Assembly: GCF_003838195.1 (NCBI RefSeq)
Contig: NZ_RCBY01000006.1
Coordinates: 1 to 64,000 of the forward strand
Origin: Okeania hirsuta
GTDB lineage: Bacteria; Cyanobacteriota; Cyanobacteriia; Cyanobacteriales; Microcoleaceae
DNA length: 64,000 nucleotides
Reading direction: 5' to 3'
The position numbers were made by a program, and so were the translations under genes. Of the stretch, positions 1-64,000 are shown piece by piece; the stretch's first letter is position 1; every line of letters starts with the position of its first letter. The notes under the pieces were generated by a model that was given only the letters and a program-made list of their open reading frames with translations, ran no database searches and had not been told where the DNA came from.

Positions 1-702
1 CACCCCTAACCCCTCCCAACCCACCCCTAACCCCTCCCAGGAGGGGAGGGGAAGGACCGAGTCAGGAGGGAAGAAAGAAGAAGAAAAGGAGAAAGTTTTT
101 TTGATCGCGCTCTTATCCGGACATTATATTACGCAGAGACTCTACTTATGGCAAGGGGGAATACCATTTGCGCTCCGCAAAGCTCCGAATTGCGCCTCTA
201 CAGATGGTGGTTTAAAAGTCAATTTGCGGAAGTCCTTTTATTAATTTATAATTGATAATTGATAATTACCTCGGGTTTTAACCGTTACGGAATTGAATAT
301 CAGGAAATATTATTTATTTTTTCCCCGATCAAGGGGAGGTTTTAAACTAGAATTATTTAATTATTAATTATTAATTATTCGGTAAATATCAAAAATATTC
401 CATCTCTCCTACTCTCCTACTTTGTAGTATAGCAATGAGCGCTGGTATATTTACAAATTGCAGGAGAGGCCAAATAGCTAAAATCTTATATGATAGGCAA
501 TTTATTCCCCCTGTTGCCTGTTGCCTGTTGCCTGTTGCCTGCGCACAGCGCTATAACAGTCTCAATTCTTTGCCTAGATTGATTTACATAGGTTGTCGAA
601 CTATAAGAAATGAAGTATAATTGTAATACGAAAGGCACTCGTCTGAATTAGCTGTTTCATAGAGCGCCTGGATCGAAAATCAAATCACAAGAGGATTATA
701 TC
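1..702. repeat. Repeat-rich intergenic region, no gene recognised
   Basis: No convincing gene. It opens with a C-rich repeat ending in the palindrome CCCCTCCCAGGAGGGG, which recurs near 2040 (reverse) and 9965. About 60-136 is a reverse-oriented partial copy of the family with ends like ATCATGTCCGGATAA (compare 5474-5622 and 54074-54208). About 300-400 is related to the TTAATTA heptamer family at 54300-55120. At 511-541 the heptamer TGTTGCC is repeated about four times. A 61-codon frame crossing this heptamer tract (435-620) is judged spurious. Confidence 0.6.
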
Positions 703-777
703 ATGGTTAGTTACGTTGGTATTCAATCCACTCATTTTTCCAATGAAATAATTTCAGAAATTCAGCCACTTGTTTAA
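703..777 (+). CDS. Possible 24-residue peptide or remnant of a lost gene
   Basis: An ATG follows AGAGGA with good spacing and opens a 24-codon frame that begins MVSYVGIQ. I do not recognise it. It may be the surviving 5' end of a gene whose remainder decayed, because another orphan fragment lies at 950-1171. Coding status is uncertain. Confidence 0.2.
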   Translation: MVSYVGIQSTHFSNEIISEIQPLV

Positions 778-949
778 ATTGATTTAGCAGTTAAGGTATT
801 AACCGATTTTAACTTTAGTTTTTCATCAAAATGCTCTCTGAAGCTATAGTTTAAAAATCAAAATTTATCTATATAAAAATTTTTTTTCCTTTTCGTCAAT
901 TATATCTGTTTTAAGAAGAGGTAATTGTTAATTATTAATTGTTGAAACT

Positions 950-1171
950 TTGTCAGATTTTGGGGGCGATCAAAGTAGATCAAATGAAAATGGCGGCCAA
1001 AAAGTTCCTACTCAGTACCGTTACTTTGATTGGGTAAGCGGACAAGGAGAAGATTTCACTCTGACATTCGACGACGGTATCCTCACCTACGAGATTGGTG
1101 GAAAAACTTTGGAATACAGTATTACAGATACTTTCAACGATCTATTTATCCGCACAACAGCTCGTAAATAA
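950..1171 (+). CDS. Hypothetical 73-residue protein, probably a fragment
   Basis: The frame starts at TTG immediately after a TTAATTA-type repeat copy (about 895-949). The 5' end therefore looks replaced by the repeat and there is no clear ribosome binding site. The product is hydrophilic, with a beta-rich stretch (FTLTFDDGILTYEIGGKTLE, about residues 35-54). No family was recognised and no membrane segment is seen. It lies just upstream of an IS1-type transposase remnant, in a decayed region. It could be the 3' part of a former gene. Confidence 0.3.
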   Translation: MSDFGGDQSRSNENGGQKVPTQYRYFDWVSGQGEDFTLTFDDGILTYEIGGKTLEYSITDTFNDLFIRTTARK

Positions 1172-1183
1172 AATAATAGTGTT

Positions 1184-1625
1184 GTGGTAGATAAACTAAT
1201 GCTAAATGGTGAGGCAATCGGGGAAAATTCTAGTTTTGCCTGCGACGAAATGTGGTCATTTGTTGGGAGTAAAAATCACAAACAGTAGCTCTGGCTGGCG
1301 ATGGATATAGAAACCAGAGAAATAGTGGGTTTCTGTTTAGGAGAAAACAGCGCATTAGGGTTGTGGAATTCACTGCCTGGTGTCTACAGGCAATGTGCAA
1401 TTTGTTATACAGATTTCTGGTCAGCTGATGATTTAGTTTTTCCTGATTATAGGCATAAATCAGCAGGTAAAGAAACTGGTTTAACTGCCTATATAGAAAG
1501 ATTAAATAATACTTGATGTCAAAGAATTTCTCGGTTAGTCAGGAAAACTTTATACTTTTCTAAAAAATTAGAAAATCACTTGGGTGCTATTTGGTATTTT
1601 ATTCACCATGATCATGAAGCGTTGG
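1184..1625 (+). pseudogene. IS1-family transposase remnant (InsB-like)
   Basis: One reading frame carries the IS1 transposase signature in order: CDEMWSFVGSK, IVGFCLGENS, LWNSLPGVYRQC, TDFWSADD, TAYIERLNN, RLVRKTLYFSKKLENH and GAIWYFIHH. Two in-frame stops break it. One is a TAG at 1286-1288, where IS1 proteins have Trp in KQWLWLA. The other is a TGA at 1514-1516, just after IERLNNT. The N-terminal zinc-finger part is missing. The fragment runs into a REP-like sequence (about 1619-1660) that is partly shared with the REP inside the IS1-type copy at 17960-17990. It is non-functional. Confidence 0.8.
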
Positions 1626-1834
1626 CGGAGGGAGCAAGTGCGGCAGCTATATCGCTTCACTGTAATTTGATCACTACATCTACAGGACTACCAGCATTTC
1701 TAGCTTCTGCTAAGGTACAGTTGTCTTTTTCTTTCTTATTGTCTGTTGCTTTCTGGAACTATTGCCTAAAACCTAGAATTTTTTTGTACCTCAATAGAAA
1801 AAAGTTTAATTTTTTAATTAATATCAATATCTGA

Positions 1835-2346
1835 AATATTTGTATTTGCTTCTGTTTATGTGTAATCTGACTGAAAAATCAAGAGGGAGTAGGAAGTGGA
1901 AAATTTATCACTAGATACTACTCCTCATCTATAAAGTAACTCTAATTCATTGCCATTTTCAAAAATATTTTATCAAAATAATTGGGTCTAAAACCCCGCC
2001 TTTTAAGACGAAATATTTTTGGAGAGTTGCTCACGCATCCCCCTCCTGGGAGGGGTTAGGGGTGGGTTAACTTCTGACTTTTGACTTTTGACTTGGTTAA
2101 AGTCTCTATCTTCATCTGTCATTTTTTGATCTAGTAACTAGATAAGAAAGTGAATGTACAAGCAAAGATTAAGACAGTATATTGGCTTAATATTCGGTAT
2201 GTTCGGTGGGTTACGGCAGACAGTTAAGATTTTGGTTCGCGACTCATAATTATTGTTAATTATTGTCGCCTAACCCACCCTACGCCTGGATTTAATATTC
2301 CTTTTACAAACAGCCTCTAATATTTGATAAATAAGGTAAATAAAAT
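1835..2346. repeat. Intergenic repeats between the IS1 remnant and glcD
   Basis: No gene. It contains an inverted copy of the CCCCTCC/GGAGGGG repeat (about 2038-2066). A GGTGGGTT...AACCCACC inverted pair lies at about 2198-2282. At about 2302-2319 there is a stretch resembling one end of the MITE family seen at 12042-12186 and 42920-43063. Confidence 0.5.
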
Positions 2347-3825
2347 TTAAAAAACCTCTGCTCCTTCAAACTGTTTAACTTGCTGAACATTAGCAGACTC
2401 TCCACAAGTTCGAGGTGTAGGAAAGATTTTTTCAGGATTAGCTAAACCCTTGGGATTAAAAACACTTCTTACCCATTGCATCGTTTCTAAATCTGTCTCA
2501 TTAAACATTAAAGGCATATAACATTTTTTATCTGAACCAATGCCATGTTCTCCAGATAAACTACCACCAACTTCCACGCAAATCTTGAGAATTTCTCCAC
2601 CTATTTCTTCCACAGTTTCAAAAGCACCTTCAACAGCATCATCATATAAAACTAACGGGTGAAGATTCCCATCTCCAGCATGAAATACATTAGCAATACG
2701 ATAACCATATTTTTGACTAATTCCTTCAATTTCACCTAAAACATAAGCCATTTTTGTCCGAGGAATTACTCCATCTTGTACATAATAATTTTTACTAATA
2801 TTCCCAGCAGCAGCAAAAGCAGCTTTTCGTCCTTTCCATAATTTCATCCTTTTTTCTGGTTCATGAGCAGTAGTAATTTCTATAGCTCCGTTTTTTTCGC
2901 ATATTTCTTTGATGCGCTGTTTGTTTCGATCCACTTCTACTTCTAAACCGTCTAATTCTACTAATAAAACAGCAGCAGCATTTCGGGGATATAGATTGGT
3001 TTTGACGACATCTTCCACAGCATTAATACTGAAATTATCCATAATCTCCATCCCCCCAGGAATAATGCCAGAACTGATAATATCTGACACAGTTTGTCCG
3101 GTAGCTTCAATATTAGGAAATCCTGCTAAAAGCACGCAAACTGATTCGGGAGATTTGAGAATTCTGAGAGTAATTTCTGTAGCTATTCCCAGGGTACCTT
3201 CGGAACCTACAAATAAACCTGTTAAGTCATAACCAGGCATCTCTGGAATTTGTCCGCCAAGATCAACTATTGAGCCTTCGGGAGTAACTATTTTTAGTCC
3301 TAAAACATGATTGGTTGTTACACCGTATTTGAGACAATGAACCCCTCCAGAATTTTCGGCAATATTCCCACCAATAGAACAAATAATTTGACTGGAAGGG
3401 TCAGGAGCATAATAAAAACCAGCTCCACTAACTGCTTGTGTTACCCAATTATTTATAATTCCTGGTTGTACAACAACTTGTTGATTTTCTAAGTCTATTT
3501 TCAGGATTTTTTGCATTAATGAAGTGACAATTAAAACGCAGTTTTCTATTGGTAATGCCCCTCCAGAAAGACCCGTTCCTGCACCTCTAGGAAGCCAAGG
3601 AATATTTAAGCGATCGCATATTTTTACTGCTGCTGCGACTTGTTCAGTAGTGCGTGGTAATATTACTAATGCGGGACGTTGACGATAGCTAGCTAGACCA
3701 TCACATTCATATACTAATAATTCTTCTTTGCGTTGAACTACGCCTTTTTTACCCACAACAGTTTCAAATTGTTTGGCTATTTGTTTCCAATTTTGTTTTG
3801 TTTGTTGTTGATTTTTGGTAAGCAT
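2347..3825 (-). CDS. glcD: Glycolate oxidase subunit GlcD (FAD-linked oxidase)
   Basis: A 492-residue flavoprotein of the FAD_binding_4 plus C-terminal FAD-oxidase family. It oxidises glycolate (or D-lactate) to glyoxylate (or pyruvate), which in cyanobacteria belongs to photorespiratory 2-phosphoglycolate salvage. The FAD-binding loop PRGAGTGLSGG spans about residues 79-89. The C-terminal catalytic signatures are HAGDGNLHP (about 378) and GEHGIGSDKK (about 421). The length is normal for the family. The ATG start gives a typical N terminus and no signal peptide is seen. No glcE or glcF is adjacent, which is common in cyanobacteria. D-lactate dehydrogenase activity cannot be excluded. Confidence 0.9.
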   Translation of the reverse strand: MLTKNQQQTKQNWKQIAKQFETVVGKKGVVQRKEELLVYECDGLASYRQRPALVILPRTTEQVAAAVKICDRLNIPWLPRGAGTGLSGGALPIENCVLIVTSLMQKILKIDLENQQVVVQPGIINNWVTQAVSGAGFYYAPDPSSQIICSIGGNIAENSGGVHCLKYGVTTNHVLGLKIVTPEGSIVDLGGQIPEMPGYDLTGLFVGSEGTLGIATEITLRILKSPESVCVLLAGFPNIEATGQTVSDIISSGIIPGGMEIMDNFSINAVEDVVKTNLYPRNAAAVLLVELDGLEVEVDRNKQRIKEICEKNGAIEITTAHEPEKRMKLWKGRKAAFAAAGNISKNYYVQDGVIPRTKMAYVLGEIEGISQKYGYRIANVFHAGDGNLHPLVLYDDAVEGAFETVEEIGGEILKICVEVGGSLSGEHGIGSDKKCYMPLMFNETDLETMQWVRSVFNPKGLANPEKIFPTPRTCGESANVQQVKQFEGAEVF

Positions 3826-4366
3826 TTTAGTTTTATTTATAATATTTGAACTTTAATTAGGATTTATACCAGCTTAAAAAAAGAATTCTACAAAAAGGTG
3901 CATCTCAATCAGAGATACTTAAAAAGAGATTCTCCAATTCATTTTAGATAGTTATATCTATTTATTTTTACCTTTTTTTTCTTCAATATTTTTTTGCTTC
4001 TTTTCTCTTCCTTCTGACCTACGGACGTTGCATACAACGTTCCTACCATTTGTCACAAACACTTATCAAACTGGTATTACACAACGTATGAATTATAAAC
4101 ACTATATATCTATAACGTTATAGTTTTTATTCACTATATATAGCGTTTTTGTGTGAATCGTATTAAATTAAGATTTTTCAATTATACCATCTAATTAAGG
4201 GTTTTTTTAGGGAATGGTTTACTCCCATTTCTCACTAATTAATTTTAGAAACTGATTTATGGCCTAAAAATAGGCGTTTAAGAAAAAACAGAAAAATTTA
4301 GATATTATATTGAGAAATAAATATAAGGTAATATTTCATTCATAAATTGCCCTATAATATAATCTA
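3826..4366. other. Intergenic region, no gene seen
   Basis: AT-rich. It holds a short palindromic repeat, GGACGTTGxxTxCAACGTxCC (about 4021-4046), which recurs at 31834-31856. A fragment at 3897-3910 resembles the end of the MITE family with GGGTGCATCTC termini. The promoter of glcD should lie here, but no clear -35/-10 pair stands out. Confidence 0.4.
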
Positions 4367-5190
4367 CTATTTATCTATAATTACTATCTCTTTTTTCCAT
4401 TCTTCTGGAATGCCGTAAATTTGAGATTTTTGACAACGTTTGAGATAAAGTTTTACAGCTTTGTCTTCCAGGTTGATGTGGAAAATATTTAAGAAAATTT
4501 CTTTTGCTGCTGAATATTTTTGTTGATAATAAAGAATAATAGCTTGTTCAAATTCAGTTTTGGTTTGAATTTTTAATTGCTTTTGTGCTTCAGCATCTCC
4601 ATCCAAAATTTCAAATACTGCAACTGCTTCTTTTTTCCTTTTTACTTTAACTCTATCTAAAAAATGATAATTATATTTATCGAATTCTTCTAAATCAAAT
4701 AAAGTATTTCCACTGATTAAAATATTAGATCCATATAACTTAGTTAAATTTTCTAAACGAGAGGCTAAATTAACAGCATCACCGATCACTGTAGTATCAA
4801 TAGACATAGGCGTGAAAAAGATATAGACTTTTTGCACATAGCAGGCAACAGGCAACAGCTCCGGAAAGTAACAGGGAATAGATTTTTAGGAAAAAGGTAC
4901 GAAAAATGATTTAGGGAACTGACTTTTACAACTCTAGCTTATGTTAAATAAAGGGTAAGTTTATTTTCACCAGATGTCTAATTCTTTTCCCACCTCCCAC
5001 AGTTCCTAACATTAAATCATCGGTATTGATTCCAATTCCAATTCTAATGGATTGCTGTTGAATTTCTTGACGTTCTTGATTATATATAGCCAGACGCTTT
5101 AACATATTAATTCCGGGATTAATTGCATCATGTACAAGTTGCCGATAAAAAGAGCGCAAGGAGCAGTTATCTAATTGGTTAATTAAAACT
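4367..5190 (-). pseudogene. Class III adenylate/guanylate cyclase, disrupted by a MITE
   Basis: Two fragments form one cyclase catalytic domain. The upstream piece (4979-5190) carries INMLKRLAIYNQERQ, RIGIGINTDDLMLGTVGG and GKRI. The downstream piece (4367-4801) carries DTTVIGDAVNLASRLE, LTKLYGSNILISG and a C-terminal EILDG...AIILYYQ segment. A 176-bp insert between TA dinucleotides separates them. Removing it with one TA gives an uninterrupted GKRIIDTTVIGDAVN. The 5' part of the gene, including the first metal-binding Asp region, is missing, and no plausible start exists. It is therefore doubly inactivated. Family members usually make cAMP as a signalling output. Confidence 0.8.
4803..4978. 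mobile_element. MITE-like insert in the cyclase pseudogene
   Basis: A 176-bp element with imperfect terminal inverted repeats (GACATAGGCGTGAAAA and GACATCTGGTGAAAA, read inward). It is flanked by TA on both sides, as expected for IS630/Tc1-type insertion. It carries no gene. Its middle contains a short run of the heptamer GGCAACA. Excision with one TA restores the cyclase frame. Confidence 0.8.
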
Positions 5191-5879
5191 AAATGGCAAT
5201 CTCTTAAAGACTTTATTTACGCTATATCCACAAAATAATTTCAAGATTTTATTCACAAGTGGGAGATTAAAGACGAATCATTTACAAGTTATCCAGTAAT
5301 TAGTCAAAATGAAATATTAACTAGTGAATATGAACCAATAAACCAAAATAAATTTCCTCACAAACAAATAAGAATCTCAAATAATTTGTTCATGGTAATA
5401 TTTTTTTGTCGCAGCTATTATTGTTGGAATTGTTCTTTATTTCAGATAAATAACTTTAAACAAGTTCGGAGTTATATCATGTCCGGTTAAACAGTGATAA
5501 ATAAATAACTACGGAGGAGTCAGTCCTCAGGAGTCAGGAATCAGGAGGAAAGAGGTAATAAAGAAGAACAACAGGAGAAGAAGGAGAAAGTTTTTTTATA
5601 ACTAATTATCCGGACATGATATTAAATAAAATACAAGAATTTTTACTTTTTATATTTGCAGCAGGGTCTATTTGAGACTTTGCTACCAGTCTTTTAGGTA
5701 TAATTGGTGTATTTGGAGTAACTGATTAACTGATTGGAGACAAGAACATATTCCTATTTATATCACTGCTCTTGCTGGTAGTGCTTTAATTTTAGGGTTG
5801 AGCATAAATGCAGAAGATATTTGGTCAAAATCTGGAAATAATAAATACAAAATTTTAATCCTATAGTCATACATAAAAC
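5191..5879. repeat. Decayed region with a MITE-like repeat at 5474-5622
   Basis: No intact gene. At 5474-5622 there is a 149-bp unit with ends ATATCATGTCCGGTTAA and TTATCCGGACATGATAT and a purine-rich centre containing GGAGTCA-type heptamers. Related copies lie at about 20652-20778, 54074-54208 and, partially, at the window start. Short plus-strand stretches around 5265-5450 and 5735-5845 can be read as hydrophobic segments of broken genes, but no family could be named. Confidence 0.5.
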
Positions 5880-6440
5880 CCCCTTACCAAAACAAGTCCG
5901 TTTCGCTTTAAAGTTAATTTTCAAGCTGATAAAAATACAAAGTAAGCAAGACTTATTAGTAGAACCAAAAAAATCAATACAGAAATTAGCGATCGCGTGA
6001 ATAATGCCATTATTAAAGGAATGGAAATTCAACCTGAATACCGCCCTCAAACTGTACAGGAATGGTTGACATTACTTCAAGTTCAACCTCAGAGTATTAT
6101 TTCTCAAATATCTAAGGTTTCTCGAACAATTATGTCTCAAATGGCTACCTTAAATATTCCAGGTATCAAACCTCTTTATCAAAATTCTGTCAAAACTTTT
6201 GATCGAGGAGAAACAAATATATTACTAACTGGAACAGGTATATTCATATTTATTGTTGCGACTTATATCTATTCTCCCAAACTTAATTTTCCTATAATTT
6301 CTCACCCTTCACCCCCTCAACCTATTCCTATTCCACAACAAAAATTTCATCCTACTATACAACCTCAAAAATCACCCCAACCTTTACCCGAAACTAATAT
6401 TCCAGATATTTCCCAAACAACTATTAACTATGATGAATTA
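5880..6440 (+). pseudogene. Serine/threonine protein kinase, C-terminal remnant
   Basis: The sequence encodes the end of a cyanobacterial Hanks-type kinase domain, NTEISDRVNNAIIKGMEI and QPEYRPQTVQEWLTLL. A transmembrane segment (about 6219-6275, ILLTGTGIFIFIVATYIY) and a Pro-rich tail follow. Upstream, KQDLLVEPKK is in another frame, separated by a run of seven A (about 5967-5973), which suggests a homopolymer frameshift. The catalytic lobe is absent. The 3' end is cut by a TA-flanked MITE beginning at 6441, which supplies the final FAEKIFW and the stop. Confidence 0.7.
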
Positions 6441-6669
6441 AGGTTTGCTGAAAAAATCTTTTGGTAAGGGTAGAACCCAGAACTAAGAACTCAGGAGAAA
6501 TGGGAATTAATTAGGAGATGGTTGTAAGAATTGTCCCTTAATTTTTTTGCCCTTGTCTGCCCAAAATACTAACTTTTTGAGCTTTTAGACCGAAAATCTG
6601 GGATTTTTTTCCACCTAAAAAGACACTTGCATTTATCTGTCAATGCTTTGAGAGTTAATCAGCAAGTCC
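6441..6669. mobile_element. MITE-like element, TA-flanked (copy 1)
   Basis: A 229-bp unit bounded by TA on both sides. It begins AGGTTTGCTGAAAAA and ends TTAATCAGCAAGTCC, imperfect inverted ends. A homologous 244-bp unit with the same ends lies at 37258-37501. It is non-coding. It interrupts the kinase remnant at 5880-6440. Confidence 0.75.
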
Positions 6670-6772
6670 TAATTATTGAAGCTTTCACTCCGGATTAGTC
6701 GCTAAATAGAAAATACAAGAAAAATAACATCGATTAATTGCTAGATTTATTACTTCTCAAGTATTCCAAATA

Positions 6773-7186
6773 TTAATCATGAATCAAGGGAAAAGCATCA
6801 GGATAAGCCTGCCAAACTTTCCTCACAAAATGTTGTAATTTTTGGTGTGAAATTTGCAGATTTTTCTCTTGACTATCTAGCAATTCTAATTCAGTCAAAA
6901 GTGGAATAAACTCTGTATCAATAGCTTCCCTGAATAAACATATTGGCCAAACCAAATCAGCACCATCTCGCACATCCCATAAACTTGATTTTTCTAAATT
7001 TTTTTGATGATTTTCACACCTAACCTCTGAAGTAGATAATTTCAACAACAAAGGACGAACCCAACACATTTTGCGTGTTTCTAATACTTGAATTACTTCT
7101 GCATATAAACAAGTATTTTCATACTCCAAACACACAATTTGGCTAGATTTAAAATTAGGGATTAAATTTGTCAATACTGGCTTCAT
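6773..7186 (-). CDS. Conserved hypothetical protein (137 aa)
   Basis: An intact 137-codon frame with an ATG start and no membrane segment or signal peptide. I recognise no named domain. The pattern (a short beta-rich N-terminal half containing VCLEYENTCLYAEVIQV and MCWVRPLLL, then an acidic helical C-terminal half ending VRKVWQAYPDAFPL) resembles small cyanobacteria-specific hypothetical proteins. It stands alone, with long repeat-bearing intergenic DNA upstream. Function unknown. Confidence 0.65.
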   Translation of the reverse strand: MKPVLTNLIPNFKSSQIVCLEYENTCLYAEVIQVLETRKMCWVRPLLLKLSTSEVRCENHQKNLEKSSLWDVRDGADLVWPICLFREAIDTEFIPLLTELELLDSQEKNLQISHQKLQHFVRKVWQAYPDAFPLIHD

Positions 7187-8600
7187 ATACGAAATATCCT
7201 CATATAGTAGTCTTAATTTTACAGAAGTTTTCGACTAAATTAAGTACAAATTTTGAGAATTTTTGGGAATAAGAAATAGCGATCAATCTTAAACTGTTCC
7301 TAACTATCGGTGCAAACTTTTATAAGTTGTGCAGAAATACAGAAAAGGTAAAAAAGATAGGAACTTCAAATTTTGGTAGTTCTGCAAATGTAGTGATATT
7401 GATAAGTAAATCCCTTTCACTTTTAGAAACAAAACTATAAAAATCACTACTTGTACATCACTACTCAAATATTTAATCTTATAATGTTATAGAAGTCAAA
7501 GGAAAGAGCGCGGATATATCAAAAACTTAAAACTCAGGCAACACCAGATTTTTCCTTGTTCCTTCTTCCTTCTGCCACATATCCACATATGAAATATGAA
7601 AAATAATGCTACGTAATACCTCCCTTAAAACTCTTTGACAAGAAAAAGGATACATAGCAAAAATTTTAGTATTTCATATTAGTTTTGGATTTTTTCCAAA
7701 TTATTGATAATTATCATACTATACCATTTTGAAAAAAAATTATTACAAATAGTGTAGTTAAGGAATAAGGCTTGAGTTATCTAGAAACATAGTCATTTAA
7801 TTCTAGATTTTGGCAATAAATTTATTGATTTTCAGACAGCGAAAGATCAATTTACTAAAGTTTGAAATAACGTAGTTTCGTCAATACATACAATATCACA
7901 GTTTAGAATGAAACAGCCCAGAACTAGATGTGAAATCAAACAAAAGAGGGAAGAAGTTAGAAAAAAGCAATAACAATAACAATAATATATTTTCTCACTC
8001 AATTAGCTCGATAATTTTTCACAAAAATAAACCAACTCCATACCAAAATCATCTATTATTTGTAATCAACATTTATCAAGCTAGTATTATATATATTTTT
8101 TTGACAGTATTCAGGTGTGCTGAAAATTGAGGATAATCAAGAATCTTTCAAAATCACTATAAATAAATCAAAGCCTTTTCTATATTCTTGGCTATAGAAT
8201 ATTGATGTTGTCATCAAATTCAAAAACTTTAGACTCACAATGAAAATTAATTATTCACCCTGATTGGTGAGAAAAAGTATATTTATAATCCTCCTTCTTT
8301 CTTCTCTGATTTACCAAATAATCAAGATTTATAGCCTCTGATTTAAAGAATAGATAAATCACAAAAATCTTATTCGCCAATTCTATCCGTTTTCAGGAGA
8401 AGTAATTATTAATTATTAATTATTAACTAGACAGTGCAAAGTTCTGGGAATAACTATTGCTAGTCAAGGGTTTCACGGACTCAAGGTTAAAAATTCTCCA
8501 TTCACAGAGCGTAGGTGCTGTAAACCTTTCCCAGTAACACTTTCAACCTTGAGAGCCAACTGTTTTTTAGCAGAACTTTGTACTCTCCAGTTATTAATTA
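7187..8600. repeat. Long intergenic region with dispersed repeats
   Basis: About 1.4 kb without a convincing gene. 7487-7580 is a copy of the dispersed unit containing ATCAAAARCTTAAAACTCA followed by a TTCC-rich tract (others at 21455-21557, 56937-57025, 62064-62152 and, reversed, 39300-39930). 8388-8430 and 8589-8615 carry the TTAATTA heptamer family. A 66-codon frame at 7930-8130 is AT-rich and looks spurious. Confidence 0.5.
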
Positions 8601-9323
8601 TTAATTATTAATTGTTGAATGCCCATCTATATTTTTAAGTGCTGCTTCTAAATCCATAGTTAAGTTTTGTGCCTGCTTTTTCCCCGATCCATAAATATAA
8701 TCATTTACAGATAAAGGAACACCAATACGAACCATAACATTACAACCACGGCGTGGAATAACTGGGTTGTAATTCAAAGATATAGGCACTATTTTAACAC
8801 CAAGATTTTGTTGATAAGACTCAGCTTGTAATCCTATTCTAGCTAATCCTGTTTTGAGAGAATGAACTTGATTATCGCGATAAATTTTACCTTCAGGAAA
8901 TATCACTAACATTTCCCTCTTTAACATTAATTCTACTCCATAGCGAAAACAAGAAACTGCCGGATTTTTTGGATTAAGAGGAAACCCGCCCAAATGTCTA
9001 ATCAACCATCCTTGTAAACATTTCATTTCATCCATACTAACCATAAATCTTAGGTCTCGACCAGTCACTAATCTACCTGTAGTATAAGGTATGATTAACC
9101 CATCCCAACGAGAACGATGAGTGGGAGCTAAAATCACAGGTCCATCTTTCGGAATATTCTCTTTTCCAATAATATTTATTTTACGAAAATACAATGGCAT
9201 TACTATATGATGACCTAAAAAATAAGATAAAGATGCTAACCAAGGAGAAATGCTAGAAGGTTTTGAGTTTACTGGAGAATGTAATTTCCTTAAAGAAGCT
9301 TGGATAAAGTCAAGATTTATCAT
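8601..9323 (-). CDS. 1-acyl-glycerol-3-phosphate acyltransferase family protein (PlsC-like)
   Basis: A 240-residue member of the LPLAT/PlsC superfamily, which transfers an acyl group from acyl-ACP to a (lyso)phospholipid acceptor at the membrane. The catalytic HX4D box HRSRWD lies at residues 69-74, and the substrate-binding FPEG motif at about 142-145, followed by KIYRD. The second-substrate region (VKIVPISLNYNPVIPRRG) is also present. The last residues, GHSTINN, and the stop come from a TTAATTA-type intergenic repeat. The native C terminus may therefore have been replaced. It is a solitary gene. It could act on a lipid other than glycerolipid. Confidence 0.82.
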   Translation of the reverse strand: MINLDFIQASLRKLHSPVNSKPSSISPWLASLSYFLGHHIVMPLYFRKINIIGKENIPKDGPVILAPTHRSRWDGLIIPYTTGRLVTGRDLRFMVSMDEMKCLQGWLIRHLGGFPLNPKNPAVSCFRYGVELMLKREMLVIFPEGKIYRDNQVHSLKTGLARIGLQAESYQQNLGVKIVPISLNYNPVIPRRGCNVMVRIGVPLSVNDYIYGSGKKQAQNLTMDLEAALKNIDGHSTINN

Positions 9324-10331
9324 AGTTTTTTTAGCTCAATCATCTAATTTAATTTCTTGACTCTAAGGTAAACTTTATTCCTGTTCTAGTGGCATCCTTA
9401 AATGACACTTCTTATACTGTCAGCTATAGAAATTAACACTTCAGTTATCATCTTTTTTATTTTTATCTGCCTATTTTATGTAAACATTCAGCTATTAGCA
9501 GTCAGCACTTCCCTGTGGGATGCTACGCAAACAGCAATCAGTAATCAATAATTACTTCTCAGGTTTGGCAAGGGAACACATGGCAGTAACTTTTTATTCA
9601 AAATCAATTTCAAAGGTTGCTTTTACCTTCCACAAAATTAGCTGAACTCCGCAGTTCCGACCTGATGCGGCTAGCTAATAGCTGGCTGCTGAATGCTGAC
9701 TATTTTATAGTAGAAGGAAGAAGGCTTTAATTATCTAGAAGAGAAGAAAAAATTTTGTTTTATCTGAGTTTTAAACTTTTGATATCAAATCCGGTAGCAT
9801 CTGTATAAAAGGGTGTATCTCATATTTGCAAAAATACTTTTTTCCTATATATTCCCTGTTCCCTATTCCCTGTTCCCTGTTCCCTAAAAGCGATAAATTT
9901 TTGGCTTTATTCAAAATTGAGATGCACCCGTATAAAATCTTTTGAAGTAGGAGTCAGGAATCAACCCACCCCTAACCCCTCCCAGGAGGGGAACTCAGGA
10001 GTCAAGAGGGAAAAAAATTTATAAAGATTTGGTAATGGTGAAGATGGAGAATGTTTTTATACCAAATTCAACGGATTTGATATGATATATCTTAATACCA
10101 AATCTCAAAAAGTTTGCTATATATCTTTGTAATGTGGAGATAGGGAGATGGGGAGTTAGGCAGTAGTTATATAGCAATCAAACATAGGATTACTATTCAG
10201 AAATGGTATAACCTTTCCTGAGACTGCTATATTTTCAAAGTTAATTTACTTTACTTAGATAAACACAAAAATTGCTCATTATCTGTCATTGTGGATAGCA
10301 GGTTTCACCACAAAATAATTCCCTTTCTTGT
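9324..10331. repeat. Intergenic region with several repeat families
   Basis: No gene seen. 9488-9542 matches, in reverse, the repeat at about 57025-57082 (GGGATGCTACGCAAACAGCA core). 9722-9790 is a diverged copy of the ATCAAAAGCTTAAAACTCA unit. 9811-9929 is a MITE listed separately. 9963-9990 is another copy of the CCCCTCCCAGGAGGGG repeat. Confidence 0.5.
9811..9929. mobile_element. MITE family with GGGTGCATCTC ends, copy 1
   Basis: A 119-bp element beginning GGGTGTATCTCATATTTG and ending CAAAATTGAGATGCACCC. A perfect 8-bp direct repeat, GTATAAAA, flanks it (9803-9810 and 9930-9937). The centre is a heptamer array built on TGTTCCC. Copies 2 and 3 are at 35309-35430 and 39762-39883. No coding capacity. 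Confidence 0.88.
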
Positions 10332-10802
10332 TTACCGAAGGTGAGCAAACCAAAACTGTAATTCTTGACGACAAACAGATTCCATTATTCCTCCCAATAC
10401 AGCCAGACGATGATGAGAAAAAACACTATCTGGAAAATTAGCAACAGTTCGTATTGTGCCAGTTTTCGGATCGTCTGCTCCATAAACCAATAAACCTATT
10501 CTTGCCTGCAATATTGCCCCCGTACACATCGGGCAAGGTTCGAGATTAACGTAGAGAGTACATTTATTTAAGTGCCAATTCCGCAAAATTTGTCCCGCTT
10601 GTCGCAAAGCCAATATTTCTGCATGAGCAGTAGGGTCAAAATCTCGCTGCCGTCGGTTTTGAGCTTCTGCAATCAACTTGCCATCTGAGTTTACTATGAC
10701 AGCTGCAACTGGTACTTCTCCAGCATTACCAGCAATTTTGGCCAATTCTAATACTCGACTCATCCACTTTTGATGGACTAGATAACTTGGATGGTCAATC
10801 AT
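10332..10802 (-). CDS. tadA: tRNA-specific adenosine deaminase TadA
   Basis: A 156-residue cytidine/deoxycytidylate-deaminase fold protein. It converts A34 to inosine in the tRNA-Arg(ACG) anticodon. The zinc site is complete: HAE at residues 60-62 with the catalytic Glu62, and PCPMC at 89-93. The TadA hallmarks GEVPVAAVIV (29-38) and CTGAILQARI are present. Length and ATG start are normal. The gene stands alone, divergent from menB. Guanine deaminase is a less likely alternative. Confidence 0.9.
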   Translation of the reverse strand: MIDHPSYLVHQKWMSRVLELAKIAGNAGEVPVAAVIVNSDGKLIAEAQNRRQRDFDPTAHAEILALRQAGQILRNWHLNKCTLYVNLEPCPMCTGAILQARIGLLVYGADDPKTGTIRTVANFPDSVFSHHRLAVLGGIMESVCRQELQFWFAHLR

Positions 10803-11195
10803 CTAAAATCTCCGATAAAACCTGACAGGATTTTAGCAATAGACTTGGGCTTAGACAATCTAGCAACTTGTTTATCTAACAATAGTGCAGGATAGCGGAA
10901 ATAACTGACCAGACAAAATCCTAAAACAATTACAAATCAATACTTTTGACTTTTAACTTCCATGTAGTGGTACTAGGTCGTTGTTCACCTGGGACGGGAG
11001 AAAACTTAAATCCATCAACCATAGTACAACAAGAAAATACTAGTTCAATATAAGCAGGATGTTAAAGGATTGACTAAAAAACAGGTGGTATTACAGTAAA
11101 TCGAAATAATAAGGTTTGAGATTAGTTAAATAAAGCTGTTAGATATCTAGTAACCTGGTGTACTGAAAACAAAATATCTATCAACTTCTAAAAAT
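10803..11195. other. Intergenic region between divergent tadA and menB
   Basis: Nearly 400 bp that should carry both promoters. AT-rich, with no clear operator, hairpin or ncRNA seen. Confidence 0.4.
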
Positions 11196-12044
11196 ATGAG
11201 TAATCAGCCTTTGCAAATAAAATGGCAAATTGTTAAAGAGTATAGCGATATTCTTTACCACAAAACTGATGGAATTGCCAAAATAACTATTAATCGTCCC
11301 CACAAACGCAATGCTTTTCGTCCTAAAACTGTGTTTGAACTTTATGATGCTTTTGTTGATGCTCGTGAAGATCCAAATATTGGAGTAGTTTTATTTACAG
11401 GTGCTGGACCTCACACAGATGGTAAGTATGCTTTCTGTGCTGGTGGAGACCAAAGTGTAAGAGGTACAGCAGGTTATGTTGATGAGACTGGAGTACCACG
11501 ACTGAATGTATTGGACTTACAACGCTTAATTCGTTCCATGCCCAAAGTTGTCATTGCTTTAGTTGCTGGATATGCTATTGGGGGGGGTCATGTTTTGCAT
11601 ATTATTTGTGACTTAACTATTGCTGCTGACAATGCAATTTTTGGTCAAACTGGACCTAAGGTAGGTAGTTTTGATGGTGGGTTTGGGGCAAGTTATTTAG
11701 CTAGAATAGTTGGTCAGAAAAAGGCACGAGAAATTTGGTTCCTCTGTCGGCAGTATACAGCTCAAGAAGCTTTGGAAATGGGCTTGGTTAACTGTGTTGT
11801 ACCTATAGAGGAACTAGAAATAGAGGGCATTAACTGGGCTTCAGAAATTCTGGAAAAAAGCCCGATCGCTATTCGTTGTCTCAAAGCTGCTTTTAATGCT
11901 GACTGTGATGGGCAAGCTGGTCTACAAGAATTGGCTGGTAATGCTACTCTTCTTTACTACATGACAGAGGAAGGAGCTGAAGGTAAAAAAGCATTCCTAG
12001 AAAAACGACCTCCAGACTTTCGCAGATACCCTTGGTTACCTTAG
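11196..12044 (+). CDS. menB: 1,4-dihydroxy-2-naphthoyl-CoA synthase
   Basis: A 282-residue crotonase-fold enzyme. It cyclises o-succinylbenzoyl-CoA to DHNA-CoA in phylloquinone synthesis. It shows the MenB signatures [14 protein letters not shown] (about 30-43), the oxyanion-hole region [39 protein letters not shown] and the conserved C-terminal [10 protein letters not shown]. It is the cyanobacterial/plastid-type protein. The TAG stop overlaps the first bases of a MITE at 12042-12186. It is separated by more than 9 kb from the other men genes. Assignment is firm. Confidence 0.95.
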
Positions 12045-12186
12045 AGATTGTTTGTCAAGAATTATAAAGTGTTTTTACTCCTCACCAATTCAGTATTTCA
12101 AAGCACAAAGTTTGGGATAAATAACCAAGTAGTTACAATTTAAAGAGCGTTCTTTTCCCTTACAAAACTTTACAAAAAGTCTCTTA
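12042..12186. mobile_element. MITE-like element, AGAGACTGTTTGTAAAG ends, copy 1
   Basis: A 145-bp unit including the flanking TA dinucleotides, with imperfect inverted ends GAGATTGTTTGTCAAG and AGAGACTTTTTGTAAAG. It is homologous, in reverse orientation, to 42920-43063. Both share an internal GGTTATTTATCCCA block and AAAAACACTT near one end. It abuts the menB stop codon. Confidence 0.75.
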
Positions 12187-12307
12187 GAGTCAGGATAAAA
12201 ATGTAGCTTTTTTTTGACATGGATAAGTTACTGAGACCTTAACTTATATTTCTCATAATAACTAACCCCAATTTTGTTAGTTAGTTGAGCTAAAAAAAAT
12301 TGGAGAC

Positions 12308-12366
12308 AAACCTTGTTCTTATAGATAGAAGGGTATCAAGTACCCTCTTGAAAGAAACAAGGCTTT
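12308..12366. terminator. Candidate bidirectional hairpin terminator
   Basis: Outer arms CCTTGTT (12311-12317) and AACAAGG (12356-12362) enclose an inner stem with GGGTA and TACCC around the loop TCAAG. CTTTT follows on the right. It lies between the convergent menB and 12378-12593 genes, where a shared terminator would be expected. Confidence 0.55.
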
Positions 12367-12377
12367 TAACTTTCATT

Positions 12378-12593
12378 TTAGGTAAAACTAACTACTTCCA
12401 AATTTTGATCGATTTGCTGATTCCAGATAGCTATACTCTCAAGATTTTCCCAGGATTTATTGAAGGGAGATGAAGCTAACGAACAGGCTTTCCAATTACT
12501 TTCAACTGGTGTAGTTAACTTTTGACAAACACCACCACGTCTTCCTTCTGGTAAATAGTATCGGCAATTACGACAAACTAAAGTGGGTTTCAT
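12378..12593 (-). CDS. Small Cys-containing conserved protein (71 aa)
   Basis: An intact 71-codon frame with an ATG start. Cysteines in CRNC (residues 7-10), GVCQ and ACSL suggest a small metal- or redox-active fold. The motif YYLPEGRRGGVCQ followed by PVESNWKACSLASSPF resembles a cyanobacterial small-protein family of unknown function. There are no membrane segments. It is convergent with menB across a shared hairpin. Function not known. Confidence 0.65.
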   Translation of the reverse strand: MKPTLVCRNCRYYLPEGRRGGVCQKLTTPVESNWKACSLASSPFNKSWENLESIAIWNQQIDQNLEVVSFT

Positions 12594-13019
12594 AAAAAAT
12601 TTTCCTAAATTTAATTGAGTCTATCTTAATTATTTTGAATCCAAGAGACTCGTGGTTTTAATCTATTAAATCCATTGTGACACCTAGATTATGAATATCC
12701 CTATCAATTAAATAAAATTTATATTATTTTTATAATTACTTTATAAACAGAAACATTTATGCGAAATCTAGTACGTAAAAATGTATTAATTCATACATTA
12801 TTTCGGTAAACTTGATAGGGATCAAGTTAAAAGATAAGTCAGATCGAAGTAAAATAGATAATATTTAAACCAAGTAATGGAAAATATTTTTGGCTTAAAG
12901 CCCATAAAGATAGACTCAAAAAACTATCAAAAATTTCTAGTCACCCACTTAATATAAAAATTAATGTTTTTGTCTTTTCAATTACATTTGAGGAGTTAAA
13001 ATTATGAAATAATTAAAAA
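12594..13019. other. Intergenic region, no gene seen
   Basis: About 425 bp of AT-rich DNA between two minus-strand genes. No repeat family of this window was recognised, and no clear hairpin. Confidence 0.4.
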
Positions 13020-13580
13020 TTAACTTGATGACCACTGTTTAGTGGCACAAATTGCACATACTGACCAACGTTGAATTTCTCCCGGGGGTGTAGGACATTG
13101 GCATTGAGGACATAGAGGTAAACCTTGAAAGCGGGTATTGATAGTTTTAGCCCAATTTTTAAATGTGGTTTGAGGACTTTGATTTTTATGAGTCGAGTCT
13201 TTCAAGGTTGCTTTTTGAGATTTAGGAATCATGCTAGGATGCTGTAGCCAATCATTTTTGTCAGTTTGTCTCGATTGATGAGATTGAATTGTATGCCAGT
13301 GAGCAGCAGAAAACCGGATATTGTTTAGAGGTGTGGGTAAAAAATGATTGAGCTTATCTAAAAGTTGGGACACCCGAAAACTAAGTTCTTGAGATAAAGC
13401 AGCACTAGATGTTGCTACATATAAAACTTTTCCCTCTATATATAGAGGCTTAGTTTGGGTAGCCATAACTCCTAAAACTTGTTCCCAACATTCCATCAGT
13501 TTCAGAAACTGTTGTTGTTGAGGCGATCGCTCCATAATTTGGAGATAGCCTAAAATCTGATTGAGAGATTGAAAATCCAT
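13020..13580 (-). CDS. DUF721 (DciA-like) protein with C-terminal zinc-finger-like cysteines
   Basis: A 186-residue protein when started at the ATG at 13580. A longer frame to 13718 would overlap the divergent gene and adds no family sequence. The N-terminal half has the DUF721 pattern (MECWEQVLG, LYIEGKVLYVATSSAALSQELSFR, LLDKLNHFLP). The domain is shared with DciA replicative-helicase loaders and DnaA-related nucleic-acid-binding modules. A basic linker follows, then a Cys cluster CPQCQCP...CAICA near the end. I infer nucleic-acid binding, possibly in replication initiation. The exact role is unproven. Confidence 0.72.
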   Translation of the reverse strand: MDFQSLNQILGYLQIMERSPQQQQFLKLMECWEQVLGVMATQTKPLYIEGKVLYVATSSAALSQELSFRVSQLLDKLNHFLPTPLNNIRFSAAHWHTIQSHQSRQTDKNDWLQHPSMIPKSQKATLKDSTHKNQSPQTTFKNWAKTINTRFQGLPLCPQCQCPTPPGEIQRWSVCAICATKQWSSS

Positions 13581-13652
13581 AGTCGTTTTACAATAGTTGG
13601 GACATTCTATCTCAAATATAAAATTTATTGAGTCGGTAACAGGAGTTCTCAA

Positions 13653-14912
13653 ATGAGTCAAAGTTCTTTGGTTAAGTCCACTAAAAGCTCTACAGACCAA
13701 TTGAATCCCACTTTGCAAGCTGTAATGGACAGTTTAGATGTACAACTAGAAGCAGAATTAACAAGATATCGCAAGTACCGCAGGCGAACAGAACAATCAC
13801 AAGTTTCTCAGCAAAATAGTAATAAACAAATTTATAAAACACCCGAATTAATTTCTGTATCACCGGTAGATGACCAAACAGCATCCCCATTACCTTTATC
13901 AGAACCAAAATTATCACTAGAAGACTCTGAAATATCTAACACTTCCGCCAACAAAAATTCACCAGTAGCGATCGAACCTCCAACTCCATCAGAACTTACT
14001 ATGGCCAACAGAGCTGATGCAGAAAATCAGGATGGTGAGAAACAGAAATCTCAACTAGGTACAGATAATTCCACAGCGCCAGATGACAACCTTGAATCTT
14101 CAGAACAACTTCTACAGAGTCTAGACAAATTAAAATCCCGTCGTCAGGAGCAACCTACTTACTTAGCAAGTTTGTTTACTCCTCTAGGAATAGTTTCCAT
14201 GTTTCTATTTTTGATTTCTTGTACAACTTTGGGTTATGTTGTGATGAATCCATCAGGTCTGAAAAATCTTGGTTTAGACCGTTTGTTAAAAGATACTTCA
14301 GCTCAAAAAGATACAGATGATACTACTGGTGGTAATGGTCAAAATAGAGAGGACCAACCTTTACCAAAATCTCCTGACTTGGCATCTCAAGAATTTGTAG
14401 ATTTAGATTTGAATACCCTAAGTAATGTTAATCCTAAATCTAGCCAGTTTCCATCTCCCACTGCAACATTGAAACCTGTGGTACCACCTCCAATATCCGG
14501 AAGTACTAATACTGTGGCACAACCTACTTATAAACCAAGGGCAGAACTTGATAATCTCAGCAGCACCTTATTGCCTCAGTCTACTCAATCTCCTAATCAA
14601 CAATCTGTTGTAACTACTCCATCTTCTCCAGTACCATCTCCAACAGTAAAAAATTCTGACAGTTCTGAAATAACTACTCCTATACAGTCAGATAATGGTT
14701 GGTATTATGTTGTTGTAGATTATGTGAATGAAGAGTCTTTGTACAATGCACAGCAAATAGTCTCAGATGCTTATATTCGTGAAACGACTAATGGTATGAA
14801 GATACAAATGGGGGCTTTTTGGGACCCAGAAAAAGCAAAGAAATTTCTCCAAGAATTACGGCAGGAAAGAGTTGATGCGAAATACTATAAGTTACCACCT
14901 GAGAATTATTAA
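13653..14912 (+). CDS. Single-pass membrane protein with long Ser/Pro/Thr-rich linker
   Basis: A 419-residue protein. AGGAG seven bases before the ATG supports the start. It has an N-terminal cytoplasmic region (about 1-170, charged and Gln/Ser-rich), one transmembrane helix (about 176-198, LGIVSMFLFLISCTTLGYVV), and a low-complexity Pro/Ser/Thr linker (about 215-345). A compact C-terminal domain of about 70 residues begins GWYYVVVDYVNEESL and contains KIQMGAFWDPEKAKKFLQEL. That end resembles SPOR-type peptidoglycan-binding repeats in layout, but this is inference. It is divergent from the DUF721 gene, with 72 bp between them. It may work at the cell wall or septum. Confidence 0.7.
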   Translation: MSQSSLVKSTKSSTDQLNPTLQAVMDSLDVQLEAELTRYRKYRRRTEQSQVSQQNSNKQIYKTPELISVSPVDDQTASPLPLSEPKLSLEDSEISNTSANKNSPVAIEPPTPSELTMANRADAENQDGEKQKSQLGTDNSTAPDDNLESSEQLLQSLDKLKSRRQEQPTYLASLFTPLGIVSMFLFLISCTTLGYVVMNPSGLKNLGLDRLLKDTSAQKDTDDTTGGNGQNREDQPLPKSPDLASQEFVDLDLNTLSNVNPKSSQFPSPTATLKPVVPPPISGSTNTVAQPTYKPRAELDNLSSTLLPQSTQSPNQQSVVTTPSSPVPSPTVKNSDSSEITTPIQSDNGWYYVVVDYVNEESLYNAQQIVSDAYIRETTNGMKIQMGAFWDPEKAKKFLQELRQERVDAKYYKLPPENY

Positions 14913-15698
14913 AATGACTTGGGCAAATAATTTTAGCTACCAGTCAGAATTGAAAAGTTAACTCTGTTGAAGTAATAGGTAATATGATGTAGTTGATATG
15001 GATTGAAATATCACTACTAACTACTGAAAAAAGAATCAACTGGATACAGAGCTAAGAAACTTAACCCGTAGAAATGGAAAAATGCTTTGAGTCTGGCAAG
15101 CCTTCATCCATCAATAGACATCTCCTCCAAAAGAGGGAATAGGCAATAGATAATAGGTAATAGGGGAAATAATTGATAATTTATGGATAATAATTGATTT
15201 TATTTTTGATTCTTACCAGAGGTCTAATAGGCTTTTAATGCATCAGTTTTGACTTCTGCGAAGCAGTTAGCTTATTGACTACTAAATTATAGTGAGGTAT
15301 TTCACCAGATTTATATGACTCCTAAAGCTTATTTTCGGCGTTGCATATTTGGGGGATAAATTGTAGGTTCACATGAAAGAGTAAGTAGGCTTTACCTATT
15401 CCTAAAAAATTCATCTCTGAATTCAGCAGCCCTATTTTATTACTCAATTAACTTAAGCTATAGACAGGTAGATTAGGACAGAGACTAATGATGCTCCAAA
15501 TCAGGGGGGTAGTTGTGTATAGTAATGCTAAAGGAAGCACCGGGAGTGTGGGGAACACCGGGAGTGTGGGAGAAATTAAAAAATATATATCCTCACAATT
15601 ACCATGCAGGACTACCATCAGAGTAAATGTTTTTCTCGCTGTTCCCTGCTATAGATAAATCAAAATATAATAAATAATAATGAAGAGGGATAGTCTTT
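14913..15698. other. Intergenic region upstream of the PspA/IM30 pair
   Basis: About 785 bp without a gene. It holds a direct duplication of CACCGGGAGTGTGGG (15538-15572) and AATAGG-type short repeats at 15140-15170. GAAGAGGGA just before 15699 is a likely ribosome binding site. No recognisable operator. Confidence 0.45.
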
Positions 15699-16418
15699 AT
15701 GGGACTTTTAGACCGTGTTTGGCGGGTAATTCGTGCTAATATTAATACTTTAATTTCTGGTGCGGAAGATCCAGAGAAGGTTCTGGAACAGACAGTGACA
15801 GATATGCAAAATGACCTGGTGAAACTACGCCAGGCAGTGGCACAGGCGATCGCTACTCAAAAACGTACAGAACGACAATGTTCTCAAGCTCAGTCTACTG
15901 CAGATGAATGGTATAGGAGAGCGCAGTTAGCTCTGCAAAAAGGCCAGGAAAATTTGGCACGGGAAGCTCTAACTAGACGCAAATCTTACCAAGAAACTGC
16001 TAAATCAATGAAAATTCAGGTGGAACAGCAAAAACAGGTAATGGAAAAGCTGAAGCAAAATATGAGACAGCTGGAACAAAAAATTAGTGAGGCTAAACTA
16101 AAAAAGAATATGTATATTGCCAGGGCACGTTCTGCTAAGGCCTCGGAAAAGCTAAATGAAATTTTGGGCACTGTGAATACTGGTAATGCTTTGAGTGCTT
16201 TTGAGAAGATGGAAGAGAAGGTAATGCAGCTTGAGGCTAAGTCTGAGGCGATCGCTGAGTTGGGAACTGATAGTTTAGAAAAACAATTTGCTTCTTTGGA
16301 AGAAGGTAATGATATTGAGACTGAGTTGGAGGCGATGAAGGCGGAAATGTTGCCTGGGGGAAGTAATTCTCAGTTACCAATTCAAGATAGTTCTAATCTC
16401 AGAAAAACAGAATCATAA
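15699..16418 (+). CDS. PspA/IM30 family membrane-remodelling protein, paralog 1
   Basis: A 239-residue, almost wholly helical coiled-coil protein that starts MGLLDRVWRVIRANIN, the amphipathic helix 1 which inserts in membranes. It carries the family block AEDPEKVLEQTVTDMQ (22-37) and RQAVAQAIATQKRTE. It ends with a loose polar tail and lacks the helix-7 extension found in Vipp1, so it is PspA-like. ESCRT-III-fold PspA/IM30 proteins oligomerise and protect or remodel plasma or thylakoid membranes. It is followed 458 bp later by a second paralog, so a recent or old tandem duplication is likely. Confidence 0.88.
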   Translation: MGLLDRVWRVIRANINTLISGAEDPEKVLEQTVTDMQNDLVKLRQAVAQAIATQKRTERQCSQAQSTADEWYRRAQLALQKGQENLAREALTRRKSYQETAKSMKIQVEQQKQVMEKLKQNMRQLEQKISEAKLKKNMYIARARSAKASEKLNEILGTVNTGNALSAFEKMEEKVMQLEAKSEAIAELGTDSLEKQFASLEEGNDIETELEAMKAEMLPGGSNSQLPIQDSSNLRKTES

Positions 16419-16876
16419 TTTGAAGATATATGGAATCAATTTACATGAATTATAGAGGTTTTCTTATTTGGGTTTAAACTATGAAGAAGAATCTGTCTTT
16501 TTACTTGAAGTATTCTAGCTACTCAAGATAACTAAGGTTCTGGGGATTCTTATTATACTGTTTTGCTTTAAACAAACTAATCTTGCTAAAGGACAAAGCA
16601 ACAGACTTTTTCTCATCCAGCTAAACCCATCTTCAATATTTCAGTCTTAATATTTATGTCCGATGTTTTTCGTTGATACTTAATCTAAAAATCATTACCA
16701 CTCAGCAAAGTCCTGATTTTTATGGGTAGTTCGCGGAGAAAGAAAGACTTAAAATGAATGTATAGCTATGGGGAGAGTATCCTTATCTATTACTAATGAA
16801 AAATTTGGCTTATAGTAGTTAGTATTGGCCAGTAAGAGCTAGAAGCTAAATTAAACATCAAAGGAAAAATAAAATT
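16419..16876. other. Spacer between the two PspA/IM30 genes
   Basis: 458 bp with no gene. Its length suggests the second copy has its own promoter. AAAGGA at about 16861 can serve as its ribosome binding site. No recognised repeat. Confidence 0.4.
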
Positions 16877-17644
16877 ATGGGATTATTTGATAGAATTGGT
16901 CGCCTTGTCAGAGCTAATGTTAATGAAATGGTAAGTAAAGCTGAAGACCCTGAGAAGGTTCTAGAGCAGTCTATTATTGATATGCAAGAAGATTTGGTAC
17001 AGTTGCGTCAGGCTGTTGCTAGTGCTATTGCTACTCAGAAACGTAGCCAACAACAATATAATCAAGCTCAATCTCAAGCTAATCAATGGTACTCCAGGGC
17101 ACAGTTAGCTCTACAAAAAGGAGATGAAAATTTGGCCAAGGAAGCTCTACAGCGTAAGAAGACTTATTCTGAGACAGCAGACACTGTAAAAGTATCTTTG
17201 GACAGTCAAACAAGTCAGGTAGAAGTTTTAAAGCGGAATTTAACTGCTTTGGAAGGTAAGATTTCTGAAGCTAAGGCGAAGAAGGATATGCTGAAAGCGC
17301 GAATGACTGCTGCTAAAACTCAGGAGCAACTCAATAATACCATGGGTTCTCTGAATACTAGCGGGGCAATGGCAGCTTTTGACAGGATGGAAGAAAAAGT
17401 TTTACAAATGGAGGCCCGTTCCCAAGCTACAGCAGAGTTAGCTGGTGGCAGTGGTTTGGAAGAGGATTTCCGAAAGTTGGAAGCTAGTAGTGATGTTGAT
17501 GATGAGTTAGCGGTGATGAAGGCACAACTCTCTGGAGGTTCTGTAAGTCAGAATCAACTACCTGCGTCAAATCAGGGTTCAGCAGAAAAATCGGAGGTTG
17601 ATGCTGAACTGGAAGATTTGCGTAAACAACTTGACAAAATGTAA
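16877..17644 (+). CDS. vipp1: Vipp1/IM30, thylakoid membrane biogenesis protein
   Basis: A 255-residue PspA-fold protein that starts MGLFDRIGRLVRANVN and has AEDPEKVLEQSIIDMQED and a long coiled coil. The C-terminal extension after a Ser/Gln-rich linker, VDAELEDLRKQLDKM, matches helix 7, which separates Vipp1 from PspA. Vipp1 forms rings and rods on membranes and is needed for thylakoid formation and maintenance in oxygenic phototrophs. Together with the upstream PspA-like paralog it gives the usual two-gene cyanobacterial set, here in tandem. Confident. Confidence 0.9.
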   Translation: MGLFDRIGRLVRANVNEMVSKAEDPEKVLEQSIIDMQEDLVQLRQAVASAIATQKRSQQQYNQAQSQANQWYSRAQLALQKGDENLAKEALQRKKTYSETADTVKVSLDSQTSQVEVLKRNLTALEGKISEAKAKKDMLKARMTAAKTQEQLNNTMGSLNTSGAMAAFDRMEEKVLQMEARSQATAELAGGSGLEEDFRKLEASSDVDDELAVMKAQLSGGSVSQNQLPASNQGSAEKSEVDAELEDLRKQLDKM

Positions 17645-17907
17645 TTTTTGTTTATTTTCTAAATGTGCTGATATTTCGGCAATACTTTGAGCCTTGATGG
17701 ATATTATAGCGATTTTCAAATATATAGACTACAGTGGCCTCCTAATCGATACTCCCTAATCCAAGAGAATTTTGTAGTCTACTTAAATGAAAAGTGTTAT
17801 AAGTATAATCTGTCAAGGCATTTTTCTGTTAAATTACACAATTTTGGGCAAAAATACTGAGGTTTTACTATTGGCATAGTTATCAGATTGGGCTATGTAC
17901 TATATGG

Positions 17908-18530
17908 GGTAGTGCAGAGCGCAAAGTGTGGGAATGGTAATTAGATCATTCCAGTTCCAAGGGGCGATATAGCTGCCGCTAGGCTCCGCCAACGCCAGCC
18001 CCGATCTTTGGGCTGCAGTATTGTCCTTGCGACTATGAACCCAAATCCAATTAAAGTAGGCGATACGCCTGACGCCACGCTCCGCGAACGCTAACCTCAC
18101 TGTTACTTCCGTTTGCTGCCAGACCTTACCAAACTTATTCTGGGGTGCGATGCCACCGACCTATCTGCTGTCGGACAATTCTATTAGTTCGTTCTAATTG
18201 CTGAGTCTGGTCTTTACCGATGATATGTTCTACTTCTGGTGGTAAAACTCGTTCATACCCACCCCAATCATCTGTATAATAATGTTTACAGCTAGTTTTT
18301 CCTTCTGTATTGGCGATTAATTCTGTATCGGAACTCGTGACTTTGTTTGCCAACTCTAGTAGCCAAAATTAATCCACGTTCTGGATCCTTGAGTCATGCC
18401 AATCCCACAATCCCCTTCTGTTAATTCATTTGCCTGAGAATGTTTTTGTGTCTTGAGTGCGTCTTACATTCTGGGGAGACCTCACCAATTAGCACTCGCT
18501 TTTTTTAGACGAATGACCAAAACTCATAAG
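17908..18530 (-). pseudogene. IS1-family transposase, C-terminal part (InsB-like), broken
   Basis: The fragments are in several frames: ELWSFV-type and DPERGLILATRVGK-type sequence (frame-shifted, about 18370-18525), HYYTDDWGGYERVLPPEVEH (18200-18290), TQQLERTNRIVRQQIGRWHR, FNWIWVHSR (about 18020-18050) and APWNWNDLIT. Two REP-like GC-rich tracts interrupt the domain (18060-18096 and 17960-17992). The one before YFNWIWVHS is also present at the same position in the copy at 43145-43312, so it predates the separation of the copies. Confidence 0.78.
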
Positions 18531-19659
18531 TAGCTAGGCAGAATTAAATAGAAAACGTTCTGTGGTATGTTGGTCTTGTTGAGCGCGAGCTTCTACACCC
18601 TCTATAACAGCCATCGCCAAATCATATTCATCTTCAAAAATCCGACCAGCTAGTTCATGTGTTTTAAGTTGATGCCACTGTGCTTCAATCAGATTCATTT
18701 GTGAGGAATATTTGGGCAGTTGGAAGAAAAATAATCCTTGGGGCATGGCAATAACTCCAACGTTCTCTGATTTTTTTGCTCAGGTGTATAGAATGGTTAT
18801 CTTGAACTATTACTGTGATTTGTCCCGTCTGCTCAAAACCTTGAGAGGCTTGTTGAGCTTGCCAGTCCATTAGCTTAAGGTAAGATTCTCCTTTAAAAGA
18901 ACCTAACTTTAGTCCATCATCAAAACTAACTCCGATGGCATAAAGACCTAGAATATTTAACCTTTCCCCCCGTTTTTTTGTCTGTTTGAGGAGTTTTTGC
19001 TGTCCACAACGAGCATAACTGTAACTGACGGGACTCCAAATACAAAAACCGGATTCCTTTACGGAATTTTAGGCAAATCTCTCCTGCACTGTGAGACCAC
19101 AATAACCATTCGTGCGTCAGCTTTTTTGGCTTGTTTTTGTTGAGCATCTGGGGGGGGAAGGTTGTTGATATCTTGTCCTTTTCCAACGCCACCCCTTTTT
19201 TTGAGGACTTTTCAGTAGCGATCGCTACTGAGAGTCACTCCTCGCTCTTGAGATAGTTTTCGGGATAATTGAGCCGCATTATAGGTTCGTTCATCTTTTT
19301 CCAAACAAATCTCTATATGTTTTATATCTTCTTCAACCCACTTGGCTTTTCTTCCTCTACCTATCTTTTCCCACAGTCCCTCAAAACCTTGGCTTGACCA
19401 ACGGTGAAGACTGTTTCTCACGGTGTGAGGTGACTTATTTTTATATAGCAGCGATCGCTGCTACAGACCATCCATGATGATTGAGTCGAACTATTTCCGC
19501 TGTTTCTCTCACTCTTGAGGGGATTCCCTCAATTTTCTGGAATTCCAGCAGTTCTTTGTCTTCAGCTTCACTCAAATGTACTCTTAAAGGGGCTGGCACA
19601 CTATAAATTTTCCTCCATCTACTCGACTAGGCTATTTTACAACTTTTTTTGCCTGCCTA
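18531..19659 (-). mobile_element. IS630-family element nested in the IS1-type element
   Basis: A 1129-bp insert with ends TAGCTAGGCA and TAGGCAGGCA (read inward) beginning with TA, as in IS630/Tc1-mariner. The transposase is on the minus strand in pieces: an HTH region (LRVHLSEAEDKELLEF, ETAEIVRLNHHGWSVAAIAA, RNSLHRWSSQGFEGLWEK, about 19600-19370), a middle part (about 19200-18900), the DDE core ITVIVQDNHSIHLSKKIRE (about 18815-18760), and FFQLPKYSSQMNLIEAQWHQ (about 18730-18670). Several frameshifts make it inactive. It splits the host IS1-type transposase. Confidence 0.82.
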
Positions 19660-20006
19660 CTTAACTGCTGATTTGTGAGGTTTCAATATCTTGGACATAA
19701 GCATGATGAATCATCTGTCCTTTTTGAGAGGTAGCTCTCACCAAACTGACTACCGTATTATCGGCCAGATTCACGCTCTCGACTAATTCCTCTTAAACTA
19801 CTACCCTCAACGTGATCCTGTAGAACCATGGGCATTTTCTCTGGTTCAACTTTTCGCCGATAGTAGAGAGTGTCAAAAGTATCGGTGTTTGCCCAGCATT
19901 CCGCAGGAAAAGTTTGTAGGCATTCAGGACAATAATATCGTTGACTTCCTTTGCTAGTCTTTCCATGTTTATGAGTTTTCTGATGGCCACACAGAGGACA
20001 TTCCAT
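19660..20006 (-). pseudogene. IS1-family transposase, N-terminal zinc-finger part (InsA-like)
   Basis: It starts MECPLCGHQKTHKHGKTSKG, then QRYYCPECLQTFPA, the four-Cys finger of InsA. MVLQDHVEGSSLRGISRE and, after a frameshift, VSLVRATSQKGQMIHHAYVQ follow. It is cut at 19659 by the IS630-type insertion. The rest of the gene resumes at 18530. Confidence 0.8.
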
Positions 20007-20305
20007 GATGATTGAGAGTATTTAGGGACAATACTCATCTGATCATTCCCACACTTTCGCACAGGCACTACCCTATATGGCAATAGACAGATAGGTTAGG
20101 ACATAGAGTAATAATGATCTTTAGACAGGGAAATATTTTTCCTACTGTTTCCTGTTCCCTGGTATAAATAACTTAGATTTGCCTCTCCTCAATAAATCAG
20201 CTAAAAGTGATTATAGGACTATTAAATTTAAGCTCATTTATGTATTATTCAATAATAAGTAAAATTTATGCCTTCTACTTTCATTAAATATTTATTAACT
20301 TAATT

Positions 20306-20566
20306 ATGTCTAAATTACGCTGGCTAATTCTCAGTTCTTCTGCTTCTGGATTTGGTCTTTGTTCAGTTTTATTCGCCATCTTTACAGTGTTTAATGAATT
20401 AAGTATTTTAAACGTTTTGGTGCTGATTTTGGTCTTAGTTTTTTTGATGCTTAATTTAGTATTTACAGCTCATTATTTTTCTCAAATTTCCCGAGAACTA
20501 TACATTAGAGATAAAATGCAAACACAAATGAAGATGAGGGCTAAACCTACAAGGTATCGATATTAA
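20306..20566 (+). CDS. Small two-helix membrane protein (86 aa)
   Basis: An 86-residue protein with two predicted transmembrane helices (about 6-28 and 33-56). A charged C-terminal tail (SRELYIRDKMQTQMKMRAK) probably faces the cytoplasm. No family was recognised and there is no strong ribosome binding site before the ATG. It stands alone between the IS1-type element and the glutaredoxin gene. Confidence 0.55.
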   Translation: MSKLRWLILSSSASGFGLCSVLFAIFTVFNELSILNVLVLILVLVFLMLNLVFTAHYFSQISRELYIRDKMQTQMKMRAKPTRYRY

Positions 20567-20958
20567 ATTTTGAGTCAATCATTACTGTAATATAGTTGTC
20601 GGGAATATGGAACAGACTATTTATAGTAAATACTTACTAAATTAGTACAATATCATGTCTGTTTAATTAGCGATAAAAAAAATATATTCTCACTTCAACG
20701 GCAAATCTTCCTCATTCTTCCTGCTCCCCACTCCCTGCTCCCTTATTCTTATTTATCAGTATTCAAACAGATATGATCTAATACAACAATCTTGGGCAAA
20801 ATATTGATAGGTATATTTATAAAAAAAAGACACTTTTTATCAAGTCATAAAATTGCTAAATAAGGCAGAAGGTTAGTTTAAGTTGTTGCAATTTTCAGGA
20901 AAAATACGTTAAAAAGTATCTACACTTGCTAATTTATTACTAGGGCTAATTACTAAAA
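20567..20958. repeat. Intergenic region with a MITE-like repeat (about 20652-20778)
   Basis: The unit has inverted ends ATCATGTCTGTTTAAT and ATCATATCTGTTTGAAT and a TCCC-rich heptamer centre (GCTCCC/ACTCCC). It is related to the ATCATGTCCGGTTAA family at 5474-5622. No gene. Confidence 0.5.
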
Positions 20959-21276
20959 ATGTTTGACTTTATTAATCCTATTCTTGGTCGTCATCCAGAA
21001 CAAATCAAGGCTAACGTTGAAATTTATACTTGGCAAACTTGTCCCTATTGTATAAGGGCAAAACTTTTGCTGTGGTGGAAAGGTGTCAACTATACAGAAT
21101 ACAAAATAGATGGCAATGCAGCTGCCAGAAATACTATGGCTGAACGTGCGAATGGATATCGTACTGTGCCACAGATTTTTATCAATGACCAACATATTGG
21201 TGGCTGTGATGATATTTATACTCTAGATGGAAAGGGTGAGTTAGATCCTTTATTGAGTAAGCCTGCTGCTGCATAA
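20959..21276 (+). CDS. grxC: Glutaredoxin 3
   Basis: A 105-residue dithiol glutaredoxin with active site TCPYC (Cys28 and Cys31), the cis-Pro motif TVPQIFI and the glutathione-binding GGCDDIYTL. It reduces disulfides and protein-glutathione mixed disulfides, using GSH, in the cytoplasm. The N terminus is about 15 residues longer than E. coli GrxC, as in many cyanobacteria. It is monocistronic. Assignment is firm; GrxA/GrxC naming is by similarity only. Confidence 0.92.
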   Translation: MFDFINPILGRHPEQIKANVEIYTWQTCPYCIRAKLLLWWKGVNYTEYKIDGNAAARNTMAERANGYRTVPQIFINDQHIGGCDDIYTLDGKGELDPLLSKPAAA

Positions 21277-21454
21277 ATTTGGGATTATTTGAGAGTAAGA
21301 AAAAATTAAATTATTATAGCGCTACGTGCTAGGGAATAGGGAACAGGGAACAGGGAATAGAGAACTGTAAAATGGTTTTTCCTGTGGAAACGCTCTGCGA
21401 ATAAGATTGAAAAATGTCTTAACCAATTTTTGTAGTGGTATACACTTTAATTTA

Positions 21455-21557
21455 TAGTAGTCGAAGCAAATGGCGCGGACAGATCAAAAGCTTAAAACTC
21501 AGACAACATAATATTTTTCCTTCTTCTTTCTTCCTTCTTCCTTCTTTCTTCTGCTAT
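21455..21557. repeat. Dispersed repeat unit (ATCAAAAGCTTAAAACTCA type)
   Basis: A non-coding copy of a family with copies at 7487-7580, 56937-57025, 62064-62152 and, reversed, 39300-39930. It starts near TATAGTAGTCGAAG and ends in a run of TTCCTTC. It abuts the 3' end of menD. Confidence 0.65.
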
Positions 21558-23311
21558 AGCAATAGATTTGCTGCAAATTTATCTAAATTATTTAACCGCC
21601 ATTTAGCATCTAGTCGGCGGTTTGTTTGTAATTCTAAAACTCTTATTCCACTACTAGGTAGAGTATTTAAAAGTTGTTGTAATTGCTGCCAAGAAGATAT
21701 TTTCTGATGTTCTACACCATAAGTATTACATAGCTGGGCAAAATTAATATCTTGGGGAGTAGCAAAAAATTCTGTAAAAGGTGGTTCAAATTTAGCTATT
21801 GGTAACATTTCAAAAATTCCACCTCCCTGATTATTAATCAAAATAATAGTTAAATGACCGACTAATTTATTTCTCAGTAAAAAACCATTAGTATCATGTA
21901 AAAGTGCTAAATCTCCTGTTAATAAAACACTGCTTTGTTGACGATGAGCAATACCTAAAGCAGTTGATAAAGTACCGTCTATTCCATTTGCACCTCGATT
22001 GAAAAATGGCTTGATTTGGGAATTATTAGGAACCCAGAAAAATTCTACATCTCTGACTGGCATACTATTAGCAATAAATATTGGTGTACCTTGGGGTAAT
22101 ATTTGAGAAATTAACCAAGGTATTTTAGGTTCAAATATTTGATTAATTACTGCCATTTTTTTGTTGATCGCCTCTCTAACTTTTACTTCAGCATTGCACC
22201 ACAAATTTAAGTAATTGCCATCGGAATTACTATGGAAAAGTTTAGGAGTAAAAATTTTAGCTAGTTGTTCTACTGAAAGTTGTAAATGATTTGTCTTCCC
22301 ATGCAGCGGGTCAAAATTATCCTCACTTTCATCGATGATTAATCTGTGAGGGTTAGTTGTTTCTAGCCAGGTTCTTAATTGTTTACTTGTTGGTAATTCG
22401 CCGATTTGTAAAACTATTTTAGGAATAAGTTTTTGTGCTATTTCCTGATTCCTTAAAATTAAATCATAAGTACTAATCAAATAGGGATTTAACCGAGAAT
22501 AGTTTCTTAAAGGAGATAAACCTTCAGCTAAAACTGGGAACTTGATAATTTGAGAAATTTGAGCGATCGCTTGACAATATTTTTGAGGATTTTTGGGTTG
22601 TGCTAAACCTGCAATAATTATGCCTTCGCCAGATTGAAGTTGATTTTTTAAATCTAATGTTAAGTCAAAATTTGGCAAAAATTCTGTTGTGAAAATTGGT
22701 TGTACTGTAGCAAAAAAGTTTTGGGGGAATTGTGCTTCTAAGGAAATAACTTCTGGTTGGGGTATAGGAGGTAAAGGGTCTCGAAAAGGAATATTAAAAT
22801 GCACAGGTCCCGGTGTCGGTAAAGTTGTTTTTCTCCAACCATGAATAATTGTTTGTCTTAAATATTCAAGTATTTTTAGTTCTATAGAAGGCAAACTTAG
22901 TTCAACTTGCCAGTTGGGATAACTGCCATATAATTTAACTTGATCTATTGTTTGACCTGCATGACAATTTCGTAATTCTGGAGGTCTGTCTGCCGTTAAA
23001 ACTAATAGTGGGATACGACTTTCTTTTGCCTCTATTATGGCAGGATAAAAATTGGCAGCAGCAGTACCAGATGTACAAACTATTACCACAGGTTGATAAT
23101 TTTTCCTTGCTATTCCTAGAGCAAAAAATGATGCGGAACGTTCATCAAGAATAGGAATTGTTTCGATTTTTGGGTGAGTGGCAAAGGCAAATGTTAGAGG
23201 CGTGGAACGGGAACCAGGGCTAATAATTGCTGTAGTTAATCCTAGATATTGTAATGTTTCTACTAAAATTGATGCCCAGACTGTGTTTATATTTCTAAAA
23301 TCAATTGGCAT
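21554..23311 (-). CDS. menD: SEPHCHC synthase MenD
   Basis: A 585-residue thiamine-diphosphate enzyme. It joins isochorismate and 2-oxoglutarate to give SEPHCHC, the first committed step of phylloquinone/menaquinone synthesis. It has the N-terminal PYR domain with ISPGSRSTPLTFA (about 29-41) and the catalytic-Glu region DERSASFFALG. It also has the central TH3 domain and the C-terminal PP domain with the ThDP motif GDLALLHDTNGFLL and NNQGGGIFEMLP. Length and ATG start are standard. It is not in an operon with menF. Confident. Confidence 0.95.
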   Translation of the reverse strand: MPIDFRNINTVWASILVETLQYLGLTTAIISPGSRSTPLTFAFATHPKIETIPILDERSASFFALGIARKNYQPVVIVCTSGTAAANFYPAIIEAKESRIPLLVLTADRPPELRNCHAGQTIDQVKLYGSYPNWQVELSLPSIELKILEYLRQTIIHGWRKTTLPTPGPVHFNIPFRDPLPPIPQPEVISLEAQFPQNFFATVQPIFTTEFLPNFDLTLDLKNQLQSGEGIIIAGLAQPKNPQKYCQAIAQISQIIKFPVLAEGLSPLRNYSRLNPYLISTYDLILRNQEIAQKLIPKIVLQIGELPTSKQLRTWLETTNPHRLIIDESEDNFDPLHGKTNHLQLSVEQLAKIFTPKLFHSNSDGNYLNLWCNAEVKVREAINKKMAVINQIFEPKIPWLISQILPQGTPIFIANSMPVRDVEFFWVPNNSQIKPFFNRGANGIDGTLSTALGIAHRQQSSVLLTGDLALLHDTNGFLLRNKLVGHLTIILINNQGGGIFEMLPIAKFEPPFTEFFATPQDINFAQLCNTYGVEHQKISSWQQLQQLLNTLPSSGIRVLELQTNRRLDAKWRLNNLDKFAANLLL

Positions 23312-23354
23312 TTTTGAGTTTTGAATAGTAATAGGGTACTCATCACAAAAACTA

Positions 23355-23470
23355 ATACCAAATTGATAAGAAGTTGCATAGAAAAATATTTTAATCGGGG
23401 TTGACTGTAGATCGAGATAGACAAGTTAATAAATTTCATAATTCTGTGCCACCTCACATAAAATTGGTAT
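23355..23470. mobile_element. MITE-like repeat with ATACCAAATTG ends, copy 1
   Basis: A 116-bp unit with ends ATACCAAATTGATAAGAAG and CTCACATAAAATTGGTAT, partly inverted repeats. It is homologous (reversed) to 41570-41695: both contain TGCATAGAA near one end and AATTTCATxATTCTxTGC near the other. A second copy of just the right end lies at 23503-23521. Confidence 0.65.
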
Positions 23471-23586
23471 AACACCTACTACCTACCACCTAATTCTTGC
23501 AGCCTCACATAAAATTGGTATCAGGGTTATAAAAGTACCTGAAACAATAGAATATCAATTAACTGAACCTTTGCCTCTCTCTATAT

Positions 23587-24132
23587 CTAACTACTTCTGT
23601 TATTTACTTTAGTTTCCGACTTTTTCTTTTTAGCTTTAGACTTTTTTGGAGTCTCTTCTGGAGGCGGACCATAATCTCCATCTGGAAAATATTTTCGCTC
23701 AACTATATATTCTGGTTCCACTTCAATCCACAGCCGGGCACCCCCAGCTTGACTTTTATTAGGTTGATGAGGTTGATAAACGATTTGGCAAGGTCCGTTA
23801 ATTTTCAGGGCGTGGCAATATTTTTTTTTATCCCCCACTTTCACAGCAATTGCTGGATGAGAAGTTCCATTGTCTCGGTTGTAATCAATATTCTTCCGTA
23901 TAACATGAACAATAGTTTTGGCTTTGCGTTGAAGTTTGTTCCAAGTAGGTTGTGGACCACGACTACCTGGTGTAATCTCTGGCATTCCCCGATGGTTAAG
24001 GGGAATCATCCAAAGTCTTTTAAATTTATAAGCTCCTTGAACCCGGCCTTGATTAAGTAAAGTTCGCAATCTACCTGTTGAGATATTTAGCAGAAAAGCT
24101 GCTTGTGTTGTGGTTGTTGTTGAGATAGTCAT
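23587..24132 (-). CDS. Helix-turn-helix DNA-binding protein (181 aa)
   Basis: The N-terminal 45 residues read as an excisionase/MerR-type winged HTH (TQAAFLLNISTGRLRTLLNQ, GRVQGAYKFKRLWMIPL). A middle region (about 60-140) has conserved aromatic and Gly positions, and the C-terminal tail is rich in Lys (PKKSKAKKKKSETK). I infer a small DNA-binding regulator, or a factor left from a mobile element. It ends near the menD-side repeats and lies just downstream of the FGE pseudogene on the same strand. There is no clear partner. Function not known. Confidence 0.6.
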   Translation of the reverse strand: MTISTTTTTQAAFLLNISTGRLRTLLNQGRVQGAYKFKRLWMIPLNHRGMPEITPGSRGPQPTWNKLQRKAKTIVHVIRKNIDYNRDNGTSHPAIAVKVGDKKKYCHALKINGPCQIVYQPHQPNKSQAGGARLWIEVEPEYIVERKYFPDGDYGPPPEETPKKSKAKKKKSETKVNNRSS

Positions 24133-24179
24133 AACTATAACGTCTTAGTTTTGAAATTTGAGCGTATGATTTTTGATTG

Positions 24180-26224
24180 AATAAATTAATTTTAAATTTT
24201 GAAATACAATTTCATAAGTAGGGAGATAGAGAGAATCATATGTGAAGTTCTCTCCCGTTAAATCGGAGATTATAACGGGAGCTTCTAAAACAAGGATAAC
24301 TATACCCAAATTAATGTTGAAGTCACGCCTGGCACTCCGGCAATCCCAAGAATTGTAGTACCAGCTACCGCCACGGAGCAATCTTCTATTACCTAAATAA
24401 CATGGGAGCATGAAAGCCATCGTCTTTTAAGCGATGGATGAAAGGTGACTCGTCGGATTTTAATCCGAAGTATTTTATTTTACTATTTCCTCCAGTTTCC
24501 CAAGCACTTCCGTTAGTAGGCGCTCCATTATAATTATCGTGCCAAACATCTAGACACCATTCCCAGACATTCCTGTGCATATCGTATAAACCAAAGGCAT
24601 TGGGAGGAAAACTTCCTACATCTGTTGTTTGTCCTCTTTTCCCCTCATAGTTAACTAACTCAGACGTTATAGTTTTTCCAAAATAGAAAGGAGTAGTCGT
24701 CCCGGCGCGACAGACATATTCCCACTGACTCTCGCTGGGCAGGGTATAAATTTTCCCAGTTTTCTCAGATAGCTTTTAACAAAACTCTATGGCGTTGTGC
24801 CAATTCACATTTTCCTACTGGGCGACTTTCTCTTTTAAAGTGAGAAGGATTATTTCCCATAATGGCTTGGTACTGGTTTTGAGTAATAGGATATTTACTC
24901 ATATAAAAAGCTTGCAGAGTAACTTGATGTTGCGGACTTTCATTACTATCTCTTCCCGCCTCATTTTCCGGCGAACCCATGAGAAAACTTTCTCTAGGAA
25001 TATAAACCATTTCTAATTTAATCCCATTACCCAAGTATGCGATTTTTTGCCTGGCAGTTCCCTGGGTGCGGTTAATAATTTTGCCAGAGTTGTTGACAGT
25101 AACTACTTCAAAAGTAAAGACTTCCCCTTTCGTCTCCCACTGCCTTTTTTCCTCTGCATCTCTTTCTTGTTTTTACCTAGTCTTCGCTATTGGTTTTGTA
25201 ACCTCTTTTAATTTCTATTCCCACTCCTTGAAGTTCTTCATTTTCCCTGTAATTACTCAAATTCGATAAATTATCCCCACCAAACTTTTGATTTATCTCT
25301 TGTTCGGTTTTCCCTTTTGCCAAGAGTTTCTGTTTAACATTCGTTTCCCAATGTAAGGCACGTTGAATAGCAAATTCATAGAGAATTGTCGGATAATGTA
25401 GATTGCGAATTATAGTTTTGTAGAAAGGATAAATTTCTTGTCCGCCACTCCAATAGGCAACTTGAATATTAATCAAATCTCCATCTACTTCTGATTCTAT
25501 TAATAGTATAGGTTCAGATTTTAAGCGACTAAATATAGCTTTAACTGCACTACCTCTAGCAAAACGGTTACTATCCCAAGCGTGGTCTATTAATTCTGTG
25601 GGTCGTTGTTTGTTTTCTAGAGGATAGTATTTTTCGAGGAAATTTCGTAAGTTTTGGGAAAGACGTTTTTCTACTTTAGGAAATCCAGAAGTAGAAGTTT
25701 TATTTAGGTGTTCAAACGGTCATAGTCTATTTCTGGGGGTGCGAGTATTATTTGTATGGGCACAAGATTTCGTCCTTGATGATATTCAAGTATTTGCCAG
25801 GGGTAAATTTTGAGTAGCCAGTTATCTAATTCTTTAATTTCTAGGGCAGCTTCTCGTTGATATATTGCGTTGAGAAATTGAGTTTCTCGGTTATATTGAG
25901 CAAGTTCGATTTGTAGTTGTTTTTGTTGTTGAAATAGCCATGCTTGAAATTATTGATTGCTTTTAGCTATTTGCATATCCACTGCTTGAATAAATTCTTG
26001 GAGTGTCCGATTTTCTTGCCATTGGTACTAGACTATTTTGCCTTGAAATTCTTGACGATAAGTTTCTAGGTCAAATTGTGCAGAGATTTGTTTTTCTTGT
26101 AGTTCTTTTTGATGAGCAAAGCGTTGACTTTCCAAGTCTCTTTGAAATACTTGATTATTTTGTTGTAATTTTGCTTGAGCATCAAGATGTTGATATTCTA
26201 TTTCTGCCTGAAATTCTTGGTTAT
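24180..26224 (-). pseudogene. Coiled-coil plus formylglycine-generating-enzyme (FGE-sulfatase) protein, broken
   Basis: Read from 26224 downwards: a Gln-rich coiled coil (QRDLESQRFAHQKELQEKQ), a middle domain (WLLKIYPWQILEYHQGRN, DHAWDSNRFARGSAVKAIF, then LHYPTILYEFAIQRALHWE), and the FGE domain. The FGE domain runs from MVYIPRESFLMGSPENEAG through HQVTLQAFYMSKYPITQNQY and [17 protein letters not shown] to RRLLRGGSWYYNSWDCRSA. In-frame stops (for example near 26028 and 25949), frameshifts (near 24820 and 25720) and two hairpin-bearing inserts (about 24384-24482 and 24236-24290) break it. No start codon remains. Intact relatives use FGE domains as sulfatase modifiers or as sensor or effector modules. 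Confidence 0.75.
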
Positions 26225-26920
26225 TTAGTTACCATCTGTACCTGCATATCCTAAATAATGATAACTAGAATTATAAACTTTACGATCTTTTAAATAACCT
26301 ACATAATGACCATAGCGATCGCTACTTGTATGTAGGTCAATATGACCTGCATTATCTATTGTTGTGTAAGGATATTTATCGTCATAATTATATGCAGCAG
26401 TGGTGGATGAATTAAATTCTAAATGATGACTATATAGACTCATATTTTGACTCTCAAAAGTATGAGAACTTAAACTTAAATTATTTTGCTCTTGCTGAAA
26501 GTGAGAAATTTCTGGTGGTAGAGCATGAGAGTTTACCCCAGAAATTTCTGTACCAAAATTTTGATGTTCAAATTGCTGCTGCTGATGGAAATTATCGGTA
26601 AAATTTTGATTTATATCATGCGACGTTGAGGAAAAATCATCATTGTTAAGTAAACCATAATTGTCACTAATACCACTATCTTGATTTGCAAAATTATCGA
26701 ACGAAAAATTATTTTGCTCCAAGTCTATATTTGCCCCTAAACCCATACTTGAATGTTGATAGTCGAATTGCTGTTGCTGATGGAAACCATCGGTCAAATT
26801 CTGGTGTAAATCTTGATTTATGTCATCCAGTGTTGAGGATAAGTCATCGTTATTAAGTAAACCAGAATTATCACTAATACTGCTATCTTGATTTGACAAA
26901 TTATCAAATAAATTGTTCAT
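26225..26920 (-). CDS. Asn/Gln-rich low-complexity protein with an internal duplication (231 aa)
   Basis: Residues 1-130 are rich in Asn, Gln, Asp and Ser. They contain an imperfect tandem repeat of roughly 65-70 residues: NQDSSISDNSGLLNNDDLSS and NQDSGISDNYGLLNNDDFSS, each later followed by FHQQQQFxxQ. The C-terminal 60 residues differ and are rich in Tyr, Gly and His (GHIDLHTSSDRYGHYVGYL, YNSSYHYLGYAGTDG). No signal peptide or membrane segment. The prion-like composition suggests a disordered or assembly-forming protein. It sits directly upstream of the FGE pseudogene and may have been its partner. Confidence 0.6.
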   Translation of the reverse strand: MNNLFDNLSNQDSSISDNSGLLNNDDLSSTLDDINQDLHQNLTDGFHQQQQFDYQHSSMGLGANIDLEQNNFSFDNFANQDSGISDNYGLLNNDDFSSTSHDINQNFTDNFHQQQQFEHQNFGTEISGVNSHALPPEISHFQQEQNNLSLSSHTFESQNMSLYSHHLEFNSSTTAAYNYDDKYPYTTIDNAGHIDLHTSSDRYGHYVGYLKDRKVYNSSYHYLGYAGTDGN

Positions 26921-27248
26921 ATTAATTCTACCCTTAAACTATATTTGCATTATATCTTTATGGCAGTTGAAAACTAGCAGATAGTTGTGATAGATAAATT
27001 CTATTATTATATGTAGAGCTTACTGAATAAATAGAATGGTTGGCAAGCATTCAGTGGTCAGCTATCAGCTATCAGCTATCAGCTATGAGTTATTAACTCA
27101 TTATTGTGGCAGAAAGAATTAGTCTCGAAGAAGAATGAAAAGTTATTAATAAAATTGGTCATAAGCGAACCTTAGTCGTTGCTTGAATATGTTCAAAAGC
27201 TGAATGTTGAATGCTAATAGCTGAATGCTTACAAATGGTTGTATTTAC
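26921..27248. repeat. Intergenic region with a CAGCTAT heptamer array
   Basis: At about 27058-27090 the heptamer CAGCTAT is repeated about four times in tandem. The rest is AT-rich. No gene. Confidence 0.5.
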
Positions 27249-28742
27249 TTAAACTAAAGCTTTTAATAAAGTCTGAAGTTTTAGTTGAACTTCTGCTAAT
27301 TCTTTCTCTGGTTTTGAACCAGTAACTATGCCTGCACCTGCAAAAAGTCTGGTACGGTCTCCGTCTATTAATGCTGACCTAATACCTACAACAAATTCTC
27401 CATTTCCTTGATAGTCTATCCAACCTATAGGTGCTGCATAAAGTGAACGCTCGAAAGTTTCAAAATTATGTATTTGTTGTTGAGCAGTATCTCTAGGAAC
27501 TCCTGCTACTGCTGGCGTGGGATGTAACTCTGCTAGGATTTCTAATAGATGAATATTTTGGGAAATTTCTGCTGTAATTGGTGTCCATAAATGCTGAATA
27601 TTTGACAATTGTAATAAATGGGGTTGAGGTGGGTAATGAGGATTTAATCCTAAATCTTGGAGATGTTTAATAATAAAATCTATGACAAATTGATGTTCTC
27701 GTAAATCTTTTTCACTGCATAATAAACTCTTGGCTAATTTGACATCTTGGGTGGAAGTTTTACCTCTGGGCGCTGAACCTGCTAAAGCATCTGTAATTAA
27801 TTGATTATTATTAATACTAATTAATCTTTCCGGACTTGCGCCTATGAAGTTTTGACCTTTGCCATTACTGGTAGAAAATACATAGCAGTCTGGATAAATG
27901 AATCGTAAGTTATTTAAAGACTGAATTAAGTTAACAGGGGTTTGAGAATATATGTCTATGGCGTGTGCTAAAACTATTTTTTTTAAGGAATTTGAGTTAA
28001 TCAAATCTAGAGCGGAAGCTACTGATTTTTTAAAGTCCTGTAAATGATTGGGATTAATTTTCCGAAGATTTCCGCGAGGCTTGATTAAACTTGATAAAGA
28101 AGTATTATTTATTTGAGTAATTTGCTGGTATTTCTGCCAAATTATCTGGGAAATATTTTTAATATTTATAGATGTAGTAATAACTGTATTAATCACAAGT
28201 ATACAGCGATTATTTTTCTGAGTTATTTGCCACTGTGGCAAAAATATAGTTGCAGAAGGAAAGTGAGAGTTTATAGATGGTTTCTCCTGATAATTACCAT
28301 TTTGAGAAATATGTAGATTGATTTGGGAATCTTGTTCAAAGAAAGTAAAACTACAAAAAAAGTGAGGACCTGAAAATGGTAAATGTGTTGCACCTAAAAC
28401 AATTGTATTATTAAGACATGACTGAATAAAAGATCGAGCTTGTGAGAAACGGTTCCCACCCATAACAGTCAAGTGGGTAGCAGCATCTGCAGCAGCGATC
28501 GCTAAGGTATTTTTTTCAGTATTTGTTTTTCCAATAATTTGTTTTTCGAGATAAAAATGTAGTTGATGAGGTTCACAAATTTCCTGCAATACTGCTAGGG
28601 GATCTACTGGTAATATTTCCACAGAAATACTAATGACTTTTTTCTGTACCTGTTCCGTTAATGTCTGTTGACAATTTAACAGAAACTGATGCAGGTCCTG
28701 GCAGCTTTGAAATAGATTAACAGAAGTGGGTATTGCAGGCAT
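27249..28742 (-). CDS. menF: Isochorismate synthase MenF
   Basis: A 497-residue chorismate-utilising enzyme that isomerises chorismate to isochorismate. The catalytic C-terminal domain shows LKKIVLAHAIDIYS, NFIGASPERLISI, DALAGSAPRGKT, KDLREHQFVIDFI, ELHPTPAVAGVPR, GWIDYQGNGEFVVGIRSALI and LFAGAGIVTGSKPEKELAE. These Mg-binding Glu and HPTPAV motifs are diagnostic. The start is ATG. It is transcribed away from menA, with a TnpB element between them. Salicylate- or 2,3-dihydroxybenzoate-pathway use is unlikely given the men neighbours. Confidence 0.93.
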   Translation of the reverse strand: MPAIPTSVNLFQSCQDLHQFLLNCQQTLTEQVQKKVISISVEILPVDPLAVLQEICEPHQLHFYLEKQIIGKTNTEKNTLAIAAADAATHLTVMGGNRFSQARSFIQSCLNNTIVLGATHLPFSGPHFFCSFTFFEQDSQINLHISQNGNYQEKPSINSHFPSATIFLPQWQITQKNNRCILVINTVITTSINIKNISQIIWQKYQQITQINNTSLSSLIKPRGNLRKINPNHLQDFKKSVASALDLINSNSLKKIVLAHAIDIYSQTPVNLIQSLNNLRFIYPDCYVFSTSNGKGQNFIGASPERLISINNNQLITDALAGSAPRGKTSTQDVKLAKSLLCSEKDLREHQFVIDFIIKHLQDLGLNPHYPPQPHLLQLSNIQHLWTPITAEISQNIHLLEILAELHPTPAVAGVPRDTAQQQIHNFETFERSLYAAPIGWIDYQGNGEFVVGIRSALIDGDRTRLFAGAGIVTGSKPEKELAEVQLKLQTLLKALV

Positions 28743-28999
28743 GAAAAAAAGAATCGGAAATTTTCACTGAATATTAAGAGAAAGTGATTGGTAGGGCTGT
28801 TCAATTACTAAATATGGCCCAATTTATCCCCTAGTTTTAATTAAAATTATCACCTTTATTTATATTAGACCCCATAGTTATGGTCAAAATTAAATCTTTT
28901 TCCCTCCTTTTTTTGCATTTCTCTTTTCTGTTTTCTTTTTGAGACTTTGACATATAGTTAGCGCCAGGCTATTGCCAAGAGCTTTAAGTTTGGTTTTTT
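28743..28999. other. Upstream region of menF, AT-rich
   Basis: About 255 bp, no gene. It carries the menF promoter by position and ends where the TnpB element begins. On the minus strand it lies immediately 3' of the element's end, where a TnpB guide segment would be read. Confidence 0.4.
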
Positions 29000-29166
29000 G
29001 ACACTCCCACCGTTAAATCAAAGATTATAACGGGGGATTCTTGATTTAATGACTCTTAACTAGGTAACAAATCAAATAAGCTGAATTGTACCCCCGTCAG
29101 ACCGTCTCCACAAGCTCTCTTGCTCCGTCTTGACGCTGAGGGAACCTCAGCGCAGGCGGTGCGCTT
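29000..29166 (-). ncRNA. Predicted omega-RNA / right-end region of the TnpB element
   Basis: Downstream of the tnpB remnant on the minus strand is a structured GC-rich tract. It has a CGCTGAGG...CCTCAGCG hairpin (about 29120-29150) and GGAGACGGTCTGACGGGGG. A terminal hairpin CCGTTATAATC...GATTTAACGG (29009-29034) follows. This arrangement matches TnpB omega-RNA plus right end in IS200/IS605-type elements. Expression is not shown. Confidence 0.5.
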
Positions 29167-30483
29167 TTATTTAACGGTGTGCCCCACCGCTCTTAATCCT
29201 CTATTTCTGATTACTTTTGCAGCAGCTACATCACGATTAACCTGACAACCACAGTTGCTACAATTATGTTTTCTCTCAGCAAGTTTTTTCTTGTTTAAAT
29301 AACCACAATTTGGACATTATTGAGATGTATAATTCTTATCAACCTTGGCATAATATTTACCTCTTTTCCAACAAACATAAGGTAATATTTCATTAATAAA
29401 CTTACCTATTCCAGAGTCTAGAGATTGCTTTCTAACAATACCTTTAGACCAGGAAGTAAAGTTAATATCTTCAACAAAAGTATTATCTGCTAAATCACAA
29501 AGTTGATGAGCTAATTTAAAATGCCAGTCACGTCTAGTATTAGCTATTATTTCATGTAAGCTAGCTATTTTATTCTGAAGCTTTAACCAATTATTTGACC
29601 CTTTAGTTTTATTTTTAAGTCTACGTTGCAGCAATTTAAGCTCGCGTAGTTGACCTAACAAAAACTTAGGTGATGTAAACAATTTACCTGTAGAAGTTGC
29701 TACAAAATTTTCTATTCCTGCATCTATCCCTAAAGACTTTTTTCCTACTGGATTATCTGGAACTAACTCTGATGATTGGAAACTAACCATCAAATAATAA
29801 CCACTAGCTTTTTTAACTATCCTAGCTTGTTTAGCTACCATATTTTCTGGATATGGTCTGCTTTGCCTTAATTTAATCCAACCTAACTGAGGTAGTTTAA
29901 ATCTGTTATTACCCAAGCAATTCTTTAACATTGCTGGAAAGACAAAACTCCTCATCCTCTTCTTGAATCTAGGAAAACCTCTTCCTAAACTTTTCATATC
30001 AACAAATGCTCTATCTAAAGTTTTTAAAGTTTGTTGTAATACTTGAGCATTAACTGACTTTAACCTAGGATTAGTTTTCTTAGCTACTGTTAAACTTTTA
30101 GCTTGACAATTATAATTAGGGTAGGGAGCATCAGCAGGAATAATATATTCAGAAATAATTGAACAACTATTAATCAGTGATTTTCTTGAACTTAGCCAGT
30201 CTTTCCGCTCTCTCAAAGCATAATTGTATACAGTTTTGCAAACATCAAGAATCTGATTAATTTCTGCTTCTTGTTGTTTTGTAGTTTTGAGTTTATACTG
30301 GTAAGTTAAAGTAATCACGTTGACGGTTTTTTTTGTTTCCTAACCTATTAATAATATCACACAATATTATTAATTACAAACCTTATTAAATATCTCAAAA
30401 ACCTAGATCAAAGGATTCGCTACCGCTCAATTAATTTGCGTTTTTGTAATTCATCTCACCGCTATAATCTTTGATTTAGCGGG
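29009..30483 (-). mobile_element. IS200/IS605-type element with TnpB only
   Basis: The ends carry inverted 26-bp sequences with core CCGYTATAATCTTTGATTTA (29009-29034 and 30458-30483), each able to fold as a short hairpin. A related hairpin sits inside the FGE pseudogene at about 24246-24276. No TnpA transposase is present, so it is of the IS1341 kind and immobile by itself. Confidence 0.65.
29167..30318 (-). pseudogene. tnpB: TnpB (IS200/IS605, RNA-guided nuclease) with premature stop
   Basis: 383 codons with one in-frame TAA at 29317-29319. The upstream part (333 codons) has the OrfB_IS605 N terminus, RFKKRMRSFVFPAM, the RuvC-I motif SLGIDAGIENFVA, LKNKTKGSNNW...RRDWHFKLAHQL and the RuvC-II region FVEDINFTSW. 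After NYTSQ the stop intervenes, then the zinc ribbon CPNCG...CSNCGCQ and the RuvC-III Asp in QVNRDVAAAKVIRNRG continue in frame. Without readthrough the product lacks its zinc finger and third catalytic Asp. It is inserted between the divergent menF and menA. Confidence 0.85.
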
Positions 30484-30770
30484 AGTCCTCTTTCAACATT
30501 CTCTGATAGAGGATTATTCAGAACAACTAGAAAGGCCAAATTGAATCAAATGTAAAGGAAAAATAAATTACATAATTTTTTGTTAAGTTTTCTGCATAAC
30601 TCGGAAATTAAAGTCTTAAGAGATGAACAATTGTTGTGAGCGAAAAATATTTCTGAAGTATGTTTATCATTATCTATACTTAGGGTTGAGAAGTTTGTCA
30701 CAACTGATTAAACTATGACAATCAACGAGCATAACTATTGCCACAATCAAAGATTAATTATCAAATTAAG
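30484..30770. other. Promoter region of menA
   Basis: About 290 bp between the TnpB element and menA. AT-rich, no repeat recognised. The element insertion has moved menF and menA apart. Confidence 0.4.
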
Positions 30771-31667
30771 ATGACATTTCAAACAATAAATCAATCTCAA
30801 AAAAAATTATGGCTAGCTGCCATCAAACCACCTATGTATAGTGTAGCTATTATGCCTATATGGGTGGGAACTGCAATAGCTTTCTGGGAAAAAAATTCGA
30901 TTAATTGGTCGATTTTTTCAACATTTCTTACATCAGCAATTTTAATTTTGGCCTGGGAAAATATTAGTAATGATGTATTTGATTCAGAAACAGGTATCGA
31001 TAAAAATAAACACCATTCTTTAGTAAATTTGACAGGAAATAAATCTTTGATGTTCGTCCTGAGTAATTTATTTTTACTGTTGGGAATTTTAGGAATTTCA
31101 GGAATTAGTTGGTGGCAAAAAGATTTAACGGTGATTGGATTAATATTGTTGTGCTGTTTTTTGGGATATATTTATCAAGGTCCTCCTTTTAGATTAGGAT
31201 ATCAAGGCTTAGGAGAAATTCTCTGTTTTTTTGCTTTCGGTCCTTTGGCAATTTCTGCTGCTTATTATAGTCAAACTAAAAGTTGCTCAATGATAAGTTT
31301 GACCGCATCAATAATTATTGGAATTACTACTACTATTATTCTCTTTTGTTCTCACTTTCACCAAGTAAAAGATGACTTAGCAGCAGGGAAGCTATCGCCT
31401 ATTGTGAGAATGGGAACTAAAGCAGGTTCTCAATTATTAAGTTGGTCTTGTGGTATTGTTTTTGTACTCATTTCTATCTGTGTAGGTTTAGGAATTTTCC
31501 CTGTTTGGACTCTGTTAAGTTTTGGTGGTTTACCATTTGCTATTCAGTTATGTCGCCATGTTGGTAATTATCACGACCAACCAGAAAAAGTTAGTAACTG
31601 TAAATTTATTGCTGTTTATCTACATTTTTTTAGTGGATTATTATTTGGTTTGGGATTTATTATTTAA
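30771..31667 (+). CDS. menA: 1,4-dihydroxy-2-naphthoate phytyl/prenyltransferase MenA
   Basis: A 298-residue UbiA-family integral membrane protein. It attaches the phytyl (prenyl) chain to DHNA with decarboxylation. ATG 30771 is chosen; the upstream TTG at 30738 adds 11 residues without family character. Both Asp-rich motifs are visible: NDVFDSETGIDKNKH (about 67-81) and HFHQVKDDLAAGK (about 193-205). Eight to nine transmembrane helices are evident, and the N-terminal LAAIKPPMYSVAIMPIWVGT is typical. It is a core gene of the men cluster. Confidence 0.92.
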   Translation: MTFQTINQSQKKLWLAAIKPPMYSVAIMPIWVGTAIAFWEKNSINWSIFSTFLTSAILILAWENISNDVFDSETGIDKNKHHSLVNLTGNKSLMFVLSNLFLLLGILGISGISWWQKDLTVIGLILLCCFLGYIYQGPPFRLGYQGLGEILCFFAFGPLAISAAYYSQTKSCSMISLTASIIIGITTTIILFCSHFHQVKDDLAAGKLSPIVRMGTKAGSQLLSWSCGIVFVLISICVGLGIFPVWTLLSFGGLPFAIQLCRHVGNYHDQPEKVSNCKFIAVYLHFFSGLLFGLGFII

Positions 31668-32003
31668 ACATGATATATGGGAAATATGAGGAGCAGGAAA
31701 CAGGGAACAGAAAACAGTGGGAAAAATATTTCCCTGTCTAAGATTGATTGTCACTCTTAATAGACATCTCCAATAATAAAAAATAAAATCAATTATCGTA
31801 GATAAATCATCAATTATTTCCATCTACTCTGTAGGGACGTTGGATTCAACGTCCATATTTTCTATATAATTTTCTGCCCAAGGAAAAAAACAATCCTCAG
31901 AATGCTTAACAATATGTTACAATTAGTCAAGCATGACAATATATAGCACTTAAAAATTAGGTGTTGTGCTCAAAAATAATCTGTGAATAGGAATATTAAA
32001 AGT
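31668..32003. repeat. Intergenic region before msrB
   Basis: It holds a GGGAACAG-type heptamer remnant (31688-31720) and a short palindrome, GGACGTTGxATTCAACGTCC (31834-31853), of a REP-like family also near 4021. No gene. Confidence 0.45.
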
Positions 32004-32402
32004 ATGGTTAGTAAAGTTCAAAAAAGCGAAAAAGAGTGGAAAGAACAACTCACACCAGAACAGTTCAATGTAACTAGAAAAAAGGGAACTGAAAGACCAT
32101 TTACAGGGGAATATCACAACAATAAAGAAAAAGGAATATACAAATGTGTTTGTTGTGGTGTTGACTTATTCAGTTCCGAAGAGAAATATGATTCTGGCAC
32201 AGGTTGGCCGAGTTATTGGGCACCGATTAATCAGGATAATATCAAAGAAGAAGCTGACTGGAGTTTATTTATGCGAAGAACAGAAATTCTCTGTAGTAAT
32301 TGTGATGCTCATCTCGGTCATGTTTTCCCTGATGGTCCTCCACCAACTGGATTGCGTTATTGTTTGAATTCTGCTGCGCTGAAGTTTGTTAAGTCTGATT
32401 GA
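32004..32402 (+). CDS. msrB: Peptide-methionine (R)-S-oxide reductase MsrB
   Basis: A 132-residue protein that reduces methionine-R-sulfoxide in proteins. It starts at ATG 32004, with AGGA upstream; a GTG at 31983 would add seven residues. Two CxxC zinc motifs (CVCC, about 46-49, and CSNC, about 95-98) are present. The signatures [46 protein letters not shown] and NSAALKF are also seen, with the catalytic Cys in RYCLNS. Full length. A TnpB element's right end lies directly after the stop codon. Confidence 0.95.
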
Positions 32403-32560
32403 CGTTCTCCTCTGCCTAAAGGCAAGAGGATTCTAAATATCACTATGCTCGACTTTCTCTTTCGTCGAGTCGGCTTATCTGTTTGGGTTTCCCCATCCAG
32501 ACAGAGGCCAGTCTCTCCAGAGATGTTACTTTCCCCGCGCCCCGGGGTAGTTGATAGTTG
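32403..32560 (-). ncRNA. Predicted omega-RNA / right end of the second TnpB element
   Basis: Minus-strand, GC-rich tract downstream of the tnpB remnant. It contains CCCCGGGGCGCGGGG, TCTCTGGAGAGACTGGCC and GGGGAAACCC, and ends in a hairpin CCTCTTGCC-TTTA-GGCAGAGG (about 32412-32433). It touches the msrB stop codon. The layout fits TnpB omega-RNA. Transcription is not shown. Confidence 0.5.
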
Positions 32561-33420
32561 CTTGAGAGCAGATTGGAGAATGTTGATTGCAGCATTTGCC
32601 TCCTAGGTCGGAGCTACGCTAACGTCTCTATCTGCTTCATAACCACAGTGGGGACATTTATGGGTTCTAGTGCTTAAAGTTTTGCTTACTTTTTTACCGC
32701 AGTTCGAGCAGTTTTGAGATGTATTGAATGGCTCAACTGCGATAACTGGAACTCCATAAATGCTGCCAAAATACTCTAACCATTCCCTAAATTTGTACCA
32801 AGCAGCATCATTAATGGACTTGGCTAAATGATGATTTTTAACCATGTTACGCACTTTTAGGTTTTCTATCGCTACCAAGTCGTTAGACCGGATGACGTGC
32901 TGTGCTGCTTTGCCAGCCCAATCGTTACGTCTGCGTGATACCTTGAGATGCGTTCTACCCAACCGATTTCTTGCTTTTATCCTGTTTTTGCTACCTTTTT
33001 TAGTACCAGATAAACGCTTCTGTAGCTTTTTGATTTGGCGCTCATCCTTTCTGAAAAACCGAGGATTATCGACTTGATTACCTTCAGAATCGGTGTAGAA
33101 ATGATTTAAACCTACATCTAATCCCGTTTGTTTTCCTGTTAATTCTTTTTTTTTCTCCCTGGTGTGGTCAATCAAAAACTGAGCATAATAACCGTCATAC
33201 CTTCTAATTATTCTGACTCGTTTAATTTGTTTGAGTTGATAATAATGAAGGTTGCGACTTCCCCATAGTTTAAAAGTACCAACTTCAAATTTATCCGTTA
33301 AAGTCAAATAACGTCTATCTTCTGAAAGTTTTCAACCAGAGGTTTTATATTCAACCGAGGCTCTGACCTGGTATTTTTTAAACTTAGGATAGCCCTTCTT
33401 TGATGAGCTAACTTGATAAT
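32540..33420 (-). pseudogene. tnpB: TnpB (IS200/IS605) remnant, 5' decayed and C-terminal insertion
   Basis: An open stretch of 234 codons (33307-32603) carries GKQTGLDVGLNHFYTDSEG (RuvC-I), the coil KKLQKRLSGTKKGSKNR, DLVAIENLKVRNM (RuvC-II Glu), AVEPFNTSQNCSNCG...HKCPHCGYEADRDV. Directly after the RuvC-III Asp a 21-bp insert adds SVAPT and a TAG. In-frame ANAAINILQSALKQL then continues. Upstream, KGYPKFKKYQVRAS is cut by a stop and the N terminus is missing. It is inactive as an intact nuclease. Confidence 0.82.
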
Positions 33421-33433
33421 AGGAGAAAGCACA

Positions 33434-33610
33434 ATGAAAAAAGAAAAGAAAAATCTTCTACCTCAAATATCTGCACCAGTCCAGCGACAAATCACAGGTC
33501 AAGAAGTAACAGCTCAAAGCTCAAATAATGCCATAGCTTCATCTATCTTTGGTATTGAGGAGCGTGGTAGCGGAGTTTACTTAACTTTTGCAGGAGATGA
33601 TGCAGAGTAA
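33434..33610 (+). CDS. Small protein, possible peptide-precursor (58 aa)
   Basis: The ATG at 33434 is preceded by AGGAGA at ideal spacing. The product starts MKKEKKNLLPQISAPVQRQ and ends IEERGSGVYLTFAGDDAE. The charged leader with an LPQxSAPVxR-type motif, then a short Ser/Ala/Gly-rich and hydrophobic tail, resembles leader-core precursors of cyanobacterial modified peptides. No Cys is present, and no modifying enzyme or ABC transporter lies nearby. Assignment as a precursor is inference. An ordinary small protein is also possible. Confidence 0.5.
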   Translation: MKKEKKNLLPQISAPVQRQITGQEVTAQSSNNAIASSIFGIEERGSGVYLTFAGDDAE

Positions 33611-33790
33611 AGCTCTCAAATAATTGCATATCTCAGAATACTTCAAAATTTTTTCTCTAAGTTCATCAGTTTTCATTGATTTTAAATGATGTCAAAGTAA
33701 ATGAGGCTAGAGGCAAATAACAAAGGTAGTAAAAAATTAAATATCTGTGAATAATCTACCGCCTATTCTTACCCTATCTAGGGTTTTTTT

Positions 33791-34621
33791 TTGACAAAAT
33801 TGACAGAAATATCTCGTTATTATCAACTCAACTATTATTTAACAGGTAACACTAATAACCCTGTTATTCTATTACTACATGGATTTATGGGAAGTAGTAA
33901 TGATTTTGTCGATTTCATTCCCCAATTATGTGAATATTTTTGTTGTCTAACAGTTGATTTACCTGGACATGGAAAAACTATAGTTACTGGCAGTGATGAG
34001 TATTACGATATGGAAAATACTGCCATAGCATTGATTCATTTATTGGATGAGTTGAAAATTGATAATTGTTATTTATTTGGTTATTCAATGGGTGGCAGAT
34101 TAGCTTTATATATGACCATTAGTTTTCCCACTAGATTTAATAAATTAATATTAGAATCAGCGTCGCCAGGATTAAAGACTGAAGTTGAGCGATCGCTCCG
34201 TCGTCAATCAGATTTAAAGTTAGCTGATAAATTAGAAAACAGTAATTTTCAAGAATTTTTATCTAATTGGTATAGTCAAGGATTATTTAAATCTTTGAGG
34301 CAAAATAATAGTTTTGAGAAAGTCATAGAAAGACGGTTAGAAAATAAACCATTAGAATTAGCAAAGTCTCTCCGAAATTTGGGAATAGGCAATCAACCTT
34401 CTCTCTGGGATAAATTATCAAATCATCAGATTCCTACTTTATTAATGGTGGGAGAATCTGATGATAAATTTAAAGCTATTAATTTAAAAATAGCAGAATT
34501 ATGTCAAGTTGCTAATATGAAAATAATTCCTGAATCTGGTCATAATATTCACTGGGAAAATCCTAGAGAATGGATTGAAAATGTAATAAATTTTTTGGCA
34601 GAAGGAAGGAAGAAGAAGTAA
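33791..34621 (+). CDS. menH: SHCHC synthase MenH (alpha/beta hydrolase)
   Basis: A 276-residue alpha/beta-hydrolase. It eliminates pyruvate from SEPHCHC to give SHCHC. The oxyanion region LLLHGFMGSSNDF spans about 28-40, the nucleophile elbow FGYSMGGR has Ser99, and the catalytic His sits in SGHNIHWENP near the C terminus. LPGHGKT is typical of the MenH group. The start is TTG 33791, with AGGG seven bases upstream; no ATG is available near the N terminus. Position between menA and menC supports MenH over other hydrolases. Confidence 0.85.
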   Translation: MTKLTEISRYYQLNYYLTGNTNNPVILLLHGFMGSSNDFVDFIPQLCEYFCCLTVDLPGHGKTIVTGSDEYYDMENTAIALIHLLDELKIDNCYLFGYSMGGRLALYMTISFPTRFNKLILESASPGLKTEVERSLRRQSDLKLADKLENSNFQEFLSNWYSQGLFKSLRQNNSFEKVIERRLENKPLELAKSLRNLGIGNQPSLWDKLSNHQIPTLLMVGESDDKFKAINLKIAELCQVANMKIIPESGHNIHWENPREWIENVINFLAEGRKKK

Positions 34622-34632
34622 TTCAAGAAAAG

Positions 34633-35193
34633 CTAAATTTCATAGGAACCATAAAGCCAGTTGCCTAAAGCATCAGGATCGTTACTGACATGAAAATCTT
34701 GACTTCGTTGAAGATATTCTTCTCGTGAAATATACCCTTTTCCATCCCCATCTAATTTGATAAATGCAGATTTAGCAGTTGCTTCATCTAAACCAATAGC
34801 TCGGCAAAATTGTATGTATTCAGATTGAGAAATAGTTCCATCATTATCCGCATCAAGGATACTGAAAATAGTATTAGCTTTAGCAGTATGAGATTCCTGC
34901 ATTTCTCGTGAATTAGGAAAATTATCAACAGATACCTCGACAACTTTTAAGTATTCCTGAAGACTCACTTTTCCATCATCATTAATATCAGCAGGTTGCC
35001 AAAAATTCGTCCAGATATCCTTAAACTTAGCAAGAATATTTTCAAATTCTAATGTTCCAGGTTGCCAATCTCGCAATTGAGCAAGATTTTTTGCCCACCT
35101 TTGTAAGTCTGCTTCTTCTACATAGCCACTACCATCAACGTCATATACATAAAAATTCTTAGTGTGTTTTTTCGTCAACAACTCAGTAAGCAT
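34633..35193 (-). CDS. Four-EF-hand calcium-binding protein
   Basis: A 186-residue soluble protein with four EF-hand loops: DVDGSGYVEEAD (about 19-30), DINDDGKVSLQE (about 70-81), DADNDGTISQSE (about 114-125) and DGDGKGYISREE (about 148-159). All have acidic residues at positions 1 and 3 and Glu or Asp at 12. The arrangement and size resemble calerythrin/sarcoplasmic calcium-binding proteins. The probable role is calcium buffering or sensing in the cytoplasm. It is convergent with menH, with an 11-bp gap, and is probably unrelated to quinone synthesis. Confidence 0.85.
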   Translation of the reverse strand: MLTELLTKKHTKNFYVYDVDGSGYVEEADLQRWAKNLAQLRDWQPGTLEFENILAKFKDIWTNFWQPADINDDGKVSLQEYLKVVEVSVDNFPNSREMQESHTAKANTIFSILDADNDGTISQSEYIQFCRAIGLDEATAKSAFIKLDGDGKGYISREEYLQRSQDFHVSNDPDALGNWLYGSYEI

Positions 35194-35909
35194 TTTTTTC
35201 CCTTGAGAAAGAACAAGATAGGTATGTCACGACTATAATTGATTGCCGAGTAATTTTCAAGAGTCAGATTTAAAATTAGCTGATAAATTGAAAATATAAG
35301 GATGATTGGGGTGCATATCATATTTGCAAAAATACTTTTTTCCTATATATTCTCAGATGAGCTGTTGCCTTTCGGAGCTGTTGCCTAAAAGCAATAAATT
35401 TTTAGCTTTATTCAAAATTGAGATGCACCCGATGATTGTGATTTTCAGCTAAATAAATCAGACAGCAAAAATACAACTTTTATAGATGTGGTCTAATCTA
35501 ATTAAAACTGCTATAAATTTTATCCTTACCTTGCAATAAAAAGGCAAAGAGGTTAAATTTTTCCAAAAAAATCTTCCCCCAAAAATTATGTACTATCAAC
35601 TTTTATAGATGTAGACTAATTTAATAAACACTACTATAAATTTTATAGCAGTCACCAAGGAGCTTAGGACATAAAAGACAAACATAGCTATCGTCTCTAT
35701 GAGATGGTCTAATAATTTGATATTTTTCTCTGCCCTAACCGCTGTAGCAGTTGCTATATAGTCATTCCAATTAAGATTGAGACACTTAACCTTGATATAA
35801 TCCTTAAAAATAAGGGATTTATCCGTCTCATTTTTATTTGAAACTACTATACCTTGTAAAAAATAGACTAGGAGGTTGAATTTTTCAAAGAAAACCTTCC
35901 ACAAAAATT
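35194..35909. repeat. Repeat-bearing region with duplicated menC 5' segment
   Basis: Besides the MITE at 35309-35430, two segments recur. A GATGTGGTCTAATCTAAT...TATAAATTTTAT unit lies at 35478-35519 and 35599-35645. The segment 35520-35604, which ends with ATGTACTATCAAC, mirrors 35850-35930, which contains the menC start ATGCACTATCAAC. The first copy is a dead duplicate of the menC leader. A 102-codon minus-strand frame here is not credible. Confidence 0.6.
35309..35430. mobile_element. MITE family with GGGTGCATCTC ends, copy 2
   Basis: A 122-bp element from GGGTGCATATCATATTTG to CAAAATTGAGATGCACCC. A perfect 8-bp duplication, GATGATTG, flanks it (35301-35308 and 35431-35438). The centre has a decayed TGTTGCC heptamer tract. 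Homologous to 9811-9929 and 39762-39883. Confidence 0.88.
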
Positions 35910-36872
35910 ATGCACTATCAACTAAAATTTTTCCTCTACAAAAGGAACTTCAAACAACCTCTCAAAACCAGCCATGGTATCTGGAATATTAGAGAAGGAA
36001 TTATTTTACAACTAACCAGCAAAACTGGAAAAATAGGTTTAGGTGAAATTGCTCCTTTGAGTTGGTTTTGCTCTGAAACTTTGTCGGAAGCTTTAGATTT
36101 TTGTCACCACTTACCAACAGAAATTACAGTAGAAACAATTTTATCTATTCCTGAAAATTTACCTGCTTGTAAGTTTGGTTTTGAGTCGGCTTGGGAAAAT
36201 CTTAGAGAAAGAGAAATAGATAAGAAAGAAGAATTGAAAAACTCTAATTTTTACAGTGCTTTATTACCAGAAGGAGAGCCAGCTATAGAAATTTGGAAGC
36301 CACTATGGCAAGAAGGATATCGTACTTTTAAATGGAAGATAGGAGTTAATAAAATTCAAACAGAAATCCAAATTTTTCAGCAGTTAGTTAAAGCACTTCC
36401 TACAGAAGCAAATCTCAGATTAGATGCTAATGCTGGATTAACTTTTGAGGAGGCAAAACAATGGTTAGAAATATGTGAAAATCTCAATTTAATTGAATTT
36501 ATAGAGCAACCTTTATCTGTCGATAAATTTGAGGAAATGTTGAAATTAAGTCATCAACACTTGACTCCTATTGCTTTAGATGAATCTGTTGCTAACTTCA
36601 GTAAAATGCAACAATATTATCAACAGGGTTGGCGAGGAATATTTTCGATAAAACCTGCTATTTTTGGTTCGCCTTCCCAACTCCGTAATTTTTGCCAAAA
36701 TCATATTATTGATGTAGTTTTTTCTTCAGTATTTGAAACAAAAATTGGTAGAAAATCAGCACTACAACTCGCGACAGAATTACAACCAAATATACTTAAA
36801 AGTCGTGCTTTTGGTTTTGGAATTACTCATTGGTTTGATGAACAAGAAGAAATATGGCAAGACAATTTATAA
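35910..36872 (+). CDS. menC: o-Succinylbenzoate synthase MenC
   Basis: A 320-residue enolase-superfamily enzyme that dehydrates SHCHC to o-succinylbenzoate. Seen are the catalytic Lys region YRTFKWKIGV (about 136-145), the metal ligands in LRLDANAG (about 170), EFIEQPL (about 197) and ALDESV (about 222), and the second Lys in FSIKPAI (about 245). The length is normal. Its last codons contain an ATG and sequence identical in design to the menE start. The two genes therefore once overlapped, before the tandem expansion that follows. Confidence 0.92.
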   Translation: MHYQLKFFLYKRNFKQPLKTSHGIWNIREGIILQLTSKTGKIGLGEIAPLSWFCSETLSEALDFCHHLPTEITVETILSIPENLPACKFGFESAWENLREREIDKKEELKNSNFYSALLPEGEPAIEIWKPLWQEGYRTFKWKIGVNKIQTEIQIFQQLVKALPTEANLRLDANAGLTFEEAKQWLEICENLNLIEFIEQPLSVDKFEEMLKLSHQHLTPIALDESVANFSKMQQYYQQGWRGIFSIKPAIFGSPSQLRNFCQNHIIDVVFSSVFETKIGRKSALQLATELQPNILKSRAFGFGITHWFDEQEEIWQDNL

Positions 36873-37845
36873 GTCAAATTTTTAACTATCTGAGTACAAG
36901 TAGTGATTTACTGAAAAACTGATAAGTAATAACTGATAACTGATAACTGAAATTACTCATTGGTTTGATGAACAGGAATAAATATGACAAAAAAATTTAT
37001 GAACCAAATTTTTAACTATCTGAGTACAAGTAGTAATTTACCGAAAAACTGATAACTGAAATTACCCATTGGTTTGATGAACAGGAAGAAATATGACAAG
37101 ACAATTTATAAGTCAAATTTTTAACTATCTAAGTAAAAGTAGTGATTTACTGAGAAACTGATAAGTAATAACTGAAATTACTCATTAGTTTGATGAACAA
37201 GAAGAAATATGACAAGACAATTTATAAGTCAAATTTTTAACTATCTAAGTATAAGTAGGGTTTGCTGAAAAAGTCTTTTTGTTGAGATAGGGAGTAGGGA
37301 GTAGGGAGTAGTGAAGAGTCAAGAGTTGGAAAGAGTCGTAGAGGAACTACTTGGAAAAATTATCCCCAAATTGTTCTGCCTCTATCTTGCCCCAATACTC
37401 ACTTTTTGAGCAATGTGCAGGCAAAAACCTGCTACTTTTTTACTACCTAAAAAGGCAAAAACCTTTATATATCAAGACTTTTATCTTTAATCAGCAAGCC
37501 CTAAGTAGTGATTTACTGAGAAACTGATAAGTAATAACTGAAATTACTCATTAGTTTGATGAATAAGAATAAATATGACAAGAAAATTTATGAACCAAAT
37601 TTTTAACTATCTAAGTAAAAGTAGAGATTTACTAATTGGTAATAAGTAGGTGCGGGTTTAACTAAAAGCCTTGAGATAAGAGAATCTAGTTCTCAAAACC
37701 TGCCCTCTTTATTCTATTGAGTGTTTGAAACAAAAGTTATTAGAAAAACTGCACTATGACTTGGAACATAATTACAACAAAATCTACTCAAAAATTGTGC
37801 TTTTGGTTTTGTAATTCCCCATTGATTTAATGAACAAGAGAAAAT
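36873..37845 (+). repeat. Tandemly multiplied menC/menE junction
   Basis: About five extra copies of the menC-tail/menE-head junction. Each starts near GAAATTACTCATTGGTTTGATGA and runs through an ATGACAAGACAATTTAT-type menE start to AGTAGTGATTTACTG. Copies begin about 36950, 37058, 37174, 37541 and 37811; the original tail is at 36823. The last copy is longer and begins with menC-derived sequence from about 37720. All menE-like starts before 37846 run into stops. One copy is split by the MITE at 37258-37501. Confidence 0.8.
37258..37501. mobile_element. MITE-like element, TA-flanked (copy 2)
   Basis: A 244-bp unit from GGGTTTGCTGAAAAAGTC to TTAATCAGCAAGCCC, flanked by TA at both ends. It is homologous to 6441-6669. 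It contains GGGAGTA heptamers near one end. It interrupts one of the menC/menE junction repeats, so it arrived after at least part of that expansion. Confidence 0.75.
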
Positions 37846-39327
37846 ATGACAAGACAATTTATGAACCAAATTTTTAACTATCTGAGTGCAAATAGTGATT
37901 TACTAATTAGTAATGAAAGTAGTTATATCTACTCTATTAGTCAAAAAAAGTTTGATTACTTGAACGAAAATTTTCACCCAGAATCTGCACCAAAGATATT
38001 TATATCAGAATCAAAACCAACAGAATTTATTACCAGTTTTGTTGCTGCTGTTGCTACTGGTTTTCAAGTCTTTCTATGTAATCCAAATTGGGGGAAACAA
38101 GAATGGGAACAAGTATTAGAATTAGTACAACCAGATATAATTTTTGGAAATACTCCCGACGAAAATTTTCTAGGAGCAGATATATACAAAAATGATGTAT
38201 CTCCTCAAAATAGCATCTCTCTAAAACCAATACATACTAATAATAATACCAAGGAATTTTTTCCAAAAAATTTGATTATGATTCCTACTGGTGGCTCATC
38301 TGGAAAAGTTAAATTTACCATTCATACATGGGAAACATTAATAGCATCTGTGGAAGGCTTCCAAAAATATTTCCAAGTACAAAAAATTAACTCATTTTGT
38401 GTTTTACCCTTATATCACGTCAGTGGTTTAATGCAATTCATGCGCTCCTTTATTACTGGAGGAAATTTAGTAATTTTGCCATCATATAAAGAAATTTTCG
38501 ACAAAAAGGAATGGAATATTAATCCCAATAAATTTTTTATTTCCCTAGTACCAACTCAATTACAAAAGCTGATACAAAATTCAGAAACAGCAAAATGGTT
38601 ATCTAATTTTCAGACAGTGCTTTTAGGTGGCGCACCTGCTTGGCAGGAATTATTTGATGTAGCTAGAAAATATCAGATTAGATTAGCACCTACTTACGGA
38701 ATGACTGAAACTGCTGCTCAAATTGCTACTCTTAAACCCAAAGATTTTTTGAAAGGAAATAATAGCAACGGTCAAATTTTACCCCACGCAGAAATTATGA
38801 TTAAAAGTGAAAATGGGGAGATTTTAGGCAAAAATAAAATTGGAATTATTAACATCAAAGCTCATTCTTTAGCATTAGGATATTATCCCAACTTATTTAA
38901 TTCTTCTGAAAGTTTTGTGACGGATGATTTAGGATTTTTGGATAATCAAAATTACTTAAATATAGTAGGTCGTCGTAGTCAAAAAATTATTACTGGTGGG
39001 GAAAATGTTTTTCCGGCAGAAGTAGAAGCAGCTATTTTAGCAACTGGATTAGTTACTGATGTTTGTGTAATAGGTTTACCCGATAAATATTGGGGTGAAA
39101 TTGTGACTGCTGTTTATGTTTCTGATGACTTAGAAGTTTCTGTAGAAAAGTTTATGGCTACTATTAATGAAAAATTGAGTAAGTTTAAACAACCTAAATC
39201 TTGGGTTAAAGTTAAAAATTTACCTCGTAATTATCAGGGTAAAATTAATCGTGAATTGTTAAAAGAAATAGCAATTCAGAAAGAAGAAGTAAGAAGTAAG
39301 AAGGAAGAAGGAAGAAGGAGGCTTTAG
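37846..39327 (+). CDS. menE: o-Succinylbenzoate-CoA ligase MenE
   Basis: A 493-residue ANL-superfamily adenylate-forming enzyme that activates o-succinylbenzoate as its CoA thioester. The P-loop-like motif MIPTGGSSGKVKFTIHT spans about 146-161. APTYGMTETAAQIA, the Asp in TDDLGFLDN, GRRSQKIITGGENVFP and the catalytic Lys near YQGKINR follow. The start ATG is the last of the repeated menE-like starts. The final 15 or so residues (VRSKKEEGRRRL) and the stop derive from the adjacent GAAGGAAGAAG repeat, so the C-terminal tail is not native. Confidence 0.9.
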   Translation: MTRQFMNQIFNYLSANSDLLISNESSYIYSISQKKFDYLNENFHPESAPKIFISESKPTEFITSFVAAVATGFQVFLCNPNWGKQEWEQVLELVQPDIIFGNTPDENFLGADIYKNDVSPQNSISLKPIHTNNNTKEFFPKNLIMIPTGGSSGKVKFTIHTWETLIASVEGFQKYFQVQKINSFCVLPLYHVSGLMQFMRSFITGGNLVILPSYKEIFDKKEWNINPNKFFISLVPTQLQKLIQNSETAKWLSNFQTVLLGGAPAWQELFDVARKYQIRLAPTYGMTETAAQIATLKPKDFLKGNNSNGQILPHAEIMIKSENGEILGKNKIGIINIKAHSLALGYYPNLFNSSESFVTDDLGFLDNQNYLNIVGRRSQKIITGGENVFPAEVEAAILATGLVTDVCVIGLPDKYWGEIVTAVYVSDDLEVSVEKFMATINEKLSKFKQPKSWVKVKNLPRNYQGKINRELLKEIAIQKEEVRSKKEEGRRRL

Positions 39328-40184
39328 TTATTTAGGATAGAAGAAAATATTACATTGCCTGAATTTTAAATTTTTGATATTTCGACATCTTTCTTTTCAG
39401 AAGGAAGAAGGAAGAAGGAGGCTTTAGTTATCTAGGAGACAAGAAAATATTACATTGTCTAAATTTTAAATTTTTGATATTTCGGCATCTTTCTTTTCAG
39501 AAGGAAGAAGGAGGCTTTAGTTATCTAGGAGACAAGAAAATATTACATTGTCTAAATTTTAAATTTTTGATATTTCGGCATCTTTTCTTTCAGAAGGAAG
39601 AAGGAAGAAGGAAGAAGAAAGAAGAAGACTTTATACCAATTATCATGCATTAGTGCTATGGTTGCGTAATACTTCAGTTATTAACTAATTCGTAGAATCC
39701 GAATTACTTTTCAGAAGGAAGAAGAAAGAAGGAGGCTTTAGTTATCTAGGAGAGAAGAAAAGAGTGCATCTCATAGCAAGCAAAAATACTTTGTTTCTAT
39801 ATATTCCCTGTTGCCAGATGAGCTGTTGCCTGTTGCCTAAAAGCAATAATTTTTTAGCTTTATTCACTCATTGAGATACACCCGAAGAAAATATTACATT
39901 GTCTAAATTTTAAACTTTTGATATTTCGGAACCTTTCCTTTTTGACTTTTTAACTCATACTAATTCAAGCTCTAATCAAACTTACACCTGACTGCTGAAT
40001 GCTGAATGCTTACATAATCTTGCTCTTGATTAAGCAAAATTATTTAATACTAAATCTATAGCTATAGATAGTTAAATATCACTCAAAATTATAATTTTTT
40101 GATAACTTCAATCTATGTTTAATTCCAGGTAAAATAAACCAATGAATATGAAATTATCATCCTAGAAACTGAGCAATAAAAAAA
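39328..40184. repeat. Tandem reversed copies of a dispersed repeat, split by a MITE
   Basis: From about 39300 to 39590 three near-identical units of about 95-100 bp follow each other: GAAGGAAGAAGG, then GGCTTTAGTTATCTAGGAGA and TACATTGTCTAAATTTTAAA, to TTTGATATTTCGGC. A fourth at 39716-39930 is split by the MITE at 39762-39883. The family is the reverse of the unit at 7487, 21455, 56937 and 62064. 39935-40184 is AT-rich, with the OYE-gene promoter by position. No gene. Confidence 0.7.
39762..39883. mobile_element. MITE family with GGGTGCATCTC ends, copy 3
   Basis: A 122-bp element from GAGTGCATCTCATAGCAAG to TTGAGATACACCC. A perfect 8-bp duplication, GAAGAAAA, flanks it (39754-39761 and 39884-39891). 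Deleting the element with one duplication restores the neighbouring repeat unit exactly, as seen in the intact copies at 39402 and 39500. Confidence 0.9.
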
Positions 40185-41339
40185 ATGACTACTCAAACAA
40201 ATTCACAAACCCTACTAACTCCCTTAATGATGGGAGATTTAACCCTAAAAAATCGAGTTGTCATGGCTCCAATGACCCGATCGCGAGCAGGCACAGAGCG
40301 AATGCCCAATGCGATGATGGCCGAATATTATGCTCAAAGAGCTGGGGCAGGTTTAATCATTTCAGAAGCAACTGTCATTTCCAAACAAGCTAATGGTTGG
40401 CTAAATACACCAGGCATTTACTCAGACGAACAGACAGAAGCTTGGAAACAAGTTGTAGATGCTGTCCATAGCAAAGGAACTCCTATGTTCCTTCAACTTT
40501 GGCACTGTGGACGAGCTTCTCATAGCAGCTTTCAGGAAAATGGTCAATTGCCAGTAGCGCCCTCTGCTATTAAGTTGAATCAAGAATACATTCATACTCC
40601 CATTGGCAAACAACCATTAGAAACTCCTCGCGCTCTAGAAACAGAAGAGATTCCGGGAATTGTAGAAGATTATCGTTTAGCTGCCGAACGTGCAAAGTCT
40701 GCTGGTTTTGATGGAGTAGAGATTCACGGAGCAAATGGCTATTTGATTGACGAATTTCTACAGTCAAAAACTAATCATCGGAGCGATCGCTATGGTGGCC
40801 GTCTGGAAAACAGATTTCAGTTTCTCAAAGAAATTGTAGAGTCTATTTTAACTGTTTGGCCTGCTAATAGAGTTGGGGTAAGAATTTCTCCTAATGGTAA
40901 TTTTAACGATATGGGTTCGCCAGATTTTCGGGAAACTTTTATTTATGTTGCGCAACAGTTAAATAATTATGGGTTAACTTATCTTCACGTTATGGATGGT
41001 TTAGCTTTTGGTTATCACGAATTAGGTGAACCGATGACTTTGGCTGAATTTAGAGAGGTATTCACCAGCACTCTTATCGGAAATTGTGGATATACTCAAG
41101 AAACTGCTGAAACAGCAATTCAAGCTGGAAATGCCGATCTAATTGCTTTTGGACGACCCTTTATGAGTAATCCAGATTTAGTAGAACGTTTTACTAATGG
41201 CTATCCTCTTAATCCACCTGCTGATGTAAAAATTTGGTATTCATTTGACAAAGAAGGATATATTGATTTTCCCACTTATCAACAATCCCCAGTAATTAGA
41301 TCAGGAGTCAGGAGTCAGGAGTTAGGAGTCAGGAGTTAG
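40185..41339 (+). CDS. Old-yellow-enzyme family NADH:flavin oxidoreductase (NemA-like)
   Basis: A 384-residue FMN-dependent ene-reductase of the OYE family, probably reducing activated alkenes or electrophiles with NAD(P)H in the cytoplasm. It is a TIM barrel with LKNRVVMAPMTRSRA (about 22-36), LQLWHCGRASH, the substrate-binding HGANGYLIDEFLQSKTN (His/Asn pair), RYGGRLENR, and the FMN-phosphate region ADLIAFGRPFMSNPDL. The last 13 residues (SGVRSQELGVRS) and the stop come from a GGAGTCA heptamer array, an unusual tail. Monocistronic. The natural substrate cannot be told. Confidence 0.88.
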   Translation: MTTQTNSQTLLTPLMMGDLTLKNRVVMAPMTRSRAGTERMPNAMMAEYYAQRAGAGLIISEATVISKQANGWLNTPGIYSDEQTEAWKQVVDAVHSKGTPMFLQLWHCGRASHSSFQENGQLPVAPSAIKLNQEYIHTPIGKQPLETPRALETEEIPGIVEDYRLAAERAKSAGFDGVEIHGANGYLIDEFLQSKTNHRSDRYGGRLENRFQFLKEIVESILTVWPANRVGVRISPNGNFNDMGSPDFRETFIYVAQQLNNYGLTYLHVMDGLAFGYHELGEPMTLAEFREVFTSTLIGNCGYTQETAETAIQAGNADLIAFGRPFMSNPDLVERFTNGYPLNPPADVKIWYSFDKEGYIDFPTYQQSPVIRSGVRSQELGVRS

Positions 41340-41771
41340 GAGTCAGTAGTTAGAAAAGAGTTTTTCAGTGACTTTAGAGTCAGAAATAGGTATAGTCCAA
41401 TAGGGTTCAGTTAAGGTTTTTTTTGGCAGTTCTGTCATCTGAAAACCTCATGTACATCTAATAGTTCCATACCTTATGAGTTTTGGTCTTATCTGATTGC
41501 GCAGCATGACCTAGGAAACTGTATTGAGGTATAATCCCCACTGTTGTTTTGGGCAAAAATTTACCACTAATATCAGTTTTATATGAGGTTGCATAGAATG
41601 ATGAAATTCATTAAATCTATCTATCTTTATCTAAGCTTACCTGCGGTCAATTATGCTTGAAATATTATTCTATGCAGCTTCATTTCAATTTGGTATAATT
41701 GAATTTCATACATTTATTCAGCAAGACCTAAACGCCTTTTCCTTCTTCCTTCTTCCTTCTCCCTTCTTCTA
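41340..41771. repeat. Intergenic region with a MITE-like repeat
   Basis: It starts with the GGAGTCA heptamer array (41302-41350) that runs out of the upstream gene. 41570-41695 is a MITE-like copy, listed separately. At 41721-41735 ATTCAGCAAGACCTAA resembles one end of the family at 6441 and 37258. No gene. Confidence 0.5.
41570..41695. mobile_element. MITE-like repeat with ATACCAAATTG ends, copy 2
   Basis: A 126-bp unit, reversed relative to 23355-23470. Ends are ATATCAGTTTTATATGAGG and CTTCATTTCAATTTGGTAT. Both copies hold TTGCATAGAA- and TTCTATGCA-type inner arms, so the unit can fold back on itself. Confidence 0.65.
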
Positions 41772-42773
41772 TTAATTTTTACCAACAATTTCTCTAACTC
41801 GATAAATAGGTCGTTCTTGAGATTCGTGATAAGTTCGCATCAGTAATTCTGCCAATAAACCAAAACTAAATAATTGTAAACCTGCAAGTAATAACACAAC
41901 AATTAAAATTAGTAGAGGGCGATCGCCAATCTGTTCATTCAAGCCAAATTTGAGGATAGTTAAATAAATCCCCAAAAATAGACCAACTCCCCCAGAAATA
42001 AAACCCAACATTCCAAAAACGTGCATCGGTCTAGTGAGGAATTTTTTCATAAAAAATACTGTTAATAAATCCATCACAACTCGGAAAGTTCGCCCTAAAC
42101 CATACTTACTTTTACCATAGCGACGAGCATAGTGGTTAACAGGTATTTCTGTAATTCTTGCTCCTTCAATAAAAGCTAAAGCTGGTAAAAATCTATGTAA
42201 TTCACCATAAAGGTTCATATCAGCAACCAATTCCAAACGATAAGCTTTTAAAGAACAACCATAATCATGTAAATTTACCCCTGTAACTTTACCAATTATC
42301 CAATTAGCAATTTTAGAAGGAAGTAGTCGTGTAACAGCATCATCCTGCCTATTTTTTCGCCACCCACTAACTAAGTCATAACCTTCATTGAGCTTAGATA
42401 ATAATAGTGGAATATCAGCCGGATCATTTTGTAAATCTCCATCTAAAGTGACAACTACTTTGGCCGTAGCATACTTAAACCCTGCTGCCATAGCTGCAGT
42501 TTGTCCATAATTTCGGCGGAGAATTACTGCTTTTAAATCTGTACGTTTTTGAGCTAATTCTGTTAGTAGTTTTGTCGAACCATCCCGAGATCCATCATCT
42601 ACACAAATAATTTCGTAGGTAAGCTGATTTTCCCTTAAACTAGTAGAAATTGTTTCCAGTAGTTGAGGAATACTATCAACTTCATTGTAAATAGGTGTCA
42701 CAATAGATATATCTAATAGAGTAGGAGAACTTTTATTTACTCCTATCTCTTGAGTGGATAAATAGTTACTCAT
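41772..42773 (-). CDS. GT2 glycosyltransferase, polyprenyl-phosphate sugar type (GtrB/DPM1-like)
   Basis: A 333-residue membrane-bound family 2 glycosyltransferase. The N-terminal GT-A domain has SIVTPIYNEVDSIPQL (about 23-38), CVDDGSRDGS, the nucleotide/metal motif TLDGDLQNDPAD and LHDYGCSLKAYR. Two C-terminal transmembrane helices (about 240-265 and 280-305) follow, then a short basic tail. This class makes undecaprenyl- or dolichyl-phosphate sugars for export and envelope glycosylation. A second relative lies at 44599-45567. It may load sugars for the neighbouring envelope genes (inference). Confidence 0.85.
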   Translation of the reverse strand: MSNYLSTQEIGVNKSSPTLLDISIVTPIYNEVDSIPQLLETISTSLRENQLTYEIICVDDGSRDGSTKLLTELAQKRTDLKAVILRRNYGQTAAMAAGFKYATAKVVVTLDGDLQNDPADIPLLLSKLNEGYDLVSGWRKNRQDDAVTRLLPSKIANWIIGKVTGVNLHDYGCSLKAYRLELVADMNLYGELHRFLPALAFIEGARITEIPVNHYARRYGKSKYGLGRTFRVVMDLLTVFFMKKFLTRPMHVFGMLGFISGGVGLFLGIYLTILKFGLNEQIGDRPLLILIVVLLLAGLQLFSFGLLAELLMRTYHESQERPIYRVREIVGKN

Positions 42774-43144
42774 TTTGATTAGCTACTATGGATAAATCTT
42801 TATTTTATTTAGTTTATCATAACAACTTGAATTTTTGACTGAGTATTCGTAGCAGCAAAATTAGTAATAATTTTAACCAAGACTACTCTAGGGGTAAATA
42901 CAGAAAGCGAAAACTTGTCTAAGAGACTGTTTGTAAAGTTTTGTAATATACAATGATTGACCTTTAAACTGTACAAATTGGTTATTTATCCCAGATTTAT
43001 AGGCTGAAATACCCAATTTGCGAGGGGTAAAAACACTTCATAATTCTTTACAAACAACCTCTAAAGTCTCTCAAAATTACTCATAATTATAGCTATAAAA
43101 CTAAAATGAGTAAGTTTGTTCAGTTGTATATCCATGATAATCGT
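42774..43144. repeat. Intergenic region with a MITE-like repeat at 42920-43063
   Basis: The rest is AT-rich, without a gene. The MITE is listed separately. Confidence 0.45.
42920..43063. mobile_element. MITE-like element, AGAGACTGTTTGTAAAG ends, copy 2
   Basis: A 144-bp unit bounded by TA, with ends AGAGACTGTTTGTAAAG and CTTTACAAACAACCTC. It aligns over its length with the reverse of 12042-12186, including GGTTATTTATCCCA and AAAAACACTT. Confidence 0.75.
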
Positions 43145-43312
43145 GAGATTGGCGTTCGCGGAGCGTGGCGTCAGGCATATCGCCTATTTCAATTGGATTT
43201 GGGTTCATAGTCGCATTTGAAAATACATCAGCACAAAGGGCAGGTTTAGTGATCGCTCCTTGGAACTGGAATGACTTAATTACTTATCCCACACTTTGCG
43301 CTCTGCACTACC
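43145..43312 (+). pseudogene. IS1-family transposase, C-terminal fragment
   Basis: Frame-shifted YFNWIWVHS and then TSAQRAGLV, IAPWNWNDLITYPTLCALH match the 17908-18100 copy. The same REP-like tract (GCGTTCGCGGAGCGTGGCGT, 43153-43172) precedes it. The right terminus GCACTACC lies at 43305-43312. The second REP present in the other copy is absent here. It abuts a TnpB fragment, into which this element probably inserted. Confidence 0.75.
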
Positions 43313-43625
43313 CAATTTACAAAAAAGCATTAAAAAAAGGAATTTTTCATCTGCCGATGAGTGAAATAAAAATTCCCACTTCACAGACAGAAATAATAGA
43401 GGCAAGAATTATCCCCAAAATTAGCTTTTATATAATAGAAATAGTCTATGAAAAATCGGAGTAAACAACAAATAATCAACAAATAGCAGGAGTATATTTA
43501 GGAGTAAATAATTTAATAGCTGTAACGACAAATAAAACAGTAATTTTACCTCTTTTGATTAAAGGCAGACCATTAAAAGCCATTAATAAATTTTATAATA
43601 AACGACGCTCTTGTTTACCGAAAAA
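43313..43625 (+). pseudogene. TnpB/OrfB fragment
   Basis: KKALKKGIFHLPMSEIKIPT, IIEARIIPKISFYIIEIVYE and, after a TAA at 43462-43464, AGVYLGVNNLIAVTTNKTV and LPLLIKGRPLKAINKFYNKR follow the IS605 OrfB pattern up to RuvC-I. The N terminus is replaced by an IS1-type fragment. The 3' part runs into a repeat similar to that at 55005-55060. Inactive. Confidence 0.75.
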
Positions 43626-43817
43626 TTGTGGTTTAAAGCCTCCACTTTTAAGGTGATAATAAATCAAAATTTTCATGATTAGTCAATAGAGCATTAATTC
43701 TTAAGATATAGGTGACATAACATAATAGTTGAAACTAATTTGATGAATCAACTCTTAATTTAAACTTGCTTTTCATTTTTGTTATTTGGTTATTTTTGGA
43801 TATTAACCAAAAGAGAT

Positions 43818-44483
43818 TTAATTATCAAAAAAATCTGATGAAGATGAATCTTTCATTTCTTCTATAACTTTCTTTGGCAGACTGCGACGACGACGATACC
43901 AAGTTGCACCTCCTACTAACATAGCGATGAGACTTAACGCTCCAACTAAAGGCAAAATGTCACCTGTTTTTAATGCTGTTAAACCAGAACTTCCTAACAT
44001 TACAAAAGGCAAAACACCAGGTAAAGTTCCCAAGATAGTGCCTAATAGATAATCTTTAAAACTAACAGATGTTAAACCAGCAGCAAAATTTACTAAACCA
44101 TAAGGAATGATTGGCAATAAACGAATGGCAAACATATAAAATAATCCTCCCTGACGCATTTCAGCATCCATTGCTTGCCATCTTCCAGCCAACTTTTGAG
44201 AAATCCATTCTCGACCTACAGTACGAGAATAATAAAATGCGATAATTGCAGCAATAATTGCTGCTAAACTTGTCCATAATGTACCGATCCAGGGTCCAAA
44301 AATTGCGCCTCCAGCCAGATTAAGTGCTGTAGAAGGTAAAACTAAAATAGTTGCTATTGTATAAATAACTATATAGATTATTGGTGCCCAAATACCTGCT
44401 CGTTCTAGCCAACTTTGAACTTGTTCCGGAGGTAAACCACCTAATAAATAAGCTGCATAAATAAGCTGCTGTTCCAGTGGCAA
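43818..44483 (-). CDS. TVP38/TMEM64 (VTT domain) membrane protein, N terminus frame-shifted
   Basis: A polytopic membrane protein of the SNARE-associated/VTT family. LNLAGGAIFGPWIGTLW and FAIRLLPIIPYGLVNFAAGL are family signatures; relatives act as lipid scramblases or undecaprenyl-phosphate carriers. The open frame begins at a weak TTG (221 codons). In another frame upstream, MFNLKTGIFLLTIICIIATG from an ATG at 44532 is the expected first transmembrane helix. The frames differ because GCAGCTTATTTAT is tandemly duplicated (13 bp, about 44452-44477). Removing one copy joins them as TAAYLLGGLPPEQ. The present gene is either inactivated or N-terminally truncated. Confidence 0.78.
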   Translation of the reverse strand: MPLEQQLIYAAYLLGGLPPEQVQSWLERAGIWAPIIYIVIYTIATILVLPSTALNLAGGAIFGPWIGTLWTSLAAIIAAIIAFYYSRTVGREWISQKLAGRWQAMDAEMRQGGLFYMFAIRLLPIIPYGLVNFAAGLTSVSFKDYLLGTILGTLPGVLPFVMLGSSGLTALKTGDILPLVGALSLIAMLVGGATWYRRRRSLPKKVIEEMKDSSSSDFFDN

Positions 44484-44598
44484 TTATACAAATAATTGTC
44501 AGGAGAAAAATACCAGTTTTAAGATTGAACATTAAATCTCTACTCCGACCCAAAATTACTGCTTTAGTATTCTTGATTTAATGACAAAAACTTTGAGA

Positions 44599-45567
44599 TT
44601 ATTCACTCCTAGTCATCTGATTTTCAAATCCATAACTTTCTCTGACTAAATAAAGAGGTCTTCTCTTGACTTCTTCATGAACGCGACCTAAATATTCACC
44701 TAAAATTCCTAGAGATAATAACTGCATTCCACCTAAAAATAATATCGCTACTATTAATGAAGCGTAACCAGGAACATCAATTCCAAATATCAAAGTCCGA
44801 ATCACTAAAAAGCTAGCATAAATAAATGAAATTAAAGAAATTGATATCCCAATATAGCTCCAAATTTTGAGAGGTATTGAACTAAAAGCAGTGATACCTT
44901 CAATTGCTAAATTCCAGAGTTGCCAATAATTCCATTTTGTTTCACCTTTGAAACGAAGACCTCGGTCATATAATATTGAAGTTTGTTGATAACCTACCCA
45001 GGAAAATAAACCCTTCATAAAACGGTTAGTTTCTGGTAACTTTTTGAGAGCTTCTACAACTTTTCGGTCCATTAACCTGAAGTCGCCAGTATCGGGCGGA
45101 ATTTCTACAGGGGTCAAACGTTGAATTGTACGATAGAATCTTTGGGCTGTGAATTTTTTGATCCAACTTTCTCCTTGGCGCGATCGCCTAGTTGCGTAGA
45201 CCACATCATATCCTTCTCGCCACTTGGCTATCATTTCCACAATTAATTCTGGTGGGTCTTGTAGATCGGCATCTATGGGTATAACTGCATCGCCTACGGT
45301 ATAGTCAATACCTGCTGTTATAGCAATTTCTTTACCAAAGTTACGGGAAAAGTTTACTACTTTAATTAAGGAATTGCGTTGATGATATTCTACTAATAAC
45401 TTTAGAGTATTATCTTTACTACCATCATTAATACATATTATTTCATAAGTCATTTCTAGAGGCTTTAGCACTGATATTAGCCGTTCAAACAAATAATCAA
45501 TATTTGGCTCCTCGTTATAAAAAGGAATGACTATGGAAAGTTGTACTTTCTTTTCTTCTGAAAGCAT
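44599..45567 (-). CDS. GT2 glycosyltransferase, polyprenyl-phosphate sugar type (second copy)
   Basis: A 322-residue protein with the same architecture as 41772-42773. The GT-A domain has SIVIPFYNEEPNIDYL (about 11-26), CINDGSKDNT, the PIDADLQDPPEL metal motif and DTGDFRLMDRKV. Two C-terminal helices (about 230-255 and 265-288) and a basic tail, EVKRRPLYLVRE, follow. It likely forms a lipid-phosphate sugar at the cytoplasmic face of the membrane. It is codirectional with the VTT gene, separated by 66 bp from the native ATG of that gene, which suggests an ancestral operon of sugar-lipid handling. Confidence 0.85.
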   Translation of the reverse strand: MLSEEKKVQLSIVIPFYNEEPNIDYLFERLISVLKPLEMTYEIICINDGSKDNTLKLLVEYHQRNSLIKVVNFSRNFGKEIAITAGIDYTVGDAVIPIDADLQDPPELIVEMIAKWREGYDVVYATRRSRQGESWIKKFTAQRFYRTIQRLTPVEIPPDTGDFRLMDRKVVEALKKLPETNRFMKGLFSWVGYQQTSILYDRGLRFKGETKWNYWQLWNLAIEGITAFSSIPLKIWSYIGISISLISFIYASFLVIRTLIFGIDVPGYASLIVAILFLGGMQLLSLGILGEYLGRVHEEVKRRPLYLVRESYGFENQMTRSE

Positions 45568-45871
45568 ATTAAAAGCAAATATAAAGTCGTGACCATCCAG
45601 ATTATACCAACAACAAATTTATGCTATTCCCCCTGATATCGAATATTAATTAATTTTTATCAGGTACTTATATAATTTAGTATTTCTATTATTTGGCTTT
45701 TACTTCCATCAGAAAATATAGTAAAAATATGTCTATAGTCAAAAACTTTTCTAATTTTTGGGTAGATTAAGCTTGAGAGTAAGTAGAACTAAGTTGATTA
45801 TTAATGCTCATAATTTGCCTCCTAGTCAAAGTAGATTTTAGTCAATTTAATATGTCAGATATAATTTTTAT
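45568..45871 (-). pseudogene. Decayed DUF1574 paralog, N-terminal stub
   Basis: At 45811 a minus-strand ATG opens MSINNQLSSTYSQA and then stops. It is the same N terminus as the adjacent DUF1574 genes (MSINNQLSST). The remaining gene body is gone. The spacer 45830-45875 also repeats between the array members. 45568-45770 is AT-rich, with nothing recognised. Confidence 0.6.
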
Positions 45872-47089
45872 CTAGTTTAGTGCCCCATCATACTTTTGTT
45901 TAATTTCTTCTACCAACTTCACTTCATTAGAATTATTGTTTGCCCAAACTTCTCGGTCTTGACGAATTTTTTCTAGATGGGATTCAATATTTTCTTGATT
46001 AATTAAAATCCCAAAATCCTCTGGAACTTCTTCTTCTTTGTAAGATAAAATTCGATTCAAAACTAAATCCCCAACTTTCTTAGTGTAATGAAAATTATCT
46101 CTATAGTTTTCCATACCACTATGGATTGGTTCAATTGTGATACTATTGTATCCAGAAAAATCAAATACTGGAGTAATTTTTACAACTTCACGTTTCCATT
46201 CTTCAAAAGTTGACCACTCACCTGTTGCTCTAATTGCTTCCCACTGAGTTGCATGAGAGGGAGAAATAAATACAATTAACTTAACTTGATTTTTCTGACA
46301 TAAATCTACTATTTTTTTTAATTCAATTAATGGAGTAGATAATTTATACTTAGCATGATCATTAAAATAATTATTGATACCATATTGAAACTTATCTTTA
46401 GTTTTGTCTGGGTCAGGATTTAGAACTGGCATAAATCCATTTGCTTCATAAGGAATATCATCTAGGGAAGTTTTATTACTATCAATTATAGTCTTTTTAC
46501 TAGCTAAAACTCCATTCATAGACAAGGCTACATGAATTATATCTTTCGGGGAAATATACTGTTTTTTTAACCTGTATTCAGCAAAGGTTCCTCGACGCTT
46601 AGTAAATGAATTAAACATCAAAAAATCTAAGCCAATAATAGCCAAACTTAATTCTTGTTGGTTAGCAATACTATGTTCTAAATAACGTCGTAATTCATAA
46701 GCAGTTATAGCATTTAGTCCTAAATTATAAGCAGGTTGTTCATTCTTTAAAGCTGGATAATTAGTATCTAAACCTTGTTTAGTTTTAGATGAACCCATTA
46801 AAACAGTAATAGGTTTAATCCTAATAACATCAGTTGCCTTGAAGAGGCGATCGTTATTATCTTTCCGAGGTTTTGAATGATTTATTCCTAAGAAATTGGG
46901 AGTATTAAAAACATCATAAGGATCGACAACAATGTTAAATATTCCTACAGTAACTATAGGGAGAAATACTGACAAGAAAAACATCCAATTATATCGGCGA
47001 TATTTTTTTCTATTTGCCACATATTTTTCTGATTTTTGAGGATATGAAGAATTAGAAGCAGTAGAACTAAGTTGATTATTGATACTCAT
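45872..47089 (-). CDS. DUF1574 / SGNH-like envelope protein, intact copy
   Basis: 405 residues from the ATG at 47089, which has GGAG upstream; an extension to 47122 is not needed. One transmembrane helix lies near residues 37-57 (WMFFLSVFLPIVTVGIFNIV), so the bulk is probably extracytoplasmic. It has an SGNH-type layout: TVLMGSSKTKQGLD with the candidate nucleophile Ser, IIGLDFLMFN, and the late DNFHYTKKVGD, giving the Asp-x-x-His pair. The C-terminal tail is coiled and charged. AlgJ/AlgX-like SGNH proteins assist O-acylation of exported glycans with MBOAT partners, and an MBOAT gene follows at 48737. I infer such a pairing. Confidence 0.78.
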   Translation of the reverse strand: MSINNQLSSTASNSSYPQKSEKYVANRKKYRRYNWMFFLSVFLPIVTVGIFNIVVDPYDVFNTPNFLGINHSKPRKDNNDRLFKATDVIRIKPITVLMGSSKTKQGLDTNYPALKNEQPAYNLGLNAITAYELRRYLEHSIANQQELSLAIIGLDFLMFNSFTKRRGTFAEYRLKKQYISPKDIIHVALSMNGVLASKKTIIDSNKTSLDDIPYEANGFMPVLNPDPDKTKDKFQYGINNYFNDHAKYKLSTPLIELKKIVDLCQKNQVKLIVFISPSHATQWEAIRATGEWSTFEEWKREVVKITPVFDFSGYNSITIEPIHSGMENYRDNFHYTKKVGDLVLNRILSYKEEEVPEDFGILINQENIESHLEKIRQDREVWANNNSNEVKLVEEIKQKYDGALN

Positions 47090-47148
47090 ATGTAGCTCCA
47101 AGTCAAAGTAGATTTTAGTCAATTTAATATGTCAGATATAATTTTTAT

Positions 47149-48372
47149 CTAGTTTAGTGCCCCATCATACTTTTGTTTAATTTCTTCTACCAACTTCACT
47201 TCATCAGGATTATTTTTAGCCCAAACTTCTCGGTGTTGACGAATTTTTTCTAGATGGGATTCAATATTTTCTGAATTAATTAAAACTCCAAAATCCTTTG
47301 GAACTTCTTCTTCTTTGTAAGACAGGATTCTGTTCAAAATTAAATTCCCTACTTTAGGAGTGTAATGAGAATTCTCTGTATAATTTTCCATATTATTATG
47401 AATAGCTTCAGTTGTGACACTGTTATATCCAGAAAAGTCAAAGACATCACTAATTTCTACAACTTTACGTTTCCATTCTTCAAAAGTTGACCACTGACCA
47501 GAACTTTTAATAATTTCCCATTGAGTTGCATGAGCAGGAGAAATATATGATATTAATTTAATTTGATTTTCTTTACATAAATCGACTACTTTTTTGAATT
47601 CATCTAGTAATTGAGGAGATACTTGAAATATTGTAGAGTAACCTACATAATAATTATTCATAATTCTTTCAAATCTAGACTTAGTTTTTTTCGGGTCAAC
47701 ATTTAGATAAGGTATAAATCCATTTTCTCCATCAAAAATATTATTTGGCAGATTTTTATTACTATCAATTAATGTTTCTTGACTTGCCAAAAAGGCATCT
47801 AAAGAGAAAGTAATATTAAGCAAGTCTTCCAAGAGAATATATTTTTTTTCTAGTCTCTGCTCAGAAAAATTTTGCCTGGTTCCTATCAACGAATTAAACA
47901 TAAAAAAATCTAAGCCTATAACAACTAAGTCTAATTCCTTCTAATTAGCGATCGCGTGTTCTAAATAGCGTCGTAACTCATAGAAATTTCCCTTAGTAAG
48001 TGCTAAATTATCAGCCAGCTTATAATTTTTTAAAGCTAGATAGTTAGGATCTATAGCGCGTTTTGTTCTCGATGAACCCATAAAAACTGTTACAGGTTTA
48101 ATGCGGATAACATCAGTTGCTTTAAAGAGGCTATCACTATTATCTTTCCGAGGTTTTGAATGATTTATTCCTAAGAAATTGGGAGTATTAAATACATCAT
48201 AAGGATCGACAATAATATTAAATACTCCCACAGTAACTACAGGGAGAAATACTGATACTAAAAATAGCCAATTATATCGACGATATTTTTTTCTATTTAC
48301 CATATATTTTTCTAATTTTTTAGCAGTTAAAGGTTGATATAAACTATAACTAAGTTGATTATTTGAACTCAT
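47149..48372 (-). pseudogene. DUF1574 / SGNH-like paralog with one nonsense codon
   Basis: It is collinear with the copy at 45872-47089. It starts MSSNNQLSYS, with the same membrane helix and TVFMGSSRTKRAIDP. A TAG at 47941-47943 interrupts LEHAIAN-KELDLVVIGLDFF, where the intact copy has Gln. The frame is otherwise open for 407 codons. The Asp of the Asp-x-x-His motif is Glu here (TENSHYT), so decay of function may have come before or after the stop. Readthrough cannot be excluded. Confidence 0.82.
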
Positions 48373-48439
48373 ATTTTATATCCAAATCAAAGTAGATTTT
48401 AGTTAATTTAATATCTTAAACATAATTTTTATCTAGTTT

Positions 48440-48720
48440 AGTGAGACATCATATTTTTGTTTAATTTCTTTTACTAACTTCACTTCATCAGGATTATTTT
48501 TCGCCCAATTTTCTCGGTCTTGAGGAATTTTTGCTAAATGTGATTCAATATTTTCTCGATTAATTAAAACTCCAAAATCCTCTAAAAATTATTCTTCTTT
48601 ATCAGAAATAAGCCTGTTCAAAATTAAATTCCTTACTTTAGGAGTGTAATAAGAATTATCTGTTTTTTTGGGAGGATAAGCTTGGGAGTATGTAGAACTA
48701 AGTTGATTATTTATGCTCAT
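48440..48720 (-). pseudogene. DUF1574 paralog with large internal deletion
   Basis: From 48720: MSINNQLSSTYSQAYPPK joins directly to the family C terminus, DNSYYTPKVRNLILNRLI, ENIESHLAKIPQDRENW and VKLVKEIKQKYDVSLN. About 300 codons are missing and one stop lies inside. The upstream spacer and N terminus match the other array members. Confidence 0.75.
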
Positions 48721-48736
48721 AATTTATCCAAACAAT

Positions 48737-50218
48737 TTAAAATTGGAAATAAAGAAATTCAGACACACGATTCAGCGATAATAAAGCTAAACTTGTCAAA
48801 ATACCAATCCAAACTGCCCACCACCAAGTAGGTTTTAACTTTGCCAAAATTTCCTGAGTATTTGGTAGGAAACTTACAGAAAAGGTTAAACCTATTAAAC
48901 CCAAAATTGAGAAAATTTTACTCCCCAAAAATTCCGGCAAATAATTCATATCCGACCAAGATTTGAGCTGAAAACCAAAATTAGTTAACACAGATAATTT
49001 ATCTTTAGCTTCCCCTGGTATAACAACCCCATTTAGACCTGCCATTGTCTGTAAAATATCTAGACCATCTTGAATATTTTGCGATCGAAATAACACCCAA
49101 CCAACAATAACAGCAACAAAAGTAATTACCCACGCCAATACTTTCGGCATCGGAATATTTAACTTTCGCCAACCATGATTTATACATAAATATGTACCGT
49201 GTAAACCTCCCCAAATTACATAAGTCCAACCTGCACCATGCCATAATCCACCTAACAGCATTGTTGTCAAAAGATTACTATAACTACGTACTTCTCCACG
49301 ACGACTTCCACCCAGGGGAATATATAAATAATCTCTCAGAAAATTGGATAAAGTAATATGCCATCTTTGCCAAAAATCACTAATAGAAGTAGCCTTGTAG
49401 GGAGAGTTAAAATTAATCGGTAATTTAATATTAAACATCAACCCCAAACCGATCGCCATATCGGAGTAACCAGAAAAATCAAAATATAGCTGAAAAGTGT
49501 AACTTAAAGCTCCTACCCAAGCTTCAATAAAACTCAACTCAGAAGCATTATTAAAAGCTAGTGCTACCCAATGCGATATAGTGTCAGCTATCAAAACTTT
49601 TTTACATAATCCCAGACTAAAAATACTTAAACCCAAAGCCATATTTTTCTGGGAAAAAATATAACTACGCAATTGACGAAACTGGGGAATAAGTTCATCG
49701 TGGCGTAAAATAGGTCCGGCGATTAATTGGGGAAAGAAAACCACAAAGAAACTATAAGTAAGTAAATCATAATTAGTCTCTCTTGTTTCCCCACGATAAG
49801 CATCTACTAAATAAGCTATCTGAGTAAAAGTATAAAAAGAAATTGCCAAAGGCAAAATAATTTGCCCAGCATTCAAATTTGTAGAAACTACTGAATTAAC
49901 AGTATCCAAGAAAAAGTTCGCATATTTATAATAGGAAATTATTGCTAAATTAAGAGCTATACCTACCCAAAGTAAAATATTTGCTCGCTTACTTTCCGGT
50001 TTAGCTTCAGCAATAAATTTACCCATTTGATAATTCCACAAAATAGAAATTATCAGCAGAGGCAAATAAGCAACATTCCAATAACCGTAAAAAGCAAAAG
50101 AGCTAGCAGTCAACCAAACCTTAGCAGCTTTAATTAAACCAAACTTGGTTAAGGCAAAGAATACAATCAGAGTTAAAGGTAAAAAACCAAAGATAAAAAT
50201 ATAAGAGTTAAATAACAT
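48737..50218 (-). CDS. MBOAT family O-acyltransferase (AlgI/DltB type), copy 1
   Basis: A 493-residue polytopic membrane protein with about ten helices. It has the MBOAT signatures LPLAISFYTFTQIAYLVDAY (about 118-137), FFPQLIAGPILRHDEL, FDFSGYSDMAIGLGL, FWQRWHITLSNFLRDYLYIPLGG and the catalytic-His region LLGGLWHGAGWTYVIWG. AlgI-type MBOATs move acyl groups across the membrane to polysaccharides or other exported acceptors. It is directly downstream of the DUF1574 array's strand partner order, with 17 bp to the nearest remnant. The acceptor is unknown. Confidence 0.9.
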   Translation of the reverse strand: MLFNSYIFIFGFLPLTLIVFFALTKFGLIKAAKVWLTASSFAFYGYWNVAYLPLLIISILWNYQMGKFIAEAKPESKRANILLWVGIALNLAIISYYKYANFFLDTVNSVVSTNLNAGQIILPLAISFYTFTQIAYLVDAYRGETRETNYDLLTYSFFVVFFPQLIAGPILRHDELIPQFRQLRSYIFSQKNMALGLSIFSLGLCKKVLIADTISHWVALAFNNASELSFIEAWVGALSYTFQLYFDFSGYSDMAIGLGLMFNIKLPINFNSPYKATSISDFWQRWHITLSNFLRDYLYIPLGGSRRGEVRSYSNLLTTMLLGGLWHGAGWTYVIWGGLHGTYLCINHGWRKLNIPMPKVLAWVITFVAVIVGWVLFRSQNIQDGLDILQTMAGLNGVVIPGEAKDKLSVLTNFGFQLKSWSDMNYLPEFLGSKIFSILGLIGLTFSVSFLPNTQEILAKLKPTWWWAVWIGILTSLALLSLNRVSEFLYFQF

Positions 50219-50701
50219 ACCAGGGCAAACACATCTTATTTTTGAAGTTTTTGTAGGGCAAGGATGTAATGGTTCTAAGTATTTATACTCATTACTCTTC
50301 TAAAGCTTAACGGTAGAAGGTTCCAGAATTTAGATGCGTTTTCCCTGAATTAAGATACCTAATCACTTTCTCCGATACGATTTTGCTAACAAATGTTAAC
50401 AATGCACAGCAAGATAGCCTGCTGAGGGGGTATCTCCCAAAGTCTACAAGAAAACCTGTAGACGCTTTTTAAACACTTACATCGTCTTGGTTATCGACGT
50501 TCGCAGAAGTTTTAATTACTTGACCATGCTAGGGGTAACTTATCAGGATAGCGGTTACATAGTGGCCTGGTGCGTGCACCACAAACTACTCTGTCTGCAC
50601 ATGATTATAGCACAATCTATGCAACTATATCGGTATAACTATATCAACGTATATGAATTTATGTGAATAAATATTAGCAAATCAACAATAGTTAATCAAC
50701 C
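50219..50701. other. Intergenic region with a hairpin
   Basis: About 480 bp without a gene. GTCTACAAG...CCTGTAGAC followed by GCTTTTT (about 50441-50470) can form a terminator-like hairpin on the plus strand. The GC content of 50395-50600 is higher than in most spacers here, but no RNA family was recognised. Confidence 0.4.
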
Positions 50702-52588
50702 CTAATTATTTTCTTGGTCATCTGAACAAGATTTTTGCATGACACTTTTCTTTTCCACAGTTTGTGTTTCCCCTGGTGGTACAGTTCTCTCATCCATAAA
50801 GAAAATATCGAAACTTTCTAATTTTTCCGAACCTTCATTCTTTTTATTCCATTCACGACACACATACTCTGCATAATAAGGATAAAGTTTTTTACCTATA
50901 GCTCGATTGAAATTTAGGAAATAAGTCCGCCACTGCATATTAGAATACAATTTATTAAATTCTCTTAGAGTTGGTTTATCCCAACTTAAAGGCTCTCCTT
51001 TTTTATACAAAACATCAACTTCTTTACCATTTTTCAACTTACCAGGAATAACATGCCAACCATCATCTCTAGGTGGAGCAGGAGCAAAGATACTCCAAGA
51101 TTTATCTAATTTTGTCACCTTACCAAAAACATCTAACCTTTGTACAATCCGACGTTGAAATAATTTGTGAGTCTTAGTAATTAAATCTTGCTTTTGTACT
51201 TTTCTTCTTTGATAGGTTTGTTTGACAAAACTTTTAACGTTCCAAATAAAAGTATAAATAATTAGTAAAAATATAATGATATTTAATCCGCGATAAGGAC
51301 GTATATTTAAAGGACGAAATTGAAGAGGTTTAGTAAAGTTGCCAGCAAATTTTCTATTATTGGCAATAGTTTCATAAAATTTAGTTCCAATTGGCATGAT
51401 TGATGGTAATCCCATCACAAAAGCCAAAGGTTTAAATATAGGAGACAAACTAAATACATAAACTAAAGCTTCCCATTTAAAAAGTCGATTTTCTTGCCAG
51501 TCTACCACTACCCAAGAATTTTTATCCTGCATATCAGCATAGATAGATTCATCAGTTTGACAAGTCGTTAATGGCGTTCCCGGTAAAATCAAAAAAGTGC
51601 GTAGCAGATAAACAACTTTCTTACAAAATCCACAGTCTTTATCATAATAAATCTTTAATCCTTGCCGTTCATTTGTCTTAATTTTTTCCTGCCAATTATC
51701 CCATACTGGTGTAGGAATCAAAGCCAACCAACTAACAATACTTAAAAAAGGAAATATTCCTATAGTAAAACACAAACCAAAAGTAATATGTAAAAGAATA
51801 AATGAAACAACAGCAAAGGAACGGAAAAACGTAATTCCAAAAGGAATAAAAATCATCCAAGGTCCTAACCATTCAAACCAAAGAGCTGCCCAGGTTAGTA
51901 ACTTTAATATAGGCTGAGGAAAACTTAGTAAAAATTGCCCGAATGTTGTAGCATACCCATCAAAACTCAAAGAATAATAGACAGCATCTCCATCAGGCCA
52001 CCATAATTCACTTTTTGTTTTATATGCTGCTGAACCTGCGTAAATAAGCACCATTTGTGCCATTAATGCAAAAGTAGCAGCAGAACAAATACGTTTCGGT
52101 AATTTTTCTGTTGATGAATTCAATGCACTATCAATTGAATAGTTTGCTCCCAATGGTAAGAACATTGACCAAAAAAGTAGCACCCTTAATACATCATCTC
52201 CAGCAAAAATCAGGGTAGGATTTCTATTATGAATAGAAATAATAAACGCCCACATAGCAATAGTTGCTAATCTAGTTCGATATCCTACTAACAAAGCTAT
52301 AGCTATTAATCCTGCAAATAAGAAAATTAACCCCTGTACAAAAGCTGCACCACTAATTGAATTTATTGACCAATACAAAGGACTTGAAATTTCCTTGAGT
52401 AATGTTCGAGGCAATACTCCAGCATCACTATAATGAGCTGTTAAATCTCCAGCACGGATAATTAAATCTGTGATAATTATTAACGCTAACCCTATTCTAA
52501 ATAGGGCAAGCGATCGCAAATCTAAACCAAACAATTTTTCCAGTGTGGCACCTAAATTATTTTTTTCCTTTTCCATACTTACTGTCAT
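50702..52588 (-). CDS. HTTM membrane protein fused to a DCC thiol-disulfide domain
   Basis: 628 residues. The N-terminal 300 residues are a polytopic HTTM domain (vitamin K-dependent gamma-carboxylase homology), starting LEKLFGLDLRSLALFRIGLA with LFWSMFLPLGANYSID. A DCC1/DUF393 domain follows, with the motif YYDKDCGFCKK (about 309-319) and a later membrane helix (about 432-450). The C-terminal 160 residues are soluble and include WSIFAPAPPRDDGWHVIPGK. Related HTTM-DCC proteins may handle quinone- or flavin-linked redox chemistry at the membrane, but the substrate is unknown. It lies between an MBOAT gene and an NDH-2-like gene, both on the same strand. Confidence 0.8.
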   Translation of the reverse strand: MTVSMEKEKNNLGATLEKLFGLDLRSLALFRIGLALIIITDLIIRAGDLTAHYSDAGVLPRTLLKEISSPLYWSINSISGAAFVQGLIFLFAGLIAIALLVGYRTRLATIAMWAFIISIHNRNPTLIFAGDDVLRVLLFWSMFLPLGANYSIDSALNSSTEKLPKRICSAATFALMAQMVLIYAGSAAYKTKSELWWPDGDAVYYSLSFDGYATTFGQFLLSFPQPILKLLTWAALWFEWLGPWMIFIPFGITFFRSFAVVSFILLHITFGLCFTIGIFPFLSIVSWLALIPTPVWDNWQEKIKTNERQGLKIYYDKDCGFCKKVVYLLRTFLILPGTPLTTCQTDESIYADMQDKNSWVVVDWQENRLFKWEALVYVFSLSPIFKPLAFVMGLPSIMPIGTKFYETIANNRKFAGNFTKPLQFRPLNIRPYRGLNIIIFLLIIYTFIWNVKSFVKQTYQRRKVQKQDLITKTHKLFQRRIVQRLDVFGKVTKLDKSWSIFAPAPPRDDGWHVIPGKLKNGKEVDVLYKKGEPLSWDKPTLREFNKLYSNMQWRTYFLNFNRAIGKKLYPYYAEYVCREWNKKNEGSEKLESFDIFFMDERTVPPGETQTVEKKSVMQKSCSDDQENN

Positions 52589-52614
52589 TTTAATTATTTA
52601 TAGTAATTTCATTT

Positions 52615-52782
52615 GAGTTGCGTAAAAAACATGGTTGCTTTTAGGCAACAGGCAACAGGCAACAGGCAACAGGTAAGAAGGTTTGCCGAACTTTTTACTG
52701 TTAGCAAATAACTAATTCTTGTTTGACATATCATTTGAAAATGCTATAGTTATTGACTGTATTAAAATTATAAATTATCTAT
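52615..52782. repeat. GGCAACA heptamer array
   Basis: At 52639-52672 the heptamer GGCAACA is repeated four to five times, in the same class as 511-541 (reverse). It lies between the HTTM gene and the NDH-2-like gene. Confidence 0.65.
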
Positions 52783-54027
52783 TTATCTCAATTTTTTGTG
52801 ACTAGCTGATTTGCCAAATAAATGTTGCCACCAAACTTGTAATCTATGGCGAATAACTTTAAATTTGTGAGATAAAGTAGGTAATCTTTGAATATAAACT
52901 CCTAACCTAACCAAAGCAGCAAAAGAGCCAGATAAACTAATACCAAAACTAGAAATAGCTGCCGTATTCATCCCCAAAGTAATCATCTCTCCCAAATGTA
53001 AATAATGAAACGGTCTTGGGCGTTTATTATTTAAAGTTTTCCACAGATTTTTTGCTGCTTGACTTGCTTGTTGATAAGCAACTTGAGCTGTTGCTGGAAG
53101 TTGTTGATTATTGGGATATGAAATCTCCGCAACATCTCCTAATGCAAATACTTCTGGATAGTCCACTAACTGTAAAGTTGGCTCACAAATAAGTTGACCT
53201 CTAGAATTATGAGAACAATCCAAATTTTTCACCAACTCTCTCATTTGAGTTCCCGCAGTCCATAATATTAAATCGGTGGGGATAACAGCAGTTTCTCCAG
53301 CTTGCAAAATAGTGATTTTGTCAGTTTCAATAGCATTCACACCTGTCTGTAAACTGATTAAAACATTTCTTTTATCTAAAGCTCGTTGAGCATTTTTCCG
53401 AGTAGCAGGAGTAAAACTTTTCAGAATTTCCTTTCCTCTTTCTATCAGACGTATTTCTCCCCTTTTCCCTAATCTATCTGCTATTTTTCCTGCTAACTCT
53501 ACCCCACTCGGACCCCCACCTACAATACTTACCAGAATTTTTTCTTGGCTAGAATTTTCCAAACTTTGTAACTTTTGTTCGAGGCGTTGAGTATCAGCTA
53601 AAGTTCTGAATGTCAAAACATTTTCTGCACCATTTGGTATTTTTCCATTAGTGACACCCACAGCAATAACTAAATAATCATAAGGCAAATTTCCTCCCTC
53701 TAAAAGTTTAACTTGACTAGTTTTTAAATCAATATCTTCAACCGTGTCTTGGCAAAACTGAATGTCTTTATTTTTGAGTAATTTATCAAAAGATGGAGCT
53801 ATTTCCCAAGTTTTAAGTTCATCTGTAATCACCTCATAAAGTAAGGGAGTAAACACAATATGATCCTGTGAATCTATTAAAATTATTTGACAGTTTTTAT
53901 GTTTAAATCCCCGAAAGCTTTGTAAATACAATGCTGTATAAAGACCGCCGAAGCCACCGCCTAAAATACAAATTTTTGTAGCTACATTACTTCCTTCGAC
54001 TGTTTCAGATATTTTTCCAGTTTCCAC
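52783..54027 (-). CDS. Type II NAD(P)H dehydrogenase-like flavoprotein
   Basis: A 414-residue pyridine-nucleotide-disulfide oxidoreductase fold. The FAD-binding GGGFGGLYTALYL spans about 23-35, the NAD-binding IVGGGPSGVELAG about 167-179, and the FAD-contact ALGDVAEI about 295-302. The start is GTG. The C terminus carries an amphipathic segment (YIQRLPTLSHKFKVIRHRL), as in NDH-2. Such enzymes pass electrons from NAD(P)H to membrane quinones. In cyanobacteria NdbB reduces demethylphylloquinone for the last methylation step; whether this copy is NdbB cannot be decided from sequence alone. It neighbours the HTTM-DCC gene on the same strand. Confidence 0.85.
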   Translation of the reverse strand: METGKISETVEGSNVATKICILGGGFGGLYTALYLQSFRGFKHKNCQIILIDSQDHIVFTPLLYEVITDELKTWEIAPSFDKLLKNKDIQFCQDTVEDIDLKTSQVKLLEGGNLPYDYLVIAVGVTNGKIPNGAENVLTFRTLADTQRLEQKLQSLENSSQEKILVSIVGGGPSGVELAGKIADRLGKRGEIRLIERGKEILKSFTPATRKNAQRALDKRNVLISLQTGVNAIETDKITILQAGETAVIPTDLILWTAGTQMRELVKNLDCSHNSRGQLICEPTLQLVDYPEVFALGDVAEISYPNNQQLPATAQVAYQQASQAAKNLWKTLNNKRPRPFHYLHLGEMITLGMNTAAISSFGISLSGSFAALVRLGVYIQRLPTLSHKFKVIRHRLQVWWQHLFGKSASHKKLR

Positions 54028-55132
<1,105 letters not shown>

Positions 55133-56590
55133 TTAAAACTCAAAGTAAATAAATTCAGAAGGAATAGTTGCCCCCAGTAAAATAGTTAAACCTAGCAGAC
55201 CCCTAGATATCCAAGGAGATAGCAATAACTCATACTCATCTCGCTGCTGCCAAACTGCCAAATGTTCTAAAAATAATGCCCCGATCGCCACAGCTAAAGT
55301 AAAAACTAAAGCCCAAGCCTCATTTATGCTATAAGAGCTAAAAGCATCGATCACCCCTGAAAGTGAATAAGCTCCAGGTGTAACTAAAGTTACTAACTTA
55401 GTACCCAACCTACTAATATTAGTTTCCATAAAAAATAAACAGCCTAGAGTCACGGACATAAACGTCAAGGCCCAGGAAACTAAATCAGTTCTAGAAGTCC
55501 ATCTACCCACAAACCTCTGAAAAGGTCTCCCGGCATATCTGATTGCCAATAGTAATGCTCCGTGGTAAGCTCCCCATAAAATAAAATTCCAGGCTGCCCC
55601 GTGCCAAAAGCCTGAAAGAGTAAATGTTATAAATAAATAAAATGGTGCCCATTGTTTATTTGCACCCATCAAAGGAATAAAAACATAGTCCCTAAACCAG
55701 TTACTCAGAGTAATGTGCCAACGTCGCCAAAATTCTTGGATACTGACAGAAGTGTAGGGTGCCAGAAAGTTTAATTCTAGTTTAACTCCCACAAATCTAG
55801 CGATACCAACAGCCATAAAGCTGTAACCACCAAAGTCAAAATATATTCTTAAAGTAAACAAAAAGGCATGAAACCAAACTAACAAAGCATTTGTTGCTTG
55901 CTCTAGGTCTATATATGGAGTAATGTTATCTGCTAGAACAAATTTCATAAATAAACCTAGAGATAACCATCGCAAACCTAATTCAAAGTTTTCTACAGTA
56001 AATTTGAATTTAAAAGATTCTAACTGGGGTAATAATTGTTTGCGTCTTTCGATTGGACCTGCTACAATTTGGGGAAAAAATGCGATAAAGTTGACGTAAT
56101 CTATGAAATTAATTGGCTTTTTCTTTTTCGCTGTAAAAGAATCTACAACAAATGCCACCATCTGAAAAGTATAAAAAGAAATCCCTGGTGGAATAGTCTT
56201 ATATACAGGTAAAGGAAAACTTTGTTGCCAATTATTCGGAATTCCTACCACTAAACCTACTACATCTTCTACAAAAAATGTGAGATATTTAAAGTATGCT
56301 AATACTGCTACATCAAATACTATTAAAAATGTAGCGATCGCCCTTGACTCCCAACCACGCCTTTGCAACATTAGTCGCACCATTATGTAGTTGAAAATCA
56401 CCTCAAATATAAATACGGCAAAACTTTTTAAACTAGCATTTAAAAATAATGTTAGTGATAATACCATCAAGCCAATGGTATCAAAATAATCTTGCCAGAA
56501 GTTTAACCTTTTTCCTAGAGCGCGGATGGTGAAGAAAGGCACACTAAAAATCAGCAGCACCCACCAGAAGGAAAAATCCGAAAAATTCAA
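55133..56590 (-). CDS. MBOAT family O-acyltransferase, copy 2
   Basis: A 485-residue polytopic protein with GISFYTFQMVAFVVDSF (about 124-140), FFPQIVAGPIERRKQLLPQL, FDFGGYSFMAVG, FWRRWHITLSNWFRDYVFIPLMG and the His region LSGFWHGAAWNFILWG. The start is TTG at 56590, strongly supported by GAGGAGG about ten bases upstream. It differs clearly from copy 1 (48737-50218), so this is not a recent duplication. It lies downstream of the FAAL-ACAD-ACP operon on the same strand and is the likeliest user of the acyl-ACP made there, by inference. Confidence 0.9.
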   Translation of the reverse strand: MNFSDFSFWWVLLIFSVPFFTIRALGKRLNFWQDYFDTIGLMVLSLTLFLNASLKSFAVFIFEVIFNYIMVRLMLQRRGWESRAIATFLIVFDVAVLAYFKYLTFFVEDVVGLVVGIPNNWQQSFPLPVYKTIPPGISFYTFQMVAFVVDSFTAKKKKPINFIDYVNFIAFFPQIVAGPIERRKQLLPQLESFKFKFTVENFELGLRWLSLGLFMKFVLADNITPYIDLEQATNALLVWFHAFLFTLRIYFDFGGYSFMAVGIARFVGVKLELNFLAPYTSVSIQEFWRRWHITLSNWFRDYVFIPLMGANKQWAPFYLFITFTLSGFWHGAAWNFILWGAYHGALLLAIRYAGRPFQRFVGRWTSRTDLVSWALTFMSVTLGCLFFMETNISRLGTKLVTLVTPGAYSLSGVIDAFSSYSINEAWALVFTLAVAIGALFLEHLAVWQQRDEYELLLSPWISRGLLGLTILLGATIPSEFIYFEF

Positions 56591-57125
56591 TTAACTATTT
56601 CCTCCTCTATACTTGATAGCAACCTATCCCAATAAATTATGGTATGAGGTATTTGTCAATCTCTGAAATATTGAAATATTTTTTAGTTACCAAAAGCAAT
56701 TTTATTATTGGTAACTAAGATTTTTAATTTTATGAAGATCAAGTCTTAATATATACTAAAAATCATTAGTATAACTAAGTAAAAATTCAGCCGTGAGCCA
56801 TCAGCTATCTGCTATCTGCTATTACTTTTGGTAAACATTCAAAGCTGTATTAATTCAGCCCGGATTAAATCTTACTACAAAAGTCGTTAAGTCTATTTAA
56901 ATTTAAACCCTATCCTCAAAAGCAGGGTCTTATAGCACTTGAAGCAAAGGTTAGAACAGCTCAAGAGTCTAAAACTTAGACCAGGTGTAAGATTTTTCCT
57001 TTTGCCTTCTGCCTTCTGCCCTCTGCTATATTGCTGTTTGCGTAGCATCCCGCAGGGAACTGCTGACTGCTCATAGCTAAATCCTCACATAACTAAGAAT
57101 TTTCTCCGGGGGTTCTTCAGTTATT
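56591..57125. repeat. Intergenic region with dispersed repeats
   Basis: A CAGCTATCTGCTATCTGCTA heptamer tract lies at 56800-56823. 56937-57025 is a diverged copy of the AGGxCAGxTCAAxAGxxTAAAACT unit ending in GCCTTCT repeats. 57030-57082 is the GTAGCATCCC repeat. No gene. The gap suggests the downstream MBOAT gene may have its own promoter. Confidence 0.5.
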
Positions 57126-57533
57126 TTATGAACCACTTACTCCCTTCCAAAAACCACCCCAACCTTTACCAGATTTTTCAGCAGTTTCTTCCGCTTCTTC
57201 TGTTTTTTCTTCAGAGCTTGCCAAATTTTCTAATGCCTCAGAAATATCAAATTCAGAAACTAAATATTGAGCAGATTTTTCTATAGTTGGATAATCCCAA
57301 AATAAAGTAGAAGGTAACTCTAATTCTAGTTCATCTTCCAGCTCACCAACTAGAGTTACTGCATCAATTGAGTCCAAACCATAACGAGTTAAAGGTTCGG
57401 TAAATTCGATAGTACTTTTGTCAACAGACAATTGTTCTGCTAACTTTTCAGCAATCCACTTTTGTAAGATTTCTAAGGGGGAATTTTCTGTTTTTGCTTC
57501 AGTATTAAGCGTGCTGGAGTTCTGAACTTGCAT
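57126..57533 (-). CDS. Acyl carrier protein
   Basis: 135 residues with one phosphopantetheine-binding domain (about 20-95). The attachment motif is YGLDSIDAVTL, with Ser at about 55. LEDELELELPSTLFWDYPTI is the usual helix II-III region of PKS/NRPS-type carriers. A Glu-rich linker and a Gly/Trp-rich tail (KGWGGFWKGVSG) follow. The start overlaps the upstream acyl-CoA dehydrogenase gene by 29 bp, indicating translational coupling. It is a dedicated carrier for the FAAL product rather than the housekeeping AcpP. Confidence 0.9.
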   Translation of the reverse strand: MQVQNSSTLNTEAKTENSPLEILQKWIAEKLAEQLSVDKSTIEFTEPLTRYGLDSIDAVTLVGELEDELELELPSTLFWDYPTIEKSAQYLVSEFDISEALENLASSEEKTEEAEETAEKSGKGWGGFWKGVSGS

Positions 57534-59307
57534 TTATTTTATTCTCCTGTTTTTTAGTTTGTGCTAGTTGAAAAGGAACAATAGAAAAGATTTTATTTTC
57601 GTTATCAAGTTTGAGCATTTCTTGAGTAACTTTTTCCCAATATAATTGGTCTACTTTTCGTGAATGCCCAAAAGGTTGCAGTAGACGATTTAAACATAGT
57701 ACCAACCACTCACCACCTGCAAAAAACTCACCCAGTATTTCGCGGTTATAAATCCACATATGCAAACACGCAGCAGCAGCGTGTAAAGCACAGTATTTTT
57801 TAGCTATTTCAAATAATTCTGGTGACTGGTCGTGACCAAACTCAAATGCTGAATTAGCAATTTTTTGGTCGTGAGCGTTTACTTCTTCAATAATACACTC
57901 AGTCAGTGTAGTAATTTGCTCTAAAACTTTAGTATTTATGTTAGCAGTTTTTAAAGCTTTTAACTGTTCTAAAGCAATTTCTAATCCTTGTAAAGCATCA
58001 TCAGATCCCCGTCCTACAATTTCCAGTTTTTCTGGTTCAAAAGTAGGCAATTGTTTCTCCAAGGAAAAGATTATTTCCAGACGAGATTTAATTGCTTCCA
58101 TCTTAGCATAATTCCGTCTAGAACGTTGTTTTGTTAACTGACGAAACTGTAAAATTAGAGAATGCAAATTAACAACTGTACTACCATCAAATACACTAAT
58201 AATTGAGTTATCTCTCAGCACTTTTTGAAACATTCCCCAGTCATGTTCTTCCCGCATATAAAAACGAGAACCTAACACCACTGAAATATTATTAATCATC
58301 GTTTCTAGCTGAGTAGTAACAAAATATTTCACCACTGCACCCCAGACACTAAATTGTCCAGGAACAACATGAAATCCTCTCGCTGCTCCAATTGTTTCAC
58401 AATCACCAATTAAGATGTCTAAAAAGGCTTCAGTCAAAGTTCTGCGAGGTTGAGGAATATCTAAAACTTTTTTGTTGTAAACAACTCGATTGATCGCAAA
58501 TTTTAATGTAGTTCTTAAGGCTGTGTCAGCAGCTCCAAGAGAAAAAGCTGCACACAAAGTTCTGGTAATTTGAAATCCTTTCAGAGCTACTTCTAGACCG
58601 GATCCTTCTCCCTTAATCAACATATCTTCAGGAACAAAGCAATCCTTAAAACCTATCCCACTCATATCAGAAGCACGAATTCCGTGGGTAAGGATTTTTG
58701 GTAAATTGTAGTAATTTGCTGGGTCTAGTCGGCTTTTTTCTACCATAAATAAAGACAGACCTCTAGCTCCTCCATCCTCTTGGTCTGTTTTTGCTAATAT
58801 ATAAGAAACTCCAGAAATAGTTGCACGATTTATCGGCCACTTTTCCCCATTCAGTAAATAACCTCCAGGAACTTTTGTTGCGTTCAAATCTCCACCAATT
58901 AGGTCAGCACCATGTTCCTTCTCTGAGTAACCAAGGCACATTGCCCCATGTTCATCTTTAATATAGGTTGCTAACTTTTGCTTTTGTTCGTCTGTACCTG
59001 CCATCCAGGTAATAAAAGACCAAAATAAGGTAGTAAAAGCAATTCCAATTGTTTGGTCGCGTCTACACAAAACTCTAACAAAGGCCAAAAACTCTTCAAA
59101 AGAAGTAAACTCCCCCCCACAATTAACAGGGATATAGTGGTGTTGTAACTTCCAATTATAGAGCCACTCAATTTCCTGATGTGGAAATTCTTCACTCTCA
59201 TCAATTTCAATTACTCTCTTGAAAGACATTGTACTGTCTGGATTTTGTGGATCGCCAAGAGCACGCTCTAACTCTTCAGCTACCCAATATTGCTTGAGTT
59301 TATCCAT
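57505..59307 (-). CDS. Acyl-CoA (acyl-ACP) dehydrogenase
   Basis: A 600-residue flavoprotein of the acyl-CoA dehydrogenase family. It introduces a 2,3-double bond into an acyl thioester. GYSEKEHGADLIGGDLNATK (about 130-149), LNGEKWPINRATISG, GLSLFMVEKSRLDP, QITRTLCAAFSLGAADTALR and VFDGSTVVNLHSLILQ are family segments. The N terminus and a long helical C terminus are extended relative to short-chain enzymes. AGGAGA precedes the ATG. Between FAAL and ACP (31-bp gap and 29-bp overlap), it most likely oxidises acyl-ACP rather than acyl-CoA. Confidence 0.88.
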   Translation of the reverse strand: MDKLKQYWVAEELERALGDPQNPDSTMSFKRVIEIDESEEFPHQEIEWLYNWKLQHHYIPVNCGGEFTSFEEFLAFVRVLCRRDQTIGIAFTTLFWSFITWMAGTDEQKQKLATYIKDEHGAMCLGYSEKEHGADLIGGDLNATKVPGGYLLNGEKWPINRATISGVSYILAKTDQEDGGARGLSLFMVEKSRLDPANYYNLPKILTHGIRASDMSGIGFKDCFVPEDMLIKGEGSGLEVALKGFQITRTLCAAFSLGAADTALRTTLKFAINRVVYNKKVLDIPQPRRTLTEAFLDILIGDCETIGAARGFHVVPGQFSVWGAVVKYFVTTQLETMINNISVVLGSRFYMREEHDWGMFQKVLRDNSIISVFDGSTVVNLHSLILQFRQLTKQRSRRNYAKMEAIKSRLEIIFSLEKQLPTFEPEKLEIVGRGSDDALQGLEIALEQLKALKTANINTKVLEQITTLTECIIEEVNAHDQKIANSAFEFGHDQSPELFEIAKKYCALHAAAACLHMWIYNREILGEFFAGGEWLVLCLNRLLQPFGHSRKVDQLYWEKVTQEMLKLDNENKIFSIVPFQLAQTKKQENKINASSELQHA

Positions 59308-59338
59308 GCTAAATCTCCTATTTATCTAGGTTAAATTT

Positions 59339-61153
59339 CTAGCTATTTTTCATTTGGGATGCTAATGACTCAACTTCTTCTTGTAACTTTCGATACTTGG
59401 AGGTTAGTTGAGGATTTTCACTCCAGTCAGATATCACGTCTAGGGTTCCGGCCAAAAAATTGGAACGACAAGCACGACGTTGAATCTTGCCACTAGCAGT
59501 CTTAAGAATATTTCCTGACTTAGCCAAAATTACAGCATAAGCTTGTAATTCATGGTCTTCTGAAACAGCTTGGCGGATATCATTGATGACTTTCTCCGTA
59601 TCCAAATCTTGAGTGCGACGTTCTACCTCTTGAACAATGACTAAATGTTCATCACCCCTAACTTCGACTGAAAAAGCAGCACCATAATCTGGACGAAGTG
59701 CCGGATGAACCTGTTGTACTGTCCACTCAATATCTTGGGGATAGTGATTTGTACCTCGGATAATAATTAAATCTTTAATCCTACCTGTAATATACAGCTC
59801 ACCATCTTTCATAAATCCTAGGTCTCCAGTCCGCAAAAACGGACCTTCCCCACTATCTTTGATGTAAGCTTGGAATGTTTCTTTAGTAGTTTCTGGACGT
59901 TCCCAGTAGCCTTGAGCTACACTGGGGTCTGATACCCAAATCTCTCCCACTTCATCAGTAGCACATTTTGCTAAAGTTTCTGGATTGACAATAGCTACCT
60001 GAGTTTCACAAACTAAGCGACCACAAGATGGATAAGCTCTTACCCCTGTCGCATCAGGAGAAACTTCTACAATTTTATTTTTTTCTACTAGATCTGTTGC
60101 ATCTATAGTGCAAAGTACTGGGTCTGTGAGTTTAGGTTTGGCTGAAACCAGTAAAGTATCTTCTGCTAGTCCATAACATGGAGCAAAAGCATTCCAACGA
60201 AAACCACAAGCTGAGAAAGTTTTGTAGAAACTCTCCATAACTTTTGGGTTAATAGGTTCTGCTGCATTACCTGCTGCTTCCCAATTACTAAGGTCTAAAG
60301 TAGATAGTTGTTTTGGCTTAACTCGGCGAACACAAAGGTCATAAGCAAAGTTAGGTGCTTGAGAGTGGGTCGCTTTGTAATTTGACAGAGCTTGCAGCCA
60401 TCTCAGGGGTTGCTTCACAAATGAAAATGGGGACATTATGTAGCATGGAGTTCCATTATATAGGGGTTCCATCATTCCTTCCACTAACCCATAATCGTGG
60501 AAGAAAGGCATCCAGGTAATAGTTTTGCTTTCTGGTGTGTACCCACAAGCTCTCTGTAGATAGCTTAAGTGATGAATCAAATTTTTGTGGGTCAGCATTA
60601 CCCCTTTTGGAGTAGAAGTAGAACCAGAGGTATACTGCAAATACGCTAGTGTATCGCCAGTAATACCTGGATCTTTCCATTCCTGAGCTATTTCTAAATC
60701 AACAGATTCAGTATCTATCCAGCGCATTGTCTCGAACTCAGGAAATTCATCAGCCACTTCTTCTACAAGGGAAATAATTGTGGCCGTTGTTAGCACCAGG
60801 GAAGCTTGAGCATCTTGAACTATGGCTCTAAGTCTAGGCAAAGTTCGTTTGAGACGACCTGCTTCTGGAGGAGGTACTGGAATTGCGATTACTCCAGAGT
60901 ATAGACAACCACAAAAAGCTGCTATTGCTTCTAGTCCTTGTGGATAGAGTAGTAAGCCTCGTTCTCCTTTGACTTGATGTTTTTGTAGCAATGCTGCAAT
61001 AGCTCGTACTCGATGCTCTAGTGAAGCATAAGTAAAGTTTTCCCCTTCTTTTTTGCCGTCAACCAAAAAAGTGTATGCTAGTTTTTCTGGTTGTTCTGCT
61101 GATAAAGTTTGAAGTAGGTCTATTAGGGTGGAATATTTCACTGTCTCACTCAT
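59339..61153 (-). CDS. Fatty acyl-AMP ligase (FAAL)
   Basis: A 604-residue ANL enzyme of the FAAL class. It activates a fatty acid as acyl-adenylate and loads it onto an ACP. AYLQYTSGSTSTPKGVMLTH (about 169-188) is the P-loop motif. WMPFFHDYGLVEGMMEPLY, LRTGDLGFMKDGELYITGR, KDLIIIRGTNHYPQDIE (with NHYP typical of FAALs) and the catalytic Lys in ASGKIQRR (about 556-563) follow. It starts an operon with acyl-CoA dehydrogenase and ACP genes. No PKS or NRPS module is adjacent in this window, so the acyl-ACP is probably used for lipid or surface modification. Confidence 0.92.
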   Translation of the reverse strand: MSETVKYSTLIDLLQTLSAEQPEKLAYTFLVDGKKEGENFTYASLEHRVRAIAALLQKHQVKGERGLLLYPQGLEAIAAFCGCLYSGVIAIPVPPPEAGRLKRTLPRLRAIVQDAQASLVLTTATIISLVEEVADEFPEFETMRWIDTESVDLEIAQEWKDPGITGDTLAYLQYTSGSTSTPKGVMLTHKNLIHHLSYLQRACGYTPESKTITWMPFFHDYGLVEGMMEPLYNGTPCYIMSPFSFVKQPLRWLQALSNYKATHSQAPNFAYDLCVRRVKPKQLSTLDLSNWEAAGNAAEPINPKVMESFYKTFSACGFRWNAFAPCYGLAEDTLLVSAKPKLTDPVLCTIDATDLVEKNKIVEVSPDATGVRAYPSCGRLVCETQVAIVNPETLAKCATDEVGEIWVSDPSVAQGYWERPETTKETFQAYIKDSGEGPFLRTGDLGFMKDGELYITGRIKDLIIIRGTNHYPQDIEWTVQQVHPALRPDYGAAFSVEVRGDEHLVIVQEVERRTQDLDTEKVINDIRQAVSEDHELQAYAVILAKSGNILKTASGKIQRRACRSNFLAGTLDVISDWSENPQLTSKYRKLQEEVESLASQMKNS

Positions 61154-62215
61154 TAGAATAGGAGAAGTATTGGCTTGTATATTCAGATATTATTTGGTTA
61201 TCTGGATTGGACTTAGGATTTTACTTTAGATTATTTATCCTGAGTAATACACCTATTAGAATGTAATTTTAGTGACATTTACTTATTTTGCTTGAGCCTC
61301 AAAGCTTGATAAAGCGCTGCAATAAGTGGGTTTTCAACTATGAGGTGGTAATTTTTTTTACTATACTCTTAGCCAATCTGTTTTATTTTGGCATAAGTTG
61401 ATCGACGATTGCAACTTTTAGGTTGGTTCTTTACAGAATCTTTAAGTAATCGGATAGGCTTGCAGAGAATTTTATCCTACTTCGACCTTTTGAAGGTCAA
61501 TTTTTAATACTAAAAGTAGTACGGCAAGAGCAAGAGTGGTTAAATACTTAACTTTGGCTTCCAAATCAAAAAATCCGATTCAACTGAAAGCAGAAGAGCA
61601 GGGTAGGGGAGCCGTAAGTTTGACCAAGTAAGGAGGCAGTCCAAAAATCCAGGGCTATTTCATTCTTTATAGATTACCTGGGTGTTGGGAGTATGGGAAG
61701 TGTAGAGAAAAACTACAACTTTTTTATGGGTTGAATTAACTGTTTGGGGGTTTGCATTTTCCCATATCCCCCACCAACCCATACCTCCCAAACTCACTCC
61801 CCCCAATAAGTTTCAGCCTTAATGAAACAGCTATGCCAAAAATTGGAGATTTAATTTTTTGTTATTTCCTGATGTAGCAGTCGAAGCAGAACTTAGGACA
61901 TTCCTAAATGCTCCAACCCAGTCATAGATTACGTATGTACGGGCGAATGGCCATTCACCCGTACTGACTTCTGACTTCTGACTTGCGCGTAGGGCTATAG
62001 TTGGTCAATCATCTCAATATTCTATATTATTTTAGATAAAAATATAGAATATTGAGAATTTATAGTAGTCGAAGGAAAGGTTAGGACAGATCAAAAGCTT
62101 AAAACTCAGACAACGTAAGATTTTTCCTTTTTTCTTCCTTCTTCCTTCTAGTATATAATTATTCCTGAGCAAATATTATCTATAATTTGATGAGTTAAAG
62201 TAAAACTTTTTTTAG
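61154..62215. other. Intergenic region upstream of the FAAL operon
   Basis: About 1.06 kb without a gene. The FAAL promoter lies at its left end by position. A perfect-arm palindromic repeat, ACGGGCGAATGG/CCATTCACCCGT, lies at about 61937-61960. 62064-62152 is a copy of the TAGTCGAAGGAAAGG...AAAACTCAGACAAC unit ending in TTCC repeats. Confidence 0.5.
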
Positions 62216-62554
62216 ATGAATAATTACAACAATAATAACTTTAAAAAAAATCCCGAAGTAGACGAGGGATATGTACCAAATGTCTTGAACCCTCTATCTA
62301 ATATTTTTAAGTCTATTCAAGGTTTTTATTACCAATTGTTAGAATGGTTTAAGGAACTTCCTCAATGGGCAAAAATTATAAGTTTAATTATTATTCCTCT
62401 ATTCATAATCAAGATATTAGAGGCGATTATCAGTTTAGTTTCTTTGTTAATTACTATAGCTGTGTTTGGAGGAGCGATTTATATAGGATATAAATTTTTA
62501 TTCTTACCTAATTATTCAGAAACAGGTAAAGATGAAGGTGAAAGACAGAAATGA
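62216..62554 (+). CDS. Small membrane protein (112 aa)
   Basis: 112 residues with an Asn-rich N terminus. An amphipathic stretch (SIQGFYYQLLEWFKELPQW, about 34-52) is followed by two hydrophobic helices (about 54-75 and 77-100) and a charged tail. No family recognised. It is monocistronic, with a weak ribosome binding site. Confidence 0.55.
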   Translation: MNNYNNNNFKKNPEVDEGYVPNVLNPLSNIFKSIQGFYYQLLEWFKELPQWAKIISLIIIPLFIIKILEAIISLVSLLITIAVFGGAIYIGYKFLFLPNYSETGKDEGERQK

Positions 62555-63042
62555 ATTATGATTATTGCTGCAAACTATTAATAAATACTCAAAAATATAG
62601 ATATTAAATATAGATATTATTAATACATTAAAAAATATATAAATAAAGACGAATACTAGATTTATTGGCAGTCTTAGTCTGAGTAAAATTTGCTCAATTA
62701 GATTAGTTATAGTATTTACCTAGTGTAGTGTGAAATAAAGTATCAAAATTAGTTTGACCACAAAACAATAATAGTATATAGTATTTCTGCGATCGGTTAC
62801 CAGCACTGTATGAATTGATTACAGGTTTTATCTGTTAACAAAATTTAGACATAACGGATAAGTTTGGAAAGTATGGGAAAATAAATATAGAACCAGCTTA
62901 AATGTGATATTAGCTCCTTATTTGTTCCTAGTTAGGAAACTAAAAAAAAGGGTGAAAACAGGTGGCCTTAATAGTAATACCATACTTAACGGTGCAAAAT
63001 AATTAGTCTAAAAGTTGAGAATACTAGAGTAAGCACATCAAT
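62555..63042. other. Intergenic region, no gene seen
   Basis: About 490 bp, AT-rich. No repeat family from elsewhere in the window was recognised. It should carry the promoter for the RDD-family gene. Confidence 0.35.
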
Positions 63043-64000
63043 ATGACAAGCCCAACTTTTGGTTCAGATATTTCAGATATCAATAATAGTAATAACACAG
63101 AGGCATCGTGGCAACAAAAATCCCAGCAATTACCTATCTGGGTCCGTAGATGTGGTGCTTGGACTACAGAAGTATCCCTGGTTGTTCTTAGTGGAATAGT
63201 TCCATTTTGGCTTGGTCACTTGGGTAATATAGGCAACAAATCTGTTCCTCTCAACCCAGTAGTAGCAACCACCACAGAAGCAATTGCCAATACTTTAGGA
63301 ATTCCTTTACGAAACCGTTATCAGAAAGTAACACCTCTGGCTAATCTATTTTGGTCTGGAGCATTATTAGCTCCTTTAGCAATTGTAGGTTGGCAATTAT
63401 TTTTGTTAGCTAGAACAGGTCAAACATTGCCTAAGCGTTGGTTTGAAATCAGAGTTGTGACAGCTTTAGGAACTTCTCCAGGCTTGAGAAGAACCCTAGT
63501 CCGTGAGGGTTTTGCTAAATGGGGATTACCTATGGGAACTGCCTACTTGATTTGGTATCTAACTGGGGCATTTCCTTCTTTGGCAATTCTATTAGCATTG
63601 TCAGGGTTAGCATTACTAGGTGATATTTCTTTGATTCGTTTCAATAAACTACGCCGCACAGGACACGATCGATTAGTAGACACTTTTGTTGTAGATGCTC
63701 GCTCTGGCCAATTAGATTCTAATCCTTTTAACTTTATCGATACTCAGACACAAGCTTCAATAGCAGCAATTGTTACTACTCACAAAAAATCAGAAGGTTT
63801 TCATCTTTGGCCTTGGATGCGAAAAAATCCAGGTATGACTTTACTGATGATAACTGCTTTAGGTATGGTCTCGGTTTTGGGGACAATTTTTGGCACTCAT
63901 GTTTATATTCAAAATCAAGCAAATTGGCGGGAGTTTAAACAACAAGATAATGATATGTTTCTGGCTCTTGTGAATAAGTTGTCCCTGACTTCGACTAAAC
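63043..64000 (+). CDS. RDD-family membrane protein, partial at window end
   Basis: 319 codons are visible from the ATG at 63043, and the frame is still open at the edge. The N-terminal region has LPIWVRRCGAWTTEVSL, the RDD-type first helix entry. GQTLPKRWFEIRVVTALGTS and LVREGFAKWGLPMGTAYLIW lead to RRTGHDRLVDTFVVDAR, the conserved RDD C-terminal box. A further transmembrane helix (about 266-288) and an extracytoplasmic coil begin after that, so the protein is larger than a simple RDD protein. Function unknown. A transport or membrane-scaffold role is possible. Confidence 0.75.
   Translation, partial: MTSPTFGSDISDINNSNNTEASWQQKSQQLPIWVRRCGAWTTEVSLVVLSGIVPFWLGHLGNIGNKSVPLNPVVATTTEAIANTLGIPLRNRYQKVTPLANLFWSGALLAPLAIVGWQLFLLARTGQTLPKRWFEIRVVTALGTSPGLRRTLVREGFAKWGLPMGTAYLIWYLTGAFPSLAILLALSGLALLGDISLIRFNKLRRTGHDRLVDTFVVDARSGQLDSNPFNFIDTQTQASIAAIVTTHKKSEGFHLWPWMRKNPGMTLLMITALGMVSVLGTIFGTHVYIQNQANWREFKQQDNDMFLALVNKLSLTSTK

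What the first reader, a model, noticed from the sequence alone, without database searches (positions are those of the whole stretch)
41772..61153. Candidate undescribed envelope acylation system: FAAL-ACAD-ACP with MBOATs, SGNH-like DUF1574, GT2s, VTT and HTTM-DCC
Seen: one 20-kb block, almost all minus strand, holds a fatty-acid activating trio, two MBOATs, a family of membrane-anchored SGNH-like proteins, two polyprenyl-sugar-type GT2s, a VTT protein, an HTTM-DCC fusion and an NDH-2-like enzyme. Known: MBOAT plus SGNH (AlgI with AlgJ/AlgX) acylate exported glycans, and FAAL loads ACP. Inferred: a (2,3-unsaturated) acyl group is made on a private ACP and handed through an MBOAT to a surface glycan or lipid. 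No PKS/NRPS module is present to use it otherwise.
Basis: partly seen in the sequence, partly recalled or inferred. Interest (0 to 1): 0.75.

Follow-up and report, generated by a model that had tools for sequence, protein, structure and literature searches.

The report
Cyanobacterial carrier-fed envelope fatty-acylation system
Many cyanobacteria share a set of genes that looks like a machine for loading a fatty acid onto a small carrier protein and passing it through the membrane onto something on the cell surface, much like a known Gram-positive system but apparently for fatty acids instead of an amino acid.

Summary
The block is real and conserved. Among 71 loci with a close ACAD, MBOAT2 lies downstream in 49 of 58 with enough sequence. 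In 148 genomes of the order, MBOAT2 and D orthologues occur in the same 18; FAAL and ACAD in those plus one; HTTM in 17 of the 18, also where the genes are scattered (four places in one Microcystis-type chromosome). By sequence, DltB is MBOAT2's only solved relative, and MBOAT2 ends in the F-x-Y-x-x-F acyl-shuttle motif of MBOAT-SGNH transferases. Best reading: FAAL loads a fatty acid on the ACP, ACAD perhaps makes it 2,3-unsaturated, MBOAT2 moves it to its C-terminal tyrosine, and D passes it to an envelope acceptor, probably a glycan: Dlt's layout with a fatty acyl group. A 2025 paper (passages seen) says MBOAT-SGNH pathways other than Dlt lack a carrier protein. The second MBOAT, DUF1574-like proteins, GT2s and VTT look peripheral. 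Donor, chain, unsaturation and acceptor are inferred, not shown.

The parts
59339..61153 (-). FAAL: fatty acyl-AMP ligase, proposed to activate a fatty acid and load the ACP (role of DltA)
   Evidence: AMP-binding 220 bits. NCBIfam: best is the N-terminal part of an NRPS/PKS model (517 bits), next FAAL_FadD32 (456 bits); DltA model 106 bits; all below their cut-offs. Nearest solved chains are named polyketide synthase (572 aa), saframycin synthetase B and FadD32-type; that the first two are FAAL structures is recall
57505..59307 (-). ACAD: acyl-CoA-dehydrogenase-family enzyme, proposed to act on acyl-ACP and make a 2,3-enoyl chain
   Evidence: Three ACAD Pfam domains. Asp stands where the aligned medium-chain enzyme has Glu in 'YEG', in 13 of 13 aligned sequences
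57126..57533 (-). ACP: stand-alone acyl carrier protein (role of DltC)
   Evidence: PP-binding 60.4 bits. Attachment motif GxDSx in 88 of 95 ACP-labelled ORFs under 200 aa, duplicate records included; all 7 misses are distant-clade loci
55133..56590 (-). MBOAT2: DltB-like membrane O-acyltransferase with C-terminal FIYFEF tyrosine-shuttle motif
   Evidence: PF03062 88 bits; profile matches DltB among solved chains at E 2e-30, the other rows being chance-level; C-terminal FIYFxF in 20 of 20
54028..55132 (-). Former gene slot: short sulfotransferase remnant where many relatives carry SGNH gene D; D itself is intact elsewhere in this genome (contig C73, about 16321-17256, 311 aa)
   Evidence: 24-residue match, 71% identity, E 7e-08 in a search of this 1.2-kb stretch alone, to the Okeania sulfotransferase; D found
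52783..54027 (-). NDH-2-like flavin oxidoreductase; frequent operon member, possible electron acceptor for the ACAD (inference)
   Evidence: Pyr_redox_2 157 bits; downstream in 32 of 54 informative close loci; the wider family is in 145 of 148 genomes
50702..52588 (-). HTTM-DCC fusion, core by co-occurrence; role unknown, DCC CxxC kept
   Evidence: PF05090 and PF04134; 17 of 18 system genomes; CGFC 17 of 17
48737..50218 (-). MBOAT1: second MBOAT, ends FLYFQF; lineage-specific partner
   Evidence: PF03062 126 bits; motif in all 23 MBOAT1 ORFs scanned, the window's and duplicate records included; in 13 of 50 informative close loci
47149..48372 (-). SGNHb: SGNH-like paralogue, interrupted by one in-frame stop
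   Evidence: the two ORFs are 47941-48372 and 47149-47901
45872..47122 (-). SGNHa: membrane-anchored SGNH-like protein next to MBOAT1, probable MBOAT1 partner (SGNH label from motifs read by eye)
   Evidence: No Pfam match; follows MBOAT1 in L127, L111, L138, L139
44599..45567 (-). GT2b: polyprenyl-phosphate-sugar-type GT2, peripheral
   Evidence: Glycos_transf_2; 75% homologue follows HTTM-MBOAT1-SGNHa in L138
43818..44483 (-). VTT-domain membrane protein, peripheral
   Evidence: PF09335 100 bits; homologue follows SGNHa in L127
41772..42773 (-). GT2a: polyprenyl-phosphate-sugar-type GT2, peripheral
   Evidence: Glycos_transf_2; 71% homologue near an SGNHa homologue in L135

Best explanation
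A carrier-protein-fed MBOAT-SGNH acyltransferase system for fatty acyl groups, laid out like Dlt (what it works like, not membership). FAAL adenylates a fatty acid and loads it on the stand-alone ACP. The ACAD-like enzyme probably oxidises acyl-ACP to 2,3-enoyl-ACP. MBOAT2 takes the chain from the ACP at the cytoplasmic face and moves it to the tyrosine of its own C-terminal FIYFEF peptide. Membrane-anchored SGNH protein D takes it on its serine and hands it to an envelope acceptor, most likely a surface glycan. HTTM-DCC is needed for the same task in an unknown way; the NDH-2-like protein may take the ACAD's electrons. Shown by sequence: families, motifs, gene order, co-occurrence. Inferred: donor, chain, unsaturation, acceptor, redox roles.
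For: Gene order FAAL-ACAD-ACP-MBOAT2-D-NDH2-HTTM in many cyanobacterial families. MBOAT2 and D orthologues in exactly the same 18 of 148 order genomes (a weak 38% D fragment in G027 aside); ACAD and FAAL orthologues in those 18 plus G015; HTTM in 17 of 18. The sets match even where genes are scattered: G095, a Microcystis type by its gene neighbourhood, has FAAL, HTTM, MBOAT2-D-NDH2 and ACAD-ACP in four places; the window's genome keeps D on another contig. Second, partly overlapping class sample of 291: ACAD in 16, MBOAT2 in 17, D in 18, each set inside the next. The MBOAT2 profile finds DltB among solved chains. FIYFxF end in 20 of 20; PMC12148441 (abstract and passages) shows this tyrosine as acyl shuttle in PatA and describes it for DltX. 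D model: pLDDT 86.6, SGNH-hydrolase fold, best Z 13.7 over 187 residues at 4.2 A, PatB at Z 11.4; DltD in the Foldseek list at E 0.016. D keeps GSGxH and DTHYH in 20 of 20. Acceptor: a divergent MBOAT2-D pair lies inside KDO-synthesis loci of two genomes.
Against: No biochemistry. Nothing here tests that MBOAT2 takes acyl-ACP rather than acyl-CoA. D keeps Gly (17 of 20) or Ala (3 of 20) at the block II position as I read it, whereas PMC12148441 reports Ser/Asn there in OatA and PatB. The ACAD has Asp at the expected catalytic Glu. No gene of glycan synthesis is constant in the core. L035 shows a close trio beside an NRPS protein. MBOAT2 scores below the DltB equivalog cut-off (181.8 vs 375). 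Microcystis loci have no MBOAT2 beside the ACAD. One distant-clade locus (L122) has an ordinary MBOAT about 5 kb from its trio on the other strand. Foldseek TM-scores of D are modest (about 0.3-0.4 by query length). The genomes are related, so the counts are not independent events.
Confidence: 0.55

Rival explanations
1. Natural-product tailoring. The trio makes an acyl-ACP for a secreted small molecule, and MBOAT2-D acylates a glycosylated metabolite rather than an envelope polymer.
For: Distant FAAL-ACAD-ACP trios sit by PKS, NRPS or an alpha-oxoamine synthase. One closer trio (L035) has an NRPS condensation-PCP neighbour. MBOATs are proposed to acylate aeruginosin-type glycosides in cyanobacteria (PMC10143770, passages).
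Against: No PKS/NRPS module found in the block. The core set is constant while no scaffold-making gene is. An SGNH partner and a tyrosine-shuttle motif are typical of transfer outside the membrane. Scattered genes with kept co-occurrence are unlike a typical natural-product cluster.
Confidence: 0.2
2. Lipid route. The acceptor is a membrane lipid or glycolipid, so the product is an unusual acylated envelope lipid, with the same FAAL-ACP-MBOAT2-D relay.
For: Fatty-acid donor enzymes. HTTM-DCC in the core and an NDH-2-like protein often beside it. No glycan-synthesis gene constant in the core.
Against: Divergent MBOAT2-D pair inside KDO-synthesis loci. The MBOAT-SGNH pairs named in PMC12148441 act on polymers.
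Confidence: 0.17
3. Two separate systems side by side: MBOAT2-D is an ordinary O-acetyltransferase pair using acetyl-CoA, and the FAAL trio makes an acyl chain for something else.
For: PMC12148441 says MBOAT-SGNH pathways other than Dlt evidently use acyl-CoA. The divergent MBOAT2-D pair in G340 (L152) comes without an ACAD at E 1e-150.
Against: Near-perfect joint presence of FAAL, ACAD, MBOAT2, D and HTTM across 148 genomes, also where unlinked, and MBOAT2 downstream of ACP in 49 of 58 informative close loci.
Confidence: 0.08

Closest known systems
Dlt D-alanylation system (DltA, DltB, DltC, DltD, DltX)
   Same: Adenylating enzyme, carrier protein, MBOAT homologous to DltB, SGNH-fold partner, FxYxxF tyrosine motif
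   Different: The activating enzyme is a FAAL and an ACAD is added. The motif is fused to the MBOAT instead of on DltX. D has no sequence match to a solved chain. HTTM-DCC and often an NDH-2-like partner; host without lipoteichoic acid (general knowledge)
PatA-PatB, AlgI-AlgJ/X and related MBOAT-SGNH O-acetyltransferases
   Same: MBOAT with C-terminal FxYxxF and a separate SGNH partner
   Different: PMC12148441 (passages) says these lack a carrier protein; PatA uses acetyl-CoA. Here a dedicated FAAL and ACP co-occur. The block II Ser/Asn of PatB/OatA is not seen in D
FAAL-ACP starter units of PKS/NRPS lipopeptide pathways (jamaicamide, olefin synthase and others)
   Same: FAAL plus ACP
   Different: No PKS/NRPS module found in the block. 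The word MBOAT does not occur in the main text of the FAAL review PMC11837247 (term search)

Membership tests
Dlt system | DltA-type D-alanine adenylating enzyme | tested here: not met
   DltA model 106 bits against a 476 cut-off, while an NRPS/PKS model (517 bits, N-terminal part) and FAAL_FadD32 (456 bits) score far higher
Dlt system | Dedicated carrier protein with phosphopantetheine serine | tested here: met
   PP-binding 60.4 bits; GxDSx. Whether it is DltC proper was not tested
Dlt system | MBOAT that is DltB | tested here: not met
   Homologous (E 2e-30 to solved DltB) but 181.8 bits against the 375 equivalog cut-off
Dlt system | DltD-type SGNH partner | tested here: inconclusive
   SGNH fold; DltD in the Foldseek list at E 0.016; no sequence match to any solved chain
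Dlt system | Transfer to teichoic acid | not testable with these tools
   Needs chemistry
MBOAT-SGNH acyltransferase pairs | MBOAT with C-terminal FxYxxF motif | tested here: met
   20 of 20 in the MBOAT2 alignment; also in the divergent L152 protein
MBOAT-SGNH acyltransferase pairs | Separate SGNH-fold partner with conserved Ser and Asp/His | tested here: met
   Model and fold comparison; GSGxH and DTHYH 20 of 20, changed to GSSTH/GSATH and DTTFH/DTPYH in the divergent L152/L153 proteins. Triad geometry not measured
MBOAT-SGNH acyltransferase pairs | Block II Gly replaced by Ser/Asn (PatB, OatA) | tested here: not met
   Gly 17, Ala 3 of 20 at the position I assign by eye
MBOAT-SGNH acyltransferase pairs | Acyl-CoA donor | not testable with these tools
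   Genome context points to acyl-ACP
FAAL family | FAAL rather than CoA ligase by best models and solved relatives | tested here: met
   FAAL-type models outscore CoA-ligase models, though all are below their cut-offs; solved relatives
Acyl-CoA dehydrogenase family | Three-domain ACAD architecture | tested here: met
   Pfam N, M and C domains; the N domain is just under its cut-off (20.5 against 22.9); PDB matches
Acyl-CoA dehydrogenase family | Catalytic Glu in the YEG motif of medium-chain enzymes | tested here: not met
   Asp in 13 of 13; the residue's role is recalled
PKS/NRPS lipopeptide cluster | PKS or NRPS module next to the FAAL trio | tested here: not met
   None among the 20 ORFs I scanned between 32603 and 62554, a choice that covers the block but not every small ORF

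The most novel reading that the evidence does not exclude
A second class of carrier-protein-fed transmembrane acylation: a 'fatty Dlt' in which a dedicated ACP delivers a 2,3-unsaturated fatty acyl chain through an MBOAT whose own C-terminal tyrosine shuttles it to a new SGNH family, decorating a cyanobacterial surface polymer, with HTTM-DCC as an unexpected core partner.
Probability: 0.4. Interest if true: 0.78.

Novelty: new variant of a known kind. Interest (0 to 1): 0.62.

Why it matters
PMC12148441 (passages) states that MBOAT-SGNH pathways other than Dlt lack a carrier protein. A fatty-acid version in Anabaena, Crocosphaera, Leptolyngbya, Okeania and, dispersed, Microcystis types would extend the Dlt principle to Gram-negative cells and to hydrophobic groups, and give a genetic handle on how these cells make their surface or mucilage hydrophobic. 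It also ties a function to an unnamed SGNH family (D) and to HTTM-DCC, whose role is unknown to me; one search for it found no paper.

Tried and rejected
Treating the DUF1574-like proteins as the MBOAT partner of the trio: rejected as core, because in the 71 close loci they occur only in the 13 with MBOAT1, while D tracks MBOAT2. Treating the FAAL trio as an orphan PKS/NRPS starter: rejected for the close clade, kept for the distant one. Calling D a DltD: sequence searches gave nothing, and VIA-align listed no DltD among its 50 entries, which does not exclude it. HTTM profile against solved chains: no match. Plasmid search: no D match; the 132 records with an MBOAT2 match are all under 60% identity. 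NDH2 as a core marker: the family is in 145 of 148 genomes, so uninformative. The sulfated flocculant emulcyan was looked up as a possible product; passages of PMC4500136 say it masks hydrophobicity and detaches cells, so I do not claim it. Literature: searches returned no paper; others returned 2, 4, 4 and 3, and 27 returned 18. Of these I saw passages of PMC12148441, PMC11837247, PMC10143770, PMC12419801, PMC9558356 and PMC10213974, none of which describes this gene set; the others only as listings. The library holds open-licence PMC papers only.
Full report
What is there. The block 41772-61153 holds, on the minus strand in order of transcription, FAAL, ACAD, ACP, MBOAT2, NDH-2-like, HTTM-DCC, MBOAT1, SGNHb, SGNHa, GT2b, VTT and GT2a. 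The genome is 8.79 Mb in 716 contigs, and the two MBOATs are the only ones the Pfam search found in it. The ACAD is 93% identical to Okeania, so the source is probably a close cousin of Okeania/Hydrocoleum.

Gene order in relatives. One scan of genome contigs with an ACAD alignment found 324 encoding stretches; only the best 80 were kept, and a few come from the same genome. I split them by identity to the window: 71 at 58% or more (lowest 59.5%; clade A) and 9 at 44-49% (clade B). Clade A: MBOAT2 lies within 6.5 kb downstream, same strand, in 49 of 58 loci with at least 4 kb there; the nine misses are eight Microcystis and Crocosphaera watsonii. FAAL lies upstream in 40 of 55 with at least 2.5 kb; the 15 misses are Crocosphaera/Cyanothece, Chroococcus/Aphanothece and Microcystis types. 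ACP 66 of 67, D anywhere in the locus 35 of 56, NDH2 32 of 54, HTTM 32 of 53, MBOAT1 13 of 50, each among loci with enough downstream sequence. Loci too short were left out of each count. Clade B: MBOAT2 in 0 of 7 with 4 kb downstream, and 0 of 9 overall; but L122 (the same place as L045) has an ordinary MBOAT, 34% identical to MBOAT1 and also ending in FIYFQF, about 5 kb away on the other strand. In the ACAD tree eight of the nine clade B rows form one group (support 98) and the ninth, L121, stands alone on a long branch. The nine unlinked clade A rows nest among linked ones, so their lack of linkage looks like loss of linkage; L035, beside an NRPS protein, also nests in clade A (quick method, SH-aLRT only, midpoint root, deep forks open).

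The missing gene. In many relatives a protein of about 300-340 aa ("D") sits between MBOAT2 and NDH2. In the window that slot has no ORF of 70 aa or more, only a 24-residue, 71% match to a sulfotransferase intact in Okeania L049 and L050. D is intact on contig C73 of the same genome (59% identity to the query; ORF of 311 aa). The D tested has no Pfam or NCBIfam match (L067), and the D profile has no sequence match in the PDB. Its AlphaFold2 model (pLDDT 86.6, pTM 0.86) has an N-terminal helix and an SGNH-hydrolase fold: best VIA-align Z 13.7 over 187 residues at 4.2 A, PatB at Z 11.4 over 170 residues at 4.1 A. Foldseek puts two rhamnogalacturonan acetylesterase entries first and DltD at rank 10, E 0.016, with modest TM-scores.

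Co-occurrence. Over 148 genomes of the order: MBOAT2 orthologues (65% or more) in 18 genomes; D in the same 18, apart from a weak 38% fragment in G027; ACAD (58% or more) in the 18 plus G015, with four more at 45-50%; FAAL (63% or more) in the 18 plus G015, with the next FAAL at 61%, so that border is not sharp; HTTM (54% or more) in 17 of the 18, missing from G070 (77% complete), with a 45% relative in G083. In G010 (86% complete) MBOAT2 and ACAD are in pieces. The 18 fall in 13 of 81 genera. Two genera hold both states: g36 has the set in 2 of 6 sampled genomes and g28 in 2 of 3. If genomes were independent, two matching sets of 18 would have a chance of 1.6e-23; they are not independent, so this is only a scale. 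A class sample of 291, partly the same genomes (G000, G095 and G112 among the positives), gave ACAD 16, MBOAT2 17 and D 18 at the thresholds used, each set inside the next. In all 13 genomes with all three genes that were not in the first sample, ACAD, MBOAT2 and D are adjacent by their coordinates in those calls. Where genes are dispersed the set is still complete: G095, Microcystis-type by its neighbourhood, has FAAL, HTTM, MBOAT2-D-NDH2 and ACAD-ACP in four places of one chromosome; G129 has the set on three contigs.

Mechanism. MBOAT2's profile finds DltB (E 2e-30) and otherwise only chance-level rows among solved chains. It ends in F-I-Y-F-x-F in 20 of 20. PMC12148441 (abstract and passages) shows that PatA acylates the tyrosine of this motif and that PatB takes the group from such a peptide, and describes DltX doing the same between DltB and DltD; it says other MBOAT-SGNH pathways lack a carrier protein. 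Here a FAAL and an ACP come with the pair. So the layout is Dlt's, with FAAL for DltA, ACP for DltC, MBOAT2 for DltB plus DltX, and D for DltD. This is a statement of what it works like; it fails membership of Dlt on the activating enzyme and on the DltB equivalog score.

The enoyl step. The ACAD keeps the family domains but has Asp where the aligned medium-chain enzyme has Glu, in 13 of 13. It may be slower or act on another bond. An indirect hint: distant trios in L116, L122 and L126 are followed by an alpha-oxoamine synthase and an SDR; the best solved relatives of the one tested (L122) are long-chain-base/serine palmitoyltransferase subunits, while NCBIfam puts bioF first and all models below cut-off. 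A 2,3-enoyl chain joined to serine would place a double bond at C4 of a sphingoid base (chemistry from general knowledge).

The acceptor. A divergent MBOAT2 (586 bits) with adjacent D (232 bits) in G340, and a D (262 bits) with a contig-edge MBOAT2 fragment in G410, lie in loci with KdsA and KdsC; in G340 also KdsB, a KdsD-type isomerase and ABC exporter-like genes whose matches stay below cut-off. This points to a surface glycan for the relatives; for the core system it is an inference. PPTase genes lie in several loci, and an FkbM methyltransferase beside MBOAT2-D in others.

Periphery. MBOAT1 (FLYFQF end) with SGNHa is probably a second MBOAT-SGNH pair. It follows HTTM in 13 close loci and, with a 75% GT2b homologue, in L138. 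GT2a and VTT homologues appear near such loci only now and then. They should not be counted in the core.

Verdict. Real, conserved, and on present evidence a new variant of MBOAT-SGNH acylation. Confidence in the relay is moderate; the acceptor and chain are open.

Noticed in passing
L116 9998-16743, L122 9809-14920, L126 9869-15657: Distant FAAL-ACAD-ACP trios of Oscillatoria/Planktothricoides types are followed by an alpha-oxoamine synthase (for L122, nearest solved: serine palmitoyltransferase-type chains) and an SDR: a candidate cyanobacterial sphingoid-base pathway with a built-in 4-ene. L125 has the same layout.
   Followed up: partly
L152 8048-13122 and L153 19-4491: A divergent MBOAT2-D pair sits inside KDO-synthesis loci of two genomes that have no ACAD match at E 1e-150.
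   Followed up: partly
window 54028-55132; L049 14303-15298 and 17977-19320; L050 14431-15351: Okeania relatives carry a sulfotransferase in the slot of D, and L049 an arylsulfotransferase inside the block; the window keeps a short sulfotransferase remnant.
   Followed up: partly
window genome contigs C412 7618-9450 and C219 677-2431: Two further HTTM-DCC-like genes, 61% and 45% identical to the window copy.
   Followed up: no
L056: A contig labelled Candidatus Gracilibacteria carries the cluster at 76% ACAD identity and nests beside Hydrococcus; probably a mis-binned cyanobacterial contig.
   Followed up: no
L066: Crocosphaera watsonii WH 8501 keeps an ACAD with no ACP or MBOAT2 match beside it, next to transposase-like ORFs (my reading by eye); possible breakdown of the system.
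   Followed up: no
L122 15986-18532: A distant-clade trio has an ordinary MBOAT ending FIYFQF and a 320-aa possible partner about 5 kb away on the other strand.
   Followed up: no
window 32603-33307: OrfB_IS605/TnpB-type transposase gene some 8 kb from the left end of the block.
   Followed up: no
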